DNA from: Streptomyces sp. NBC_00525
Lineage (GTDB): Bacteria; Actinomycetota; Actinomycetes; Streptomycetales; Streptomycetaceae
Length of the DNA stretch: 64,000 nucleotides
Direction: 5' to 3'
Assembly (NCBI RefSeq): GCF_036346595.1
Contig: NZ_CP107834.1
Span: 5,828,001 to 5,892,000, forward strand
In this document: positions 1-64,000 of the stretch, one piece after another
How positions within the stretch are numbered: the stretch's first letter is position 1
How the letters are laid out: every line of letters starts with the position of its first letter
Made by a program: the position numbers and the translations under genes
Notes under the pieces: generated by a model
Seen by the model: only the letters and a program-made list of their open reading frames with translations
Databases searched by the model: none
Told to the model about the DNA's origin: nothing

Positions 1-560
1 GCGCAGCCGGCCGCCGACACCAGCATGGCCCCGGACAGTCCGCCCGCCACGACCAGCCAGGCTCCCAGCGGTGATCCGGCGATCGGCGCCAGCCGCATCA
101 CCATGGCGAACAGCGAGTTGGCGCGGCCCAGATGCTCCTGCGGCGCCAGCCGGGTGAGCAGCACGCCCGACGCCGGCCCGGTCAGGCCGAGGAGCGAGCC
201 CTCGACCACGGCGACCGCGACCAGCGGCCAGAGACTGTCGGCGCCCGCCGTGATCAGGGCACCGACGGCCAGGACGGCGAGCCGGGTCGCGGTCGCCCGG
301 AGCACGACCGCGCGCGGGCCGAGCGTGTCGGCGAGCGCGCCGCCGAACAGCAGCATCAGGGCGCGCGGCAGCGTGGAGGCGAGGATCACGCAGGTGACCG
401 CGGACCGGCCGCCCAACTGCACGGCGGTCCAGTTCATGGCGATGATCAGGGCGAAGCTGCCGCACTGCACGGCGGCCTGCCCGGTGACGAAACTGCCGAT
501 GCGCCGCCAGTCGGGCGCCGGCCCCGCCTCGGGCGACGGGGCGGTGGAATGCGTAGTCAT
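1..560 (-). CDS. MFS transporter, N-terminal part (cut by window edge)
   Basis: The minus-strand reading frame starts with ATG at 560 and stays open to the window edge, giving about 186 residues. An AGGAAG ribosome binding site lies 8-9 nt upstream. The translation begins MTTHSTAPSPEAGPAPDWRR and continues with hydrophobic helices typical of the N-terminal half of a major facilitator: a first helix around residues 25-45, then a loop reading GGALADTLGPRAVVLR that matches the MFS loop-2 signature. It follows the precursor genes of the NRPS cluster on the same strand with a gap of about 75 nt. A role in export of, or resistance to, the peptide is therefore inferred. The family assignment rests on helix pattern and loop motif only; the C-terminal half is outside the window. 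Confidence 0.75.
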   Translation of the reverse strand, partial: MTTHSTAPSPEAGPAPDWRRIGSFVTGQAAVQCGSFALIIAMNWTAVQLGGRSAVTCVILASTLPRALMLLFGGALADTLGPRAVVLRATATRLAVLAVGALITAGADSLWPLVAVAVVEGSLLGLTGPASGVLLTRLAPQEHLGRANSLFAMVMRLAPIAGSPLGAWLVVAGGLSGAMLVSAAGC

Positions 561-635
561 GGGACTCGACTTCCTGGGGGAGTGGGCTCGAAGTGGTGGG
601 AAGGGCTTCCTGCGGGCGGGACTCTCGGACATCCC

Positions 636-1019
636 CTAGCGGTGGCGCCCCGCCGGGACGTGTACGGCGGTGGTCTCGCCGCGCAGTGCCGCCGCGACGG
701 CCAGTGCGGCGGCGCGCACCACCGCCCGGCGCAGGGCCCGCCCGGCGCGCTCGCCGCGGACGCGGCCCCGGGTACGCAGTTCCAGGCAGCCGCCGAGATA
801 GCCCCGGCCCGCCTCGGCGAGGGCCCGTTGGGCGCCCAGCCGGGCGGCGTCCGCGAGCGGGCCCCGGTCCTCCGCGCCGGGCGGACCCGTGCCGGGCGAC
901 GTGACGGTGACACCGGGCGCCTCCCGGACCAGGAAGCGGGCCCGTACGGCATCGCGCCGCAGCCCGTCCCGGACCGGGGCGCCCATGGCCGCGCGGCCAC
1001 GGCGCGGGCGGGCGTTCAC
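636..1019 (-). CDS. small protein of unknown function in the precursor operon
   Basis: A 127-residue frame starts with GTG at 1019 and overlaps the stop of the upstream FMN protein by GTGA, the same coupling used throughout this operon. The protein is rich in Arg and Ala. Its C-terminal half looks helical (ADAARLGAQRALAEAGRGYL, then ALRRAVVRAAALAVAAAL). No family was recognised and no membrane segment or signal peptide is convincing. Translational coupling and position between the FMN protein and the MFS gene argue that it is real. It may be an accessory or scaffold protein of the precursor pathway, but this is a guess. A plus-strand frame over the same bases is judged a shadow. Confidence 0.5.
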   Translation of the reverse strand: MNARPRRGRAAMGAPVRDGLRRDAVRARFLVREAPGVTVTSPGTGPPGAEDRGPLADAARLGAQRALAEAGRGYLGGCLELRTRGRVRGERAGRALRRAVVRAAALAVAAALRGETTAVHVPAGRHR

Positions 1020-2293
1020 GGGGTGGCTCCCACCGCGGCCGGGCCCGCCGGCAGCGGGGCCGCGCCGGGCCACCACAGGTCGTCCGGGGCCAGCGCCGCC
1101 ACCGCGTACTTGCCCAACGCGCTTGTCAGCAACCGCAGTTCGAGGGCGATGCTGTCGGCGAGGCGGATCAGACCGTGCTCCGGGTCCTCGTCCACCGCGA
1201 TCAGGGCGGCCCTGCCGAGACCGGCCGCCCCGGCCCCCAGCGCGAGGGTGCGCAGCACACGTCCGCCCTCCCACATCCGGCCACTGGCGAGCAGACAGCC
1301 CTCGGGCCGGCCCACACGGCGCAGGCACTCCGCGAGCGGCAGGCCGACCTGGTCGAGGAAGACGCGGGGCGCCCAGCCCGTGCCGCCCTCCGCGCCGTCC
1401 ACGGTGACGGCGTCCGCCCCCGCGCCCCACGCGGTGCGCGCGGCGTCCCCGATGTCACGACCCGGATGGAACTTCACCCATGTACGGGCCCTGGGGAAGT
1501 TGTTCCGCATGAACCGCAGTTGCTGGCGCAGGATCTCGTCCGTGAACGTGCCGGGCGTGGCACAGCGCAGCCGCCGGCCGTCGCCCTCGCCGAACACCTC
1601 GGTGACCGTGAACCGGGCCGCCAGCTGCTCCGCCTCCTCGCCGGAGACGACGGTCATGCCGCCGAGGCCGGGTTTCGCGCCCTGACCGGTCTTCAACTCG
1701 AAGCCCAGACGCCCCGATTCGAGGAGCGGCCGGGTGGCGGGGTCGCTGTAGAGGAGGTTCCAGACCTCCGAGTCGGCGTCCTCGGTGGACTGCTGGACGA
1801 CGATGCCGCCGACCCCCTCGGGCGCCGCTTCGAGATACGCGTCGATACGGGCCAGGAGCGCGGAGCGGGCGCTGTCCCCGCCGCGCCGGTAGCCGTGGAC
1901 GGGGACCATGTTCTCGCCGATGACCATCGGGATGCCGAGGCGGCCGGCCTGCCTGGACGCCTGGACGGCGAGGTCGCCGCTGCCCGCCCGGGTCGAGCCG
2001 AAGGCCGACAGGTACAGCGGGAGCGCGGCGGTGAACCCGCCGACCCGGGCCGTCAGGTCCACATCGCCGGACTCCGGCTCGCGGGCCAGGTCGATGAGCT
2101 TCTCCAGCCGCTCCGGCATGAAGACCGGCGGTACGATCCTGGCCCGGTCCAGCGCGTCGCCGCCGGCCGTATCGCCGGGGCCGAACAGTTCGGCACCGTA
2201 CGAGCCGGGGTCGGGGAACACTTCGGCGGTGCCGCGCCGGGCGCGGGCGCGGATCTCGCGCTCGGGGAAGCCGGCCGCGCCGAGGGCGCTCAC
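1016..2293 (-). CDS. FMN-dependent glutamate-synthase-domain protein (GltB/MgsC-like)
   Basis: This 425-residue protein resembles the FMN-binding synthase domain of glutamate synthase. The diagnostic core lies in the middle: WVKFHPGRDIGDAARTAW, then GADAVTVDGAEGGTG, then a segment that matches the phosphate-gripping end of the FMN barrel. The cysteine motif that holds the 3Fe-4S cluster in true GltB is not visible, and there is no amidotransferase domain, so an ordinary GOGAT role is unlikely. Related stand-alone domains act on methylated or unusual glutamates. The GTG start at 2293 overlaps the stop of the glutamate mutase gene (GTGA), so the two are translationally coupled. An oxidation, reduction or amino-transfer step on the 3-methylaspartate-derived precursor is inferred. 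The longer frame from 2338 lacks support. Confidence 0.8.
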   Translation of the reverse strand: MSALGAAGFPEREIRARARRGTAEVFPDPGSYGAELFGPGDTAGGDALDRARIVPPVFMPERLEKLIDLAREPESGDVDLTARVGGFTAALPLYLSAFGSTRAGSGDLAVQASRQAGRLGIPMVIGENMVPVHGYRRGGDSARSALLARIDAYLEAAPEGVGGIVVQQSTEDADSEVWNLLYSDPATRPLLESGRLGFELKTGQGAKPGLGGMTVVSGEEAEQLAARFTVTEVFGEGDGRRLRCATPGTFTDEILRQQLRFMRNNFPRARTWVKFHPGRDIGDAARTAWGAGADAVTVDGAEGGTGWAPRVFLDQVGLPLAECLRRVGRPEGCLLASGRMWEGGRVLRTLALGAGAAGLGRAALIAVDEDPEHGLIRLADSIALELRLLTSALGKYAVAALAPDDLWWPGAAPLPAGPAAVGATP

Positions 2294-4674
2294 GGGGCCA
2301 CCACGCCGGGGAGCTTCGGGTAGGCGCTGACCTGCCACAGGGCGTCGAGGCCGGTGAGGAAGCGGACGAGCCGCTGGAGGCCCATGCCGAAGCCGGCGCT
2401 GGCCGGGATGCCCTCGCGGGCCTCCTTGAGGTACCAGGCGTACTTGGCCGGGTTCTCGCCGCTCTCCCGCATCCGGGTGACGATGGTCGCGTAGTCGGAC
2501 TCGCGCTCGCTGCCGGAGACCAGCTCGCCGTAGCCGTGCGGGGCGATGAGGTCGAAGTTGCGCAGCACGCCGGGGCGTTCGGGGTCCTCGCGATCGTAGA
2601 AGCCGCGCGAGCCCTTGGGATAGTCGTTGATGAAGAACGGCCGGTCGCTCTCCAGCGAGAGGAGGCGCTCACCGGTCCAGTCGATCTCGCTGCCGGGGTT
2701 CTGCGGATGCCCGGCGGCCTGCAGCCGGGCGACGGCCTCCTGATGGGTGCACACGTCGTACTTGCCGCCGCGCACATCCGCGAAGTCGGCCTCCTGGCGG
2801 CCCAGTCCGGTGAGCAGATCGGGCACGGCGCTCCACACGTGCTCGGCGACGCGCGTGAGCAGCCCGGCGGCGACCTCCTGGGCGTCCTCGCGGCTCGCGT
2901 CGGCGATCTCGACGTCGATCTGGTGGAACTCGACGAGATGGCGCCCGGTGGTGGCGGTCTCCTCCGGCTCCACCCGGACGTTGGGCGCGATGTAGAACAG
3001 CTTCGGGAAGCCGTGCAGCGACGCCTGCTTGTAGAGGATGGCGCTGGTCATCAGCTTGTACGGGCGCCCGTAGTAGTCGACGTCCAGGGCCTTCGCGCCC
3101 CGGCCGCCCGGATCGGTGACGGGCCCCACCAGCGGGGGCAGCAGCTCGACGAAGCCGGACTCCCGCAGATGGTCGCGGGCCGCCCGCAGCGCCTCCTGCT
3201 GGACGAGCATGGCGGCGCGCAACTGCGGGGAGCGCAGGTGCTCACCGAGCGGGGGCGGCAGCGCGGGGCCTGCGGGCTGCGGGGCGTGGTCCATGACGGG
3301 CTCCTGTTCGTGGTGGCGGTGCGACGGGACGGCGGGGGCGGTCGGCCGGTGGACGGGTACGGGGTCGGGCGGTGGTCTGTCGTAGCGGTCGGCCATGTGG
3401 TGCAGCGCGGTGAGCAGGCCGTTCGCGGTGAGCGGCGCGGCACCGGACGGGGCGTCGGGGCGGATCGGCATCGCGCCCGTGTCCGACCAGCGCAGCCGCC
3501 CGTCCGCGCCGATGACGCTGCGGGAGCGGCCGGCGTTGTCGGGGTGCAGGCAGAACGGCACGTCCAGCAGCCCGCGTGCGAAGGCGGCGGGCAGCGCGCG
3601 GGCCAGCTCGGGGCACACCCCGAGGACGGCCTCCACCAGCGTCCGGGCCTCCAGGTAGACCTCCGAGTCGTCCGGGCCGCCCGGCTCCGGCGGACCGGCG
3701 AGCGCGGCGGCCGCGGCGGCGGTCTCCAGAGCGCGGACGTTCTCCCCGACGGTCGGGATACGGCGTGACTCGGCGGTCGTCTTCACCAGGAGCCGGTCCG
3801 CCCCGGCCCGGACCGCCAGCCGCGCGGACGCTTCGAGCAGCCGGGTCGCGCCGCGTTCGGTGCGCGGGTAGACGCCCATGTAGGTGTAGAGGACGACATG
3901 GTGGTCCACGCCCGCGGGCAGGAACTCGGCGGCCAGCCGGCGCAGCGCCCGTATCGCCTCCTCGTCCTGGCCCGGATCGGTCTGCTGCGCGTAGCTCAGC
4001 GAAACGCTGCGCAGGCCGTGCTGGGCGAAGAACAGGCACTCCAGCAGGCTCGTCGCGACGAGCAGACCGGGCGGGCAGAGCTGGCCGAGCAGACAGCCGC
4101 CGAAGCTCTCCAGATGCGGGACGGAGCCGGGGCGCGCGCTCGCGGCGAGCAGTTCGCACCCCTGCGCCCAGGCGGCGACGGACTCGCGCAGCGGGGTGCG
4201 GCCGTAGGGCAGGCAGTAGGAGACCGGCCCGCCCTCGGTGGCGTCCAGGCCGGCGGCGACCAGGGCCCGGATGATGGCCTGCGGCCGGGCGGAGCCGTGC
4301 CGGACCTGGACGGGGAAGCCGGCGTCGTGGACGCCGTCGAGCAGGGCGCGGGTGACGGCGAGCGGATGCGCGGCGATCGGGTAGCCGTTGAGCCCGGCCC
4401 CCTCCGCGAGCGCGGCGCGTGCCCCGGCGAGGTCACCGACGCGGGTGTAGCTGTCGATGGTGAGGGTGCCCGCGGTGGTCGCGGTGGCGTTTCTGGTCCG
4501 CTCCAGTCCGGCGCGCATGGTGCGCGGGTCGGCGAAGCCCATGCGGGGCTGGACGACCAGCCGTCCGGAGGCGGCGGCGTCCGCGACGAACGCGCCGAAG
4601 GGGCGGGGGGCGCCGGCGGTGAGGATGCGGGGAGCGCCGACGGCTGCGGGGCGGGGGGTGTCGGCGGGGGTCAT
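2290..4674 (-). CDS. glmE: glutamate mutase epsilon subunit fused to an asparagine-synthetase-like (AsnRS paralog) domain
   Basis: One uninterrupted 794-residue frame starts at ATG 4674, overlapping the sigma-subunit stop by ATGA. Residues 1 to about 430 match the large subunit of B12-dependent glutamate mutase, which interconverts glutamate and 3-methylaspartate (for example VVQPRMGFADPRTMRAGLE, GLNGYPIAAHPLAVTR, VRHGSARP, ESFGGCLLGQLCPP). After a Pro/His/Arg-rich linker, residues from about 461 to the end form a class II aminoacyl-tRNA-synthetase core without an anticodon-binding domain. It has the motif-2-like arginine in NVRVEPEE and the motif-3 sequence GFGMGLQRL. Such bodies include archaeal asparagine synthetases derived from AsnRS, so amidation of aspartate or methylaspartate is inferred. 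An AGGAG with an ATG inside the linker (3294) could give a separate second protein. No stop codon separates the parts. Confidence 0.85.
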   Translation of the reverse strand: MTPADTPRPAAVGAPRILTAGAPRPFGAFVADAAASGRLVVQPRMGFADPRTMRAGLERTRNATATTAGTLTIDSYTRVGDLAGARAALAEGAGLNGYPIAAHPLAVTRALLDGVHDAGFPVQVRHGSARPQAIIRALVAAGLDATEGGPVSYCLPYGRTPLRESVAAWAQGCELLAASARPGSVPHLESFGGCLLGQLCPPGLLVATSLLECLFFAQHGLRSVSLSYAQQTDPGQDEEAIRALRRLAAEFLPAGVDHHVVLYTYMGVYPRTERGATRLLEASARLAVRAGADRLLVKTTAESRRIPTVGENVRALETAAAAAALAGPPEPGGPDDSEVYLEARTLVEAVLGVCPELARALPAAFARGLLDVPFCLHPDNAGRSRSVIGADGRLRWSDTGAMPIRPDAPSGAAPLTANGLLTALHHMADRYDRPPPDPVPVHRPTAPAVPSHRHHEQEPVMDHAPQPAGPALPPPLGEHLRSPQLRAAMLVQQEALRAARDHLRESGFVELLPPLVGPVTDPGGRGAKALDVDYYGRPYKLMTSAILYKQASLHGFPKLFYIAPNVRVEPEETATTGRHLVEFHQIDVEIADASREDAQEVAAGLLTRVAEHVWSAVPDLLTGLGRQEADFADVRGGKYDVCTHQEAVARLQAAGHPQNPGSEIDWTGERLLSLESDRPFFINDYPKGSRGFYDREDPERPGVLRNFDLIAPHGYGELVSGSERESDYATIVTRMRESGENPAKYAWYLKEAREGIPASAGFGMGLQRLVRFLTGLDALWQVSAYPKLPGVVAP
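3292..3305 (-). promoter_or_regulatory. internal ribosome binding site and possible second start within the glmE fusion
   Basis: Inside the fused frame an AGGAG (minus strand, 3301-3305) sits 6 nt before an in-frame ATG at 3294. Translation from it would give a 334-residue asparagine-synthetase-like protein beginning MDHAPQPAG. The gene may therefore make both a fusion and a free C-terminal domain, or the linker may be the tail of a glmE that has lost its stop codon. Confidence 0.5.
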
Positions 4675-5081
4675 GCCACCACCCGGTGCGCGGCGAGGAA
4701 GACGCACAGGGCCTCCAGGTCGGCGGCCCCGTCGCCCAGGACGGCGTCGCAGCCCGCCGCGCGCAGCCGGTCCGCCTCCGCCTCGCCGGAGCCGCCGGCG
4801 GTGCCCAGCTTGCCGCCGACCGCCACCGGCAGCGCGGCCAGCTCCGGTTCGGCGCGCAGCGCGCGCACGGCGGCGAGGGCGTCGCGGTGGCCGTGGCCGT
4901 TGACGCTGCTGAGCACGACCGCGTCGGGGGCATGCCGGCGACAGGCGGCCGTGAGCAGCCGGGGACTCACACAGGGGCCCAGCGCGACGACGTCGTGCCC
5001 CCGCTCCTCCAGGAACAGCCCGAGATAGACGAGATTCCAGGTGTGGGAGTCCGAAGCGGTTCCGCTCAGGAGTATCTTCAT
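4671..5081 (-). CDS. glmS: glutamate (methylaspartate) mutase sigma subunit, B12-binding
   Basis: This 136-residue protein is the small cobalamin-binding subunit of glutamate mutase (not glucosamine synthase). It starts MKILLSGTASDSHTWNL. The B12 lower-ligand motif keeps Asp-x-His (DSH), but the usual glycine three residues later is Asn, as I recall for actinomycete versions (SDSHTWN). The Rossmann-like pattern continues with VVALGPCVS, PDAVVLSSVNGHG, VAVGGKLGTAGG and the C-terminal CDAVLGDG. With the epsilon subunit it makes 3-methylaspartate from glutamate. No usable ribosome binding site is seen. A -10-like TAGCAT lies only 7 nt before the ATG, so the mRNA is probably leaderless. It is the first gene of the precursor operon, and its stop overlaps the next ATG. 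Confidence 0.92.
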   Translation of the reverse strand: MKILLSGTASDSHTWNLVYLGLFLEERGHDVVALGPCVSPRLLTAACRRHAPDAVVLSSVNGHGHRDALAAVRALRAEPELAALPVAVGGKLGTAGGSGEAEADRLRAAGCDAVLGDGAADLEALCVFLAAHRVVA

Positions 5082-5088
5082 GCCTTCG

Positions 5089-5146
5089 ATGCTATGTGCG
5101 GAAATGTTTTCCCGGCGGAAGTCGAGCGGCAGTAACCGGCGGCAGT
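5089..5146 (-). promoter_or_regulatory. promoter of the precursor operon with activator-type heptamer repeats
   Basis: On the minus strand ACTGCCG (5140-5146), ACTGCCG (5127-5133) and ACTTCCG (5116-5122) repeat at 13 and 11 bp. Exactly 21 bp later comes TAGCAT (5089-5094), a plausible -10. The same layout occurs before both NRPS operons and the operon at 41.0 kb. Confidence 0.65.
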
Positions 5147-5215
5147 TTCCGGCCCCGAAATTCCCTCCGAGAAGGCCCGGAAATCATGGCCGGCCGTATT
5201 CGGGGAGGGCATGCG

Positions 5216-5252
5216 AAAAGGCCGCGCTCCGCAGAGTGTGCGGGGCGCGGCC
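5216..5252 (-). terminator. terminator of NRPS operon B
   Basis: A 14-bp inverted repeat with one mismatch (5220-5233 with 5239-5252, loop of 5) is followed on the minus strand by TTTT. It lies just after the MbtH gene and before the precursor-operon promoter, so it separates operons B and C. Confidence 0.85.
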
Positions 5253-5268
5253 GGGGTCGGAAGACCGG

Positions 5269-5484
5269 TCAGGCGTACTGCTCGACCAGGCTGCGGGGGC
5301 GGATGTCGGTCCAGTTCGCGGTGATGTACTCCAGGGCGGCTGCCCGGTCACCGGCCCCCCAGACGCTGTTCCAGCCCGCCGGGATGTCGGCGAAGGCCGG
5401 CCAGAGGGAATGCTGGCCCTCGTCGTTCACCACGACGTGGAAGGAGCCCTCGGCGTCGTCGAAAGGGTTCACGATGTCGCTCAT
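5269..5484 (-). CDS. MbtH-like protein
   Basis: This 71-residue protein carries the MbtH family signature: [10 protein letters not shown], then [10 protein letters not shown], and TDIRPRSL near the end. MbtH-like proteins bind NRPS adenylation domains and support their folding or activity. Its ATG overlaps the stop of the upstream NRPS gene (ATGA), so it is made together with the terminating NRPS. It is the only MbtH homolog in the window and probably serves several A domains of the cluster. It is the last gene before the operon terminator. Confidence 0.95.
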
Positions 5485-8400
5485 GAATAACTCCTCGTTT
5501 CATTTTCCCGCAGGGTTTCTTCCTGCAGTGCGGAGAGTTTCTCCGCGATGACTTTCCCGATGTGTGCGAGAGGTTCTTCCTCGGTCATCCGGAGATGGCC
5601 GCATTCCACGGTGTGGTTCTCCGCCGTCCCGGTCAGGAACGGATTCCAGGTGGCGGCCAGCGCGCCTTCCGGTTCGCCGGGCCTGCGGGCCGTGAAGAAG
5701 ACCGCGCCGGTGTCGGCGACCCCGGGAACGTGCCGGGACATGAGCGTCGCGTGGGTCTCCGAGGCGCGCAGCACGGCCCGGATCTCGCCGACGCTGAACC
5801 CGCCCAGGACCGGGTCCTCGCGGCGCACCCGCTCCACCGCGGCCGGCAGCTCCTCCTCGCCCAGCGGCACGGCCGACTCCAGCTCCTCGGGCGGCAGCAC
5901 GGAGACACTGCCCGGCCCCGTCTGGTGGACGTCCATCAGCGCGAGCAGCTCGACCCGCTGACCGGCCGCGCGCAGCCGGACGGCCATGGTGTGCGCGACG
6001 ATCCCGCCGAAGGACCAGCCGAGCAGCCGGTACGGGCCCCAGGGCTGGACCTGCCGGATGCGCTCCAGATAGTCGTCGGCCATCTCCTCGACCGTGCGCG
6101 GCCGGTGACCGGGCTCGCTCAGCGCGCGGGCCTGGAGGGCGTACAGCGGCTGGTCGTCCCCGAGGTGGCGGGCCAGGCCCGCGTACGACCAGCCGACCCC
6201 GGTGCCCGGATGCACGCAGAACAGCGGGCGGCGGCTGCCCCGGACGTTCAGCGGCAGCAGCACCCCCATGGCGCCGGCCGTGCCGTCCGGGTCCTGCGCG
6301 CCGAGCAGCCCGGCCGGGGTCGGCGCCCGGAACAGGTCCCGCACCCCGCGGTCTACGCCCAGCACCGACCGCACCCGGCTCACCAGGCGCACACCGAGCA
6401 GCGAATGCCCGCCCAGGGTGAAGAAGTTGTCGTCGAGGCCGACCTTCGGCACGCCCAGGATCTCGGCGAACAGCCCGCACAGCACCTCCTCGCGTGCGTT
6501 GCGCGGCGCGCGGTGCGCGGCGGCCGGCCGGTCCGGCGCGGGCAGCGCCCGGCGGTCCGGCTTGCCGTTGACCGTCAGCGGCAGGGCGTCCAGGACCACG
6601 ACCGCCGAGGGCACCAGATGGGCGGGCAGCGCGGTACGGGCCAGGGCCAGCAGCTCCGCCCCGGTGACGGTGCGGCCGGCGCGCGGCACCGCGTAGCCGA
6701 CGAGGCTCCGTTCGCCCGGCCGGTCCTCGCGGACCACGGCGAGCGCCTGGCCGACCTCCGGATGGGCGGCGAGCGCGTGCTCGACCTCGCCGGGCTCGAT
6801 CCGTACCCCGCGCAGCTTGACCTGGCCGTCCGCCCGGCCCAGGAACCGCAGTTCGCCGTCCGGCGTCCACACCACCCGGTCGCCGGTGCGGTACATCCGG
6901 CTGCCGTCCGCCTCGAACGGGTCGGGCACAAAGCGTTCGGCGGTCAGGTCGGGGCGCCCGGTGTAGCCGCGCGCCACATGCGTACCGGCGATGTACAGCT
7001 CGCCGGGCACCCCCGGCGGCACGGGCCGCAGCGCGCCGTCCAGGACGTGGCTGCGGGTGTTGTCCATCGGCCGGCCCAGATGCAGCCCGGCCGCGCCGAG
7101 CGAGCCCCGGCCGCCGGTGAGCCACTGGTTGTGCGAGGCGAACGTCGTCTCGGTGGGCCCGTAGGAATGCACCAGGACGGTGTCCGGACAGTGCGTCAGC
7201 ACCCGCTGCACGGCGGCCGGTGACGCGACGTCGCCGCCCGTCCACACCTCGCGCAGCAGCCGCAGCGTGTCCAGCGCCTCGTCGGCCATCACATGGAACA
7301 GACCCACGGTGAAGTAGGCGGCGGTGACGCCGTGGTTCCGGACGGCACGCCCGGTCTCCGCGAGGTCGGTGCCGTCGCCCGGCACGATCACCAGACTGCC
7401 GCCGTTGATCAGCGGCACCCACATCTCGAAGACCGAGGCGTCGAACCCGGTCGCGGAGTGCACCAGCATCCGCCGAGGGCCGCCCGCCAGGACGTCGCGG
7501 TCGACGGCGAGTTCGGTGACGTTGCGATGGGTGACTCCGACGCCCTTGGGGCGGCCCGTCGAGCCGGAGGTGAACATCACGTACATCAGGTCGTCCCCGG
7601 CCACCGGTACGGCCTCGAACGGCGCCGGTACGGTGTCCCCGGCCGGTGCGTCGACCGGCAGCAGCGGTACGGAGACCTCGCCGGGCAGCGTGCCCGTGTG
7701 CGCGGTGTCGGTCGCGACGAGGCGGAGGCCGGCGTCCTCGACCATGAGCGCGATCCGCGCCGCCGGCAGGGCCGGGTCCAGCGGGACGTAGGCGGCGCCG
7801 CACTTGAGGACGGCGAGCGCGGTCACCACCAGCGGCACCCCGCGTTCGAGGAGCACCCCCACACTGTCGCCCCGGCGCACCCCGGCCGCGCGCAGCCGGG
7901 CGGCCAGCGCGCCGGCGCGGGCGTCCAGTTCGCCGTAGCCGACCGTCTCCGCGTCGGTGATCAGGGCGGGGCGGTCCGGCGTGAGCACGCCCCGGCGGGC
8001 GATCAGCTCGTGCACCGAGGCCCGGTCGCGGGTCGGCGTCGCGGTGTCGTTGTACTCGTGGACCAGCCGGAACCGCTCATCGGCGGTGAGCAGGTCCACC
8101 GCGCCGATCCGCGTCCCGGCGTCGGCGGCGACGGTGCGCAGCAGCCGCCCGATGTGCGCGGCGAGCAGCGCGGCCGTGCCGGCGCCGAACAGGTCCGTGG
8201 CGTATTCGAGGCCGCCCGCGAGACCGGCCGGCCGGCCCTCCTCGTCCTTGCGCTCCCACAGCGCGAGCGTCAGGTCGAACTTGGTGGACAGCTCCTCCAG
8301 CGGCGCCGGCTCGGGCCGCAGCAGCGGGGTCCCGGTGCCGGTGTCGGTTCCGGTGTCCGTGTAGTCGTGGTGGAGCTGTACGACGTACTGGGTGAGCGGG

Positions 8401-11400
8401 TGGTGGGCGGTGGAGCGGGCCGGGTTGAGATGCTCCACGATCCGGTCGAACGGCAGCCGCTGATGGGCGTAGGCGGCCAGGTCGGTGTCGCGTACCCGCT
8501 CCAGCAGCTCGGTGAACGCGGGATCGCCCGAGGTGTCGGTGCGCAGGACGAGCGTGTTGACGAAGAAGCCGACCAGATCGCTCAGCGCCTCGTCGTCCCG
8601 CCCGGCCGTCATCGTGGCCAGCGGCAGATCGGTGCCGGCGCCGTGCCGGGTGAGGACCGCCGCGAGGGCGGCCTGCACCACCATGAACAGCGTCGCGCCG
8701 TGGCGCCGGGCCAGCTCCTCCAGGGCCTCGTGCGTGGCGGCGTCCACGGTCAGCGGCGCGTGGCCGCCCCGGTGGGTCGCCTCCGCCGGACGCGGCCGGG
8801 CGGCGGGCAGTTCCAGGACGGGCGGCGCGCCGTCGAGCGCGCGTTCCCAGAAGGCGAGGTGGTCCTGCGCGCCGGGCCCGTCCAGGAGTTCCCGCTGCCA
8901 CAGGGTGTAGTCGGCGTACTGGACGGGAAGCGGCTCCTGCTCGGGCGCGCGGCCCTCGGCGCGGGCGGTGTACGCGGTGGCCAGGTCCGCGAGCAGCGGC
9001 CCGGTGGACCAGCCGTCGGCGGCGATGTGGTGCACCAGCAGCACCAGCAGCTGCCCGCCGCCGTCGTCCGGGGTCAGGAGCGCGGCCCGCAGCGGTATCT
9101 CCTCGGCGAGGTCGAACACATGCCCGGCCGCGGCCGCGACGGCGGCCCGGAACTGTCCGGCCGGCACCGTACGCACATCGAGCACGGGCCGCACGCCGGC
9201 CAGGATCTCCTGGTGCGGCTCCCCGTCGACCGACCGGTAGCGGGTGCGCAGCACCTCGTGCCGCGCGGCCACATCGGCCAGCGCCGAGGCCAGGACTCCG
9301 GCGTCCAGCGGCTGCCGCGGGCGCAGCACCAGCGGAATGTTGTACGAGGCGCTGGGCCCCTCCAGCGTGTCGATGAACCAGAGCCGGCGCTGGGCACGCG
9401 ACAGCGGCAGCCGGTCCGGACGCTCCATGCGCCGGGTCAGGGCCGGCCCCGCCCCTTCGGAGACCGGCCGGGCGACGGCGATACGCCGGGCCAGGGCGGC
9501 CGGGGTCGGCGCCAGCAGCAGATCCCGTACATGGACGTCGACGTTCAGACGGGCGCGCATCCGGTTGGCGAGCCGCACCCCGCTCATGGAGTGGCCGCCG
9601 ATGGTGAAGAACCCGTCGTCCGGGCCGACCTCGTCCAGACCCAGGATCTCCGCGAACATCGCCCGCAGCGTGTCCACGTACTCCGCCTCCGGTGCCCCGT
9701 CCGTCCGCGCGGCGGCCGCGGCCTCGGCGGCCCGCTGTGCGCGGAGCGCGGCGACCCGGGTCCGGCGGGCGGCCAGGGACCAGCGGTCGTCGGCGCCGAG
9801 CAGCTCCGTATCGGTGACGGGCGTTCCGGGGCGCTCGGCCGCCGTACGCAGGGCCCGTTCCAGGGCGCCCAGGAGGAGGCGGACGGTGCCCTCGTCCAGG
9901 ACGTCGCGGGCGTACTCCAGGCCGAGTTCCAGGCCGGCGGGCGTGCCGTCGGCGCCGCGGTGCTCCACGCACGCGGCGGTCAGGTCGAACTTGGTGGTCG
10001 CGGGGCCGTCCGCCCGGAAGCGGCCGGTCAGCCCGCCGAACGCGAACGGCGCGTCGTCCGGCGCGGCGGTGCGCAGGGTCAGCATCGTCTGGAAGAGCGG
10101 GTGCACGCCCGGTGTGCGCGGCGGGTTCAGCCGCTCGACCAGCAGGTCGAACGGGACGCCCTGGTGCGCGTAGGCGGCCAGGCTCGTGTCGCGTACCCGC
10201 TCCAGCAGCTCGCCGAACGCCGGATCGCCCGAGGTATCGGCCGGCAGGACCAGCGTGTTGACGAAGAAGCCCACCAGCGCCCCGAGCGCCTCGTCGTCGC
10301 GGCCCGCGACCGGTGTGCCCACGGCGACCCGCTCCCCGCACCCCGCCGCGCGCAGGGCGAGGGCGAGCGCGGCCTGCAGGACCATCAGCATGCTCGCGCC
10401 GTGCGCGTCGGCCAGCCGGACGAGCCGGGTGTGCGCGGCCGGTTCGAGCCGGGCGGTGACCAGGCCGCCCCGGTGGTCCGGCACGGCGGGCCGGGGCCGG
10501 TCCAGCGGCAGATCGGTGACGGCGGGCAGCCCGTCGAGCGCGGCCCGCCAGTGGGCGAGCCCGCGCGAGACGGCCGCGTCCGGGTCGTCGGGCGAACCGA
10601 GGACGTCGTGCTGCCAGAGGGTGTAGTCGGCGTACTGGACGGGAAGCGGCTCCTGTTCGGGCGCGCGGCCCGCCAGCCGGGCCGCGTAGGCGGTCGCCAG
10701 GTCGTTCATCAGCGGCGCCAGCGACCAGCCGTCACCCGCGACATGGTGCAGGAGCACGGCCAGCACCGCCGCGGGCCCGTCCCCGGCCCCGTCCTCCGGT
10801 ACGAACAGCGCGACCCGCAACGGCAGTTCCCGCGACAGGTCGAAGGACTCGGAGACGAAACCGGCGACCCGGCCGCGCAGTTCGGCCGCCGGGCACTCCA
10901 CCGTGCGGGCACGGACCACGGACGCGGCGAGCACATGCTGATACGGCTCGTCCTCCGGGGCGAGGAACACCGTGCGCAGCACCTCGTGGCGCTCCACCAG
11001 ATCGTGCACGGCCGCCGCCAGCGCCGTACGGTCGGGTATCCCGTCCAGCTCCAGCACGATCGGCATGTTGTACGCGCACGACGGGCCGTCGAGCTGGTCG
11101 AGCAGCCAGAGCCGGCGCTGCGCGTGCGACAGCGGCACCCGGTCCTCGGCGGGCAGCGGCTCCTCGTGGACGACGCAGAGCCGGGGGTCCGTGGTCCGCA
11201 GCACCTTGCGGTTGATCTTGCCCGAACTGGTACGCGGCAGCGCGGCGACGATGCCCACGGAGGCCGGTACGGCGGCGGCGGGCATCCGCTCACGCACCAG
11301 GGCGCGCAGCTCCTCGGCCCCGACGCCGCCCTCGGTGACGACGAAGGCGACGAGCCGCTTCACCCCGTCCGCGTCCCGCTGGGCGACGACGGCCGCCTCC

Positions 11401-12632
11401 CGGACCTTGGGATGCGCCGAGAGGACGGAGTCCACGGCGGCCGGGTCGATGCGCTGCCCGCCGATCTTCACCTCGTCGTCGAGGCGCCCGTGGTACAGGA
11501 TCTGCCGGTCCGCGCCGATCGTGACGAGGTCCCCGGTGCGGTAGGCGCGCTCCCCGTCCAGCTCGGTGAAACGGCGGGCGTTCAGCTCCGGGTTGCCCAG
11601 GTAGCCGCGCGACAACCCGCCGCCGAGCAGCCAGAGTTCACCGGCGACGACGGCGGCCCGGACGCCGGGCAGCGGACGCCCGATCGGCACCGGCCCCGCA
11701 CCGTGGCGGGTCAGGTCGGCGACGGTGGCGACCACCGTGGTCTCGGTGGGCCCGTACGCGTTCAGCAGCCGCACCCGTTCACCGGTCAGCTCCCGCCACT
11801 GGGCGACCCGCTCCGGCAGCGCGGCCTCGCCGTAGATGATCACCGTCTCCAGGCAGTCCGGCAGCCGCACCGCGCCGGTGGTCAGCACATGCACCAGCTC
11901 GTGCCAGTACGCGGCCGGCAGGTCGAGCAGGGTGATCCCGTGGCGGGCGCAGCCGGCGAGCAGATCGCGTACGTCCAGCATGTCGTCGGTACGCAGCACC
12001 AGGGTGCCGCCCGCCCCCAGGGTCGCGAACACCTCCTGCACGCTGGCGTCGAAGTGCAGCGGCGAGAACTGCAGGACCCGGGAGTCCGGCCCGATGCCGT
12101 ACGCGGGCACGGCGCCCGCGGCGAAGTGCGCGAGCGAGTCGTGGGCCACGACGACCCCGTTGGGCGTACCGGTCGACCCGGACGTGAAGATCACATACGC
12201 GGCGTCCTCCGGTGCGCCGGGCCCCGGCAGGACCAGCTCACCGGCGGCGGCCACCTCGGCGGGCGTCGGCGCGGGGTCTCCGCAGCCGGCCGCCAGAATG
12301 GCCGCGTTGCGGGCGTCGGGGGCCTGGATGTCGAGCGGCAGATAGGCGGCGCCGGTGCTGAGGACGGCGAGCAGGCCGACGACGGCGTCGACGCCGCGCG
12401 GCCGGTGCAGCGCGACCAGCCGGCCGGGGCCCGCGCCCTCGGCGGCCAGCGCCCGCGCCCGGTCCGCCACGGCGTCGGCGAGCTGCGCGTAGGTGAGCCG
12501 GACGGTGTCATGGACCAGGGCCACGGCCTCGGGCCGGGTGCGCGCCTGCTGGGCGATGAGATCGAGCACCGGCGGGGCGGGCGCGGGAGAGGGGCCGCCG
12601 TCGAGCAGGTCTTCCGTTCTGATGGGGGGCAT
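5481..12632 (-). CDS. terminating NRPS: A-C-T-C-A-T-TE
   Basis: This 2383-residue synthetase starts at ATG 12632, with GGAGG about 9 nt upstream; a longer frame to 12959 has no such support. Approximate domains: A1 1-490 ([24 protein letters not shown]); C1 497-960 (HHVAGDG); T1 near 1014 (GGHSMSG); C2 1075-1520 (HHIAADG); A2 1534-2030 ([19 protein letters not shown]); T2 near 2075 (GGHSLLG); thioesterase 2124-2367 with GWSFGG, Asp in MDVHQ and a late His in GHLRM. The order is odd: A1 has no T of its own and the C1-T1 module has no A, so A1 probably loads T1, and perhaps other carriers, out of order. Specificity residues read by eye are DAQDIYAVV for A1 and DAFYWGSFA for A2; neither matches a code I know. 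The C-terminal TE makes this the last enzyme of the line. Confidence 0.95.
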
Positions 12633-12702
12633 CCTGGGGTTTCCTCCGCTTGGGGCCGAGAGACCGGGGCGGGCGATCGGTTCCTCTCGCCTCCGTGCTC
12701 CC

Positions 12703-12761
12703 ACGCTAGGGGCCCTGGACCGCCCCTCTCGGCAGTCCGCCCGGCAGCTCCGAGCGGCAGA
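12703..12761 (-). promoter_or_regulatory. promoter of NRPS operon B with heptamer repeats
   Basis: Minus-strand heptamers TCTGCCG (12755-12761), GCTGCCG (12742-12748) and ACTGCCG (12730-12736) repeat at 13 and 12 bp. They are followed after exactly 21 bp by TAGCGT (12703-12708). The start codon is about 70 nt further on. The block lies just past the operon A terminator. Confidence 0.65.
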
Positions 12762-12797
12762 AAGCGGGGGCGGGGAGCTGCCGCTCCCCGCCCCCGC
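12761..12797 (-). terminator. terminator of NRPS operon A
   Basis: A perfect 15-bp inverted repeat (12764-12778 with 12783-12797, loop of 4) is followed on the minus strand by TTT. It stands 17 nt after the stop of the C-T-C-T gene and upstream of the operon B promoter. Confidence 0.8.
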
Positions 12798-12813
12798 CCC
12801 TTCTCCGGTCACC

Positions 12814-15800
12814 TCATCCGCGCCGGGCGCCCGCCCGCGTACGGCGGCGCAGCGCCGGGGCCGCCGCGACCGGACCGGCGCCCTCCGGCTCGACCGCGTC
12901 CGCCACCGCCCCCAGCAGCCGCCCGGACAGCGTGGCCGCCGTCGGATTGCGGAACACATCGCGCAGCGTCAGGTCCTGGCCGAACTCGGCGCGGATACGG
13001 TTCAGCAGCCGCACCGCCAGCAGCGAGTGCCCGCCGGACTTGAAGAAGTTGTCGTCCGGGCCGATCTCCCGCCCGTCCAGCACCTCCCGGAAGATCCCCA
13101 GCAGCCGCCCGTCCGCGCCCCCGGCCCCCGCTCCGGCCCCGGCTCCGGGCGCGGGCGCCTCCTCCTCCGGCAGCGCGGCCGGGTCCTCACCCGGCTCGGG
13201 CAGCCGCGCCGCCCGCACCACCCGGTCCGGCGCCAGGTACTCCGGCAGCCGCTCGGCCGCCCAGGCACGCACCGCACCCTCGGCGGGCGGCGTGCCCGGC
13301 GCGCAGGTCACCACGGCCAGCAGCCGCCCGTCGCGGACCAGGACCCGCGCCCCCGTCACCGCCGGATGCCCGGTCAGTACGCCCTCGATCTCGCCCGGCT
13401 CCACCGGATACCCGTTCACCGTGTGCACGGCCACCGGCCGCAGCACCCCGCCCGCGTCCCGGTACGCCCGCCGCCCCGTGGCCCGCAGCCCGCCACCGGG
13501 CACCTCCTCGTGGACCTCGCCCGGCACCCGGACCGGGACCCGGCACCCCCGCGCGTCGAGCACCACCTCCGGACCGCCCGGCCAGGGCTCCTCCCCGCCC
13601 AGCGCGGACAGCGGCGCGCCCGGCTCGGCGGCGCACGCGTCCAGCAGCGCGGCCAGCCGGCGCACCAGCAGCCGGGCGGTGTCCGCGTCGTACAGCGCGG
13701 TCGCGTACTCCAGGACACCCCGCAGCCCGGCCGGCGCCCCGTCCCGGCCCACCGTCTCGGTCAGCGCGAACGTCAGGTCGGACTTGGCCCCGGCACCCCG
13801 GAACGGCACCGGCTCCCCGTCCAGCGAGGACCCGGCCGCCGAAGCGTCCCCGGCCCCCGCCGCGTGCACCTGGAGCATCACCTGCACCAGCGGCGCGTGC
13901 GCGGACGAACGGTGCGGGCTCAGATGCTCGACCAGCCGGTCGAACGGCAGGTCCTGATTGCTGTACGCGCCGAGACCCGCCTCCCGGACCCGGCGCACCA
14001 GCTCCGTGAACGCCGGGTCGCCCGACGTGTCCGTGCGCAGCACCAGCGTGTTCACGAAGAACCCGACGAGCGGGTGCAGCGCCTCGTCGCCCCGGCCGGC
14101 CACGGTCGTCCCGATCGCCAGATCCTCGCCCGCCCCGTGCCGCGTCAGCAGCGCCGCGAGCGCCGCCTGCACCACCATGAACAGCGTCGCCCCGTGCTGC
14201 CGGGCACACCGCAGCAGCGCCCGGTGCGTGTCGGCGCCCACCTCGAAGGGGGCGAGGGCGCCCCGGCCGTCCGGCTCGGGCCGCCGCGGCCGGTCCGTGG
14301 GCAGCGCAAGCAGCGGCGGCATCCCGTCCAGCGCGGTGCGCCAGTACGCGAGCTGCTCGCCGGCCACCCCGTGCTCGCCGTCCAGCAACGTGTGCTGCCA
14401 CAGCGTGTAGTCGGCGTACTGGACGGGCAGCGGCTCCCAGTCCGGCGCCCCGCCCGCGCACCGTGCCCGGTAGGCGCGGTCCAGGTCGGCGAGCAGGCAG
14501 CCGGTGGACCAGCCGTCCCCGGCGATGTGGTGCACCAGCAGCACCAGCACCTGGCCCCCGTCCGCCTCCTCGATCAGCCACGCCCGGAACGGGATCTCGG
14601 CCGCCAGGTCGAACACGTACCCGGCGGCGGCGTCCACGGCCGCCCGCAGCTCCCGCGGACCGTCCGCCCGTACGACGTCGAGCACCGGCTCGGCGTGCTC
14701 CAGCACCTCCTGGTACGGCTCGCCGTCCGCCGACCGGTGCACCGTCCGCAGCACCTCGTGCCGCCGTGCGACATCGGTGAGCGCGGCGGCGAACGCGGCC
14801 CGGCCGACCGGGCGGCGCAGCCGCGTCACCACGGGAATGTTGTACGTGGCGCTCGGCCCCTCCAACTGGTCGGTGAACCAGAGCCGTTGCTGCGCGGCGG
14901 ACAGCGGAAGCCGCGCGGGCCGCAGCGCGGCCGGCACCGGGCGCAGCGGCGGCCGGACCGGCCCGTCGCCCTGCTCGGCGAGCCGGCGCAGCAGCCGGGC
15001 CGGGGTGGGCGCCAGGAACACGTCGCGGATGGCGGCCTGGACACCGAGCGCCTTGCGGATGCGGTTGGTGAGCTTCCCGGCGAGGAGCGAGTGCCCGCCC
15101 AGCTTGAAGAAGCTGTCGTCGGGCCCCACCTCGTCGCGGCCCAGCACCTCCGCGAACAGGCCGCGCAGGATCTCCTCGCGCGGGTCGGCGCCCGCGCCGC
15201 GCCGCCCGCCGCCGTCGCGCGGCTCGCCCGGCGCTTCGGCGGTCTGCCGCGCGGCCCGGTCCAGCGCCTGGTGACGGCGGTCGATCTCCGCCCGCTCCGG
15301 GGCGGAGAGCAGCCCGGCCCGGCTGAGGGGTGTGCCGGCCGGCTGTTCGGCGTACGCGGTCAGCGCCCGGTCGAACAGGGTGAGGAGCAGCCGCGCCGTG
15401 TCCTCGTCGTACAGGTCGGTCGCGTAGCTCAGGCCGAGCAGTACTCCGCCGGGTTCGCCGTCCGGGCGGTACGTCTCGGCACAGTTGAAGCTCAGGTCGA
15501 ACTTGGCGGTGGCCAGGTCCGCGGCGTCGAGGGTGCCGGATACGGCCCCCAGGGCGCAGTGGGTGTCCTGCGCGGTCTGCGTGGTCAGCATGACCTGGAA
15601 GAACGGGTGCAGGCCGAGGGAGCGCTCCGGGTTGAGGTCCTCGACGAGCAGGTCGAACGGCAGGTCCTCGTGGGCCATGGCGGCCAGGTCCCGTTCGCGG
15701 ACCCGGTCGAGCAGCGTGCCGAGGTCCGGGTCGTCGGACAGGTCGGCGCGCAGGGCGAGCGAGTTGACGAAGAAGCCGACGAGGTCGTGCAGATCCTCCT

Positions 15801-16635
15801 CGGGCCGGCCCGCCACCGGAGTGCCCACGACCACGTCCGGCCCCGCCCCGGCCGCGGCCAGCGCGGCGCACAGGGCGGCCCGTGCGGTCATGAAGAACGT
15901 CGCGCGATGGGCGCGGGCGGTGGCGGCGAGCGCCTTGTGGGCGGTGGCGGAGAGGCGGGCGGTGACCAGCGCTCCCCGGTGGCTCGGTTCGGCGGGGCGG
16001 GGACGGTCGGCGGGCAGCCGGGTCGCGGCCGGGGCGCCGTCCAGCTCCGCGCGCCAGTGGGCGAGTTGTTCGTACGCCAGGCTGTCGGGGTCGGCGGGGT
16101 CGCCGAGCATGTCCCGCTGCCACAGCGCATAGTCCGCGTACTGCACGGGCAGGGGTTCCCACCCGGGTGCGCGGCCCTCGCACCGGGCCGTGTAGGCACG
16201 GTCGAGGTCCTTGAGCAGACAGCCGACGGACCAGCCGTCCGTCGCGATGTGATGGACGAGCAGCACCAGCACCGAATCGCCGCCGTGCACCGTGAACAGC
16301 CGGGCCCGCAGCGGCAGATCGCGGGTCACGTCGAACGGCAGCCGCGCGAAGGCGGTGACCCGCGCGTCCACGTCGTCGCCCGGCCCGCACGCGTGCACCT
16401 CCAGCCGCACGCCGGGATCGCCGACGATGTGCTGGTACGGCTCCCCGTCCACGGCCCGGTACACCGTGCGGAGCACTTCGTGGCGCTCCACCACGTCCCG
16501 CACCGCCGCCTCCAGGGACTGCCGGTCGGGCACCCCGTCAAGGCGCAGCACCACGGGCGCGTTGTACGCGGACGACGGACCTTCGAGACGGTTCAGGAAC
16601 CACAGCCGGTGCTGCGCGTATGAGAGGGGGATCAC
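12814..16635 (-). CDS. NRPS C-T-C-T protein with a relic adenylation domain
   Basis: This 1273-residue protein starts with GTG at 16635 (GAGGAG 9 nt upstream) and enters directly into a condensation domain ([18 protein letters not shown]). Domains: C1 1-430 (HHIATDG), T1 near 515 ([10 protein letters not shown]), C2 577-1010 (HHIAGDG), a stretch at about 1018-1148, and T2 near 1200 ([10 protein letters not shown]). The stretch resembles only the small C-terminal subdomain of an A domain: [19 protein letters not shown] is like the A8 core region, then [12 protein letters not shown]. The whole large subdomain with the ATP and amino-acid sites (TSGSTG, YGPTE) is missing, so the protein cannot charge its own carriers. 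Both T domains must be loaded in trans, for example by the A-T protein or by A1 of the terminating NRPS. The C-terminal tail PALRRRT recurs in the 4-module NRPS. Confidence 0.92.
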
Positions 16636-16694
16636 GGTTGCTGCTCCTCGGGAAGGGCGGGGGCGGGCGGGGGAACGGGCCGGGACGCGGGCGG

Positions 16695-18539
16695 TCAGCC
16701 ATGCGCGGCGGCCGACAACTCCTCGATGTGGGCGGCGAGATCGCGCAGCCTCGGGTGGGCGTAGACGGCCTTCACCGGCAGCGCGACGGACAGCTCGGCA
16801 CGGACCCGCGAGACCAGCTTGATGGCGAGCAGCGAGTGGCCGCCGAGCTTGAAGAAATTGTCGTCCGGGCCGATCGACGAGGCGCCCAGCACCTGCGCCC
16901 ACACCCGCCCGATCAGCTCCTCGGCCCGCCCGTCGAGACCCGCACCCGGCGCCGGGTCACCCGCGGGCGCCCTCGCCTCGATCCGGGCCGGCAGCGCCGC
17001 CCGGTCCAGCTTGCCGCTGGGCGTCGTCGCGAACCGGTCCACGGCGACGAACGCGGACGGCACCATGTACGCGGGCAGCGCGGCCGCCACCGCCGTACGC
17101 AAGCCCTCGCCGTCCCCGCCCCGGTGGTAGGCGATCAGACACGGGGTGCCCCCGGCGTCCTCGCCGAGCACCACCGCGGCCTCGGTGGCCCCGGCCAGGC
17201 CGAGCGCGGCCTCGATCTCCTGCACCTCGATCCGGTGCCCGCGCAGCTTCACCTGCCCGTCGAGCCGCCCCAGGTGCACCAGGCGCCCGTCCGGCAGCAG
17301 CCGGCAGCGGTCCCCGGTCCGGTACATGCGCTCACCCGGCGCGCCGAACGGGTCGGCGACGAACCGCTGCGCGGACAGGTGCGGGCTGCGGCGGTAGCCC
17401 CGCGCGATCCGGGGACCGGCCAGATACAGTTCCCCGGCCCCGCCCGGCCCGACCGGCGCCAGGCGCTCGTCCAGCAGCCGCATCCGCAGTCCGGGGAGCA
17501 CGGCGCCGATGTGCGGCTCGCCCGGCTCCTCGATCCAGCCGGCCGTCGCGTCGACCGTGCACTCGGTGGGCCCGTACACGTTCACCGCGCGCAGCAGCCC
17601 CGCCCGCCGGGCCGCCACCAGCCGGTCCCACAGCGCGGGGCCGATCGCCTCGCCGCCGACGAGCAGCGTCAGCGGGCGCGGGCCCCCGTCCGGGGTGAGC
17701 AGATCGAGCAGCGGCTCGGCGTGCGACGGCGTGATGTCGAGATCCGTGAGGCCCCGGTCGTCCACGAACGCGGCCAGCAGCGCCGGGTCGCGCCGGGTCT
17801 CCTCGTCGATCATCACCAGCGTGTCCCCGCGCGACAGACGCACCCACTGCTGCACCGACGCGTCGAACGACGGCGAGGCGTTCCAGCCGACGCGCCGGCC
17901 CTCGCCGCTCGCCGCGCCCTCGTCCTCCAGCTCCCGCAGCAGCAGCGCCGCCGAACCCCGCGCGATCTCCACACCCTTGGGCCGGCCCGTCGAGCCGGAG
18001 GTGTAGATGACGTACGCGAGGGCCCCCGGCCCCACCGGAACCGGCGCGAACGCCGCACCCCGGCCGGCGGCCAGTTCCCCGGCCGTGACCGTACGCGGCC
18101 CGGCCGGCACCGCGCCGGACCGGTCGGTGACCACCAGGTCGGCACCGGAGTCCGTCAGGAGCAGCCGCCGCCGCTCCTCGGGCAGCGCCGGGTCCACCGG
18201 CAGGTAGGCGGCGCCCGCCGTCAGCGTGCCGATGATCGCGGTGACCAGGTCGGCGCCGCGCGGCAGGCACAGCGCCACGACGCTCTCCGGACCGACGCCG
18301 AGACCGGCCAGGCCGGACGCGAACGCGGCGGCCCGCTCCCGCAGTTCGTCGAAGGACAGCTCCAGGTCGCCGGCGACCACGGCGGTGCGGTCACCGGGCA
18401 CGGCGGCCAGCCGGGCCATCAGGTCGGCCGCGCCCGTCCCGGCGGAGGCACAGGTCTCGCAGGGGCAGCCGGCCGGGTGCGCGGCGGCGGTGGTGGTGGT
18501 CGGGCGCTCGGGGAGTACGGCGGTCATGGCGGCGCTCAC
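16695..18539 (-). CDS. free-standing NRPS A-T protein, glutamine-type code
   Basis: This 614-residue protein has an adenylation domain at about 40-530 ([33 protein letters not shown]) and a carrier domain near 570 (GGHSLLAIKL). Aligned by eye to the phenylalanine A domain of GrsA, the specificity residues read DAQDLGVVD. This equals the known glutamine code of lichenysin synthetase and is one change from the glutamate code. Glutamine activation is therefore well supported, though not proven. The GTG start at 18539 overlaps the hydroxylase stop (GTGA), so hydroxylation of carrier-bound glutamine is a natural inference. It could start the peptide on the 4-module NRPS or charge the A-less C-T-C-T protein. 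The N-terminus has an unusual CPCETC cluster (residues about 25-30). Confidence 0.92.
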   Translation of the reverse strand: MSAAMTAVLPERPTTTTAAAHPAGCPCETCASAGTGAADLMARLAAVPGDRTAVVAGDLELSFDELRERAAAFASGLAGLGVGPESVVALCLPRGADLVTAIIGTLTAGAAYLPVDPALPEERRRLLLTDSGADLVVTDRSGAVPAGPRTVTAGELAAGRGAAFAPVPVGPGALAYVIYTSGSTGRPKGVEIARGSAALLLRELEDEGAASGEGRRVGWNASPSFDASVQQWVRLSRGDTLVMIDEETRRDPALLAAFVDDRGLTDLDITPSHAEPLLDLLTPDGGPRPLTLLVGGEAIGPALWDRLVAARRAGLLRAVNVYGPTECTVDATAGWIEEPGEPHIGAVLPGLRMRLLDERLAPVGPGGAGELYLAGPRIARGYRRSPHLSAQRFVADPFGAPGERMYRTGDRCRLLPDGRLVHLGRLDGQVKLRGHRIEVQEIEAALGLAGATEAAVVLGEDAGGTPCLIAYHRGGDGEGLRTAVAAALPAYMVPSAFVAVDRFATTPSGKLDRAALPARIEARAPAGDPAPGAGLDGRAEELIGRVWAQVLGASSIGPDDNFFKLGGHSLLAIKLVSRVRAELSVALPVKAVYAHPRLRDLAAHIEELSAAAHG

Positions 18540-19567
18540 TTTCCGTACAGGGTGGTGGAGGGGGCGGAGGCGGGCGAGCAGTCGGACAGCGGCACCGGCT
18601 CACCCATGGCGACGAGGATCTTCCGGTCCCCGGTGAACGCCTCGCGGCCGTGCGCGCAGAGGATGTTGTCGACGAGCATCACGTCACCGGCCTGCCAGCT
18701 CTCCCGTACGGTGACCGCCTGGTACGCGTCGTTGATGGCGTCCACCTCCGCGTCGGTCAGGGCGGTGCCGTCGCCGAGGTAGGTGTTGAACGGCAGCCCG
18801 TCCGTGCCGAACGTCTCGACCAGCACCTCACGGACGTCCTCGTCCAGGCTGCGGGCGTTCCAGAACGCGAAGTGGTTGAACCAGACGCGCTCGCCGGTCA
18901 CCGGGTGCGTGATGATCGCCGACCGCCGCTGCCGGGTGCGCAGACTGTCCTCGTCCAGCCACTCGTAGCCGATGGCGTGCGCGTCGCAGTACTCCCGCAC
19001 CCCGGCCGGCTCCTCCGAGGAGAACGCCTTGCGCCACGGCATCCCCGCCAGTTCCGAGTAGTTGCGCACCAGCAGCCAGCCGGCCTCCGCGAACCGCGCG
19101 GTCAGCTCCGGCGGCAGCAGGGCCAGCGCGGCCCGCATGTCCCCGACGGTGGTGGCGCCGCCGGTCTCGGGCGCGGTGACACAGCCGAAGAGCAGCACAC
19201 CGGGGAAGTCCAGCGTGTAGCTGTTCTCGTTGTGCAGCCGGATCGGCTGGACGGCCGGCAGGTCCGTGGAGGAGAACACGCCCTCGCCGAAGTCGGTGCG
19301 CGGGGTCGCCTTCTCCTTGTACCCGGCCCGCTCCGCGACCAGCGCGTCCCGCGCCTCGGCGAACGTGGCCGCGTCCCGGACCGGCAGCCCGCGCAGCATC
19401 ACCGCACCGGACCGGTGCAACTCCGCCTGGATCGCGGCCTGCTGGGCGTTCAGCCACGCGGTGGCCTCCGCCATGGAGCCGAACTCCGGCGTATGGACGA
19501 TCACCGGCTTGCCGGGCTCCCGGACGGGAGCGATACCGGTGGCGGGCGGCTGGGCGAGAGCGGTCAC
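18536..19567 (-). CDS. TauD/SyrP-like Fe(II)/2-oxoglutarate dioxygenase (amino acid beta-hydroxylase)
   Basis: This 343-residue protein is of the TauD/TfdA fold and is most like SyrP- and KtzO/KtzP-type enzymes that beta-hydroxylate Asp or Glu tethered to an NRPS carrier. The iron site is visible as His-x-Glu in RLHNENSYT (around residue 115) and the distal His in NILCAHGREAF. The 2-oxoglutarate-binding Arg is in the following GDRKILVAMG. The GTG start at 19567 has AGAGGA upstream. It sits between the type II thioesterase and the glutamine-type A-T gene and overlaps the latter, so its likely substrate is Gln (or Glu) on that carrier, giving a 3-hydroxy residue. Stereochemistry cannot be read. 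Free-amino-acid hydroxylation, as by AsnO, is the main alternative. Confidence 0.88.
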   Translation of the reverse strand: MTALAQPPATGIAPVREPGKPVIVHTPEFGSMAEATAWLNAQQAAIQAELHRSGAVMLRGLPVRDAATFAEARDALVAERAGYKEKATPRTDFGEGVFSSTDLPAVQPIRLHNENSYTLDFPGVLLFGCVTAPETGGATTVGDMRAALALLPPELTARFAEAGWLLVRNYSELAGMPWRKAFSSEEPAGVREYCDAHAIGYEWLDEDSLRTRQRRSAIITHPVTGERVWFNHFAFWNARSLDEDVREVLVETFGTDGLPFNTYLGDGTALTDAEVDAINDAYQAVTVRESWQAGDVMLVDNILCAHGREAFTGDRKILVAMGEPVPLSDCSPASAPSTTLYGK

Positions 19568-19625
19568 GGTGGATTCCTCTTTCTCGGCTTGCTGGGGCGG
19601 GGTCGGAAGGGGGGAGGAGGAGGGG

Positions 19626-20408
19626 TTACGCGGACGCGGCGGCGGAGTCGCACAGGGCGTCCAGGACCGGATTCAGCCGGGCGAAGAAGCCGGCCAGGTC
19701 CTGCTGGAAGTAGAAGTGGTCGCCGGGCAGCACCTGCGGCACGACCTCGTGGCCCGTCACCAGCGACCAGCCGGCGAGCATCTCGGCCGGGACGATCGGG
19801 TCGGCGTCCCCGCCGAACACGGCGACCGGGCAGTCCAGCCGGGCGTCCGGGGCGGTGCACCGGTAGGCGTCGTCGATCGCGAAGTCCGCGCGGATCGACG
19901 GCAGGACGATCTCCCGCAGCTCCGGATCGTCCAGGATGCCGTCGTCGGTGCCGCCGCGCTCCTTGATGGCGGCGACCAACTGGTCGTCGTCCAGCAACTC
20001 CGGGTGCACGGGGCACTGGTTCGGCAGCACCGGGGCCCGGCACGCGGAGGCGACCAGCAGCCGAGGGGTCCGGCCGGCGGCCCGCAGGGCGCGTACCACC
20101 TCGAACGCGACCAGCGACCCCATGCTGTGCCCCAGCACCACCAGCTCACCGGTGTCGGCGGGCAGCGAGTCCACCACGGGCTGCGCCAGGTCGTCCACCG
20201 ACAGGGGCAGCTCCTCGCAGTAGCGGGCGCCACGGCCCGGATACTGGCCGATCAGCAGCCGCACATCGGCCGGCAGGTGCTCGCGCCAGCCGCCGTACGC
20301 GTGGGCGTTGCCCCCGGCGTGGGGCAGCACCAGCAGCGACAGCCGGTGCGGGCCGTCACCGGGAAGGTCCCAGACGACGTCTTCGGGTGCGGGGGATGCG
20401 GAGGTCAT
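19626..20408 (-). CDS. type II (editing) thioesterase
   Basis: This 260-residue alpha/beta hydrolase is of the external thioesterase family found in NRPS clusters. It has the nucleophile motif GHSMGS near residue 95, the Asp in FGGDADPIV and the His in LPGDHFYF. The N-terminal LLVLPHAGGNAHAY is the usual oxyanion segment of this family. Such enzymes remove wrong acyl groups from carrier domains, or free stalled or carrier-bound intermediates. It is translationally coupled to the 4-module NRPS by ATGA overlap at 20405-20408. In a cluster with several carriers loaded in trans, an editing enzyme would be particularly useful. Confidence 0.93.
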   Translation of the reverse strand: MTSASPAPEDVVWDLPGDGPHRLSLLVLPHAGGNAHAYGGWREHLPADVRLLIGQYPGRGARYCEELPLSVDDLAQPVVDSLPADTGELVVLGHSMGSLVAFEVVRALRAAGRTPRLLVASACRAPVLPNQCPVHPELLDDDQLVAAIKERGGTDDGILDDPELREIVLPSIRADFAIDDAYRCTAPDARLDCPVAVFGGDADPIVPAEMLAGWSLVTGHEVVPQVLPGDHFYFQQDLAGFFARLNPVLDALCDSAAASA

Positions 20409-23400
20409 GAGCTGATCCGTTCTGTCTCGGTACGGCGGCGGAGTGCGGGCCGGGCCTTCTTGGCCCCGGCGGCCGGGGCGGACTTCAACGCGGTGATGTG
20501 CGCGGCGAGCCGGGCCGGTGTCGGGTGCTCGAAGACGTCGCGGACCGTGAGCCGGACGTCGAGCGAGACGGCGATGTGGTTGGTGAGGCGGGCGCCCAGG
20601 AGCGAGTGGCCGCCGTGGTGGAAGAAGTCGTCGTCGATGCTCAGCGCGGTCTCGGCCCCCAGCGTCCGGGCGAAGAGACCGACCAGGGTCTCTTCCAGCG
20701 GATTACGGGGCGCGCGCCCCTGGGAGACGACGGCCGCCGGTTCGGGCAGGGCGCGCCGGTCGATCTTCCCGTTGGGCGTGAGCGGGAGCCGGTCGAGGAC
20801 GGTGAGATAGGTGGGCACCATGTGCTCGGGCAGCCGCTCGACGAGGTGCCGGCGGATCTCCTCGGTCGTCGCCGAGTCCGCACCGGTCACCACGTACGCG
20901 GAGAGCTGGCGGCGGTGTGTGGTGAGGGTGGCTTGGGTGATGTTCGGGTGGGTGAGGAGCGCGGCCTCGATTTCGGCGGGTTCGATGCGGAAGCCGCGGA
21001 TTTTGAGTTGGTGGTCGGCGCGGCCGTTGTAGTGGAGGTGGCCGTGGGTGTCGTAGTGGGCGAGGTCGCCGGTGCGGTAGAGGCGGGTGCCGGCCGGGCC
21101 GTGGGGGTTGGGGATGAAGGTGGTGGCGGTGAGGTCGGGGCGGTTGAGGTAGCCGTGGGCGAGGCCGTGGCCGGTGAGGTAGAGGTGGCCGGTGACGCCG
21201 GGGGGTACGGGTTGGAGGGTGGTGTCGAGGATGTAGGCGGCTTTGTTGGTGAGTGGGGTGCCGATGGGGATGGTGGGGTGGGGTTCTGCGCTGGGTTCGA
21301 TGGTGTGGGTGGTGGTGAAGCCCATGGATTCGGCGGGGCCGTAGCCGTTGGCGATGGTGGTGTGGGGGGAGAGTTGCTGGAGTTGGTGGATGTGGGTGGG
21401 GGAGGCGGCTTCGCCTCCGGTGTAGGCGGTGGTGACGGTGGTGAATGCTTCGGGGTGTTCGTCGGTGAGGTAGTTGAAGAGGCTGGCGGAGAGCTGGAGC
21501 ATGGTGACGCCGTGGCGCTGGGAGAGTTCCGCGATGAGGGCGGGTTCGGGTTTCTGTCCGGGCTGGAGGACGGTGGTGCCGCCGTGGAGGAGTGCGCCCC
21601 AGAATTCGAGGCTGAAGGCGTCCCAGGAGACCGGTGAGCACTGCAGGAAGACCTCGTCCGGCCCGAAGGTGCCGTAGGTCTGGGCGCTGATGGTGGAGAC
21701 CAGGTTGCGGTGCGAGGAGAGGATGCCCTTCGGCCGGCCGGTCGACCCCGACGTGAACATCACGCACGCGACATCCTGACTCCGGATCGGTAGCCCGAGA
21801 TTGTCCGTGGTGTGGGCGGCGAGGTCGTCCGGCCCCTCGGTGCAGGTGGTCCAGGCCCCGTTGATGCGGTTGGCGAGTCCGGCGTGGGTGACGAGGTGGC
21901 TGATGGCGGCTTCCTCGGCGGCGGACCGCAGCCGCTCGTCCGGGAAGTCCGGGTCGAGCAGCACGTGTCCGGCGCCGGTCTTGAGTACGGCGATGAGCGC
22001 GGCGGCGAAGGTGGCGCCCCTCTCCAGGAGGATGCCGGCCAGGTCGCCCCGGCCGAGGCCATGTGCACGGAGGTGGCGGGCCCACTGGTTGGCGGTGGCG
22101 TTCAGCTCCGCGTACGTGATGTGCGTGTCGCCGTCGATGAGGGCGATGGCCTGCGGGGTGCGGGCGGCCTGGTCCTCGAAGCGGGCGACCAGCGACGTGT
22201 CCTCGATGGTCGCGGTGGTCCCTGCCCACGGTCCGAGCAGCAGCTCCCGCTCCGTGTCCGACACCACGTTCAAGTGGTCCAACCGCACGTCCGGGTCGGC
22301 CAGGGCCTGGCACAGCACCTCGCGGAGCACGGTGACCATGCGCTGCACGGTCTCCCGGTCGAACAGGTCCTCCGCGAAGAGAACCGTGCCGCGCAAACCC
22401 TGGCCGTCCTCGGTGCGGAGCAGGAACTCCAGGTCGAACTTGGCCGCCCCACTCGTCACCGCCGGAACCGCGCTGACGCGGGCCTCCCCGAGCCGCAGTT
22501 CCGGCGTTCCACCGGATTCCAGCGTGAGGCAGATCTGGAAGAGAGGGTGACGGGAGAGGATGCGGGTGGGGTTGAGGGCTTCGAGGACGAGGTCGAAGGG
22601 TGCGTCCTGGTGGGCGAAGGCGTCGAGGTCGGTGGTGCGGACACGGTTGAGCAGTTCGCGGAAGGTGGGGTTGCCGTCGGTGTGGGTGCGCAGGACGAGG
22701 GTGTTGACGAAGAAGCCGACGAGGTCGCGGAGTGCTTCGTCGGTGCGGCCGGCGACGGGGGAGCCGATGGCGAGGTCCGTTCCGGCGCCGAGCCGGGTGA
22801 GTGCCGCCGCCAGGGCCGCGTGGACGACCATGAACGGGGTGCAGCCCTCCGCACGGGCCAGCTCACCGACGCGCACGAACAGGTCGTCCCCGAGCGACAC
22901 CTCCACCTGGCCGCCGCGATGCGAGGCGCGGGCCGGGCGCGGGCGGTCCGGATTCAGCGCGTGCTCCTCCGGCAAACCCTCCAACGTCTTGTGCCAGAAG
23001 GCGAGTTCCTGGGCGAGCACGCTGTCCGCGTCGTCGGGCGAGCCAAGCACCCGCTGCTGCCACACCGCGTAGTCCGCGTACCGCACCGGCAGCGGCTCCA
23101 GCACGCTGACGTCGGCACCGGCACCCCGAGCCTCGTAGGCCCGCGAGAGGTCGTCGAAGAGCACAGCGGTGGACCGGCCGTCCGTCGCGATGTGGTGGAG
23201 CAGGAGGAGGAACACCGATGAGCCGTCATCCACCGCGAACAGGTGCGCCCGGACCGGGAGTTCGTCGCGGAGATCGAAGACGTGGCGTGCCGCGTCGGCC
23301 ATCGCCCGGTCCAGCTCGTCCGAGGCCACCGCGCGGTGCTCGACGGGCACCTGGGCGCGTGCGGCCGGCACCACGTGCTGGCGCGGTTCGCCGTCCACCG

Positions 23401-26400
23401 TCGAGAACACGGTCCGCAGCGGAGTGTGGCGTGCGACCACGTCATGCAGGGCCGCGGTGAGCAGCTCGGCGTCCACGTCACCCGTCAGCCTTACGGCGAT
23501 CGGCACGTTGTACGCGGCGCTGCCGCCGTCCAGTTCGGCCAGCAGCCAGAGCCGGCGCTGAGCGAAGGACGCGGGCGCGTCGCCGTCGCCGTCCCAGGTG
23601 CCCGCCGTGAGCGGGGGCAGAGCGGGCCGGCCGCTGAGGGTGCCGATGTGCTGGGCGAGGCGGGCGGGTGTGGGGTGCTGGAACACGTCCCGGATGGTCA
23701 GCCGGACGCCCAGGGCGTCGGCCAGGTGGTTGGTGAGCCGGGCCGCCAGCAGCGAGTGGCCGCCGTGCGCGAAGAAGCTGTCGTCCACCCCCACCGGGCC
23801 CTCGGTGTTCAGCACCTGGCTGAACAGGGCGACCGTCACCTCTTCGAGCGGGGTCTGCGGCGCCCGCGCGCTGCTCACGGTCACGGCCGGCGTGGGAAGC
23901 GCCCGCTTGTCGATCTTGCCGTTGGGCGTCAGGGGGAGACGGTCGAGCACGGTGACGTAGGCGGGAACCATGTGCTCCGGCAGCCGGTCGGCCAGGTGCC
24001 TCCGCGCGTCCTCCGCCGTGACCGTGTCCGAGTCGGTGACGACGTAGGCCGACAGCTGGTCGTGGTGGACCGTGAGGGTGGCTTGGGTGATGTTCGGGTG
24101 GGTGAGGAGCGCGGTTTCGATTTCGGCGGGTTCGATGCGGAAGCCGCGGATTTTGAGTTGGTGGTCGGCGCGGCCGTTGTAGTGGAGGTGGCCGTGGGTG
24201 TCGTAGTGGGCGAGGTCGCCGGTGCGGTAGAGGCGGGTGCCGGGGGTGCCGTGGGGGTTGGGGATGAAGGTGGTGGCGGTGAGGTCGGGGCGGTTGAGGT
24301 AGCCGTGGGCGAGGCCGTGGCCGGTGAGGTAGAGGTGGCCGGTGACGCCGGGGGGTACGGGTTGGAGGGTGGTGTCGAGGATGTAGGCGGCTTTGTTGGT
24401 GAGTGGGGTGCCGATGGGGATGGTGGGGTGGGGTTCTGCGCTGGGTTCGATGGTGTGGGTGGTGGTGAAGCCCATGGATTCGGCGGGGCCGTAGCCGTTG
24501 GCGATGGTGGTGTGGGGGGAGAGTTGTTGGAGTTGGTGGATGTGGGTGGGGGAGGCGGCTTCGCCTCCGGTGTAGGCGGTGGTGACGGTGGTGAATGCTT
24601 CGGGGTGTTCGTCGGTGAGGTAGTTGAAGAGGCTGGCGGAGAGCTGGAGCATGGTGACGCCGTGGCGCTGGGAGAGTTCGGCGATGAGGGCGGGTTCGGG
24701 TTTCTGTCCGGGTTGGAGGACGGTGGTGGCGCCGTGGAGGAGTGCGCCCCAGAATTCGAGGCTGAAGGCGTCCCAGGAGACGGGTGAGCACTGCAGGAAG
24801 ACTTCGCCGGGCCCGAAGGTGCCGTAGGTCTGGGCGGTGACGGTGGAGACCAGGTTGCGGTGCGAGGAGAGGATGCCCTTCGGCCGCCCGGTCGACCCCG
24901 ACGTGAACATCACGCATGCCACGTCGTCACCCCGGACCGGCACACCGGGGTTACTGTCCGACGCGTCGGCCGGCGCCCCACCGGAGACGGAGACCACGGT
25001 CCAGGGGCCGCTGCCTGCCACTCGCTGCCCGAGGACGTCGTCGGTCACCAGCAGGGTGATGCCCGCGTCGTGCGCGGCGGACCGCAGCCGCTCGTCCGGA
25101 AAGTCCGGGTCCAGCAGGGTGTAGCCGGCCCCGGCCTTGGTCACGGCGATCACGGCGGCGGCGAAGACCGCGCCGCGCTCCAGCAGGACGCCGGCCACCT
25201 CACCGCGTCCCAGACCACGGGCCCGCATCGCGTGGGCCCAGCGGTTGGCGGTGGCGTTCAGCTCCGCGTACGTGATGTGCGTGTTGCCGTCGATGAGGGC
25301 GACGGCCTGCGGGGTGCGCGCGGCCTGGTCCTCGAAGCGGGCGACCAGCGACGTGTCCTCGATGGTCGCGGTGGTCCCTGCCCACGGCCCGAGCAGCAGC
25401 TCCCGCTCCGTGTCCGACAGCACCTCGATCTCACCGAGGCGCGTCTCCGGGTCGGCCAGGACCTGGCGCAGTACCCCGCCGAGCACGGTGACCATGCGCT
25501 GCACGGTCTCCCGGTCGAACAGGTCCTCCGCGAAGACCACCACACCGTGCAGGCGCTTGTTGTCGTCGGAGCGGAGCAGGAACTCCAGGTCGAACTTGGC
25601 CGAACCGTTGGTCAGCCCCCGCACCTCCGCCGTGCCCCCATGGCCCAGGTCCAGCGTCGGCGCCTCTCCGGCCTCCAGGGCGAGGCAGATTTGGAAGAGA
25701 GGGTGGCGGGAGAGGGTGCGGGTGGGGTTGAGGGCGTCGAGGACGAGGTCGAAGGGTGCGTCCTGGTGGGCGAAGGCGTCGAGGTCGGTGGTGCGGACGC
25801 GCTCCAGGAGCTGCCGGAACGTCGGGTTGCCGCCGGTGTCGGTGCGCAGGACCAGCGTGTTGACGAAGAAGCCGACGAGGTCGCGGAGTGCTTCGTCGGT
25901 GCGGCCGGCGACGGGAGACCCGATGGCGAGGTCCGTTCCGGCGCCGAGCCGGGTGAGTGCCGCCGCCAGGGCCGCGTGCAGCACCATGAAGGGGGTGCAG
26001 CCCTCGGTGCGGGCCAGCTCACCGACGCGTACGAACAGGTCGTCACCGAGTGACACCTCCACCTGGCCGCCCCGGTGCGATGCGGCTGCCGGGCGCGGGC
26101 GGGCGAGGGTCAGGCCGTGCTCCTCCGGCAGGTCCGCCAAGGTGTCCTGCCAGAAGGCGAGTTCCCGGGCGAGCACGCTGTCCGCGTCGTCGGCCGAACC
26201 CAGCGCCTTCTGCTGCCACACCGCGTAGTCCGCGTACTGCACGGACAGCGGCTCCAAAACACTCGTCTCGGCACCCGAGACCCGCGCCGCGTAGGCCCGC
26301 GTGAGGTCGTCGAAGAACACACCGGCCGAGCGGCCGTCCGTCGCGATGTGGTGGAAGAGCAGGAACAGGACGGGGTGCCCGTCACCCAGGTCGAAGAGGG

Positions 26401-29400
26401 TGGCCCGGAGCGGGCTCTCCGTCGTGAGGTCGAAACGCTGCCGTGTTGCCGCGTCCAGATCGTCGTCCAGCCGCTCCGGAGTGGACGACCGGCGCTCGAT
26501 GACGATTCCGGCCCGATCGGCCGCCTGTACGCGCTGCCGCGGCTCACCGGCGACCGTCGTGAACACAGTCCGCAGCGGAGCATGGCGCGCGGCCACGTCG
26601 TTGAGTGCGGCCGCCAGCGCGTCCACGTCCGGCGTACCGGTCAGCCGTACAGCCATCGGCACGTTGTACGCGGTGCTCGCGCCGTCCAGCTCGGCCAGCA
26701 ACCACAGCCGGCGCTGGGCGAACGAGAGCGGGCTGTCGGAGCCGTCACCCGCTTCCCCGGCGACCAGGGCCGGCAGCGCGGGCCGCCCCTTCAACGAGGC
26801 GATGTACTGCGCGAGGCGGGCGGGCGTGGGGTGCTGGAACACGTCCCGGATGGTCAGCCGGACGCCCAGGGCGTCGGCCAGGTGGTTGGTGAGCCGGGCC
26901 GCCAGCAGCGAGTGCCCGCCATGGGCGAAGAAGCTGTCCTCGACACCCACCGGGCCCTCGGTACCCAGCACTTGGCTGAACAGGGCCACCGCGATCTCTT
27001 CGAGCTGGCTCTGCGGCGCACGCTCGCTGCTCACCGCCGCCACTGGCTCGGGGAGCGCCCGCTTGTCGATCTTGCCGTTGGGCATGAGCGGGAATCGGTC
27101 GAGGGGAGTGAGGTAGGCGGGGACGAGGTGTTCCGGGAGACGGTCGGTGATGTGCCGGCGGACGTCGTCCATGGACACATCGGTGGCGACGACGTAGGCG
27201 GAGAGTTGGTCGTGGTGCTTGGTGACGACGGCCTGGGTGACTTGGGGGTGGGTGAGGAGTGCGGTTTCGACTTCGGCGGGTTCGATGCGGAAGCCGCGGA
27301 TTTTGATCTGGTGGTCGGCGCGGCCTTCGTAGTGGAGGCGTCCGGCGGTGTCGAAGTGGGCGAGGTCGCCCGTGCGGTACAGGCGGGAGCCGGCGGGGCC
27401 GTAGGGGTGCGGGACGAAGTGGGTGGCGGTGAGGTCGGCGCGGTTGAGGTAGCCGTGGGCGAGGCCGTCGCCGGAGACGTACAACTCGCCTGTCGCACCC
27501 GGCGCGCAGAGCCGGAGCGAGCTGTCCAGGACGTAGAGGGGCTTGTTGACCAGCGGTGTGCCGATGGGGATGACGGTGTGGGGCTTCTCGGAGGGTTCGA
27601 TGGTGTGGGTGGTGGCGTAGATCATCGCCTCCGCCGGGCCGTACCCGTTGAGCACCCTGATCCCCGGCCGGGCGGTCAGGAGTTTGTGCACGTGGACGGG
27701 CGAGGCGGCCTCTCCGACGGTGTAGGCCGTGGTGACGGAGTCGAAGGTCTCCGGGTGTTCGTCGGTGAGGTAGTTGAAGAGGCTGGCCGACAGCAGCAGG
27801 GTGGTGACCCGGTGCTTCGGCGCCAGGTCCGCGATCAGCGCCGGTTCGGGCTTCTGCCCCGGCTGGAGCACCACGCGTGCGCCATGGAGCAGCGGCCCCC
27901 AGAACTCCAGGCTGAAGGCGTCCCAGGAGATGGGCGAGGACTGGAGGTACACCTCCTCCGGACTGGTGGGCAGGTAGTCCTGGCCGACGAGGGTGGAGAC
28001 GAGGTTGCGGTGCGTGGAGACGATGCCCTTGGGCCGTCCGGTGGACCCGGAGGTGAACATCACGCACGCCAGGTCGTCACCGCAGATCGGCACATCGAGG
28101 TTGCCGGTGTCCTGGTGGGTTACGTCCTCCGGCCCCTCGGTGCAGGTCGTCCACACCCCGGAGAGGCGGTCGGCGAGCCCGGCACGGGTGACGAGGTGGC
28201 TGATGGCGGCTTCCTCGGCGGCGGACCGCAGCCGCTCGTCCGGGAAGTCCGGGTCGAGCAGGACGTGTCCGGCGCCGGTCTTGAGTACGGCGATGAGCGC
28301 GGCGGCGAAGGTGGCGCCCCGCTCCAGCAGGATGCCGGCCAGGTCACCGCGTCCCAGCCCGCGTGAACGCAGGTGCCGGGCCCACTGGTTGGCCGTGGCG
28401 TTGAGTTCGGCGTACGTGATGTGCGTGTCCCCGTCGATGAGCGCGATGGCCTGCGGGGTGCGGGCGGCCTGCTCCTCGAAGCGGGCCACCAGCGACACGT
28501 CGTCCCGGTCGGCCACCGCCCCGGCCCACGGCCCGAGCAGCAGCTCCCGCTCACTTCCCGACAGCACCTCGATCTCACCGAGGCGCGTCTCCGGGTCGGC
28601 CAGGGCCTGGCGCAGGACCTTGCCGAGCACGGTCACCATGCGCTGGACGGTGGACTGGTCGAACACATCCTCGGCGAAGACGACCATCCCGCTCAGGCCC
28701 TGACCGTCGTCCGTGCGGAGCAGGAACTCCAGGTCGAACTTGGCCGATCCATTGGCGAACGTCCGCAGGGCGGCGGGCCGCACACCGTCGAGCGCGAGCA
28801 CGGGCGTGCCGGTCTCCAGGGTGAGACACACCTGGAAGAGCGGGTGGCGGGAGAGGGAACGGGCGGGATTCACCGCGTCGAGGACGAGGTCGAAGGGTGC
28901 GTCCTGGTGGGCGAAGGCGTCGAGGTCGGTGGTGCGGACGCGCTCCAGGAGCTGCCGGAACGTCGGGTTGCCGCCGGTGTCGGTGCGCAGGACCAGCGTG
29001 TTGACGAAGAAGCCGACGAGGTCGCGGAGTGCTTCGTCGGTGCGGCCGGCGACGGGGGAGCCGATGGCGAGGTCCGTTCCGGCGCCGAGCCGGGTGAGTG
29101 CCGCAGCCAGGGCCGCGTGGACGACCATGAACGGGGTGCAGCCCTCCGCACGGGCCAGCTCGCCGACGCGCACGAACAGGTCGTCCCCGAGCGACACCTC
29201 TACCTGGCCGCCGCGGTGCGAGGCACGGACCGGGCGCGGGCGGTCCAGGTTAAGGGAGTGCTCCTCGGGCAGCCCCGCCAGGGCGCCGCGCCAGAAGTCC
29301 AACTCCCGTGTCAGCACGCTGTCCGCGTCGTCGGGCGAGCCCAGCACCCGCTGCTGCCACACCGCGTAGTCCGCGTACCGCACAGGCAGCGATTCCAGGG

Positions 29401-32400
29401 CGCTCGTGTCCGCACCGGCGACCCGGGCCTCGTACGCGCGGGCCAGGTCGGTGACGAACACGTCGCTCGACTGGCCGTCCGTGGCGATGTGGTGCATCAC
29501 GACGACCAGGTGGTGCAGGGCCTCGTCCAGCCGGAACAGCGTGACGGCGAGGGGGAGTTCGCCGCGCAGGTCGAAGGAGCGGCGCCCGGCGTCGGCCATC
29601 GCGGCGTCCAGCTCGTCGGCCGTCACCTCGCGACGCTCCACGACCACGCGTGCCTCGCCGGCCGGAAGGACGCGCTGCCGCGGCTCGCCCTCGGCGGTCT
29701 CGTACACGGTGCGCAGGGGCGCGTGACGTGCGAGGACGTCGTTGAACGCGGCCTCAAGGGCATCGGTGTCCAGAACACCCGCCAGCCGTACGGCCATCGG
29801 CACGTTGTACGCGGTGCTGCTGCCCTCCAGGTCCGCGAGCAGCCACAACCGCCGCTGAGCGAACGACATCGGGGCCGCATCCCGGTCCGGTGCCTCCCCG
29901 GCGGACAGCGGCGGCAGCGCGGGGAGACCCTTCTCCGTGCCGACCTTCTCCGCCAGCCGTGCCACGGTCGGGTTCTCGAACACATCGCGGATCGTCAGCC
30001 GGACCCCGAGCACCTGGGCGATCCGGTTGGTGAGACGGGCGGCGCGGATGGAGTGCCCGCCGTGGTGGAAGAAGTCGTCGTCGATCGTCAGCTCACCGGG
30101 CGCGTCGAGCGTGCTGGTGAAGAGGCCTGTCAGGGTCTCCTCCAGCAGCGTGCGCGGGGCCCGGCCACCCGACGCCACCGCCACCGGCTCGGGGAGCGCC
30201 CGCTTGTCGATCTTGCCGTTGGGCATGAGCGGGAATCGGTCGAGAGGAGTGAGGTAGGCGGGGACGAGGTGTTCCGGGAGACGCTCGACAATGTGCCGCC
30301 GCACCTCCTCCACGGACACATCGGTGGCGACGACGTACGCGGAGAGTTGGTCGTGGTGCTTGGTGACGACGGCCTGGGTGATCTGGGGGTGGGTCAACAG
30401 CGCGGTTTCGACTTCGGCGGGTTCGATGCGGAAGCCGCGGATTTTGATCTGGTGGTCGGCGCGGCCTTCGTAGTGGAGGCGTCCGGCGGTGTCGAAGTGG
30501 GCGAGGTCGCCGGTGCGGTAGAGGCGGGAGCCGGCCGGTCCATAGGGGTGTGGGACGAAGTGCGTGGCGGTGAGGTCGGCGCGGTTGAGGTAGCCGTGCG
30601 CGAGGCCGTCGCCGGACACGTACAGCTCACCGGTAGCACCCGGCGGGCACAGGCGCAGTGCCGTGTCGAGGACGTAGAGGGGCTTGTTGACGAGCGGTGT
30701 GCCGATGGGGATGACGGCGTGGGGCTCGTCGGAGGGTTCGATGGTGTGGGTGGTGGCGTAGATCATCGCCTCCGCCGGGCCGTAGCCGTTGAGCACCCTG
30801 ATCCCAGGCCGTGCCGAGAGCAGCTTGTGCACATGGGCCGGGGAGGCGGCCTCGCCCACGGTGTACGCGGTCGTGACCGACTCGAAGGTTTCGGGGTGTT
30901 CGTCGGTGAGGTAGTTGAAGAGGCTGGCCGACAGCAGCAGGGTGGTGACCCGGTGCTTGGGGGCCAGCTCCGCGATCAGCGCCGGCTCGGGCTTCTGCCC
31001 CGGCTGGAGAACGACCCGTGCCCCGTGCAGCAGCGGCCCCCAGAACTCCAGGCTGAAGGCGTCCCAGGAAACCGGCGAGGACTGGAGGTACACCTCCTCC
31101 GGGCCGGTCGGGAGGTAGGTCTGCCCCACCAGCGTGGAGACCAGGTTGCGGTGCGAGGAGACGATGCCCTTGGGCCGTCCGGTGGACCCGGAGGTGAACA
31201 TCACGCAGGCCAGATCGTCACCGCAGATCGGCACATCGAGGTTGCCGGGGTCCTCGCCCGCCACGTCCTCCGGGCCTTCGGCGCACGTCACCCACCGGCC
31301 CTCCAGCCGCCCCGCGAGCCCCGTACGGGTCACCAGGTGGCTGATCTCCGCCTCACCGGCCGCCGAGCGCAACCGCTCGTCGGGGAAATCGGGGTCCAGC
31401 AGCACGTGTCCGGCGCCGGTCTTGAGTACGGCGATGAGCGCGGCGGCGAAGGTGGCGCCCCGCTCCAGCAGGATGCCGGCCAGGTCGCCCCGCCCCAGCC
31501 CGCGTGAACGCAGGTGCCGGGCCCACTGATTGGCGGTCGCGTTCAACTCCGCGTACGTGATGCTCTGCTCGCCGTCGATCAGCGCGACCGCGTCCGGGAA
31601 CCGTGCCGCCTGCTCCTCGAAGCGGGCCACCAGCGACACGTCGTCCCGGTCGGCCACCGCCCCGGCCCACGGCCCGAGCAGCAGCTCCCGCTCACCCTCC
31701 GACAGCACCTCCAGCTCGGCGATCCGCCGGTCACCCGGCTCCGCCGCGTCCACGGCCGCGACCAGGAAGGCGGCCAACCGGTCCAGATGGGCGGCGATGG
31801 CCTCGGTGTCGACCCCGTCCACGGGCGTGTCGAAGTCGATGCGGAAGCCGTCCGAGGCGCCCAGGTCGTACACCGTGACGTTGAGGTCCTCGACCGGGCC
31901 GCTGGTCACGTTGTGGTTGACCGTGGTGTGGCCACACACGGTCAGGTCGGCGTTGAACGCCATGATGTTGAGCACCGGGCCCGTCATCCTGCGGCCCCCG
32001 GTGAGCGTGCCCGCGTCCCGGCGCAGATCCTCGAACCGGGTCAACTGATGGCGCAGCCCGTTCTTCACCTCGGCGGACACCGCGCGCACCAGGTCGCGCA
32101 GCGTCTCGCCGGCGCCCACGCGCAGCCGCAGCGGCACGATGTTGGACGCCATCGAAGGCGTACTGCGGGCGGTCTTCGTGGTCCGTCCCGGCACCGGCAG
32201 CGCGACCGTCAACTCGTCCTGCGCCGTGACCCGGTGCAGATACACCGTGAACAGGGCGACCACCAGCACCGGCCAGGAGACCCGCTCGGCCCGCGCCACG
32301 GCACGCAGCCGGTCCGCCTCGTGCGCCGGGATCAGGACCGTACGGCGTGAGAACGGCAGCGTTCCCCGGGCGGGGGCGGCCCGGCCGGAGCCCCGGATCA

Positions 32401-33064
32401 GGCTCGGGAAGCGCTCCGGCGCACCGCTCAGGTGCTCCCGCCACCAGGCCCGGTCGGCGGCGGCCTCGTCCGAGCACCGGTAGGCGGCGTCCTCGGCGTA
32501 CACATCGGCCAGCCGGCCGAACGGGGACGCGCCCCACGGCTCACCGGCGACCGCCTGCTCGTACAGCTCGATCAACCGCTGGAGCAGCATCCCCAGCCCC
32601 GCACCGTCGGTGACCAGGTGGTGGAAGCCGCAGAAGTAGAAGGAGCGGTCCGCGGCCAGCCTGATCAGCGCACAGCGGACCGGGGGCTCGCCGGTCAGGT
32701 CGAAGGGCGCCCCGATCATCGCGTCCAGCACGTCCCAGGCCGCCCGCTCAGGATCGGCCTCGCCGCTCACATCGATGTACGGGAGGGTGCGGTCGCCCCG
32801 GTCGGTGTCGATGAGCTGCCACACGTCCTCGCCGTCGTCCTCGAAGCGGCGGATGCGCAGGACGTCCGCCTCGTCGGTGAGGCGGCGCCAGGCGGCGCCC
32901 ATCAGCTCCGGGTCGATCGGGCCGCGGATGTCCCGGCACTCGGCGACGTTGTACTTGAGGCCGGTGGGGTCCAGGGAATGGGCCGTCCAGATGTCGCGCT
33001 GGGCCACCGAGAGCGGCAACCGGAGGGTGGCCGGAGCGGGTGCGACGGTCGCGTCGGACGGCAT
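20405..33064 (-). CDS. four-module NRPS (C-A-T x4)
   Basis: This 4219-residue synthetase starts at ATG 33064 with AGGAG 5 nt upstream; the longer frame from 33289 is unsupported. Rough layout: C1 15-450, A1 470-960, T1 near 1003; C2 1066-1500, A2 1528-2011, T2 near 2051; C3 2111-2550, A3 2571-3058, T3 near 3103; C4 3161-3600, A4 3628-4108, T4 near 4153. All C domains keep HHxxxDG and all T domains keep GGHS. C1 (AQRDIWTAHSLDPTG) resembles the EntF-type first C domain rather than C2-C4, so it may accept an unusual or trans-supplied donor. By eye A1 and A2 share one specificity string (DALLYVGIY) and A3 and A4 another (DALQYGGGF), predicting an X-X-Y-Y stretch; neither code is known to me. There is no epimerase and no TE. 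The tail PALRRRT may be a docking end. Confidence 0.95.
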   Translation of the reverse strand: MPSDATVAPAPATLRLPLSVAQRDIWTAHSLDPTGLKYNVAECRDIRGPIDPELMGAAWRRLTDEADVLRIRRFEDDGEDVWQLIDTDRGDRTLPYIDVSGEADPERAAWDVLDAMIGAPFDLTGEPPVRCALIRLAADRSFYFCGFHHLVTDGAGLGMLLQRLIELYEQAVAGEPWGASPFGRLADVYAEDAAYRCSDEAAADRAWWREHLSGAPERFPSLIRGSGRAAPARGTLPFSRRTVLIPAHEADRLRAVARAERVSWPVLVVALFTVYLHRVTAQDELTVALPVPGRTTKTARSTPSMASNIVPLRLRVGAGETLRDLVRAVSAEVKNGLRHQLTRFEDLRRDAGTLTGGRRMTGPVLNIMAFNADLTVCGHTTVNHNVTSGPVEDLNVTVYDLGASDGFRIDFDTPVDGVDTEAIAAHLDRLAAFLVAAVDAAEPGDRRIAELEVLSEGERELLLGPWAGAVADRDDVSLVARFEEQAARFPDAVALIDGEQSITYAELNATANQWARHLRSRGLGRGDLAGILLERGATFAAALIAVLKTGAGHVLLDPDFPDERLRSAAGEAEISHLVTRTGLAGRLEGRWVTCAEGPEDVAGEDPGNLDVPICGDDLACVMFTSGSTGRPKGIVSSHRNLVSTLVGQTYLPTGPEEVYLQSSPVSWDAFSLEFWGPLLHGARVVLQPGQKPEPALIAELAPKHRVTTLLLSASLFNYLTDEHPETFESVTTAYTVGEAASPAHVHKLLSARPGIRVLNGYGPAEAMIYATTHTIEPSDEPHAVIPIGTPLVNKPLYVLDTALRLCPPGATGELYVSGDGLAHGYLNRADLTATHFVPHPYGPAGSRLYRTGDLAHFDTAGRLHYEGRADHQIKIRGFRIEPAEVETALLTHPQITQAVVTKHHDQLSAYVVATDVSVEEVRRHIVERLPEHLVPAYLTPLDRFPLMPNGKIDKRALPEPVAVASGGRAPRTLLEETLTGLFTSTLDAPGELTIDDDFFHHGGHSIRAARLTNRIAQVLGVRLTIRDVFENPTVARLAEKVGTEKGLPALPPLSAGEAPDRDAAPMSFAQRRLWLLADLEGSSTAYNVPMAVRLAGVLDTDALEAAFNDVLARHAPLRTVYETAEGEPRQRVLPAGEARVVVERREVTADELDAAMADAGRRSFDLRGELPLAVTLFRLDEALHHLVVVMHHIATDGQSSDVFVTDLARAYEARVAGADTSALESLPVRYADYAVWQQRVLGSPDDADSVLTRELDFWRGALAGLPEEHSLNLDRPRPVRASHRGGQVEVSLGDDLFVRVGELARAEGCTPFMVVHAALAAALTRLGAGTDLAIGSPVAGRTDEALRDLVGFFVNTLVLRTDTGGNPTFRQLLERVRTTDLDAFAHQDAPFDLVLDAVNPARSLSRHPLFQVCLTLETGTPVLALDGVRPAALRTFANGSAKFDLEFLLRTDDGQGLSGMVVFAEDVFDQSTVQRMVTVLGKVLRQALADPETRLGEIEVLSGSERELLLGPWAGAVADRDDVSLVARFEEQAARTPQAIALIDGDTHITYAELNATANQWARHLRSRGLGRGDLAGILLERGATFAAALIAVLKTGAGHVLLDPDFPDERLRSAAEEAAISHLVTRAGLADRLSGVWTTCTEGPEDVTHQDTGNLDVPICGDDLACVMFTSGSTGRPKGIVSTHRNLVSTLVGQDYLPTSPEEVYLQSSPISWDAFSLEFWGPLLHGARVVLQPGQKPEPALIADLAPKHRVTTLLLSASLFNYLTDEHPETFDSVTTAYTVGEAASPVHVHKLLTARPGIRVLNGYGPAEAMIYATTHTIEPSEKPHTVIPIGTPLVNKPLYVLDSSLRLCAPGATGELYVSGDGLAHGYLNRADLTATHFVPHPYGPAGSRLYRTGDLAHFDTAGRLHYEGRADHQIKIRGFRIEPAEVETALLTHPQVTQAVVTKHHDQLSAYVVATDVSMDDVRRHITDRLPEHLVPAYLTPLDRFPLMPNGKIDKRALPEPVAAVSSERAPQSQLEEIAVALFSQVLGTEGPVGVEDSFFAHGGHSLLAARLTNHLADALGVRLTIRDVFQHPTPARLAQYIASLKGRPALPALVAGEAGDGSDSPLSFAQRRLWLLAELDGASTAYNVPMAVRLTGTPDVDALAAALNDVAARHAPLRTVFTTVAGEPRQRVQAADRAGIVIERRSSTPERLDDDLDAATRQRFDLTTESPLRATLFDLGDGHPVLFLLFHHIATDGRSAGVFFDDLTRAYAARVSGAETSVLEPLSVQYADYAVWQQKALGSADDADSVLARELAFWQDTLADLPEEHGLTLARPRPAAASHRGGQVEVSLGDDLFVRVGELARTEGCTPFMVLHAALAAALTRLGAGTDLAIGSPVAGRTDEALRDLVGFFVNTLVLRTDTGGNPTFRQLLERVRTTDLDAFAHQDAPFDLVLDALNPTRTLSRHPLFQICLALEAGEAPTLDLGHGGTAEVRGLTNGSAKFDLEFLLRSDDNKRLHGVVVFAEDLFDRETVQRMVTVLGGVLRQVLADPETRLGEIEVLSDTERELLLGPWAGTTATIEDTSLVARFEDQAARTPQAVALIDGNTHITYAELNATANRWAHAMRARGLGRGEVAGVLLERGAVFAAAVIAVTKAGAGYTLLDPDFPDERLRSAAHDAGITLLVTDDVLGQRVAGSGPWTVVSVSGGAPADASDSNPGVPVRGDDVACVMFTSGSTGRPKGILSSHRNLVSTVTAQTYGTFGPGEVFLQCSPVSWDAFSLEFWGALLHGATTVLQPGQKPEPALIAELSQRHGVTMLQLSASLFNYLTDEHPEAFTTVTTAYTGGEAASPTHIHQLQQLSPHTTIANGYGPAESMGFTTTHTIEPSAEPHPTIPIGTPLTNKAAYILDTTLQPVPPGVTGHLYLTGHGLAHGYLNRPDLTATTFIPNPHGTPGTRLYRTGDLAHYDTHGHLHYNGRADHQLKIRGFRIEPAEIETALLTHPNITQATLTVHHDQLSAYVVTDSDTVTAEDARRHLADRLPEHMVPAYVTVLDRLPLTPNGKIDKRALPTPAVTVSSARAPQTPLEEVTVALFSQVLNTEGPVGVDDSFFAHGGHSLLAARLTNHLADALGVRLTIRDVFQHPTPARLAQHIGTLSGRPALPPLTAGTWDGDGDAPASFAQRRLWLLAELDGGSAAYNVPIAVRLTGDVDAELLTAALHDVVARHTPLRTVFSTVDGEPRQHVVPAARAQVPVEHRAVASDELDRAMADAARHVFDLRDELPVRAHLFAVDDGSSVFLLLLHHIATDGRSTAVLFDDLSRAYEARGAGADVSVLEPLPVRYADYAVWQQRVLGSPDDADSVLAQELAFWHKTLEGLPEEHALNPDRPRPARASHRGGQVEVSLGDDLFVRVGELARAEGCTPFMVVHAALAAALTRLGAGTDLAIGSPVAGRTDEALRDLVGFFVNTLVLRTHTDGNPTFRELLNRVRTTDLDAFAHQDAPFDLVLEALNPTRILSRHPLFQICLTLESGGTPELRLGEARVSAVPAVTSGAAKFDLEFLLRTEDGQGLRGTVLFAEDLFDRETVQRMVTVLREVLCQALADPDVRLDHLNVVSDTERELLLGPWAGTTATIEDTSLVARFEDQAARTPQAIALIDGDTHITYAELNATANQWARHLRAHGLGRGDLAGILLERGATFAAALIAVLKTGAGHVLLDPDFPDERLRSAAEEAAISHLVTHAGLANRINGAWTTCTEGPDDLAAHTTDNLGLPIRSQDVACVMFTSGSTGRPKGILSSHRNLVSTISAQTYGTFGPDEVFLQCSPVSWDAFSLEFWGALLHGGTTVLQPGQKPEPALIAELSQRHGVTMLQLSASLFNYLTDEHPEAFTTVTTAYTGGEAASPTHIHQLQQLSPHTTIANGYGPAESMGFTTTHTIEPSAEPHPTIPIGTPLTNKAAYILDTTLQPVPPGVTGHLYLTGHGLAHGYLNRPDLTATTFIPNPHGPAGTRLYRTGDLAHYDTHGHLHYNGRADHQLKIRGFRIEPAEIEAALLTHPNITQATLTTHRRQLSAYVVTGADSATTEEIRRHLVERLPEHMVPTYLTVLDRLPLTPNGKIDRRALPEPAAVVSQGRAPRNPLEETLVGLFARTLGAETALSIDDDFFHHGGHSLLGARLTNHIAVSLDVRLTVRDVFEHPTPARLAAHITALKSAPAAGAKKARPALRRRTETERISS
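20920..21766 (-). repeat. near-identical A-domain core, copy in module 4
   Basis: About 850 bp of the A4 domain are almost base-for-base the same as 24070-24916 in module 3, offset by 3150 bp. This covers the specificity pocket. Silent positions are also conserved, so the copies were made or homogenised recently. Confidence 0.85.
24070..24916 (-). repeat. near-identical A-domain core, copy in module 3
   Basis: Partner of 20920-21766. Flanking C-domain and loop sequences differ more, which points to gene conversion or domain duplication limited to the A core. Confidence 0.85.
27060..28060 (-). repeat. A-domain core of module 2, repeated in module 1
   Basis: Blocks of this A2 core recur in A1 at about 30200-31200 (offset about 3141 bp) with few changes, including the specificity residues. 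A shared C-domain block of about 250 bp also recurs around 22560-22800, 25710-26000 and 28870-29130. Confidence 0.75.
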
Positions 33065-33119
33065 GGGGTCTCCTGTGTGTCTCGCGGCGGAACGGGGCGG
33101 CTGAGGAGCGGGCAGTGCC

Positions 33120-33206
33120 ATACAACCGCCGGGGTCGAGCGTGGAGCGGCAGTTGTTCCGGCGGGAGGCCAGCAGTTCGACGGCACTGCGGCAGTCGGAC
33201 GGCAGC
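33120..33206 (-). promoter_or_regulatory. promoter of NRPS operon A with a six-copy heptamer array
   Basis: On the minus strand the array reads GCTGCCG (33200), ACTGCCG (33189), AGTGCCG (33181), ACTGCTG (33170), CCCGCCG (33159) and ACTGCCG (33147). Spacings are 11, 8, 11, 11 and 12 bp. After exactly 21 bp comes TTGTAT (33120-33125), a possible -10 about 55 nt before the start codon. It is the most extended array of the four related promoters. Confidence 0.65.
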
Positions 33207-33308
33207 CCCGAAACCGACCCCGTCCCGGCCGCACGGCGATATGCGCCCCCGCCCCGACCGCCCGGCCCGATCACCGCGCCGATACGCACCCCGCCCTGTG
33301 GCGGCGGC

Positions 33309-34667
33309 TCACACCGAGGCGGTCGCGCCCGCCGCCGCGCGGACCACGCACAGCACCCGGAACGCCGAGCGGCCGCCGTCCGTACTGGCCCGGATCACCC
33401 CGCCGACCAGCAACTCCCGCATCAGCCGGCCGCACTCCGGCAGCGAGCGGCCGGTGAGCCGTACGACGTCCTGGAACAGGAACTCCCCGTCGTCCAGCCG
33501 GCACAGCTCGCCGATGAGCGTCCGCTGCGCGGCCGGCAGCGCGGCGAGTGTGCGGCTCACCCGCACCTGGAGGCGGGAGCCCTCCGGACCGCCGGCCAAA
33601 TGGTCGAGCAGCGGGGCCGGGTCCGAGTCCACGATGTCGCGCAGCGTCGACAGGTCGCAGACGGTGAGCCAGGACGCGGCGGCACCGAGCGCCGCCGGAT
33701 GGCCGTCCAGGCGATGGCAGATCCAGGTCACATCGGCCAGCGCCCGCGCGTCCGGCACGATGTCGGGCCGCACCCGGCGCAGTTGGCTGAGGAAGAACCG
33801 TACGGCAGGTGCGTCGGTGTGCCCGGCCGACGGCGCGGGCGCCTCCAACGGCGAAAGCAGGAACAGGCGTTCACCCGGCACGTTCCACGGCCGCTCCCCG
33901 GTGACCAGCAGACGCAGGTCCGGGAAGGCGCGCAGCAGCCGGCTCAGCCGGCCGAAGTCGAGGGCGGTGGTGTCCACCCCGTCCAGGACGAGCACGGCAC
34001 CGCGTACCGGCGCACCGCCGTCCTGGAGGGCAACCAGCGCGTCCGCAAGACCGGGCAGCGGCTCCCCGAGCTCCCCGGGCTGCCCGCCGCCCCGCAGGAA
34101 CCGGGCGCAGGAGTCGGCGAGCCGGGGCAGCGGGTCGTCGTCGGCGCGGAGGCAGTCGGCGGTGGCGCCGTCCCCGCTGTGCCACAGCACCGGCAGCCCG
34201 GCGTCGTACAGGCGGGCGGCCGCCTCCAGCGCCAGCCGGGTCTTGCCGACGCCGCTCAGCCCGACGACCGTGACCAGCCGCTCCGCACCCGAACGCAGCT
34301 CCTCCACCACGATCCCGGTCTCCGCCTCCCGGCCGACCAGCGGATACAGCGGCACGGGCGGTGCGGCCCGCTCCATGGACAGCCGGCGCACCTCACCGCC
34401 CGCGCGCGGGCCGCTGCGGGCCGCCGCCTCCAGCGCCGTGCGGGCTCTCGGGCCGAGTCTCAGCGCGTCGGCGATGAGCCGCACCGTGTCCGTCCTGGGC
34501 CGCTGGGCCTTCCCCTTCTCCAGGTCCCGGATGGCCCGCACGCTGATGGTGGACAGGTCGGCAAGTTCCCGTTGGGTGAGGCCGATGCGGAGCCGGTGGC
34601 CGCGTATCAGGGAGCCGAGCGATGCGGAGGCGGCCGGGATGTCCTGCGGGGGGTGGCTGAGCGTCAT
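33309..34667 (-). CDS. XRE-type helix-turn-helix regulator with NB-ARC ATPase domain
   Basis: This 452-residue protein starts at ATG 34667 (AGGAG 7 nt upstream). Residues about 20-75 form an XRE/Cro helix-turn-helix (LRIGLTQRELADLSTISVRA, then DLEKGKAQRP). A P-loop ATPase of the NB-ARC/STAND type follows, with Walker A GLSGVGKT at about 165 and a Walker-B-like stretch VLVLDGVD. The usual C-terminal TPR sensor region of longer relatives is missing or reduced to a winged-helix-like end. It lies on the same strand immediately upstream of the NRPS operon A promoter, divergent from a small secreted peptide gene. Cluster-situated control is inferred; activator or repressor cannot be told. Confidence 0.85.
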   Translation of the reverse strand: MTLSHPPQDIPAASASLGSLIRGHRLRIGLTQRELADLSTISVRAIRDLEKGKAQRPRTDTVRLIADALRLGPRARTALEAAARSGPRAGGEVRRLSMERAAPPVPLYPLVGREAETGIVVEELRSGAERLVTVVGLSGVGKTRLALEAAARLYDAGLPVLWHSGDGATADCLRADDDPLPRLADSCARFLRGGGQPGELGEPLPGLADALVALQDGGAPVRGAVLVLDGVDTTALDFGRLSRLLRAFPDLRLLVTGERPWNVPGERLFLLSPLEAPAPSAGHTDAPAVRFFLSQLRRVRPDIVPDARALADVTWICHRLDGHPAALGAAASWLTVCDLSTLRDIVDSDPAPLLDHLAGGPEGSRLQVRVSRTLAALPAAQRTLIGELCRLDDGEFLFQDVVRLTGRSLPECGRLMRELLVGGVIRASTDGGRSAFRVLCVVRAAAGATASV

Positions 34668-35014
34668 GAAACGACTCCTGCTCGTCGGGGAGGAGCACCC
34701 CGGAAGCGGCTGCGGGCCGGGGTGCCGTGGAGGACGGCTGTCGTGCCTTGCTGCTGCCGCCATGCTCCGCGCACCGCCTATCCGGAAGGCATCGCGCCGC
34801 CAACGCCGGTACGGCCCGCCCCACCGGCGCCGTGATAGCGGGCCCGTACGGGGGAAGGGCAGGTCAGCGGCCCGCGATCGTGGGAGCGCGACCAGCGGAA
34901 GCCGGCTCCAGCGCCGTGATAGCGGGGCGATAGGGGCGGGGGCGGTGCCGTGAATCCGGCTGTTCCTAGCTTGGTGTCCAGAAGGAAACGGAACACCGAC
35001 GAAGGGACAGTCCG
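34668..35014. promoter_or_regulatory. divergent control region between XRE/NB-ARC regulator and small peptide gene
   Basis: These 347 bp hold no gene. Two copies of GCGCCGTGATAGCGGG begin at 34827 and 34911, exactly 84 bp apart (eight helical turns). The second copy continues as GCGATAGGGGCGGGGGCGG. The minus strand has a related GGATAGGCGG at 34784-34793, upstream of the regulator gene. A possible -10 for the peptide gene is TAGCTT (34967-34972), flanked by the inverted repeat TGTTCC (34961) and GGAACA (34990). These are candidate operators for the cluster regulators. Confidence 0.5.
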
Positions 35015-35215
35015 ATGACGAAGAACACCACCACCCGCAACGCCCTCCGCGCCGCCTTCGCCACCGTCGCCGTCGTGATCGTCACCGGCATCGGCGTCCA
35101 GGCCGGCTGGGCCGACGACGCCTCCGGCACCGGCACCCAGCCGACCGGCACCAGCAGCACCGCGACGCCCGCCCCGACCACCACCGGCTCCACCGACAAC
35201 AACCCCTGGGACTGA
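35015..35215 (+). CDS. small secreted peptide, possible signal
   Basis: This 66-residue peptide has a basic N-terminus and a hydrophobic segment (residues 13-30) ending in QAGWA, then a short Ser/Thr/Pro/Gly-rich mature part that finishes DNNPWD. The pattern fits a secretory signal peptide with cleavage after AGWA, leaving about 34 residues. GAAGGGAC precedes the ATG as ribosome binding site. It is transcribed away from the XRE/NB-ARC regulator and lies upstream of the convergent SARP-type gene. No family was recognised. An exported peptide read back by a neighbouring STAND-type regulator is a possibility, by analogy with peptide-sensing systems. It occupies the position of afsS beside afsR but does not resemble AfsS. 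Confidence 0.65.
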   Translation: MTKNTTTRNALRAAFATVAVVIVTGIGVQAGWADDASGTGTQPTGTSSTATPAPTTTGSTDNNPWD

Positions 35216-35251
35216 CCTCCCCCGAATCGCCCCGGAGTTGGCGCAGGGACT

Positions 35252-38200
35252 CTAGCCCGCGCCGAGCAGCCGCCGGGTCTCCGCCAGTTCCCGCTTCATA
35301 CCCCGGCTCGTGAAGACCTCCAGCGCGGGGGCCAGCAGCTCACGGGAACGCCCCGGCTCGTCCGCCAGCAGCCGCGCCAGATCCAGGCGGGCCAGCGCAC
35401 CACCACCGAAGTCCATGATCTGCTCCCGGGCCGCGACCGCCCGGTCGAAGAAGTACGTGGCCCGGTCCGGCCGGCCCATCAGCACGAAGGCCTGACCCAG
35501 GTCCCGCAGCAGATGCCCCTCGCCGATCACATCACCGGAATCCCGGCACAGCTCCAGGACCTCCGTGAACGTCAGCACCGCGAGATCCAGCTCGCCCCGC
35601 TCCAGCAGGAGCTGGCCCACCCGGCGCAGCGTCCGCGCCCGGCCGCCGAGATAGCCCACCCCGTCGTAGATCTCCAGCGCCTCGTCCAACTGCGCCTGCG
35701 CCGCGTCCGTCTCGCCGCGCCGCATCCGGATGTGGGCGCTCTGCGTCAGCACGATCGCCCGCCCCACCACGTCACCGGCCCGGTCGAAGTCGGCCAGCGA
35801 CCGCTCGTACAGCTCCAGCGCGATGTCGTCCTCGCCGTTCGTCCGGGCGATCAGCGCCATGTCGCGGCGGCACAGCGCCTCGCCCTGCGGCTCGTCCAGC
35901 GCCTGGAACACGTCCAGCGCCGAACTGAGCGCCTGGCGGGCCATGTCGAACTCGTTGCGGCACATGTACAGCGAACCGAGCGAAGCCCGAACGGCGGCGG
36001 TGCCGCGCAGATTTCCGGCCTTGCGCACGGCGGCCAGCGCCCGTACGTGGGTCTGCTCCCACAGGTCGTAGTGGCCCCGCACCTCGAACAGGGTGACCAG
36101 GGTCGTCGCCAGGTTCCAGCTCACATCGTGCAGACCCTCGTCGGCGGCGTGCTCCACCATGCCGCACAGCGCGCCCTGCTCCGCGTCGAACCAGGCCAGC
36201 GGATCGGCGAGCAGATCACCCGTGCACGACGGGGGCGGCGCCCAGCGCGGCGCGTCACCGTGCAGCACGGTGAAGTCGCCGCCGTACACCTTGCGATGGG
36301 CCTCCTGCGCCAGATACATCCAGCCGCCCGCCATCCGCGCGAGCGCGTCCCGGCGCACCTCCGGGCCGTCGTGCGCGGCCAGTTGCTCGCGCGCGTAGAC
36401 GCGGATGATCTCGTGGAACTGGTAGCGGTAGCCGCCGGTCCGCTCCACGCCGACGACGTCCAGCATCTGCATGTCGACCAGCGGCTCCAGCAGATCGGAC
36501 GGAACCGGCCGGTCGTCGTCCAGGAGCGCGCCCGCCAGCCAGCCCGGCAGCGACGGCGTCCGCGACATGCTCAGCAGTCGCAGCAGCCCCCGGTCCTCGG
36601 GCGCCAGCCCGTTGTACGTGAGGGAGAGACTGGCCCGCATCGTCATCTCGCCGTGCGCCAGCTCGTCCAGCCGGTGCCGTTCGTTGGCGAGCCGGTGCAC
36701 CATCGACGCCAGCGTCCAGTGCGGCCGGGCCGCGAGCCGGGCGGCCACGATCCGCAACGCCAGCGGCAGCCGCCCCACCGTACGCACCAGCGCCTCCGCC
36801 GACGCGGCCTCGCCCTCGACGCGCTCCTCCCCGATGATCCGCGACAGCAGCCGCAGCGCCCGCTCCTCGTCGAGGACGTCCAGCTCCACGCGGTACGCGC
36901 CCGGCAGCGCGGTCAGCCTGGCCCGGCTGGTCACCAGCACCGCGCAGTCACGGCTTCCCGGCAGCAGCGGCTGCACCTGGCTCTCCGTCGCCGCGTCGTC
37001 CAGGACGACCAGCACCCGCCGGGAGGCGAGCCGGGTGCGGTACATCTCCGCCCGCTCGTCCAGCGAGTCCGGGATGAGCTGGCCGGGTATGCCCAGGGCC
37101 CTCAGAAAACGGCCCAGCACCTCCAGGGTCGTCGCCGGGGTGCCGGTGCCGCGCAGATCGCAGTACAGCTGACCGTCCGGGAACCCCGTCTCGGCGAGCC
37201 GGTGCCCCAGGTTCACGGCCAGCGTCGACTTGCCGGTGCCCGGCTTCCCGGTGATCACCGCCAGACCGACCGCCTTGCGCTCCCGGCCCCCGGTGAGCGC
37301 CTTCTCCAGCGCGGCGAGCTGTGCGTCGTCCGCCACGAAGTCGGAGGTGGCGGCGGGCAGTTGCTGCGGGCGCGCGTCGTGCGGCTGCGCGTCGCCGTCC
37401 CCGGACCGGGCGGCGGCGCCGTGCGGCGGTACGGGGTCCGCGCCCTGCGCACGGTGTGCCTGCTGCCGGACGGGCGGGGCGGCGGATTCGACGGACCCGG
37501 TGGATTCGGCGGATTCTGCGGATTCGGCGGCCCCGGCCCCGGCCCCGCCGTCACGCGGCCGGGGCGGCTGGACACGCGCCGGCGCCGGCAGCTCACCGGC
37601 CAGGATCGCCGACTCCAGACGCCTCAGCTCCCGGCCCGGCTCCAGACCCAGCTCCTGGTCCAGAATCCGGCGCCCGTCCCGGAACGCCTCCAGCGCCTCC
37701 GCCTGCCGGCCCGACCAGTACAGGGCGCACATCAGCTGACCGCGCAGCCGTTCCCGCAACGGGTTCTCGTGGGTGAGCAGTTGCAGCTCCCCGACGAGCC
37801 GGTCGTACCGACCCAGCTCCAGTTCCAACTGCGTTCGCAGCTCGATCGCGCTCAGCCGCTCCTCGTCCAGCTGCCGCGCCTTGTTGGCGAGCGGGCCGCT
37901 CTCCAGGCCGCTCAGCGAATCGCCCTGCCACAGCGCCACCGCCGACTTCAGCAGCGCCACCGCCTTCTCCGTCTCGCCCTCGTCGCGCTGCCGCCTGGCC
38001 ATCGCGACCAGACCGGTGAACAGCAGCGAGTCCACGTCTCCGGTGTCGACGTGCAGGACGTAACCCGGCGGCCGGGTCGATATCGAGACCGTGCTGTCCG
38101 CGCCGACCAGCAGCTTGCGCAGCCGCGACACACAGATCTGCACCTGTGTACGGGCGGTCTCCGGCGGGTTGTCCTCCCAGATGAGGTCCACCAGATAGTT

Positions 38201-38458
38201 CGTGCCGACCACCCGGTTTGCCTCGAGCAGAAGGGCGGCGAGGATGACCTCCTGCCGACCGGGCGGCACCCGCAGCGGGCCGTCCTTGCCCCGTACCTGG
38301 AGCGGACCCAGCAATTGAAAGGGCGGTCTCGACGCGCCGGGGGCATCCTGGACCGTGTGCGTCGTACCCTCGGCCACCGAGACCCCCAGCTCGTAAGCGC
38401 GTTGATACTCCGGGATCAACGACCCCAAAGTTTTCACAACCCTCACGCATCTGTCCAT
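35252..38458 (-). CDS. SARP-type (AfsR-like) regulator: winged helix, BTAD, NB-ARC, TPR
   Basis: About 1068 residues if it starts at ATG 38458; the start is uncertain, since no good ribosome binding site is seen and GTG 38437 or TTG 38488 are possible. Domains: OmpR-like winged helix about 47-120 (FQLLGPLQVRGKDG, then SRLRKLL), bacterial transcriptional activation domain about 125-290, an Ala/Glu/Ser-rich linker, NB-ARC ATPase with Walker A GKPGTGKST (404-412) and Walker B RVLVVLDDA (about 480), then TPR-like repeats to the end. SARPs bind direct heptamer repeats about 11 bp apart upstream of cluster promoters. Such repeats lie before four promoters here, so this is the first candidate for their activator. 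It is transcribed convergently to the small peptide gene and divergently from the SnoaL-like gene. Confidence 0.9.
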   Translation of the reverse strand: MDRCVRVVKTLGSLIPEYQRAYELGVSVAEGTTHTVQDAPGASRPPFQLLGPLQVRGKDGPLRVPPGRQEVILAALLLEANRVVGTNYLVDLIWEDNPPETARTQVQICVSRLRKLLVGADSTVSISTRPPGYVLHVDTGDVDSLLFTGLVAMARRQRDEGETEKAVALLKSAVALWQGDSLSGLESGPLANKARQLDEERLSAIELRTQLELELGRYDRLVGELQLLTHENPLRERLRGQLMCALYWSGRQAEALEAFRDGRRILDQELGLEPGRELRRLESAILAGELPAPARVQPPRPRDGGAGAGAAESAESAESTGSVESAAPPVRQQAHRAQGADPVPPHGAAARSGDGDAQPHDARPQQLPAATSDFVADDAQLAALEKALTGGRERKAVGLAVITGKPGTGKSTLAVNLGHRLAETGFPDGQLYCDLRGTGTPATTLEVLGRFLRALGIPGQLIPDSLDERAEMYRTRLASRRVLVVLDDAATESQVQPLLPGSRDCAVLVTSRARLTALPGAYRVELDVLDEERALRLLSRIIGEERVEGEAASAEALVRTVGRLPLALRIVAARLAARPHWTLASMVHRLANERHRLDELAHGEMTMRASLSLTYNGLAPEDRGLLRLLSMSRTPSLPGWLAGALLDDDRPVPSDLLEPLVDMQMLDVVGVERTGGYRYQFHEIIRVYAREQLAAHDGPEVRRDALARMAGGWMYLAQEAHRKVYGGDFTVLHGDAPRWAPPPSCTGDLLADPLAWFDAEQGALCGMVEHAADEGLHDVSWNLATTLVTLFEVRGHYDLWEQTHVRALAAVRKAGNLRGTAAVRASLGSLYMCRNEFDMARQALSSALDVFQALDEPQGEALCRRDMALIARTNGEDDIALELYERSLADFDRAGDVVGRAIVLTQSAHIRMRRGETDAAQAQLDEALEIYDGVGYLGGRARTLRRVGQLLLERGELDLAVLTFTEVLELCRDSGDVIGEGHLLRDLGQAFVLMGRPDRATYFFDRAVAAREQIMDFGGGALARLDLARLLADEPGRSRELLAPALEVFTSRGMKRELAETRRLLGAG

Positions 38459-38487
38459 CCTGCCTGCCGAGCGTGACCGTCCCGCCA

Positions 38488-38509
38488 ATAGCGGCGCGAT
38501 AGGCGGGGG
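38488..38509 (+). promoter_or_regulatory. GATAGCGG/GATAGG-type motif in the SARP/SnoaL-like intergenic region
   Basis: The sequence AATAGCGGCGCGATAGG followed by a G-rich run closely resembles the element at 34919-34940, and is framed by CCCGCC and GGCGGG. It lies between the divergent SARP-type and SnoaL-like genes. It may be an operator of the XRE/NB-ARC regulator or of the SARP itself. Confidence 0.4.
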
Positions 38510-38556
38510 TTGGCGGGGGCCGGAAGAGTGCCGGGTGAAAGAGAAAGGAGGCGTCC

Positions 38557-38961
38557 ATGCACACCGACGCCTGGACGACCACAGCCCCGCACCCGGCGGA
38601 CGACCTGGTCACCGCCGCGGGCACCGACCACGTCCGCCTCGTCTACGACTACCTCGACGCCGGAGACCTCGACGCGTGCGCCTCGCTGCTGCACGAACAC
38701 GTCCAACTCGACCTGCCCGGCGCCCCGTCGGCCCACGGCCGCACCGCCTTCCTGCGCGCCCACCGCGACCACCTCGGGGCGCCCGCCCGCCACGAGATCG
38801 ACCGCGTCGTCGCTCGCGACCGCAGCGTGGTGGTCACCGGCCGACGCGTCGGCACTGGCACCGGCACCGACGACACCCCGGCGCGCTTCGTCGACTTCTT
38901 CCGCATCGCGGGGGACGGCATGGTGGAGTCCTGTACGCGCTACTACCACGCGGAACCCTGA
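38557..38961 (+). CDS. SnoaL-like (NTF2-fold) protein
   Basis: This 134-residue protein starts at ATG 38557 behind an excellent AAGGAGG. The pattern VRLVYDYLDAGDLDACASLL, then [14 protein letters not shown] and a C-terminal DFFRIAGDGMVESCTRYYH is that of SnoaL-like members of the NTF2 fold. These are small cone-shaped proteins that may be cyclases, hydroxylases or of unknown role. It is transcribed divergently from the SARP-type gene and ends 25 nt from the convergent metallophosphoesterase gene. A tailoring or binding role in the cluster is possible but unproven. Confidence 0.75.
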   Translation: MHTDAWTTTAPHPADDLVTAAGTDHVRLVYDYLDAGDLDACASLLHEHVQLDLPGAPSAHGRTAFLRAHRDHLGAPARHEIDRVVARDRSVVVTGRRVGTGTGTDDTPARFVDFFRIAGDGMVESCTRYYHAEP

Positions 38962-38986
38962 CCGGGCCGCGCATCCGGTGGTCGTG

Positions 38987-40198
38987 TCAGGGAGTCACCG
39001 GGGAGCGCAGCACGAGCAGGGTGATCTCGCTGGGCGCGAAGACGCGGAACGGCGGCCCCCAGAACCCGGTGCCCCGGCTGGTGTAGAGCAGGGTGCGCCC
39101 ACCGTGGCGGCTGAGCCCGGCGACGGCGGGCTGGTCGAGCCGGACCAGATGGTGGAAGGGCCAGATCTGGCCGCCGTGGGTGTGGCCGGAGAGCTGGAGG
39201 TCGACCCCGCCCTCGGCGGCCCGGTCCACGAACTTGGGCTGATGGGCCAGGAGCAGCACCGGCAGTCCGGGGTCGGCGCCCGCCAGCGCCCCGGCGAGAT
39301 GGGCGCGGTGGCCGGCCAGCCCGGAGGACTCGGCGGTCACGTCGTCCACCCCGGCGACGACGAGGGTGTCCCCGCCGCGTTCCAGCAGCACATGGCGGTT
39401 GCGCAGCGGCTGCCAGCCCAGCTCATCCATCAGGTCCACCCAGCCCTGGGCCTCGCTGTAGTACTCGTGGTTCCCGGTGACGTAGACGCGGGCGTGGGCG
39501 GCGCGCACGGTGCCGAGCGGGGCGGCCTGGGCGCGGCGGCGGTCGGCGGTGCCGTCCGCGATGTCACCGGTGTGGCAGACCAGGTCCGCGTCCAGCGCGT
39601 TGACCTTCGCGCACACCCGCTCCGACCAGCGGACCCGGTCGAGCGGCCCGTAGTGGGTGTCGGTGACGAGGACGACGCGGGTGCCGTCCAGCCCGGCGCC
39701 GAGCCGGGGCAGCTCCACATCGAGTGACCGTACGCGCGGTACGCGGCGCGCTTCCGCGTACCCCCAGGCCAGCAGCGCGGCGGCGACGCCGAGGACCGCC
39801 CAGGTGACGATCCTGGCCCGCGTCTGCCCGTCGCCGCCCGCGCCGGTCAGCGCCAGGGCGGGCCGCAACAGCGCGCCGAGGAGCACGGACCAGGTGAACA
39901 CCACCCAGACCGCCCCCAGGAGGGTGTCCCCGAGGATCGCCGCCCGGTCCCGCTGCCGTCTGCCGTGCCCGCGCACCATCGCGAGCGGCATCGTGACGAG
40001 GCCGAGGACGAACAGACAGGTGCCGCCCGCCGTCACGGGCAGCGGCCAGTCCTGACCGGTGTACAGCAGCACCCAGCACGGCACGGCCCACAGCAGCACC
40101 GGCGCGATCAGGGGGACGTAACGCATCACGCGGCGCAGCGCGCCCGGCCGTGCCGCGCCGTCCGCGGCCGCGGGCCGGGCCTCGTCGGTGTCGGTCAC
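38987..40198 (-). CDS. membrane-anchored metallophosphoesterase (YkuE/YaeI-like)
   Basis: This 403-residue protein starts with GTG 40198 (GAGGAGG 6 nt upstream). Four hydrophobic helices in the first 150 residues (for example YVPLIAPVLLWAVPCWVLLY) are followed by a calcineurin-like phosphoesterase domain. All metal motifs are present: DTHYG (about 190), GDIADG (about 215), GNHEYY (about 245) and GHTHGG (about 340). Relatives act on lipid-linked or envelope phosphate esters. Nothing links it to the NRPS product, and it may be a housekeeping gene inserted between cluster genes. It converges with the SnoaL-like gene. Confidence 0.88.
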   Translation of the reverse strand: MTDTDEARPAAADGAARPGALRRVMRYVPLIAPVLLWAVPCWVLLYTGQDWPLPVTAGGTCLFVLGLVTMPLAMVRGHGRRQRDRAAILGDTLLGAVWVVFTWSVLLGALLRPALALTGAGGDGQTRARIVTWAVLGVAAALLAWGYAEARRVPRVRSLDVELPRLGAGLDGTRVVLVTDTHYGPLDRVRWSERVCAKVNALDADLVCHTGDIADGTADRRRAQAAPLGTVRAAHARVYVTGNHEYYSEAQGWVDLMDELGWQPLRNRHVLLERGGDTLVVAGVDDVTAESSGLAGHRAHLAGALAGADPGLPVLLLAHQPKFVDRAAEGGVDLQLSGHTHGGQIWPFHHLVRLDQPAVAGLSRHGGRTLLYTSRGTGFWGPPFRVFAPSEITLLVLRSPVTP

Positions 40199-40294
40199 GG
40201 TTGTCCTCCTCGGCCGGCCGGAATGCCGCGGCGCACTGTACCCGCTCGCCCCGGACCCCACGCCTCCGGCGGGTACCACCGGCCGCATGGCGAA

Positions 40295-40320
40295 GCCCCG
40301 CCGGACGGGTCCGGCGGGGC
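40295..40320 (-). terminator. hairpin after the Cys-rich protein gene
   Basis: An inverted repeat GCCCCGCCGGAC / GTCCGGCGGGGC lies 15 nt after the stop at 40335, followed by TTC on the minus strand. It has a strong stem but a very short loop and U-tract. Confidence 0.55.
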
Positions 40321-40334
40321 GAGGAACGGGACGA

Positions 40335-40799
40335 TCAGCCGGCCTCGGCGGCGATCCACGCGTCCAGCTGTTCGCGGGTGGTGCTGGGGTCCGCGATCAG
40401 TCCGGACAGTTCGTCGTCGGCGAGATGCCGGGTCGAGACCGCCGGACAGCGCCGGCACCCCTCGACACCGCTCTGGGCCCACCACTGACACCGCGCCCGC
40501 AGATGGCAGCGCGGAACGTTCGACTCGGCGGCCGGAGGTGCGGCCAGCACCCGTTCGATGAGGGTGCAGTCGTTGCCCCGGCGGTTGGCGCAGCCCGAGA
40601 CACAGTGCGAGGCGAACCGCAGGACGCGCCGCGGTTCGACTCCCTCGGGCACATCGCCCAGCACCTGCGACGCCGGTACCGGATCGGCCAGGTACACCAC
40701 CCGGCCGTCCTGCCCGGAGCGCACACCCAGCACGACCGACTCGGGCGCGTGGGCGTCACCGCTCGGACACCAGCTCGTCGGGGTCTCCTTCTCGTCCAC
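40335..40799 (-). CDS. Cys-rich protein of unknown function
   Basis: This 154-residue soluble protein has a GTG start at 40799. The middle and C-terminal part hold regularly placed cysteines: SHCVSGC, then GNDCTL, then PRCHLRARCQWW and GCRRCPAV, with one more Cys near the N-terminus (eight in all). The pattern suggests a bound metal or Fe-S cluster, or a redox role, but the family was not recognised. It lies 18 nt downstream of the gene for a secreted 70-residue peptide. The pair is preceded by the same repeat-N21-TAGCGT promoter as the NRPS operons, so it is probably expressed with the cluster. It could process, modify or sense the peptide; this is speculation. Confidence 0.7.
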   Translation of the reverse strand: MDEKETPTSWCPSGDAHAPESVVLGVRSGQDGRVVYLADPVPASQVLGDVPEGVEPRRVLRFASHCVSGCANRRGNDCTLIERVLAAPPAAESNVPRCHLRARCQWWAQSGVEGCRRCPAVSTRHLADDELSGLIADPSTTREQLDAWIAAEAG

Positions 40800-40817
40800 G
40801 GTCCTCGCCCCCCGTTG

Positions 40818-41030
40818 TCAGACGATCTGGCCGACCGGGTCGGTGCCCAGGGGCCCGCCGGCGTCCAGGTGGGTGGCCTGCTCGATGTGCGCCTTCAGCT
40901 GCTCCAGCGACGTGATGCGCTCGCCGTTGGCGGGCGCGGCCGATGCCGTGGTCGCGCCCGCCACGAGGAGGCCGGCGGCGAGGAGGGCGGCGGCGCCGGT
41001 GGCCGCCGCCGTGCGGGACGAGTTCTTCAT
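40818..41030 (-). CDS. small secreted peptide in the NRPS regulon
   Basis: This 70-residue protein has a classic Sec signal peptide: MKNSSRTAAATG, a hydrophobic stretch AAALLAAGLLVAG, and a cleavage site at ASA or ASAAPA. The predicted mature part is about 38 residues, acidic and Gly/Pro-containing, ending DPVGQIV. GGGAG precedes the ATG at 41030. It is the first gene of a two-gene operon with the Cys-rich protein. The promoter copies that of the NRPS operons (ACTGCCG, 21 bp, TAGCGT). No cysteine occurs in the mature peptide. No family was recognised; a signal, immunity factor or ribosomally made precursor are all possible. Confidence 0.72.
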   Translation of the reverse strand: MKNSSRTAAATGAAALLAAGLLVAGATTASAAPANGERITSLEQLKAHIEQATHLDAGGPLGTDPVGQIV

Positions 41031-41066
41031 GGTCGACTCCCTGATGCTGGGGACGTGGTTGGCTGC

Positions 41067-41123
41067 ACGCTATGCGCCGGTCCACGGCCCGGACGGCAGT
41101 CGCGGCGGCGGTTGACCGGCAGT
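41067..41123 (-). promoter_or_regulatory. promoter of the secreted peptide / Cys-rich operon with heptamer repeats
   Basis: Minus-strand heptamers ACTGCCG (41117-41123), ACCGCCG (41106-41112) and ACTGCCG (41094-41100) repeat at 11 and 12 bp. They are followed after exactly 21 bp by TAGCGT (41067-41072), about 37 nt before the ATG. Confidence 0.65.
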
Positions 41124-41162
41124 TCGCGGCATCCGGGAGTCCTCGGGTGCGCCAACAGGCTC

Positions 41163-42872
41163 TCAGTCCTCGGTGCCGACCCGTTCGTAGACGATCCGTC
41201 CGTCGAAGACCGTCATGTCGACGGGCAGGTCCGGGATGTCGTGCGGATCGGCCGCGCGCAGATCGCCGCCGAGGACGCACAGGTCGGCGACCTTGCCGGG
41301 CTCCACGGTGCCCTTCCAGGACTCGGCGAAGTCCTGCCGGGCGGCGTTGACGGTGTACGCGCGCAACGCGGTCTCCAGCGGTACGCACTGCTCGGGACCG
41401 CTGACCCGGCCGGTGGCCTTGGACTCGCGCAGCAGCATCGCGGCGACCCCGCGCCGCCAGTCCGGCGCGGTGATCGGGGCGTCGGAGCCCACACAGACGG
41501 CGATGCCCGCCTCCACCGCCGAGCGCACCGGCCACATGTAGTCCGAGCGCGCGCTGCCCACGATGCCGTCCATCAGGTCCGCGATGGTCCACTTGATGGC
41601 CGGGTTCATATTGATGCCGTAGCCGTGCGCGGCCAGCTTCGCCAGGCTCCGCTCGGAGGCGAAGTCGCCGTGGATGACGTAGTGCCGGGCGTCCGGGCGC
41701 GGGTGGGCGAGCTGGGCGGCGGCGAACGCGTCGACCACGCTGTCGATCGCGCGGTCGCCGGTCACATGCACCCCGAGCTGGTATCCGGCGGCGTGCGCGA
41801 TCCGGATCATCTCGGCCAGCTCCGCCTCCTTCAGCCCACTGTCGGCGCCGTGCACGCACAGCCCGCCGTGGCCGCCGGCCGGGTAGGGCTCGTGCATCCA
41901 GGCGGTCTCGTTGGGCGGCACCCCGTCCGCGAACACCTTGACGCCGATCACGGAGAGCCGCCGCTCGTCCACGTCGTCCGGCACGGCCGCCCCGTCGAGC
42001 CCGGCCCGCACGTCGGCCGCCGAACCGCCCATCGGCGCGGGCAGCAGCAGCGCGCGCACGCGGGCCTCCAGCCGGCCGGCGCGGACCAGTTCGACGTACG
42101 CGTGCAGGGTGGCGGTGTCCAGGCCGCCGCCCAGGATCTCGGCGCCGCCCGGTCCGAGGCCCGGCTCGGTGTAGCTGGTGATGCCCAGGGCGTGCAGCGC
42201 GCTCACCGCCGACAGGACGGCCTCCTTGCGCTGGGCCACGCTCACCGGGGGCACCAGGCCCTGCACCAGGGCCTGCGCCGTCTCCTTGAGGACCCCGGTG
42301 GGTTCGCCCGCCGCGTCGGTGTCGATCACCCCGCCCGTCGGAGCCTCGAAGTCCCGGTCGATTCCGGCGAGTTCGAGGGCGCGGGAGTTCACCCACACCA
42401 TGTGCCCGGAGAAGTCGGTGAGGCAGACCGGGTGGTCGGGGGCGGCGGCGTCCAGGTCGGCGCGGTGCGGGCGGCGGGCCGGGTCGGCCAGGCACTCCGC
42501 CAGATAGCCGACGTCCCAGCCGAGGCCGGTGATCCACTCCCCGGCGGGGGTGCCGGCGGCGGCCTCGCGCACCGCGTCCGCGATGTCGGCGATCGACTCC
42601 ACGGCCGGGTGGCCGAGGTCCAGCGCGAACGGCGGGCTGGTCAGCGCCCACGCCGCCGCGTGCAGATGCGAGTCGTTGATGCCGGGCAGCACCGTGCGCC
42701 CGGCCAGCTCCACGACGCGGGTGCCGGGCCCGGCCAGGGCCCGTATCTCCGCGTCGCCGCCCACGGCGAGTATCCGGCCGTCCCGTACGGCGACCGCCTC
42801 GGCGACGGAGAAGGCGTCGTCGACGGTCAGGACGTCGCCGCCGGTCAGGATGAGGTCCGTTGTCTCCGGCAT
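41163..42872 (-). CDS. YtcJ-like metal-dependent amidohydrolase
   Basis: This 569-residue protein starts at ATG 42872 (AGAAGGG 6 nt upstream; a longer frame is unsupported). It is an amidohydrolase-3 family member. It has the N-terminal half-barrel LAGRTVLPGINDSHLHAAAW with the HxH metal pair, GVKVFADGVPPNET, LGVHVTGDRAID, HYVIHGDFAS, the Asp in CVGSDAPITAPDWRRG, and the family end SWKGTVEPGKVADLCVLGGD. Members hydrolyse amides or related bonds in small molecules; exact substrates are mostly unknown. It ends a minus-strand series of hydrolases that probably belong to the catabolic locus. A shorter paralog is at 57517-58914. Confidence 0.9.
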   Translation of the reverse strand: MPETTDLILTGGDVLTVDDAFSVAEAVAVRDGRILAVGGDAEIRALAGPGTRVVELAGRTVLPGINDSHLHAAAWALTSPPFALDLGHPAVESIADIADAVREAAAGTPAGEWITGLGWDVGYLAECLADPARRPHRADLDAAAPDHPVCLTDFSGHMVWVNSRALELAGIDRDFEAPTGGVIDTDAAGEPTGVLKETAQALVQGLVPPVSVAQRKEAVLSAVSALHALGITSYTEPGLGPGGAEILGGGLDTATLHAYVELVRAGRLEARVRALLLPAPMGGSAADVRAGLDGAAVPDDVDERRLSVIGVKVFADGVPPNETAWMHEPYPAGGHGGLCVHGADSGLKEAELAEMIRIAHAAGYQLGVHVTGDRAIDSVVDAFAAAQLAHPRPDARHYVIHGDFASERSLAKLAAHGYGINMNPAIKWTIADLMDGIVGSARSDYMWPVRSAVEAGIAVCVGSDAPITAPDWRRGVAAMLLRESKATGRVSGPEQCVPLETALRAYTVNAARQDFAESWKGTVEPGKVADLCVLGGDLRAADPHDIPDLPVDMTVFDGRIVYERVGTED

Positions 42873-42936
42873 CGGTGGCCCTTCTGGCTGGTGAACAGAG
42901 ATGGAGGAGGAAGGAAGGGGGTGTCGGCCGGTCCGG

Positions 42937-43914
42937 TCAGAGGCCGAGGACGCGGCGCAGCCAGGACCGGCGGGAGGCCAGCGCGGCGCGGGTCGCCTCG
43001 TGGTCCGGGGCGAACACGTCGAAGCCGTGGAACGCCCCCTGCCACACGTGCAGTTCGGCATGGCCGCCCGCCGCCCAGATGCGGGACGCGTAGTTCACGT
43101 CCTCGTCCCGGAACAGCTCGGCGGCGCCCACCTCCACGAAGGCGGGCGGCAGGTTGGACAGATCGGTGGCCCGAGTAGGTGCCGCGTACGGGGACACCGG
43201 GGCCGCCGGGTCGCCCGCGTCGTCGCCGAGCAGCGCCTGCCACGCCAGGATGTTCATCGGCCGGCGCCAGGTGCCGCGCTCGGTGTACTGGTGGCTGGAG
43301 ACGGTGGAGTTGGTGTCGTCCAGCATCGGGCAGAGCAGCAACTGCCCGGCCAGGCGCGGCCCCTGGCGGTCGCGGGCCAGCAGCGCGACCCCGGCCGCGA
43401 GGCCGCCGCCCGCGCTGCCGCCCATCACGACGACGCGGCCGGCGTCGATGCCCAGCTCATCGGCGTACTCCGTCATCCACCGCAGTCCCGCGTAGCAGTC
43501 CTCGACCGGTGCCGGGTCCGGATGCTCCGGGGCGAGCCGGTACTCGACGTTGACGGCGACGACACCGAGCGCGTCGACGAGGTCCACGAGGCGGGGCGTG
43601 TCCTGGTGGCGGTGGCCGCTGATCATGCCGCCGCCGTGGATGTTGTACAGCGCCGGCACCGGCTCCGTCAGGCCGCGCGGGCGCAGCACGGTGACGGCCA
43701 GGCCGGGGGCGCCCTCGGGGCCCGGGATCGTCAGCTCCTCGGCGTCGACGGCCCGGTCGCCGATGACCTCGGCGACCGGCGGCATGGGGAAGGCGCCGGC
43801 GGAGTCGCGGATGGCGGTGACGGAGTCCGGGCCGGGGGCGGACTCCTCGTCGCGGGGCATCGAGTCGAGCACCGCGCCGAGCGCCGGATCGAAGGGTACG
43901 GGGGTGACGCGCAT
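42937..43914 (-). CDS. HSL-family alpha/beta hydrolase (esterase/lipase)
   Basis: This 325-residue protein starts at ATG 43914 (GAGGGAG upstream). It has the hormone-sensitive-lipase oxyanion motif NIHGGGMISGH (about residue 92), VEYRLAPEHP, the nucleophile motif GGSAGGG, the acid region RDEDVNYA, and the catalytic His in QGAFHGFD. It probably hydrolyses small carboxylic esters in the cytoplasm. It lies between the phosphotriesterase-family gene and the amidohydrolase gene on one strand with short gaps. A close paralog is at 54296-55315, sharing the LDCPMLDD/LLCPMLDD and YAAPxRAxDLS blocks. Confidence 0.9.
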   Translation of the reverse strand: MRVTPVPFDPALGAVLDSMPRDEESAPGPDSVTAIRDSAGAFPMPPVAEVIGDRAVDAEELTIPGPEGAPGLAVTVLRPRGLTEPVPALYNIHGGGMISGHRHQDTPRLVDLVDALGVVAVNVEYRLAPEHPDPAPVEDCYAGLRWMTEYADELGIDAGRVVVMGGSAGGGLAAGVALLARDRQGPRLAGQLLLCPMLDDTNSTVSSHQYTERGTWRRPMNILAWQALLGDDAGDPAAPVSPYAAPTRATDLSNLPPAFVEVGAAELFRDEDVNYASRIWAAGGHAELHVWQGAFHGFDVFAPDHEATRAALASRRSWLRRVLGL

Positions 43915-43958
43915 GATTCTCCCTCGGGGACGGGCGGGCGGTGGTGGGCGGTCGGCGC

Positions 43959-45029
43959 TCACCGGGGCGCGGCGAAGGCGAGGGCGCGCGCGGGATTGTC
44001 GACCATGATCGTGTGCAGTGCGGACTCGCTCACCCCGAGCCGGCGCAGGGCGGGCAGGAAGTGCCGGGGGATGTAGTCGTATCCCTGGCCGCCGTACTTC
44101 TTGAGCTGGATCTTCTGGCACACGTCGTGGCCGAGGAGGATCTGCCCGGCGTGGCCCCGCTCGACCAGCTCCGCGATGCCGCGGGCCACCTTGTGGTCGC
44201 TGGTGAGGAAGAGGTGGCCCCAGGGGCTGCCGGGCGAGGTCAGGAAGTCGAACTCCACGAAGACGCCCCGGTCCAGGACGCGCCGGCCGAAGTCCGGGTC
44301 GGCGGCGACCTCCATGGCGTGGCCGAGCACGATGTTCGACGGGGGCACGCCCTCCTCCTCGAGGATGTCGAGCACCCGGAACTTGTCCTCGCCGACGCCG
44401 CCGACGTGGAAGGTGACCGGGGCGCCGGTGACCCGGCTCGCCCGGCCGCTCGCCCGGACGCTCTTCAGCTCGTTGTCGCTCAGCGGCACCGAGTCCGCGC
44501 CGACCTCGCCGATGACACCGGACCGGATGCCGGTGCCGTCGACGCCGACCACGATGTCGCGGACGGCGGCGTCGGCCAGCTCGTCCACGGTGAGCTCGTC
44601 CATGTCCGCCGGGTGGAAGGCCGGGGTGTACCAGCCGCCGCCCATCACGATGTTGAGCCCGGAGGCACGGGACAGCCGCAGCAGCGCCTCGGGGTCGCGG
44701 CCCAGCCCGGCGGGGGACACCTCGACGACGGTGCCGCCGCCGGTGTGGGCGAAGGCGAGGACCTCCGCCAGCATCTCGTCGTGGTCGTCCAGCACGTCGT
44801 TGTCGGCGTTGGGGTGTCCGTGCCGGGTACGGGCCAGGTTGGCGAGGGAGAGGGGTTCGGCGGCCTCGGGGGAGTCCTCGCCGGGGCGGTGGAAGCGCGG
44901 GGGGCGCCGCAGGTCCACGAAGAGGTGCTCGTGCATGAGGGTGGCGCCGAGCGTGGCTCGGTCCACGGGGCCGGCGACGGTCAGGGCCCGGCCGGACAGG
45001 TCCGGGATCTCGAAGGGGTAGCGGCTCAC
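43959..45029 (-). CDS. phosphotriesterase-family metal hydrolase (probable lactonase or esterase)
   Basis: This 356-residue TIM-barrel hydrolase starts with GTG 45029, overlapping the stop of the upstream paralog (GTGA). All metal ligands of the family can be placed: His33 and His35 in MHEHLF, Glu175 in VIGEVGAD (Glu in place of the carbamylated Lys of true phosphotriesterases), His208 in VTFHVGG, His237 in VLGHAME and Asp302 in LLGHDVCQ. Enzymes of this PTE-like group usually hydrolyse lactones or related esters. In this locus a lactone arising in aromatic-compound breakdown is a plausible substrate, but this is inferred. Confidence 0.9.
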   Translation of the reverse strand: MSRYPFEIPDLSGRALTVAGPVDRATLGATLMHEHLFVDLRRPPRFHRPGEDSPEAAEPLSLANLARTRHGHPNADNDVLDDHDEMLAEVLAFAHTGGGTVVEVSPAGLGRDPEALLRLSRASGLNIVMGGGWYTPAFHPADMDELTVDELADAAVRDIVVGVDGTGIRSGVIGEVGADSVPLSDNELKSVRASGRASRVTGAPVTFHVGGVGEDKFRVLDILEEEGVPPSNIVLGHAMEVAADPDFGRRVLDRGVFVEFDFLTSPGSPWGHLFLTSDHKVARGIAELVERGHAGQILLGHDVCQKIQLKKYGGQGYDYIPRHFLPALRRLGVSESALHTIMVDNPARALAFAAPR

Positions 45030-46162
45030 GAGTCGGTCCTCCGGGGCGTGAGGGTGAGCAGACGACGGGGGTTGCTCACCGTGACGGACTCGACGAGGGC
45101 GTCGTCGGCGCCGAGCATCCGCAGATAGGGGACGAACTGCCGCAGGACGAAGCCGTATCCGCCGCCGCCGTGGGCGAGCAGGCCCGACTTGGTGCGGACG
45201 CCCTGGGAGAGCAGCAGCCGGTCGGCGTGGCCCCGGCGGGCGAGCTCCAGCACGGCGGCGGCGACGTCCTGGTCGTCGCTGACACTGAGCACCGAAGGCA
45301 GCCGGCCGAGCTGGTCGAACTGCACGAAAACCCCGCGCTCCAGAAGCGGTTCGAGGTCGTCGGGGCGCGGCGACAGCGCGTCGCAGCGGGCCACGGCCAC
45401 CCGGCTGAGGTCCGCGCCCTCGGCGGCGAGCAGGTCGAGCACCCGCTGCTGGACGGTGGCGTCGGCGCTGCGGGCTACCGCGATCGCGGCGCCGGTGGCG
45501 GCCGAGGCGCGGGCCGCCGCGACCAGGACCGCGCGTTCGGCGGGCTCGTCCGGGTCGAGGGCCGCGAGGCCGCCGATGAGCCCGGCCCGTACCCTGTCGA
45601 CGCCTTCGGTGAGGTCGCGCACGATCTCCTCGGCGAGGCCGTCCGCGTCGGGCCCGGTGGTGGCCGCCGGGTCGCCGGACGCCGCGGCGCGCGCCGGGTG
45701 GTGGCGGCCCGACCCCATCACGATGTGGAGTCCGGTGGCCCCGGCGATCCGGCGCAGCCCCGCCGGGTCGCGGCCGAGGTCGGGGGTGGTGACGTCGACC
45801 AGGGCGGTGCCACCGGCCGCGCGGAAGTCGGCGGCCTCCCGGACGGCGAGATCCTCGTCGCCGAGCAGCCAGTCGTCCCGGTTGGGCGCGCCCAGGGCGA
45901 GTTCGCCCAGCAGATCCATCGTCAGCGGGGCGCCGTAGAAGCGGCGCCTGCTCACCGCCGTGGGGCGGGTGCGTCCCACGGCAGCCCAGGACTCGGCCGT
46001 GTCGTGCGGCGGCGCGAAGTCGCTCAGCAGATGTTCGTGGGGGAGCGCCGCGCCCAGCGCGTCCGGGGAGACCTCGCCGGTGACAGTGACGACGGTGCCC
46101 CTGGACGGCGGCGCGGGCAGGGGCGTACCCGGAGCGCCCGCGGTCGGGTCGGTGGTGGACAT
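45026..46162 (-). CDS. degenerate phosphotriesterase-family paralog lacking metal ligands
   Basis: This 378-residue protein aligns throughout with its downstream neighbour: PHEHLLSDF for MHEHLF, TPDLGRDPAGLRRIAGATGL for the matching helix, and a shared end GGGGYGFVLRQFVPYLRMLG. Only the first His pair remains. The Glu/Lys position reads LIGGLAA, the first downstream His is lost in AIAVARSAD, the second in VAVARCDAL, and the Asp region reads LLLSQGVRT. A normal two-metal site is therefore impossible. The frame is intact, not decayed, and coupled by GTGA to the complete paralog. A regulatory or heterodimer-partner role is a reasonable inference. Its start lies 30 nt from a GntR-type palindrome. 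Confidence 0.85.
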   Translation of the reverse strand: MSTTDPTAGAPGTPLPAPPSRGTVVTVTGEVSPDALGAALPHEHLLSDFAPPHDTAESWAAVGRTRPTAVSRRRFYGAPLTMDLLGELALGAPNRDDWLLGDEDLAVREAADFRAAGGTALVDVTTPDLGRDPAGLRRIAGATGLHIVMGSGRHHPARAAASGDPAATTGPDADGLAEEIVRDLTEGVDRVRAGLIGGLAALDPDEPAERAVLVAAARASAATGAAIAVARSADATVQQRVLDLLAAEGADLSRVAVARCDALSPRPDDLEPLLERGVFVQFDQLGRLPSVLSVSDDQDVAAAVLELARRGHADRLLLSQGVRTKSGLLAHGGGGYGFVLRQFVPYLRMLGADDALVESVTVSNPRRLLTLTPRRTDS

Positions 46163-46190
46163 GCGGTCACGCTAACAGATGAGATACCTG

Positions 46191-46202
46191 ATCGTATACG
46201 AT
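46191..46202. promoter_or_regulatory. GntR-type operator 1
   Basis: A perfect palindrome ATCGTATACGAT lies between the GntR gene and the phosphotriesterase-family pair. It matches the operators at 47765 and 47857. Confidence 0.7.
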
Positions 46203-46254
46203 TATTCGGGACCGGTTCAGGAACCGGCCCCGGACCGTACGGACTGCCGCAGGG

Positions 46255-46929
46255 CTACTGCGGGGCCTGCGAGCGGTGCAGCGCGTCGGCGGTCGCCACC
46301 TTGTGGGCGCAGGCGACGCGCTCGATCTCCCGGGCCGGCGCACCGGCCGCGATCAGCTCCAGCATCCGTTCGTGCTCCGCCACGGAACGGCGGGCCCGCC
46401 CCGGCACGTGCGAGAACGTCGAGCGGCGCATGTGGTCCAGGCGCGCCCACTCCGCCTCCATCAGCGCGACCAGATGGCCGTCGGGGCAGTGCTCGTACAG
46501 GGAGAAGTGGAACTCCCGGTTGAGCGCGGTGAAGGAGGCGGGGTCGAAGTCCTCCAGCGCCGTGGCCATCCGGGCGTTGATCTCCCGCGACCGCTCGATG
46601 TGCCGGGCGCTCATGTGCGGCGCGGAGATCGCGGTGGCGTAGCCCTCGAGCCGGGCCAGCACCTGGAGGGCATGCTCCACCTGCGCGGCGTCGAACACCG
46701 CCACCCGCGCGCCGATGTTGCGCACGACCTCGACCAGCCCGTCCGACTGGAGCCGGCGCAGGGCCTCGCGCAGCGGGATCGTGCTGACCCCGGTCTCCCG
46801 CGCGAGCTGGCTGAGGACCAGCCGGTAGCCGGGTCCGTACGTGCCGTCGAGGATGCGCGAGCGCAGCAGTTCATAGCTGACCTCGGCCTTCGACCCCTTG
46901 GAACGGGTGTCCTTCTGCGTGGCGCTCAT
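46255..46929 (-). CDS. GntR-family (FadR/FCD subgroup) transcription regulator
   Basis: This 224-residue protein has an N-terminal winged helix (residues about 17-80: VSYELLRSRILDGTYGPG, LARETGVSTIPLREALRRLQ) and an all-helical FCD effector domain (FHFSLYEHC, HERMLELIAAG) that normally binds a small carboxylic acid. Palindromes of the form TCGTATACGA stand before the adjacent gene on each side and before the divergent hpa operon, and a variant lies at 59777. This fits a local repressor released by a pathway intermediate. The ATG at 46929 has GGGAAACAGG upstream. Confidence 0.92.
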   Translation of the reverse strand: MSATQKDTRSKGSKAEVSYELLRSRILDGTYGPGYRLVLSQLARETGVSTIPLREALRRLQSDGLVEVVRNIGARVAVFDAAQVEHALQVLARLEGYATAISAPHMSARHIERSREINARMATALEDFDPASFTALNREFHFSLYEHCPDGHLVALMEAEWARLDHMRRSTFSHVPGRARRSVAEHERMLELIAAGAPAREIERVACAHKVATADALHRSQAPQ

Positions 46930-46990
46930 GCCTGTTTCCCTACCCCGTGCCGGGCGGCCGCGACGCGGACCCGGTCGTGTACTCGTGCGT

Positions 46991-47740
46991 TCACCCTGCG
47001 AGGGCTTCCAGGACTGTACGGCGGAACGCCTCTCCGGCGAGGACCTCGTGGTGCTGTCCGGGTACGGTGACCAGCTCCGCGCCCTCCGCGAGGGCGACCA
47101 CCCGCTCGATGCCCCGGGTCATCATGTCGTCCGCGCCGACGACGAACAGAGGCGGCGTCGAGCCCGCCCAGGACCGGGGCGCGAACGGGGTGGCGCGCAG
47201 TCCCTCGACGCACACGGCGAGCCCGGCGGCCCGGTCCCCGTGCGCGCCGATCATCCCGGCGATCATCGCGGTGAAGGGGTCCGCCGGCTCCGCGTCCCCG
47301 GCGACCGCGCGGTGCAGCGCGGGCACGTCCACCGCCTCGAACGGCTCCCCGGGGCCGAGGCCGCCGAGCACGGTGCGGCCGACCCGGTCGGGCGCCGCCG
47401 CGGGCAGCTCCCAGGACAGCCGCGCGCCCAGCGAGTACCCGACGACGTCGAACCCCGTGACGCCCGCCTCGTCCAGCACGGCGACCAGCTCGGCGGCCAG
47501 GGCCGGCGCGCCCGCCGCGGCGGCGGAGGCGGGGGCGGGGCTGTCGCCGTGGCCGCGCAGGTCCGGCACGAACACCTCGCGCCCGGCGTCGGCCAGCGCG
47601 GCGGCGATCCCGGTGGCCACCCAGTCCTGGCGACCGTGGGAGCCGAAGCCGTGCACGAGCAGCACGGGCGGCAGACCGGCCGGCCGCTCGGGGGTGAACG
47701 TACGGACGGCCAAGCCGGTCCGGCTCTGGATCTCGCGCAT
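46991..47740 (-). CDS. alpha/beta hydrolase
   Basis: About 249 residues from ATG 47740 (GTG 47749 is possible). It has the oxyanion motif LLVHGFGSHG, the strand-turn VPDLRGHGDS, the nucleophile elbow GYSLGA near residue 100, the Asp in FVVGADDMM and the His in PGQHHEV. This is a typical C-C-bond or ester hydrolase of the MhpC/BphD-like group, judging by overall pattern. It may hydrolyse a ring-cleavage product or an ester in this locus. A GntR-type palindrome (47765-47774) lies 25 nt before the start, so it is probably regulated with the divergent operon. Confidence 0.82.
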   Translation of the reverse strand: MREIQSRTGLAVRTFTPERPAGLPPVLLVHGFGSHGRQDWVATGIAAALADAGREVFVPDLRGHGDSPAPASAAAAGAPALAAELVAVLDEAGVTGFDVVGYSLGARLSWELPAAAPDRVGRTVLGGLGPGEPFEAVDVPALHRAVAGDAEPADPFTAMIAGMIGAHGDRAAGLAVCVEGLRATPFAPRSWAGSTPPLFVVGADDMMTRGIERVVALAEGAELVTVPGQHHEVLAGEAFRRTVLEALAG

Positions 47741-47764
47741 CTCTCGCACCTCTCACATCAGTTT

Positions 47765-47774
47765 TCGTATACGA
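47765..47774. promoter_or_regulatory. GntR-type operator 2
   Basis: The palindrome TCGTATACGA stands immediately upstream of the minus-strand hydrolase gene, within the 245-bp divergent region. Confidence 0.7.
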
Positions 47775-47856
47775 TCTGGCCACTGTATCCCGCCGGTCAC
47801 TCCAGGCTCCCGCACGGAGTGAGAGGCGGGTACTTTCTTTTTAGAACGTGCATGAT

Positions 47857-47868
47857 ATCGTATACGAT
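47857..47868. promoter_or_regulatory. GntR-type operator 3 over the promoter of the homoprotocatechuate operon
   Basis: The perfect palindrome ATCGTATACGAT overlaps a possible -10 (TACGAT, 47863-47868). A weak -35 (TTAGAA, 47841) lies 16 bp upstream, on the plus strand. The first gene starts at 47986. Binding here would block the operon. Confidence 0.7.
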
Positions 47869-47985
47869 TAATGGCGGCGCCACCCGAAACTCCGGGGCCG
47901 ATCGACGCCGGGGCCCGTCGCCCCGTACCGCCGCTTCCTCCGACGGAACCGTGCCCCACGCAGCTCACGCACAGGGAGAACTCCC

Positions 47986-49422
47986 ATGCCGCACCCGCTG
48001 GGAACCCAGCCCTCGAAGATCATCGCCGTCCACCTCAACTACCGCTGCCGGGCGAAGGAACGGGGCCGCGTCCCCGACCAGCCGTCCTACTTCCTCAAGC
48101 CGCCGTCCTCGCTCGCCGGCACCGGAGACCCGCTGGTCCGCCCACGGGGCTGCGAACTCATGTCCTTCGAGGGGGAGATCGCCCTCGTCGTGGGCCGGCG
48201 CGCCCACCGGGTCACGCCCCAGGAGGGCTGGAGCCACATCGCCTATGTGACCGCGGCCAACGACGCCGGCGCCTACGACCTGCGCCACGCCGACCGGGGC
48301 TCCAACCTGCGCTCCAAGGGCGCCGACGGCTTCACCCCGATCGGCCCCCGGCTGCTGGACGCCGCCCGGCTCGACCCCGCCGCGCTCCGGCTGCGCACCT
48401 GGGTCAACGGCGAGCCGGCGCAGGACGCCGACACCTCCACCCTGCTCTTCCCGTTCGGCGACCTCATCGCCGACCTGTCACGCCTGGTCACCCTCGAACC
48501 CGGCGACGTCATCCTCACCGGAACCCCGGCCGGCGCGTCCGTGGTGGCGCCCGGCGACGTGGTCGAGGTGGAGGTCACCGCCCCGGACCAGGACATCTCC
48601 ACCGGCCGGCTGAGCAACACCGTCACGGAGGCCGGACACGACCTGGCCGGCTGGGGCGCCATGCCCCGCGTGGACGACGCGCTGCGCGCCGACGCCTGGG
48701 GCGCCGCCCGCCCCGCCGAGCCCGCGCTCGACCTGGAGACCGCCGCCGCGCTGCGCGGCCTGGCCACCGCCACCCTCAGCTCCCAGCTGCGCAAGCGCGG
48801 CCTCCAGCACATGACCATCGACGGGGTCCGGCCCACCGACCCCACCGCCAAGCTGGTCGGCACCGCCCACACCCTGCGCTACCTGCCGCTGCGCGAAGAC
48901 CTCTTCGACCGGTTCGGCGGCGGCATGAACGCCCAGAAGCGCGCCGTGGAGGAGCTGCGCCCCGGCCAGGTGCTGGTGATGGACGCCCGGCGCGACCCCA
49001 CCGCCGGCACCATCGGCGACATCCTCGCCCTGCGCGCCCAGCAGCGCGGCGCGGCCGGCGTAGTCACCGACGGCGCCCTGCGCGACAGCGCCGCCGTGGC
49101 CGCCCTCGGCCTGCCCACCTACTACGCCGCCGAGCACCCCGCCGTCCTCGGCCGCCGCCACGTCCCCTGGGACACCGGCACCCCCGTCGCCTGCGGCGGA
49201 GCGCTCGTCCAGCCCGGCGACATCCTCGTCGGGGACGCCGACGGGGTCGTCGTCGTCCCCCCGGACCTGGCCGCACAACTCATAGCCGACAGCACCGAAC
49301 AGGAGCGCCAGGAGCGGTTCATCGCCGAGCAGGTGGCGGCGGGTGAACCCATCCAGGGCCTCTACCCGCTCGGCCCCGCCTGGCGCGCCGCCTACGAGCG
49401 CTGGCACGCCACCCAGTCCTGA
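47986..49422 (+). CDS. FAH-family isomerase/decarboxylase fused to RraA-like aldolase
   Basis: This 478-residue fusion has two parts. Residues about 10-225 are a fumarylacetoacetate-hydrolase-fold domain (FEGEIALVVGRRAH, VTAANDAGAYDLR, GDVILTGTPAG), like HpaG, which isomerises or decarboxylates the meta-cleavage acid. Residues about 245-478 are an RraA/HMG-aldolase-like domain (RGLATATLSSQLRKRG, GGGMNAQ, GTIGDILALRAQQRG, GVVTDGALRDS). This class includes aldolases that split 4-hydroxy-2-oxo acids. The fusion would join two late steps of homoprotocatechuate breakdown in one chain. It is the first gene of the operon, before the DapA-family aldolase, hpaE and hpaD. Confidence 0.9.
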   Translation: MPHPLGTQPSKIIAVHLNYRCRAKERGRVPDQPSYFLKPPSSLAGTGDPLVRPRGCELMSFEGEIALVVGRRAHRVTPQEGWSHIAYVTAANDAGAYDLRHADRGSNLRSKGADGFTPIGPRLLDAARLDPAALRLRTWVNGEPAQDADTSTLLFPFGDLIADLSRLVTLEPGDVILTGTPAGASVVAPGDVVEVEVTAPDQDISTGRLSNTVTEAGHDLAGWGAMPRVDDALRADAWGAARPAEPALDLETAAALRGLATATLSSQLRKRGLQHMTIDGVRPTDPTAKLVGTAHTLRYLPLREDLFDRFGGGMNAQKRAVEELRPGQVLVMDARRDPTAGTIGDILALRAQQRGAAGVVTDGALRDSAAVAALGLPTYYAAEHPAVLGRRHVPWDTGTPVACGGALVQPGDILVGDADGVVVVPPDLAAQLIADSTEQERQERFIAEQVAAGEPIQGLYPLGPAWRAAYERWHATQS

Positions 49423-49479
49423 CCCGTACGCCCCGGTCCCGACCCGTACGCCCCCGCCACACACACCACGGAGCACCCG

Positions 49480-50400
49480 ATGAAGTTCCGCACCGATCCC
49501 GCCACCATCCGCGGGTCCATCGCCCCCGTCGTCACCCCCTTCACCGACGAGGGCGCCGTCGACCACGACAGCCTGCGCGGCCTGATCCGCTGGCAGCTGG
49601 AGTCCGGCTCGCACGGCATCTCCCTCGGCGGCTCCACCGGCGAGCCCTCCTCCCAGAGCACCACCGAGCGCATCGCCGCGATGCGCACCGCCGCCGAGGA
49701 GATCGGCGACCGGGTGCCGTTCCTGCCCGGCACCGGCTCGCACAAGCTCGACGAGACCCTGGAGATGACCGCCGCCGCCCGCGACCTCGGCGCCGACGCC
49801 GCCCTCGTCATCACCCCGTACTACGCGCGCCCCACCCAGGAGGCGCTGTACCAGTGGTACGCCACCGTGGCCCGCGAGTTCCCCGACCTGCCGCTCGTCG
49901 CCTACAACGTGCCCTCGCGCACCGCCGTCGACATCGCCCCCGAGACGGTCAAGCGGCTCTTCACCGACTTCGACAACTTCGTCGGCGTCAAGGAGACCAC
50001 CAAGGACTTCGAGCACTTCTCCCGCGTCCTGCACGCCTGCGGCCGTGAACTGCTCGTCTGGTCCGGCATCGAACTACTCTGCCTGCCGCTCCTGGCGCTC
50101 GGCGGCGCCGGATTCGTCTCCGCCGTCGCCAACCTGGCACCGAACGCGGTGGCCCGGATGTACGAGCTGTGGGAGGCCGGCGACTTCGACGGCGCCCGCG
50201 ACCTGCACTACCGGCTCCACCCGCTGGTCGACCTGCTGTTCGTCGAGACCAACCCGGCGCCCGCCAAGTGGGTGCTCAAGGAGCAGGGCCGGATCGCCTC
50301 CGCCCATGTGCGCCCGCCGCTGACCTCGCCCACCGAGGCCGGTCTGACCCGCATCCGCGCCCTGCTCGCCGAGGGCGGCGACCTCACCCAGCAGCTCTGA
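49480..50400 (+). CDS. DapA-family (dihydrodipicolinate-synthase-like) aldolase
   Basis: This 306-residue TIM-barrel lyase is of the DapA/NAL family. It has SLGGSTGEPSS in place of the GTTGE loop, the catalytic Tyr in VITPYYARPT and the Schiff-base Lys in FVGVKETTKD (about residue 171). The position inside a homoprotocatechuate operon indicates aldol cleavage or a decarboxylation-type step on a 2-oxo acid rather than lysine biosynthesis. It may replace or supplement the usual HpaI aldolase. It starts at ATG 49480, 57 nt after the fusion gene, in a gap containing a direct repeat of GACCCGTACGCCCC. Confidence 0.9.
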   Translation: MKFRTDPATIRGSIAPVVTPFTDEGAVDHDSLRGLIRWQLESGSHGISLGGSTGEPSSQSTTERIAAMRTAAEEIGDRVPFLPGTGSHKLDETLEMTAAARDLGADAALVITPYYARPTQEALYQWYATVAREFPDLPLVAYNVPSRTAVDIAPETVKRLFTDFDNFVGVKETTKDFEHFSRVLHACGRELLVWSGIELLCLPLLALGGAGFVSAVANLAPNAVARMYELWEAGDFDGARDLHYRLHPLVDLLFVETNPAPAKWVLKEQGRIASAHVRPPLTSPTEAGLTRIRALLAEGGDLTQQL

Positions 50401-50426
50401 CCTCCCTCCGAACGAAAAGAGACGCC

Positions 50427-51926
50427 ATGTCCACGAACCCGACCGGGCACCGCCCGCAGGACCTGCCCGAGCGGATCCGCCACTGGATCGGCGGCGAACT
50501 CCTCGACAGCGCCGACGGCCGTACGTTCCCCGTCAGCGACCCCGTCTCCAACACCCCCTACGCCACCGCGGCCGCCGGCGACCGTGCCGACGTGGACCGC
50601 GCCGTCTCCGCGGCACGGGCCGCCTTCCCCGCCTGGTCCCGGCTCGGCAACCGGGAACGCGCCCGCGTCCTGTACCGGATCGCCGACGCCGTCGAGGCGC
50701 GCGAGGAGCGGCTGGCCGCGCTGGAGACCTTCGACTCCGGCCTGCCCATCACCCAGGCACGGGGCCAGGCCCGGCGCGCCGCCGAGAACTTCCGCTACTT
50801 CGGTGACGTCGTCGTCGCGCTCGGCGAGGAGGCGTTCCGGGCCGGCGAGCAGCAGATCAACTACGTCGTCCGCAGCCCCGTCGGCGTCGCCGGACTGATC
50901 ACCCCCTGGAACACGCCGTTCATGCTGGAGAGCTGGAAGCTGGCCCCCGCGCTGGCCTCCGGCTGCACCCTCGTCCTCAAGCCCGCCGAGTGGACCCCGC
51001 TGTCCGCCGGCCTGTGGCCGGAGATCTTCGACGAGGCCGGCGTGCCCGCCGGAGTGGTCAACATCGTCCACGGCATCGGCGAGGAGGCCGGCCAGGCCCT
51101 GGTCGACCACCCGGACGTGCCGCTGATCTCCTTCACCGGCTCCACGGACACCGGCCGGCACATCGTCCGCAGCTCCGCCACGCACCTGAAGACCACGTCG
51201 ATGGAGCTGGGCGGCAAGTCCCCGGTCGTCCTCTTCGCCGACGCCGACCTCGACGCGGCGCTCGACTCCGTCGTCTTCGGCGTCTTCTCGCTCAACGGCG
51301 AGCGCTGCACCGCCGGCTCCCGCGTCCTGGTCGAGCGACCGGTGTACGAGGAGTTCACCCGGCGCCTCGCCGAGCGCGCCGAGCGCGTCAAGGTGGGCCT
51401 CCCCTCCGACCCGGCCACCGAGGTCGGCGCGCTGGTCCACCCCGAGCACTACGCACGCGTCCTCCAGTACGTCGAGATCGGGCGCCAGGAGGCCAAGCTG
51501 GTGGCCGGCGGCGAGCGCCCCGCCCACCTCGCGGAGGGCAACTACCTCCAGCCCACCGTCTTCGCCGACGTCGCCCGCGACGCCCGGATCTTCCAGGAGG
51601 AGATCTTCGGCCCCGTCGTGGCCGTCGCCCCCTTCGACGACGAGGCCGAGGCCGTCGAACTGGCCAACGCCACCGAGTACGGCCTCGCGGCCTACGTCTG
51701 GACCTCCGACCTCAAGCGCGGCCACCGCGTCGCACACGCGGTCGAGTCGGGTATGGTCTGGATCAACTCCCACAACGTCCGTGACCTGCGCACACCCTTC
51801 GGCGGAGTGAAGTCCTCCGGTCTGGGCCGGGAGGGCGGTGCGCACAGCATCGACTTCTACACCGAGTCGAAGATCGTCCACGTGATGCTCGGCGACCCCC
51901 ACACCCCCCGCTTCGGCGCGTCCTGA
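50427..51926 (+). CDS. hpaE: 5-carboxymethyl-2-hydroxymuconate semialdehyde dehydrogenase
   Basis: This 499-residue aldehyde dehydrogenase has the cofactor strand ITPWNTPFMLESWK, FTGSTDTGRH, the general base Glu in SMELGGKSP (about 265) and the catalytic Cys in NGERCTAGSR (about 300). Family and context (next to the ring-cleavage dioxygenase) support oxidation of the semialdehyde formed from homoprotocatechuate, with NAD+. The start is ATG 50427, 26 nt after the DapA-like gene; a longer frame from 50169 overlaps that gene and is rejected. The next gene begins 19 nt downstream. Confidence 0.9.
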   Translation: MSTNPTGHRPQDLPERIRHWIGGELLDSADGRTFPVSDPVSNTPYATAAAGDRADVDRAVSAARAAFPAWSRLGNRERARVLYRIADAVEAREERLAALETFDSGLPITQARGQARRAAENFRYFGDVVVALGEEAFRAGEQQINYVVRSPVGVAGLITPWNTPFMLESWKLAPALASGCTLVLKPAEWTPLSAGLWPEIFDEAGVPAGVVNIVHGIGEEAGQALVDHPDVPLISFTGSTDTGRHIVRSSATHLKTTSMELGGKSPVVLFADADLDAALDSVVFGVFSLNGERCTAGSRVLVERPVYEEFTRRLAERAERVKVGLPSDPATEVGALVHPEHYARVLQYVEIGRQEAKLVAGGERPAHLAEGNYLQPTVFADVARDARIFQEEIFGPVVAVAPFDDEAEAVELANATEYGLAAYVWTSDLKRGHRVAHAVESGMVWINSHNVRDLRTPFGGVKSSGLGREGGAHSIDFYTESKIVHVMLGDPHTPRFGAS

Positions 51927-51945
51927 CCCCCAAGGAGCCGTACCC

Positions 51946-52971
51946 ATGAGTACACCTCCCGACGTCGTCCGCTCCGCCTACGCCCAGCTGGTCGTCACCG
52001 ACCTCGACCGGGCCCGCTGGTTCTGGGGCGACATGCTCGGCTTCCACATCCAGTACGAGGACGATTCCCTGCTGTGCCTGCGCGGCACCGACGAACTGAC
52101 CCACCACTCCCTCGTGCTGCGCAAGGGGGAGACCGCGGCCCTGGACCACATCTCCTACCGGGTCCGCACCCCCGAGGACGTCGACCGCGCCGAGGAGTAC
52201 TTCCGCGCCCTGGGCCGGCCCGTGCGCCGGGTCCCCAAGGGCGCGGGGACTCCGGGCGTCGGCGACGCCGTCCGCGTCATCGACCCGCTCGGCTTCCCGG
52301 TGGAGTTCTTCCACGAGATCGAGCGCGCCGAGCGCCTCATCCAGCGCTACGACCTGCGCCGGGGCGCCGAGATAGCGCGCCTGGACCACTTCAACATCTG
52401 CACCCCCGACATCCCCGCCGCCTACACCCACTACAAGGCCCTGGGCTTCGGCTGCTCGGAGACCATCGAGGGCGACGAGCACGAGCTGTACGCGGCGTGG
52501 ATGTACCGCAAGCAGACCGTCCACGACGTCGCCTTCACCGGCGGCGCGGGGCCCCGGCTGCACCACGTGGGCGTCGCCACCCACGAGTCCCACCAGGTGC
52601 TGCGCACCGCCGACCTCTTCGGCTCGCTGCGCAAGGAGCACCACATCGAGCGCGGCCCCGGCCGGCACGGTGTCTCCAACGCCTTCTACCTCTACCTGCG
52701 CGACCCGGACGGGCACCGGGTGGAGATCTACACCTCCGACTACTACACGGGCGACCCCGACCACGAGACCTACCGGTGGAACGTCCACGACGACCGCCGC
52801 CGGGACTTCTGGGGCAACGCCGTGATCGAGTCCTGGTACAAGGAGGCGTCCCCGGTCCTCGACCTCGACGGCCGCCTCCAGCCCGTCGCCGAGGCGGTGC
52901 TCGACGAGTCCGCCGTCCAGGTCGGCGCCGACGGCCTGGGCATCGTGGAACCGGGCGGACAGACCGACTGA
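51946..52971 (+). CDS. hpaD: homoprotocatechuate 2,3-dioxygenase
   Basis: This 341-residue extradiol dioxygenase is very similar to the Brevibacterium/Arthrobacter enzymes. The metal ligands are His148 (RLDHFN), His207 in the RLHHVG motif and Glu260 (HRVEIY). The acid-base His193 (TVHDVAFTGG) and the Tyr in GVSNAFYLY are also present, as is the family stretch YTSDYYTGDPDHET. It opens the ring of 3,4-dihydroxyphenylacetate beside the hydroxyls using O2 and Fe(II) or Mn(II). It is the last gene of the operon and is followed by a clear terminator. Confidence 0.95.
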   Translation: MSTPPDVVRSAYAQLVVTDLDRARWFWGDMLGFHIQYEDDSLLCLRGTDELTHHSLVLRKGETAALDHISYRVRTPEDVDRAEEYFRALGRPVRRVPKGAGTPGVGDAVRVIDPLGFPVEFFHEIERAERLIQRYDLRRGAEIARLDHFNICTPDIPAAYTHYKALGFGCSETIEGDEHELYAAWMYRKQTVHDVAFTGGAGPRLHHVGVATHESHQVLRTADLFGSLRKEHHIERGPGRHGVSNAFYLYLRDPDGHRVEIYTSDYYTGDPDHETYRWNVHDDRRRDFWGNAVIESWYKEASPVLDLDGRLQPVAEAVLDESAVQVGADGLGIVEPGGQTD

Positions 52972-52990
52972 CCCGCCCCCCCCGCACCGG

Positions 52991-53026
52991 AAGAGCCGGA
53001 CCGCAGCACGCGGTCCGGCTCTTTCG
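52991..53026 (+). terminator. terminator of the homoprotocatechuate operon
   Basis: A 13-bp perfect inverted repeat (52991-53003 with 53011-53023, loop of 7) is followed by TTTC. It begins 20 nt after hpaD. Confidence 0.85.
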
Positions 53027-53044
53027 TGGTCCGGGCGGCCCGGA

Positions 53045-53085
53045 GGCTGTCGGGCGGCCCCGGCTCGGGAGGCCACCCGACAGCC
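53045..53085 (-). terminator. hairpin after the MFS gene
   Basis: GGCTGTCGGG (53045-53054) pairs with CCCGACAGCC (53076-53085), with a 21-nt loop. It lies just past the stop at 53088. There is no U-tract, so it is a weak terminator or a transcript-end stem. Confidence 0.45.
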
Positions 53086-53087
53086 GC

Positions 53088-54299
53088 TCAGTGGCGCAGC
53101 CGGGGCCGCACCGCGGTCCACACCAGCAGGCACGCCACCGCGGTGGCGACCGCCATGGTGAGGGCCATGGTCAGATCGGCCGCCCCGCCCAGCGCGACCA
53201 GGGGGGCGACGACCGGGCCCACGGCGAAGCTCGACATGCCGAGCAGGGCCGCCGCCGTACCGGCACGCTCGCCGTGGCCGGCCAGGGCCAGCGCCGAACT
53301 GTTCGGGCTGATCACCCCGTAGCAGAACAGCACCAGCGCCAGCAGCACGAGCAGCAGCGGCAGCCCGGAACCGGTGAGCACCGCGCCGAGCAGGCCCAGC
53401 GCGGCCACCGCGGTCGCCGTCGTGCCCACCACGTACATGCGCGCGGGCCCGGCCCGGCGTACGACACCGCGGTTGAACAGCGACCCGAACACGGCGACGA
53501 CCGCGTTGGCCGCGAACACCGCGCTGAACGCCTGCGGGCTCAGGTGGTGGCCGTCCTGGAGCACGAAGCTGATCGACGCCAGATACGTGAAGAAGGCCGT
53601 ACCGGTGCACGCCCCCACCAGCAGGTAGCAGACGAAGAGCCGGTCGCGCAGGACCGTGCCGAAGCGGCGCCCGGTCTCGGCGAACCCGCCCGCGTGCCGC
53701 TGCGAGGCCGGCAGGGTCTCCGGCAGCGCCGTGCCCGCGACGGCCAGGAGTATCCCGCCGACCCCGGCGAGGACCACGAACAGGCCCCGCCAGTCCAGGA
53801 ACGCCGCCAGCTGCCCGCCCGCCACCGGCGCCAGGATCGGGGCCAGCGCGCCGACCAGCCCGAGCAGGCTGAGCAGCCGCGCCAGCTCGATGCCGGAGGC
53901 GATGTCCCGTGCGGCGGCCAGGGCGATGACGACCCCGGCCGACCCGGTGAGCCCCTGCAGGAACCGGGTCACGAGCAGGATCTCGATGTTCGGCGCGAAC
54001 GCGCACAGCAGCGAGAACAGCGTGAACAGCGCGATGCCCCACAGCAGCGGCCGCCGCCGGCCGAACCGGTCGCTGAGCGGACCGGTGACGAGCTGGCCGA
54101 GCGCGAGCCCCAGCATGCACACCGACATGGACGCCTGGGCGAGGCTGCTGCTGGTGTCCAGGTCCTTGGCGAGCTGCGGCAGCAGCGGCATGGACAGGTC
54201 CATCGACAGCGGCCCGAACACCTCCAGCGACCCCAGAACGAACGCGGCGCGGCGCGCGCTCATCACGCGCGCCGCGCCGCGTTCGGCGGTCTCGGTCAC
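53088..54299 (-). CDS. MFS drug-efflux-type transporter (Bcr/CflA-like)
   Basis: This 403-residue protein with about 12 hydrophobic helices starts with GTG 54299, overlapping the stop of the hydrolase gene (GTGA). SLEVFGPLSMDLSMPLLPQL in helix 1, GPLSDRFGRRRPLL in loop 2 and RFLQGLTGSAGVVIALAAAR in helix 4 are characteristic of Bcr/CflA-type proton antiporters. It is the last gene of a minus-strand operon with the esterase, aldo/keto reductase and alcohol dehydrogenase genes. It may export a toxic intermediate or the substrate analog of this pathway. Confidence 0.9.
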   Translation of the reverse strand: MTETAERGAARVMSARRAAFVLGSLEVFGPLSMDLSMPLLPQLAKDLDTSSSLAQASMSVCMLGLALGQLVTGPLSDRFGRRRPLLWGIALFTLFSLLCAFAPNIEILLVTRFLQGLTGSAGVVIALAAARDIASGIELARLLSLLGLVGALAPILAPVAGGQLAAFLDWRGLFVVLAGVGGILLAVAGTALPETLPASQRHAGGFAETGRRFGTVLRDRLFVCYLLVGACTGTAFFTYLASISFVLQDGHHLSPQAFSAVFAANAVVAVFGSLFNRGVVRRAGPARMYVVGTTATAVAALGLLGAVLTGSGLPLLLVLLALVLFCYGVISPNSSALALAGHGERAGTAAALLGMSSFAVGPVVAPLVALGGAADLTMALTMAVATAVACLLVWTAVRPRLRH

Positions 54300-55315
54300 C
54301 GGGTCCGGCCGCCGCTGCCGAGGACACGCCGCATCCAGGACGCACGGGCGGCCACCGCGGCACGGGACACCTCGGCCTCCGGCGAGAAGCCGGTGAAGCC
54401 GTGGTAGCCGCCCGCCCAGACGTGCAGCTCGCAACTCCCGCCGGCCGCCCAGATCCGGGTGGCGTACTCCACCGACTCGTCGCGGAACACCTCGGCGGCG
54501 CCGACCGCGATGTAGGCGGGCGGCAGCCCGGACAGGTCCGCAGCCCGCGCGGGCGCCGCGTACGGCGAGACGGCGTCGGTGCCCCGGTCCGCGCCCAGCA
54601 GCGCGGACCAGCCGGTGTCGTTGTTGTTGCGGTCCCAGATGCCGATGCCGTCGTACTGCCTGCTGGACACGGTGGTGTTGCGGTCGTCCAGCATCGGGCA
54701 GTCCAGCAGCTGTCCGGCCAGGGCCGGGCCGCCGCGGTCGCGGGCCATCAGCGCGAGCGCCGCGCTCAGGCCGCCGCCCGCGCTCGCCCCGCCGACCAGA
54801 ATCCTGGCCGGGTCGACGCCCAGCTCGGCGGCGTGCCCGGCGAACCAGAGCAGTCCGGCATAGCAGTCCTCGGCGGCGGCCGGTGCCGGATGCTCGGGAG
54901 CCAGCCGGTATTCGACGCTGACGGCGACGGCGCCGTACTCCAGCACCTCCTCGACCAGGCCCGCGATGCCGAAGAACCGGTTGCCGAGGACCATGCCGCC
55001 GCCGTGGACGCTGTAGATGCCGGGCGCGTCGCGGACCCCGCCCCGCGGGCGCAGGATCGTCAGCTGCACGCCCGGCGCGCCCGCCGGGCCCGGCACGGTG
55101 CGGTGCTCGACCTCCACCGGACGGTCCCCGACGGCGGCCTCGACCGGCGGCACGATCGTCTCGAAGTGCGCCCGGTTGGCCAGGATCGTGTCCGGCCGCA
55201 GCGGGATCTGCTCGATGAGCGCGCGGCAGGCGGCCAGCCCCGGTTCCAGCTCCGGGTCGTAGGGGACGGGCGCGGGGGAGGGGCGTGGCCCCTCCGGATG
55301 CGGTGAGGGGGTCAC
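54296..55315 (-). CDS. HSL-family alpha/beta hydrolase (second paralog)
   Basis: About 339 residues from GTG 55315, two nucleotides after the stop of the aldo/keto reductase gene. It has the same architecture as 42937-43914: SVHGGGMVLGN oxyanion loop, VEYRLAPEHP, GGASAGGG nucleophile elbow, RDESVEYA acid region and GGYHGFTG with the catalytic His. The two share long blocks, including YAAPARAADLSGLPPAYI, and so arose by duplication. It is a cytoplasmic esterase of unknown substrate. It is coupled to the downstream MFS gene. Confidence 0.88.
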   Translation of the reverse strand: MTPSPHPEGPRPSPAPVPYDPELEPGLAACRALIEQIPLRPDTILANRAHFETIVPPVEAAVGDRPVEVEHRTVPGPAGAPGVQLTILRPRGGVRDAPGIYSVHGGGMVLGNRFFGIAGLVEEVLEYGAVAVSVEYRLAPEHPAPAAAEDCYAGLLWFAGHAAELGVDPARILVGGASAGGGLSAALALMARDRGGPALAGQLLDCPMLDDRNTTVSSRQYDGIGIWDRNNNDTGWSALLGADRGTDAVSPYAAPARAADLSGLPPAYIAVGAAEVFRDESVEYATRIWAAGGSCELHVWAGGYHGFTGFSPEAEVSRAAVAARASWMRRVLGSGGRTR

Positions 55316-55317
55316 GG

Positions 55318-56280
55318 TCAGGGCCCTTCCGGGTCGACGACGCCGCGGTCGCACCAGAACGGTTCGACCAGGGCGCGCAGCTCCTCGGCGCCGACCCGCC
55401 GCACCAGGTCCAGGGCGGCCAGGTTCTGCTCGACCTGCTCCAGCCGCGACGCGCCGACCAGCGTCGTCACATTGGCGGGGTGGGTCAGCGTGAACGCGAC
55501 GGCGAGCTGGGCCGGCGTGGTGCCGAGGTCCCCGGCGAGTGCGGTGATGGCCGGGACGGTCGCCACGATCGCCTCGCGGATGGAGCCGGGGTCGCGGCCG
55601 ATCTCCCGCTCCGGCGAGACGCGGCCGGCCAGGATGCCGCCCTCCAGGACGTCGGACGCCTGCATGGTGAACCCGTCCGCGAACAGCTCGGCGAACGGCT
55701 CGCCGTCCGGTATGGAGCGCCGCGCCAGGCTGTACTTGAGCTGGGCGATCTGCGGTCCGGCGACGCCCCGTTCGGCGGCGATGCGGCGCAGGGCGCGGAT
55801 GTTGGACGCCGACCAGTTGTTGACGCCCCAGGTCCGGATCAGCCCGGCGTCGGTGAGTGCGGCGAGGTCGTCGACGAGGTCCTCCAGGCGTACGTCGTCG
55901 CGCCGCAGGTCGCCGAGGATCACCAGGTCGGCGTGGTCGAGGCCGGTGCGCAGGAAGGCGTTCTTCAGCTGCGGGGCGAAGCCCTGCTCGCCGAAGCCCT
56001 CGATCCACAGCTTCACCGAGGCCAGGTAGCTGTCCCGGTGGGCGCCGGTGGCCCGCATGAGGGAGCCCCAGATCACATCGGTGAAGACGGGGGGCATGCC
56101 GGGCATGCCGTAGACCCCGACGTCGAACAGGTTGACGCCCGCGTCGAGCGCGTGGCGGACCATGGTGACGGCGTCCGCGAAGTCCATCCGGTCGAAGGTG
56201 TGCCAGGAGCCGAGGGACAGCGCCGACGCCTCCAGGTCGCTGCTGCCGATGCGGCGCCGGGGGAGCGGGGTGGTGGTCAC
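55318..56280 (-). CDS. aldo/keto reductase (His-less active site), paralog 1
   Basis: This 320-residue (beta/alpha)8 reductase starts with GTG 56280. The Asp and Tyr of the AKR catalytic tetrad are in NLFDVGVYGMPG and the Lys in ASVKLW. The position of the catalytic His, normally in a LxxIHxxD strand, reads DLVILGDLRR, so Gly stands in its place. The NADPH-phosphate region near LVGASRLEQVEQN is normal. Its paralog (59822-60790) shares the GSWxTxDRMDFxDAV opening and the same His-to-Gly change, which suggests a distinct subgroup, perhaps with altered chemistry. Confidence 0.87.
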   Translation of the reverse strand: MTTTPLPRRRIGSSDLEASALSLGSWHTFDRMDFADAVTMVRHALDAGVNLFDVGVYGMPGMPPVFTDVIWGSLMRATGAHRDSYLASVKLWIEGFGEQGFAPQLKNAFLRTGLDHADLVILGDLRRDDVRLEDLVDDLAALTDAGLIRTWGVNNWSASNIRALRRIAAERGVAGPQIAQLKYSLARRSIPDGEPFAELFADGFTMQASDVLEGGILAGRVSPEREIGRDPGSIREAIVATVPAITALAGDLGTTPAQLAVAFTLTHPANVTTLVGASRLEQVEQNLAALDLVRRVGAEELRALVEPFWCDRGVVDPEGP

Positions 56281-56306
56281 GTGTGTGGTTCCTTTCTCCG
56301 GACCGC

Positions 56307-57416
56307 TCAGGCGAGCCGGGGATCGATGACGGCCTTGATCTCCTCGTGCCTGCTCATCGCGGCGATGCGGTCCGACGCCCCGGCCAGGCCGACCGGCTCG
56401 CCGAACAGCCGGTCCCAGGGCATGCGGTCGGCGAAGGAGGTGAAGAAGCCGATGGCGTCGTGGTAGTCGGCGATGTCGCCGTTGAGGGAACCGGTGATCG
56501 TCAGCTCCTTGCCCATCACCGTGCCGAGGGCGATCGGTTCGGAGACCGGGCCGGTGCTGCCCACGACGACGATCCGGCCGCGCTGGGCGGCCATCTCCAC
56601 GGCCTCCCGGCCCACCGAGGGGGCGCCGGCGAAGTCGAGGACCAGATCGGCGCCGTGGCCGCCGGTCAGCTCCCGGACCCGGGAGACGACGGCCTCCGAC
56701 CCGGTGGCGATGTCCACGGTGGCGTCGGCGCCGAACGAGTCGGCCAGCGCCAGCCGGGCCGGGGGAGCCCCGACGTTGATCACGGTGCCGGCGCCGCCGA
56801 TCCGGGCCACCGCGGTGGCGAACAGGCCGAGGGCCCCGGAACCCTGCACGACGACCCGCGAGCCGGGGCGGACGCCGCCGGCCCGCGAGAACGCCCGCAG
56901 CACGGTCTTGGCCGCGCAGCCCGCCATCGCGGCCCAGGTGTCCGGGATCTCCTCGGGCAGCCGCAGCTTGGCCGCGCCGGGGACGACGTACGCGTACTCG
57001 CACAGCCCGGCCGTGGCGTACGGCGGGACGTCGGCGCGCTGCAGGAAGCCGTAGCCGCGGGAGGAACAGGCGACCGGCTCGCGCAGGACCGTGCAGCCGT
57101 GGCACGCGCCGCAGGTCGACTCCGACCAGCCGATGCGGTCGCCGACGGACAGTTCGCGGCCCAGCGCGTCCCGCGTGTCCTCGCCGAGCGCGACGATCTC
57201 GCCGACCATCTCGTGGCCGAGGACCATCGGCAGCATGCCGGGGAAGCTCATCTTGCCCGACCAGATCTCGATGTCGGTGCCGCACAGGGTCGTGCGGGTG
57301 ATGCGCACCAGGGCCGCCCCGCGTTCCGGTGCGGGCGGCAGGGGCAGGTCGGTGAGGTCCAACGAGGCGCCGTGCGCGGTGAGTACGGCGGCGCGTGTCG
57401 AGGAGGGAATGTCCAT
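56307..57416 (-). CDS. zinc-dependent alcohol dehydrogenase (MDR family)
   Basis: This 369-residue protein starts at ATG 57416 (AAGGAG 5 nt upstream; the GTG just before is too close). The catalytic-zinc Cys and the following Thr are in TTLCGTDIEIW, the His and Glu in VLGHEMVGEI, and the structural-zinc cysteines in STCGACHGC and ACSSRG. The nucleotide-binding stretch is VVVQGSGALGLFATAVA. It oxidises an alcohol with NAD(P)+ or works in reverse. It is the first gene of a minus-strand operon with the aldo/keto reductase, esterase and MFS genes, divergent from the second amidohydrolase. Confidence 0.9.
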   Translation of the reverse strand: MDIPSSTRAAVLTAHGASLDLTDLPLPPAPERGAALVRITRTTLCGTDIEIWSGKMSFPGMLPMVLGHEMVGEIVALGEDTRDALGRELSVGDRIGWSESTCGACHGCTVLREPVACSSRGYGFLQRADVPPYATAGLCEYAYVVPGAAKLRLPEEIPDTWAAMAGCAAKTVLRAFSRAGGVRPGSRVVVQGSGALGLFATAVARIGGAGTVINVGAPPARLALADSFGADATVDIATGSEAVVSRVRELTGGHGADLVLDFAGAPSVGREAVEMAAQRGRIVVVGSTGPVSEPIALGTVMGKELTITGSLNGDIADYHDAIGFFTSFADRMPWDRLFGEPVGLAGASDRIAAMSRHEEIKAVIDPRLA

Positions 57417-57516
57417 CACAACTCCTTCGTATCGAGCGGATCAAGGGGCTCGACGATGGGTTAGTCTACGGCTGTCGACTCAAATGTCGAGACCCTGAGA
57501 GCGACGAGGAGCACCC
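57417..57516. promoter_or_regulatory. divergent promoter region, alcohol dehydrogenase / amidohydrolase
   Basis: This 100-bp region contains GTTAGTCTACGG at about 57460-57474. Its reverse complement, CCGTAGACTAAC, recurs at the promoter of the ABC transporter operon (61940-61951). TAGACT could be the -10 for the dehydrogenase gene on the minus strand. The repeat GTCGA in GTCGACTCAAATGTCGAG lies beside it. Confidence 0.45.
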
Positions 57517-58914
57517 GTGCGCACAGCCGACGGCGACGCCCGAAACACACCGGCCGACCTGATCCTGCGAGGGGGCGTCGTCCACACCATGGCGCCCGGC
57601 GTCCGGGGCGCGACCGCCGTGGCCCTGCGCGGCGGGACCGTGGTCCGGGTCGGCGACGACACCGGGGTGCTGGCGCTCGCCGGCCCCGGCACCCGCGTCA
57701 TCGACCTGGCCGGACGCGCCGTCCTGCCCGGCATCAACGACGCCCATCTGCACGGCACCTGGCTGGGCGCGATGTGGCCCGACACCCTCTTCGGCGACGC
57801 CGTCGCGCCCGGCCCGCCCCCCGAGCACCCGCTCCCCGACGACGCCGCGCGCCGCCGGGCGATCCTGCGCACCGGGGACCTCGCCGCCTCCCTCGGCATC
57901 ACCAGCTACACCGAACCCGGCCTGGGCCCCGGCGAGGACGGCGGACGGACCGGCGCCTTCGGCAGCTCGGTAGCCGAGCAGTACCGCGCGCTCGCCGCCG
58001 AAGGACTGCTGCGGGCCCGGATCACCGTCCTGTGGCTGTACGGAGAACTGGACGGACCCAGCGACCTGGAGCACTTCCTCGCCGGGCTCTCCGCCGCCGA
58101 CGGCACGACCGCCGACCCCCGCTGGCTGCGCTTCGCCGGCGTCAAGATATTCGCCGACGGCATACCGCCGATGCGGTCCGCCTACACCCACCACTGCTAC
58201 GCCGACGGCATCCGGCCGTCCCTGCTGGTCGCGGGCGGCGACGACGCCGAACGCGAGGCCAACCTGACGCGGATGATCGTCGCCGCGCACCGGGCCGGAC
58301 AGCAGGTGGGCGTGCACGCCACCGGGGACCGCTCCATCGACGTCACGCTCGACGCGGTCGAACGCGCCAGGGCCGCGCACGACGTCGACCTGGGGCACTA
58401 CATCATCCACGGCGACCTCGTCACCGGCCCCCAGCTGCGCCGGATGGCCGCGCTCGGGGTGGGCCTGGACACCCAGCCGGAGATCGCGGTGCGCACCCGC
58501 TCCCTGGTGAACGACGCGCTCGGTCCCGGCTCGGCGGAGGCGGCGTGGCCGCTGCAGGCGGCGCTGGACGCGGGCGTGAGCATGTGCCTGACCTCCGACG
58601 CACCCGTGCTCTCGCCCGACTGGCGGCGCCAGATCGCGGCCGCCGACGCCTGGATGGGGGCGGCGGCCGACCCCCGGGCGCGCATGGAGCGGCTGCTGCG
58701 CTGCTACACCGTGGAGCCCGCCCGCCAGGACGCGGCCGCCTCCTGGAAGGGCACCCTGGCGCCGGGCATGGCGGCCGACCTGTGCGTCCTGGCCGCCGAC
58801 CCGCTCACCCTGACCCCGGCCGAGCTGCCGGACGTCGAGGTGGACCTGACCGTCGTGGACGGCCGGATCGTCCACGACCGTACGGCCGCGGCCCCGGCCC
58901 CGCAGGCGCTCTGA
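57517..58914 (+). CDS. YtcJ-like metal-dependent amidohydrolase (second paralog)
   Basis: This 465-residue protein starts with GTG 57517 (GAGGAG 7 nt upstream). It has the same family marks as 41163-42872: RAVLPGINDAHLHGTW with the HxH pair, ITSYTEPGLGPGED, FAGVKIFADGIPP, VGVHATGDRSID, HYIIHGDLV, LTSDAPVLSPDWRRQ, and the end SWKGTLAPGMAADLCVLAAD. It is about 100 residues shorter, mostly in the segment after the first metal site. It probably hydrolyses a related amide or lactam-like bond. A strong bidirectional terminator follows. Confidence 0.9.
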   Translation: MRTADGDARNTPADLILRGGVVHTMAPGVRGATAVALRGGTVVRVGDDTGVLALAGPGTRVIDLAGRAVLPGINDAHLHGTWLGAMWPDTLFGDAVAPGPPPEHPLPDDAARRRAILRTGDLAASLGITSYTEPGLGPGEDGGRTGAFGSSVAEQYRALAAEGLLRARITVLWLYGELDGPSDLEHFLAGLSAADGTTADPRWLRFAGVKIFADGIPPMRSAYTHHCYADGIRPSLLVAGGDDAEREANLTRMIVAAHRAGQQVGVHATGDRSIDVTLDAVERARAAHDVDLGHYIIHGDLVTGPQLRRMAALGVGLDTQPEIAVRTRSLVNDALGPGSAEAAWPLQAALDAGVSMCLTSDAPVLSPDWRRQIAAADAWMGAAADPRARMERLLRCYTVEPARQDAAASWKGTLAPGMAADLCVLAADPLTLTPAELPDVEVDLTVVDGRIVHDRTAAAPAPQAL

Positions 58915-58920
58915 CGTACG

Positions 58921-58965
58921 ACAGTGGCCCCGGAACAGGCGCGATGCCTGCTCCGGGGCCACTGT
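58921..58965. terminator. bidirectional terminator between converging genes
   Basis: A 20-bp inverted repeat with a single mismatch (58921-58940 with 58946-58965, loop of 5) lies between the amidohydrolase and the convergent SDR gene. There is no long U-tract, which is usual for actinomycete terminators. Confidence 0.75.
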
Positions 58966-58981
58966 CACGGGCCGGTACGGG

Positions 58982-59722
58982 TCACACGAGAAGCTGGCCG
59001 CCGTCCACGGGGAGGCTGGTGCCGGTGATGTGGGCGGCGGAGTCCCCGGCGAGGAACACGGCCGCCGCGGCGACCTGCTCCACCGGGGCCAGGCGCTTGA
59101 GGGGGATGCGGTCCTCCCACGCCTTGCGCTGCGGGGAGCCCTCCGGCATGCCCGCGGCCAGCATGTCCGTGAGCACCGGGCCGGGCGCCACGGCGTTGAC
59201 GCGGATGCCGTGCTGGGCCAGCTCGATCGCCGCCCAGCGGGTGAGCGCGTCCACGGCGGCCTTGCTGCTCTCGTAGCCGCCCATGCCCGGCGTGGGCTGC
59301 CGGCCGCCGATCGAGGAGATGTTGACGATCGCCCCGGCCACCCCGGCCTCGACCATTCGCCGGGCAGTCTGCTGGGTCATCAGGAAGGTGCCCACCACAT
59401 TGGTGCGCAGGATCGTGTCCAGATCGGCGCCGGGCAGCTCCAGCACCGTGCCGTGCAGCGTCAGCAGACCGGCGTTGTTCACCAGCACCTCGACGGGCCC
59501 GAACTTCTCCTGGACCTCGTCCAGCCGACTGGCGATCCCGCTCTCGTCGGTGATGTCCAGGGCCAGGCCGTGCACGCCCAGTTCCGCTGCCGTCGCCGTG
59601 ACGCGCTCCGCGTCCCGGTCGGCGATCACCACGGTGTCCCCGGCGGCGGCGAAGGCCGCGGCCACCGCCCGGCCGATCCCGCCGGCTCCGCCGGTCACCA
59701 GCACGGTGCGTGTGCGCTTCAT
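58982..59722 (-). CDS. short-chain dehydrogenase/reductase
   Basis: This 246-residue classical SDR starts at ATG 59722 (GGGGAG 5 nt upstream). It has the cofactor motif TGGAGGIG (residues about 11-18), the Asp of VIADRD (NAD-preferring), NNAG, the catalytic Ser in NISSIGG, and YxxxK in GYESSKAAV. It also has the family end ITGTSLPVDGGQL. It acts on an unidentified alcohol or ketone. It is divergent from the second aldo/keto reductase gene, with a GntR-type palindrome variant between them. Confidence 0.9.
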   Translation of the reverse strand: MKRTRTVLVTGGAGGIGRAVAAAFAAAGDTVVIADRDAERVTATAAELGVHGLALDITDESGIASRLDEVQEKFGPVEVLVNNAGLLTLHGTVLELPGADLDTILRTNVVGTFLMTQQTARRMVEAGVAGAIVNISSIGGRQPTPGMGGYESSKAAVDALTRWAAIELAQHGIRVNAVAPGPVLTDMLAAGMPEGSPQRKAWEDRIPLKRLAPVEQVAAAAVFLAGDSAAHITGTSLPVDGGQLLV

Positions 59723-59776
59723 CGTCACTCCCCTGCTCCCCTCGCGCCGAGACCTCTGTCCCGGCGGTCCGATTTA

Positions 59777-59786
59777 TAGTATACAA
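59777..59786. promoter_or_regulatory. GntR-type operator variant
   Basis: TAGTATACAA in the region between the SDR and aldo/keto reductase genes matches the core of the TCGTATACGA palindromes at 46-48 kb (consensus T(C/A)GTATAC(G/A)A). It may put both genes under the same GntR protein. Confidence 0.5.
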
Positions 59787-59821
59787 GCGTAGACGAAAAA
59801 GCCGAGGCTTCGGGAGGAGCT

Positions 59822-60790
59822 TTGAGCGCCGAAAAGTCTGTTCCCCACCGTCCGTTGGGCCCGGGTGGCCCCGAGGTGCCGGTACTGGCACTGGGGTCCT
59901 GGAACACCTGGGACCGGATGGATTTCGATGACGCGGTGTCGCTGGTGGCACGGGCAGCCGAGCTGGGCTGTGCCTTCTTCGACGTCGCGCACTACAACAT
60001 GGGCCCGCACGCGGAGAACGCCCGCACCGATCTGATCTTCGGCCGGGCCGTACGGGAGGCCGGGCTCGCCCGCGCCGACTGGCGGTTCTGCGGGAAGCTC
60101 TGGCTCTGGGACTACCCGGCGACCGGCTTCACGCAGCAGATGGAGACATCCCTGGAACGCGTCGGCGTCGAGAGCGCCGACATGGTCGTCGTCGGCGACT
60201 ACTTCGGCGACCTCGACGTCGAGCGGGTCGTCACCGACGTCGCCGAGCAGATCGAGGCGGGCCGCTTCACCACCTGGGGCGTCAACAACTGGCGCTACGA
60301 CGATCTGCGGGCCGCGCTCGACATCGCCCGCGCCCGCGGACTGGTACCGCCCTCGTTCGCCCAGCTCAAGTACGGCCTGGTCCGCAGGTCCATGGCCGAG
60401 GGCCGCTACTACGCCCCCCTCTTCGAGTCGGGGGAGCTGGCCCTCCAGGCCTCCGACGTCTTCGAGGGCGGCATCCTGGTCGGAAACCTCCGGCCGAACC
60501 GCAAGATCGGTGCCGACGTCGGCGGCATCCGGGAACGCGTCGCCGAGGCCTACCCGCGGGTCCGCGAGCTGGCGGAGAGCCTCGGGGCCACCCCGGCCCA
60601 GCTGGGCATCGCGTTCTGCCTGGCCAACCCGGCGACCGCGAACGTCCTGGTCGGGGTCTCCCGGCAGGCCCAGCTGGAGGACAACGCCGGCGCCGTCGCC
60701 CTGCTCGACCGGGTGGGCGCGGCGGCCCTGCGCGAGGCCGTGGCCGACCTCTGGCTCGACCGCGACGTCGCCCCGGACGGCACCTGGTGA
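59822..60790 (+). CDS. aldo/keto reductase (His-less active site), paralog 2
   Basis: This 322-residue protein starts with TTG 59822 behind GGAGGAG. It opens ALGSWNTWDRMDFDDAV like the first paralog. The tetrad Asp and Tyr are in FFDVAHYNMG and the Lys in FCGKLWLW. The catalytic His position reads MVVVGDYFGD, so it is Gly again. GVNNWRYDD and QLKYGLVRRSMAEG are also shared with paralog 1. It is followed after 76 nt by the methyltransferase-like gene on the same strand. A reduction or isomerisation role in the locus is inferred. Confidence 0.87.
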   Translation: MSAEKSVPHRPLGPGGPEVPVLALGSWNTWDRMDFDDAVSLVARAAELGCAFFDVAHYNMGPHAENARTDLIFGRAVREAGLARADWRFCGKLWLWDYPATGFTQQMETSLERVGVESADMVVVGDYFGDLDVERVVTDVAEQIEAGRFTTWGVNNWRYDDLRAALDIARARGLVPPSFAQLKYGLVRRSMAEGRYYAPLFESGELALQASDVFEGGILVGNLRPNRKIGADVGGIRERVAEAYPRVRELAESLGATPAQLGIAFCLANPATANVLVGVSRQAQLEDNAGAVALLDRVGAAALREAVADLWLDRDVAPDGTW

Positions 60791-60866
60791 CCCGCCCGGC
60801 CCCGCCGGACCCCCGCCACCCCCGTACCCGCCCCACGACCCCCGACCCCACCCGCAGGAGGACCGC

Positions 60867-61856
60867 ATGACCACCACGCCCACCCCCGCAACGCCCGACC
60901 GCATCGTCGACATCGCGATCGGCTACATGGGCGCCAAGCAGCTCTTCGCCGCCGCCCGCACCGGCCTCTTCCGCGCCCTCGCGGACGGCGAGCGCGACGT
61001 GGCCCAGATCGCCGCCGCCACCGGGCTCAGCGAGAAGATGTCCCGCATCCTGGCCGACTCCATGAACGGCCTGGGCCTGCTGGAGCGCGCCGAGGGCCGC
61101 TACCGGCTCGCCCCGGACGCCGCCGCCCACCTGAGCGGCGAGGGCGACCTCGACCTCCACCCCTTCCTCGGCTTCCTCAACGAGATCAGCTACGGGCACT
61201 GGCTCCAGTTCGACACCACCGTCGACACCACCAAGCCCGGCGAGCTGGCGATGGACGAGGGCCGCTGGGCGACCTTCATGGCCGGCGTCATGCGCTACAA
61301 CGCGCTGCACGCCGCCATGCTGGCCCGCTCCTTCGACTTCACCCCGTACAAGAGCCTGCTCGACCTCGGCGGCCTCTCGCCGGAATTCGCCCTCGGCGCG
61401 CTGCGGGCCAACCCGGAGCTGTCGGCCCGCTTCGTCTTCGACCCGGCCTCCACCGAGTCGCTCACCGAGGCGCTGGCGGCCGCCGGCTTCTCGGACCGGG
61501 CGACGATCGAGCCCGCGCCCACCGACGAGGCCGCGCCGGGCGGCGAGCACGACCTCGTCATGGTCAACCACGTGATCCACCGGTTCACCGCCGAGCAGAA
61601 CCGCGCCATCCTCGTGAACGCCCGTGCCGCGGCACGCCCCGGCGCGACCCTGCTCCTGCTGGACTTCCTGCTGGACGACGACGAGCGCCAGCGGCCGATC
61701 GACGCCCTGCACGCGGGCGAGTACTTTGTCATCGACGGCACGGTCGTGTATCCGGAGGCCGAAGTCACCGGCTGGCTGGAGGCCGCGGGATGGCGCCGGC
61801 GTGAGGTGATCGCCCTGCCCGGAAGCCCCCGAGTCGTGGTCGCAGAAGCCGTCTGA
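60867..61856 (+). CDS. O-methyltransferase-like protein (Methyltransf_2 type)
   Basis: This 329-residue protein starts at ATG 60867 behind AGGAGG. The first 90 residues form the winged-helix dimerisation domain (AAARTGLFRALADGERDVAQ, TGLSEKMSRILADSMNGLGL). The methyltransferase domain follows, with SLLDLGGLSPEFALGALR at the SAM-binding loop and VNHVIHRF at the position of the catalytic-His helix. The SAM loop lacks the usual third glycine (GGxSP instead of GGGxG), so SAM binding may be altered. It is probably cotranscribed with the aldo/keto reductase gene. Its substrate could be a phenolic hydroxyl, but this is not shown. Confidence 0.82.
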   Translation: MTTTPTPATPDRIVDIAIGYMGAKQLFAAARTGLFRALADGERDVAQIAAATGLSEKMSRILADSMNGLGLLERAEGRYRLAPDAAAHLSGEGDLDLHPFLGFLNEISYGHWLQFDTTVDTTKPGELAMDEGRWATFMAGVMRYNALHAAMLARSFDFTPYKSLLDLGGLSPEFALGALRANPELSARFVFDPASTESLTEALAAAGFSDRATIEPAPTDEAAPGGEHDLVMVNHVIHRFTAEQNRAILVNARAAARPGATLLLLDFLLDDDERQRPIDALHAGEYFVIDGTVVYPEAEVTGWLEAAGWRRREVIALPGSPRVVVAEAV

Positions 61857-61882
61857 CCTGCACGTTCTCCCTCGGCCCACCC

Positions 61883-61930
61883 ATGGCCCCGTCGCTCCCG
61901 AATTGGCCGCGACGGGGCCATTGCCTTTTT
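61883..61930 (+). terminator. terminator after the methyltransferase-like gene
   Basis: A perfect 13-bp repeat (61883-61895 with 61909-61921) is followed by TGCCTTTTT. Its tail overlaps the -35 of the next promoter. Confidence 0.85.
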
Positions 61931-61948
61931 CGCCGACGCCCGTAGACT
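61921..61948 (+). promoter_or_regulatory. promoter of the peptide-type ABC transporter operon
   Basis: TTGCCT (61921-61926) and TAGACT (61943-61948) are 16 bp apart, a good housekeeping-type pair, leaving a leader of about 150 nt. The -10 lies within CCGTAGACTAAC, which is also found inverted at 57462-57473. Confidence 0.6.
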
Positions 61949-62105
61949 AACGCCCACGACACGTGAGGTGGCGGGCAGACCAACTCTTCCGCGCACCCAC
62001 TCTCATATCTGCGCCGAGCGCTGTGACGGCGAGAGGGCCGGCGGTTCCCTTCCTCTCCCGCATCGATCCGGTACGAGCGCCCCTTCTTACGTGAGAGAAG
62101 ACTCC

Positions 62106-63617
62106 ATGAAGCGAATCTGGAGAGCCACGGTTGTCGCGGTCGCCGCGATGGCGATGGCCGCGTGCACCAACACAACCACCTCCGGCAGCGGTACCGCGGA
62201 CGAGGACATCAAAATAGGCACCCTCCTCGACGTCACCTCCTGGGACCCCGCCCAGGCCGACATCGGGTTCGACGGCCCCTACCTCTCGGCCCTCTACGAC
62301 CCGCTGATCTCCCTCGACAAGGACTCCAAGCCGGTCCCCGGCCTGGCCAAGGAGTGGAAGTACTCCGCGGACTTCCTGACCCTCACCATGGACCTGCGCA
62401 CCGGGGTCGAGTTCAGCGACGGCCAGGCGTTCGACGCCGACGCCGCCGTACAGAACCTCGAACACCTCAAGGCGGGCGTCCGCTCCGGCTCCACCTACGA
62501 CAACGTCACCGACATCAAGAAGGTGGACGCGGACACCATCGCCCTCCACCTGAAGAAGAAGGACGACGCCCTCCTCTACTACATGGGCATCGGCCGCAGC
62601 TGGATGGCCTCGCCCGCCGCGATCAAGGCGGACACCCTCGCCAACCAGCCGGTCGGCTCCGGCCCCTACACCTACGAGAAGGGCAAGTCGACCCCCGGCT
62701 CGGACTACGTCTTCGCCAAGAAGTCCGGACACTGGGACGACAAGACCTACCCCTTCTCCACCGTGCACATCCAGCCCATCGCCGACCCGACCGCCAGCTT
62801 CAACGCCATGCTCTCCGGCCAGCTGGACATCGCCTACGCCAACGCCGCGGACATCCCGCGCGCCAAGGACAACGGCTGGAACGTCGCCTCCGACGTCGCC
62901 ACCTGGGTCGGCCTCCAGTACACCGACCGGACCGGCAAGCAGCTCAAGCCGCTGGGCGACGTCCGGGTGCGCCGCGCCATCAGCCACGCCTTCGACGGCG
63001 CCGCCATGCTCAAGTCCGTCGGCCAGAACGCCGGCGTCGCCACCAACCAGGTCTTCCCGGCCGGCCGCCCCGTCTACGACGAGACGCTGAACTCCCGGTA
63101 CGCCTTCGACCTGGACAAGGCCAAGAAGCTCATGGCCGAAGCCGGCTACCCCGACGGCTTCAAGGTCACCATGCCGATGTCGTCGATCTTCCAGCCGTGG
63201 CAGCCCTCGGTCCAGCAGACCCTGGGCAAGATCGGGATCAAGGTGACCTGGAAGAACCTGTCACCCGCCGACTACCAGAAGAACGCCGCCACCTTCCCCA
63301 TGTTCGTGGCGGTCCTGGCCCTGGACTCCAACCCGGCGGCCTCGGTCGACGGCCGGATCACCTCCCAGCAGTGGTTCAACCCGAACCCCTCCACCGATGA
63401 CTTCCCCAAGGTCAAGGAGCTGGTCGGCAAGATCGAGGCGGCCACCGGCGACGCCCAGGTGCCCCTCATCCAGCAGCTCAACAAGGAAATCACCGAACAG
63501 GCCTGGCAGGACGTCTGGTACCAGGCGAACAACACCTACTTCAGCGTCAAGGGCATCACCGTCACCCCGATCACCGGAATGATGTTCCCGACCCTGCGGT
63601 TCGTCCAGCGCGGCTAG
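62106..63617 (+). CDS. ABC transporter substrate-binding lipoprotein (family 5, peptide/nickel type)
   Basis: This 503-residue protein starts at ATG 62106 with GAGAGAAG upstream. The signal peptide MKRIWRATVVAVAAMAMAAC ends in a lipobox with Cys20 as lipidated residue. Family-5 marks include YDPLISLDKDSKPVPGLAKEW, LRTGVEFSDGQAFDADA, and VRVRRAISHAFDGAAML with the binding-protein hinge. It catches small peptides or related amide compounds outside the membrane. It is followed by a stable hairpin and a DppB-like permease gene. Position beside the catabolic genes suggests uptake of the pathway's substrate. Confidence 0.93.
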   Translation: MKRIWRATVVAVAAMAMAACTNTTTSGSGTADEDIKIGTLLDVTSWDPAQADIGFDGPYLSALYDPLISLDKDSKPVPGLAKEWKYSADFLTLTMDLRTGVEFSDGQAFDADAAVQNLEHLKAGVRSGSTYDNVTDIKKVDADTIALHLKKKDDALLYYMGIGRSWMASPAAIKADTLANQPVGSGPYTYEKGKSTPGSDYVFAKKSGHWDDKTYPFSTVHIQPIADPTASFNAMLSGQLDIAYANAADIPRAKDNGWNVASDVATWVGLQYTDRTGKQLKPLGDVRVRRAISHAFDGAAMLKSVGQNAGVATNQVFPAGRPVYDETLNSRYAFDLDKAKKLMAEAGYPDGFKVTMPMSSIFQPWQPSVQQTLGKIGIKVTWKNLSPADYQKNAATFPMFVAVLALDSNPAASVDGRITSQQWFNPNPSTDDFPKVKELVGKIEAATGDAQVPLIQQLNKEITEQAWQDVWYQANNTYFSVKGITVTPITGMMFPTLRFVQRG

Positions 63618-63627
63618 TACCCGTACA

Positions 63628-63660
63628 GGCGGGGCCGCCCGGTCGCCGGGCGGCCCCGCC
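63628..63660 (+). other. intergenic hairpin between binding-protein and permease genes
   Basis: A perfect 15-bp stem (63628-63642 with 63646-63660) with a 3-nt loop and no U-tract. Such stems after binding-protein genes usually stabilise the upstream mRNA or attenuate the permease genes, giving more binding protein. Confidence 0.7.
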
Positions 63661-63676
63661 GTCAGAGGGGCCCAAC

Positions 63677-64000
63677 ATGATCAGATTCACGATACGGCGA
63701 CTGCTCTCGGGACTCGTCCTCCTGCTCGTCGTCACCTCCGCCACCTTCTTCCTGGCACACCTGGCCATCGGCGACCCCACCGCCGGCCTGCTCGGAAACA
63801 ACGCCACACCGGTACAGCGGGCGGCACTGCACGAGAAGCTCGGCCTGGACCGCCCGATCATCACCCAGTACTGGGACTGGTTCTCGCACGCCATCCGCGG
63901 CGACTTCGGCACGTCCTGGCGCAACTTCCAGCCCGTCTCGGACCAGATCGCCCTGCGCGTACCGGTCACCCTCTCGGTCGTGCTGGCCGCCACCCTCCTC
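63677..64000 (+). CDS. ABC transporter permease, DppB-like, N-terminal part (cut by window edge)
   Basis: The frame opens at ATG 63677 (AGAGGGG upstream) and runs past the window, 108 residues visible. It begins MIRFTIRRLLSGLVLLLVV, the typical first transmembrane helix of DppB/OppB permeases. It continues with LGLDRPIITQYWDWFSHAIR and GDFGTSWRNFQPVSDQIALR, the periplasmic loop signature of this family, and the start of the second helix (VTLSVVLAATLL). It belongs to the same operon as the binding lipoprotein. Confidence 0.9.
   Translation, partial: MIRFTIRRLLSGLVLLLVVTSATFFLAHLAIGDPTAGLLGNNATPVQRAALHEKLGLDRPIITQYWDWFSHAIRGDFGTSWRNFQPVSDQIALRVPVTLSVVLAATLL

Follow-up and report, generated by a model that had tools for sequence, protein, structure and literature searches.

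Four operons of the lipopeptide (NRPS) gene cluster of Streptomyces sp. NBC_00525 (genome, 7.1 Mb) share one promoter design, which raises the question of which protein reads it. The window, by which we mean the whole stretch of 64,000 nucleotides that was analyzed, holds both a large AfsR-type SARP gene and the gene of a protein with an XRE-type HTH and a STAND ATPase (XRE-STAND). A sequence-only reading had favored the SARP as the likely reader, with the caution that another protein might bind, the XRE/NB-ARC protein being named. Judging from the sequence comparisons described here, the four sites are probably one regulon read by the XRE-STAND protein, with the SARP one step above it.

All four sites show the same order, with CTGCCG-like boxes 11 to 13 bp apart followed by exactly 21 bp and a −10-like hexamer (Table 1), as had been described from the sequence alone. 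The boxes had been given as direct repeats close to ACTGCCG, and they are; the promoter-proximal box of site 1 is ACTTCCG rather than ACTGCCG.

Table 1. Promoter sites, regulatory genes, and repeats in the window
Feature	Position	Strand	Boxes	Gap	−10	Order of elements	Remarks
Site 1	5089..5146	-	5140-5146, 5127-5133, 5116-5122	5095-5115	5089-5094	ACTGCCG -13- ACTGCCG -11- ACTTCCG, 21 bp, TAGCAT	
Site 2	12703..12761	-	12755-12761, 12742-12748, 12730-12736	12709-12729	12703-12708	TCTGCCG -13- GCTGCCG -12- ACTGCCG, 21 bp, TAGCGT	Precedes NRPS gene 12632-5481 (minus)
Site 3	33120..33206	-	33200-33206, 33189-33195, 33170-33176, 33159-33165, 33147-33153	33126-33146	33120-33125	ACTGCTG -11- CCCGCCG -12- ACTGCCG, 21 bp, TTGTAT; two further upstream boxes	Precedes NRPS gene 33064-20405 (minus)
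Site 4	41067..41123	-	41117-41123, 41106-41112, 41094-41100	41073-41093	41067-41072	ACTGCCG -11- ACCGCCG -12- ACTGCCG, 21 bp, TAGCGT	Precedes 70-aa peptide gene 41030-40818 (minus)
XRE-STAND regulator, 452 aa	33309..34667	-					N-terminal HTH_3/HTH_31 and NB-ARC-like ATPase; putative reader of the four sites
Large AfsR-type SARP	35252..38458	-					Trans_reg_C, BTAD, NB-ARC, TPR; proposed upstream regulator
Direct repeat	34918..34933	-				CTATC-N6-CTATC	Between SARP and XRE genes, ~250 bp before XRE start
Direct repeat	38487..38502	-				CTATC-N6-CTATT	11-bp period; upstream of SARP start

A chance origin of the design had been considered unlikely, and the counts agree with this. The ACTGCCG heptamer alone is not enriched in the window (14 found against 16.9 expected). 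The composite is enriched: a box with at most one mismatch followed by N21 and T[AT]NNNT occurs four times on both window strands, only at sites 1 to 4. The pattern CYGCCG-N5..7-CTKCCG-N21-TWNNNT, which had been fitted to these sites themselves, has four matches in the whole genome, again sites 1 to 4, against one for the reversed control, so that no scatter of equally good matches over unrelated genes was seen with it. A looser one-box pattern gave seven matches, three of them in this cluster, and its control gave 18. Across 295 genomes, a pattern search returned 9 matches, and the reversed control returned 10; the number alone is therefore not significant, and it is the location of the matches that counts. 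Four of the nine are orthologues of site 2 (its own match included), three (G051, G316, and G068) are flanked by an XRE homologue on one side and a glutamate mutase operon on the other, one precedes a gene homologous to that of the 70-aa peptide, and one (L079) has a partial XRE homologue ~10 kb off on a contig without a BTAD domain. The three mutase clusters have a BTAD gene 38 to 40 kb away and therefore do not discriminate between the SARP and the XRE protein.

The constancy of the 21-bp gap, already pointed out for the four sites, extends to their relatives. For site 3, the gap was 21 bp in all 34 matches (window counted in) when 15 to 27 bp were allowed; among the 30 relative loci, 23 match, 6 stop before the site, and L028 misses, the site being absent by pattern in both L028 and L222 although the sequence continues past the XRE gene. 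Site 2 kept the same gap in 8/8 relatives with 20 to 22 bp allowed, and site 4 was recovered by a rule with the gap fixed at 21 bp in all five relatives that carry the 70-aa gene. For site 1, the gap is 21 bp in five relatives by rule and in three more by eye, and 20 bp in one (by eye).

Like sites 1 to 4, the SARP promoters, namely, the afs box of AfsR and the PimR operator of pimM, have direct repeats spaced by roughly one helical turn, an antibiotic cluster alongside, and a poor −35 element, and the PimR operator also has three repeats. It is nevertheless unlikely that the SARP binds the ACTGCCG repeats and activates the four operons, even though a large SARP gene lies inside the cluster, SARP repeats are typically about one turn apart, and ACTGCCG, when read on its other strand as CGGCAGT, is similar to CGGCAAG and CGGCAGG, the boxes of PimR. 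To do so, the SARP would have to bind farther upstream than usual, by one turn, and on the strand opposite to that of the PimR boxes. The last box lies 21 bp from the −10 element, where ~8 to 9 bp would be expected for a SARP; the AfsR box spans −40 to −19 (PMC10936776), so the distance is unusual for a SARP, as had been remarked. Direct repeats are present here as at SARP promoters, with a period of 11, 12, or 13 bp where SARP sites have 11 bp. The arrays also co-occur with XRE rather than SARP genes, as described below.

In 27 of the 30 relatives, the SARP and XRE genes adjoin, and the remaining three end within the SARP gene. This arrangement would suit the SARP as reader, and it means that these relatives cannot separate the two candidates. 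Eighteen loci have an XRE homologue but do not match the SARP of the window; an array at a gap of 20 to 22 bp was found in 10 of them, compared with 0/40 controls at gaps of 12 to 30 bp. These loci had been taken as SARP-free from tblastn, and the BTAD profile revealed a small SARP in four of them. A recount without the BTAD loci gave an array 20 to 22 bp before TANNNT in 6/14 XRE loci versus 0/40 controls (p = 1e-4), or in 5/11 when one orthologous group was counted as a single locus (p = 2e-4), by a rule that was settled after the loci had been seen and with "SARP-free" covering stretches of 11 to 20 kb, plus ~20 kb more per side for G029, G098, G083, G126, and G106. A BTAD domain may thus lie farther out; among the matches listed, G126 and G166 have one at 34 and 29 kb, respectively, from the XRE homologue. 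Of six XRE loci with a distant SARP, five have an array at a gap of exactly 21 bp. One locus, G262, had been considered as a counter-example, with a SARP near and no XRE gene within 20 kb, and was dropped when an XRE homologue was found ~29 kb away.

An earlier array rule, written after five of its ten loci had been seen and then fixed before the second set, matched only three of eight new loci (L209, L210, and L216) compared with 1/40 controls (p = 0.012), and two of seven when only the SARP-free loci of that set were counted (1/40 controls; p = 0.054). Its one hit among the controls was L160. A matrix trained exclusively on SARP-containing clusters separated XRE-only loci from controls in both the first (p = 2e-4) and the second (p = 4e-4) sets. 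The separation was strongest at a gap of 21 bp, with a secondary peak at 17 bp, and gaps of 17, 23, 25, and 27 bp likewise gave p < 0.01. Ten loci scored above all controls, of which L139 and L214 did so at a hexamer without TA and are unconvincing.

These XRE loci also bear on the possibility that some other regulator, outside the cluster or unrecognized within it, reads the boxes. The absence of an array by the 20-22/TANNNT rule from 8 of the 14 SARP-free XRE loci would fit such a regulator, which we consider improbable: a general regulator would be expected to have sites elsewhere, and outside sites 1 to 4 its own genome holds no match to the fitted pattern. In a strict comparison of 207 ORFs from the 18 loci, XRE was recovered in 10 loci, and every other family in at most 6. 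At 20 other large-SARP loci, used as controls, the array was found in none by the 20-22/TANNNT rule and in one by the earlier rule, which speaks against the SARP as reader, with the proviso that these SARPs are 30 to 42% identical to that of the window and their specificity may have changed.

The SARP is associated with a repeat of its own. Upstream of its start, the 38487-38502 repeat combines the traits of a SARP box, with 11-bp repeats, ~9 bp to a −10-like hexamer, and the SARP gene adjacent; in the window, 9 bp were read by eye between the second heptamer, CTATTGG, and CACGCT. CTATC repeats are present at the SARP promoter, ahead of the XRE gene, or at both places in 18/30 relatives, and they accompany 9 of 11 further close SARPs versus none of 14 XRE-only loci. 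A search of the window found no CTGCCG array with the design of sites 1 to 4 upstream of either the XRE or the SARP gene. The SARP had been our first choice as reader and was lowered because of the CTATC repeat, the 21-bp distance, and the arrays at BTAD-free XRE loci; the earlier caution about the XRE/NB-ARC protein has thus gained weight from arrays beside XRE homologues, and the assignment to the SARP has lost it.

We also give little credence to joint action of the two proteins, for instance, with the XRE protein on the boxes and the SARP as co-activator. Their genes adjoin in clusters of the window type, and SARPs contact RNA polymerase widely (PMC10936776), whereas the design is also present where no SARP was found, and by eye the 21-bp gaps of sites 1 to 4 hold no box-like repeat at the position of the downstream AfsR repeat.

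The XRE-STAND protein, our preferred reader, has an XRE-type HTH (HTH_3, 34.9 bits with a cut-off of 23; HTH_31, 33.5 bits with a cut-off of 27) and the features of a STAND protein, with a P-loop NBD and helical and winged-helix parts. In the predicted structure, the ATPase is CED-4/NLR-like in fold. Compared to CED-4, plant NLR resistosomes, and Apaf-1, an HTH replaces the death or coiled-coil domain, the likeness being one of predicted fold at ~15% identity. C-terminal sensor repeats are usual in the STAND (NB-ARC) class; this chain stops at the ATPase module, and no repeat family was matched in Pfam. MalT-type STAND activators likewise fuse an ATPase switch to an HTH and use direct-repeat sites upstream of the −10 element. 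The XRE-STAND protein differs from MalT in that its HTH is N-terminal and of the XRE type and its chain ends with the winged-helix part, no repeat domain being seen. The usual known targets of XRE-type HTHs are palindromes, and the operator proposed here is a direct repeat, a point against this assignment.

We infer that sites 1 to 4 are activator-dependent promoters of a single regulon, at which at least three boxes of the CTGCCG type, spaced by roughly one helical turn, would stand in for the −35 element. Since the boxes end 21 bp before the −10 element, they lie near −40 to −34, −52, and −64. The ATPase module would join several protomers whose HTHs would occupy consecutive boxes, and the promoter-proximal protomer would aid RNA polymerase where a good −35 is missing. 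The SARP would read the CTATC repeats, of 11-bp period, that lie in its own promoter and ahead of the XRE gene, giving a cascade from the SARP through the XRE-STAND protein to the four operons. The proposed order resembles that of the PimR-PimM polyene hierarchy, in which a SARP-LAL protein stands over a second cluster regulator of biosynthetic operons. Here the second regulator would be XRE-STAND, not PAS-LuxR, the SARP is of the AfsR type, and the order is one that we infer.

More tentatively, and with a little less than even confidence, we suggest that such proteins form a family of antibiotic-cluster activators in which an XRE HTH and an apoptosome-like STAND ATPase would assemble as an ordered oligomer on at least three CTGCCG boxes one turn apart and switch on promoters that lie about two turns away, this distance being fixed; the same code would mark their target operons in many Streptomyces clusters. 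Comparison among genomes suggests that the reader of the code is a switch protein that has been little studied and has an apoptosome-like ATPase, and not the expected antibiotic regulator. In the literature searched, we recognized no paper that gives an operator for XRE-STAND homologues. If this reading is true, the target operons of such regulators could be assigned through the promoter code, and regulator and regulon would be predictable from sequence. The code would also tell apart what the SARP and its neighbor each do, indicate a single gene to express for waking silent clusters, and provide a compact bacterial system for the coupling of an NB-ARC switch to transcription.

XRE-STAND homologues (E < 1e-25) are present in 42 of the 229 Streptomyces genomes searched, and 35 of 50 homologues carry the HTH helix SVRAIRDLE unchanged, in keeping with the XRE-STAND protein as reader. 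No TTA codon was found in the five genes checked. The −10 hexamer of site 1 ends only 7 nt upstream of the ATG of the B12-subunit gene (5081, minus strand), and the transcript from this site is therefore probably leaderless.

The sequence-only reading had proposed one promoter design for four operons of the cluster, and the common order was confirmed at all four sites: at least three boxes near CTGCCG, spaced 11-13 bp apart, are followed by 21 bp and a hexamer. The ACTGCCG-type heptamer alone is not enriched (14 observed versus 16.9 expected); the composite of box, gap and hexamer occurs at the four sites and nowhere else on either strand of the window. The window covers positions 5828001-5892000 of C1. 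The design also proved rare in the 7.1-Mb genome, as that reading required, with exactly these four matches against one for the reversed control, using a pattern fitted to the same four sites that it recovers (CYGCCG-N5..7-CTKCCG-N21-TWNNNT).

Promoter sites, repeats and genes of the cluster in order of transcription
Feature	Position	Strand	Remark
Site 4	41067-41123	minus	hexamer TAGCGT
70-aa secreted-type peptide	41030-40818	minus	after site 4
Cys-rich ORF, 154 aa	40799-40335	minus	after site 4
Metallophosphatase		minus	between Cys-rich ORF and SARP
CTATC-type repeat	38487-38502		before SARP start; 9 bp then CACGCT after second heptamer, by eye
Large SARP	38458-35252	minus	
CTATC-type repeat	34918-34933		between SARP and XRE
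XRE protein	34667-33309	minus	
Site 3	33120-33206	minus	hexamer TTGTAT
Four-module NRPS	33064-20405	minus	after site 3
Thioesterase, TauD oxygenase, A-PCP protein, NRPS with two C domains		minus	after four-module NRPS
Site 2	12703-12761	minus	hexamer TAGCGT
NRPS with TE	12632-5481	minus	after site 2
Site 1	5089-5146	minus	hexamer TAGCAT
Glutamate mutase B12 subunit	5081-4671	minus	after site 1
MutE (glutamate mutase E chain) and asparagine-synthetase-A-like enzyme, single fused ORF	4707-2290	minus	site 1

With the first base of the hexamer taken as -12, the last box occupies -40 to -34, and the remaining boxes fall near -52 and -64. The AfsR box, as described for its complex in PMC10936776, spans -40 to -19, so the last box would occupy the place of the AfsR upstream repeat; nothing box-like was seen by eye at the position of the downstream repeat given there. 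PimR boxes, according to PMC5930380 and PMC3367932, read CGGCAAG on the pimM coding strand; ACTGCCG reads CGGCAGT on its opposite strand.

The 70-aa peptide and the Cys-rich ORF (40335-41030) matched nothing in Pfam or NCBIfam; in the distant genome G262 a homologue of the peptide likewise lies behind an array of boxes. A perfect hairpin, GC-rich and with TTT after it, stands immediately upstream of site 2 (about 12775-12815, by eye) and looks like the terminator of the preceding NRPS gene, in which case site 2 would begin its own transcription unit. The asparagine-synthetase-A-like part of the fused ORF matched NCBIfam NF005052 with 408 bits (cut-off 368), and the mutase-E/asparagine-synthetase-A-like match comes in two pieces in several relatives. 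The B12 subunit and the fused ORF probably supply 3-methylasparagine.

Of the 30 loci found with the SARP as query, 29 are titled Streptomyces and the other Microtetraspora. The site 3 gap was 21 in 34 of 34 matches (the window, 23 of these loci and 10 fetched later) with 15-27 permitted; six of the 30 loci stop short of the site, and L028, among the 30, and L222, among the later loci, are genuine misses. Mean column identity over 32 distinct site 3 sequences, leaving aside the last box and hexamer demanded by the search, was 0.86 in the second box, 0.54 in mid-gap and 0.46 downstream. The site 2 gap was 21 in 8/8 relatives, and site 4 was present in all five relatives having the 70-aa gene, under a rule fixed at gap 21. 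For site 1 the gap was 21 by rule in five relatives and, by eye, 21 in L072, L074 and L076 and 20 in L075. An ATG stands 6-7 nt past this hexamer in eight of nine relatives, which supports its assignment and fits a leaderless transcript.

Since 27 of the 30 relatives have the SARP and XRE genes side by side, and the other three loci end inside the SARP gene, clusters of the window type cannot separate the two regulators. A pattern search of 295 Streptomyces genomes produced nine matches versus ten for its control. Four were site 2 orthologues, three were flanked by an XRE homologue (36-38%) and a glutamate mutase operon, one stood ahead of a 70-aa gene homologue, and about 10 kb from the ninth (L079) there was a partial XRE homologue. 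Because of where these matches fell, we collected the surroundings of XRE homologues in 19 further genomes (first set) and 17 more (second set), with 20 loci of other large SARPs (six genomes, own included) and 20 arbitrary stretches as controls.

After five loci had been seen, a first rule was drawn up that asked for an exact last box, no more than one mismatch in the box before it, and TANNNT at a gap of 20-22. It found arrays in 6/10 XRE loci where the window SARP had no match, versus 1/40 controls. Fixed before the second set, it found them in 3/8 (p 0.012), or 2/7 without a small-SARP locus (p 0.054). A second rule, settled after the loci had been seen, accepted either three boxes, none with more than one mismatch, or two exact ones; it gave 10/18 at gaps 20-22 versus 0/40 controls at any gap of 12-30. 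The BTAD (SARP domain) profile revealed that L139, L143, L144 and L216, four of these 18 loci, encode a small SARP; without them the count was 6/14 (L141, L208, L209, L210, L212 and L215; p 1e-4), or 5/11 when one orthologous group is entered as a single locus (p 2e-4), and within the second set 5/7 (p 1e-5). The result of the fixed rule is weaker than that of the later one, which slightly reduces our confidence. A matrix trained on 42 sites, all from SARP-containing clusters, separated both XRE sets from controls (p 2e-4 and 4e-4); the difference was greatest at gap 21, and p was also < 0.01 at gaps 17, 23, 25 and 27. XRE loci with a distant SARP had a gap of exactly 21 in five of six.

An ORF, in several cases an NRPS gene, starts 42-267 bp downstream of 11 of the 13 sites examined in XRE loci; none was found in L141 and L142. 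Among the matches listed in genome-wide searches, no BTAD came closer than 190 kb to the XRE gene of G029 or G083 and none was on the XRE contig of G098; in G126 and G166 one lay at a distance of 34 kb and 29 kb, respectively. The four small-SARP loci are related, with an XRE homologue of divergent HTH (SPRTIRALE), gap 22 and CTGCCT boxes. Beside the XRE homologue of L136 (G106) stand two TTCTGCCG tandem arrays, near 18990 and 14800, the first with a hexamer at gap 24 and the second with none by rule.

There is evidence for the promoter class, its constancy, the XRE link and a separate box next to close relatives of the SARP. In the model we propose, the SARP would activate its own gene and that of XRE, whose protomers, coupled via their ATPase, would occupy successive boxes, the proximal one substituting for -35 recognition. 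The proposed order resembles that of PimR above PimM; our literature search gave no recognisable account of an operator for XRE-STAND cluster regulators.

The separate box is CTATY-N6-CTATY, found twice in the window versus 0.00 expected. Of the 30 relatives, 18 carry it at one place or both, and this pattern does not occur there in the other 12; among loci not used for its discovery, it accompanies a close SARP in 9/11. It was found in none of 14 XRE-only, four small-SARP, seven distant-SARP and 20 large-SARP control loci, and in one of 20 arbitrary stretches, L169, which holds a SARP 41% identical to that of the window. Its absence from the large-SARP controls shows that SARP specificity shifts over this identity range, so the lack of CTGCCG arrays in those controls is weak evidence; the arrays of SARP-free loci carry more weight. 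In its ATCG core the separate box resembles the AfsR repeat CGTT(T/C)ATCGNN, as given in PMC10972967. A small secreted-type peptide ORF apparently lies between SARP and XRE on the plus strand (about 35000-35215, by eye), so the repeat there could serve the peptide as well as XRE.
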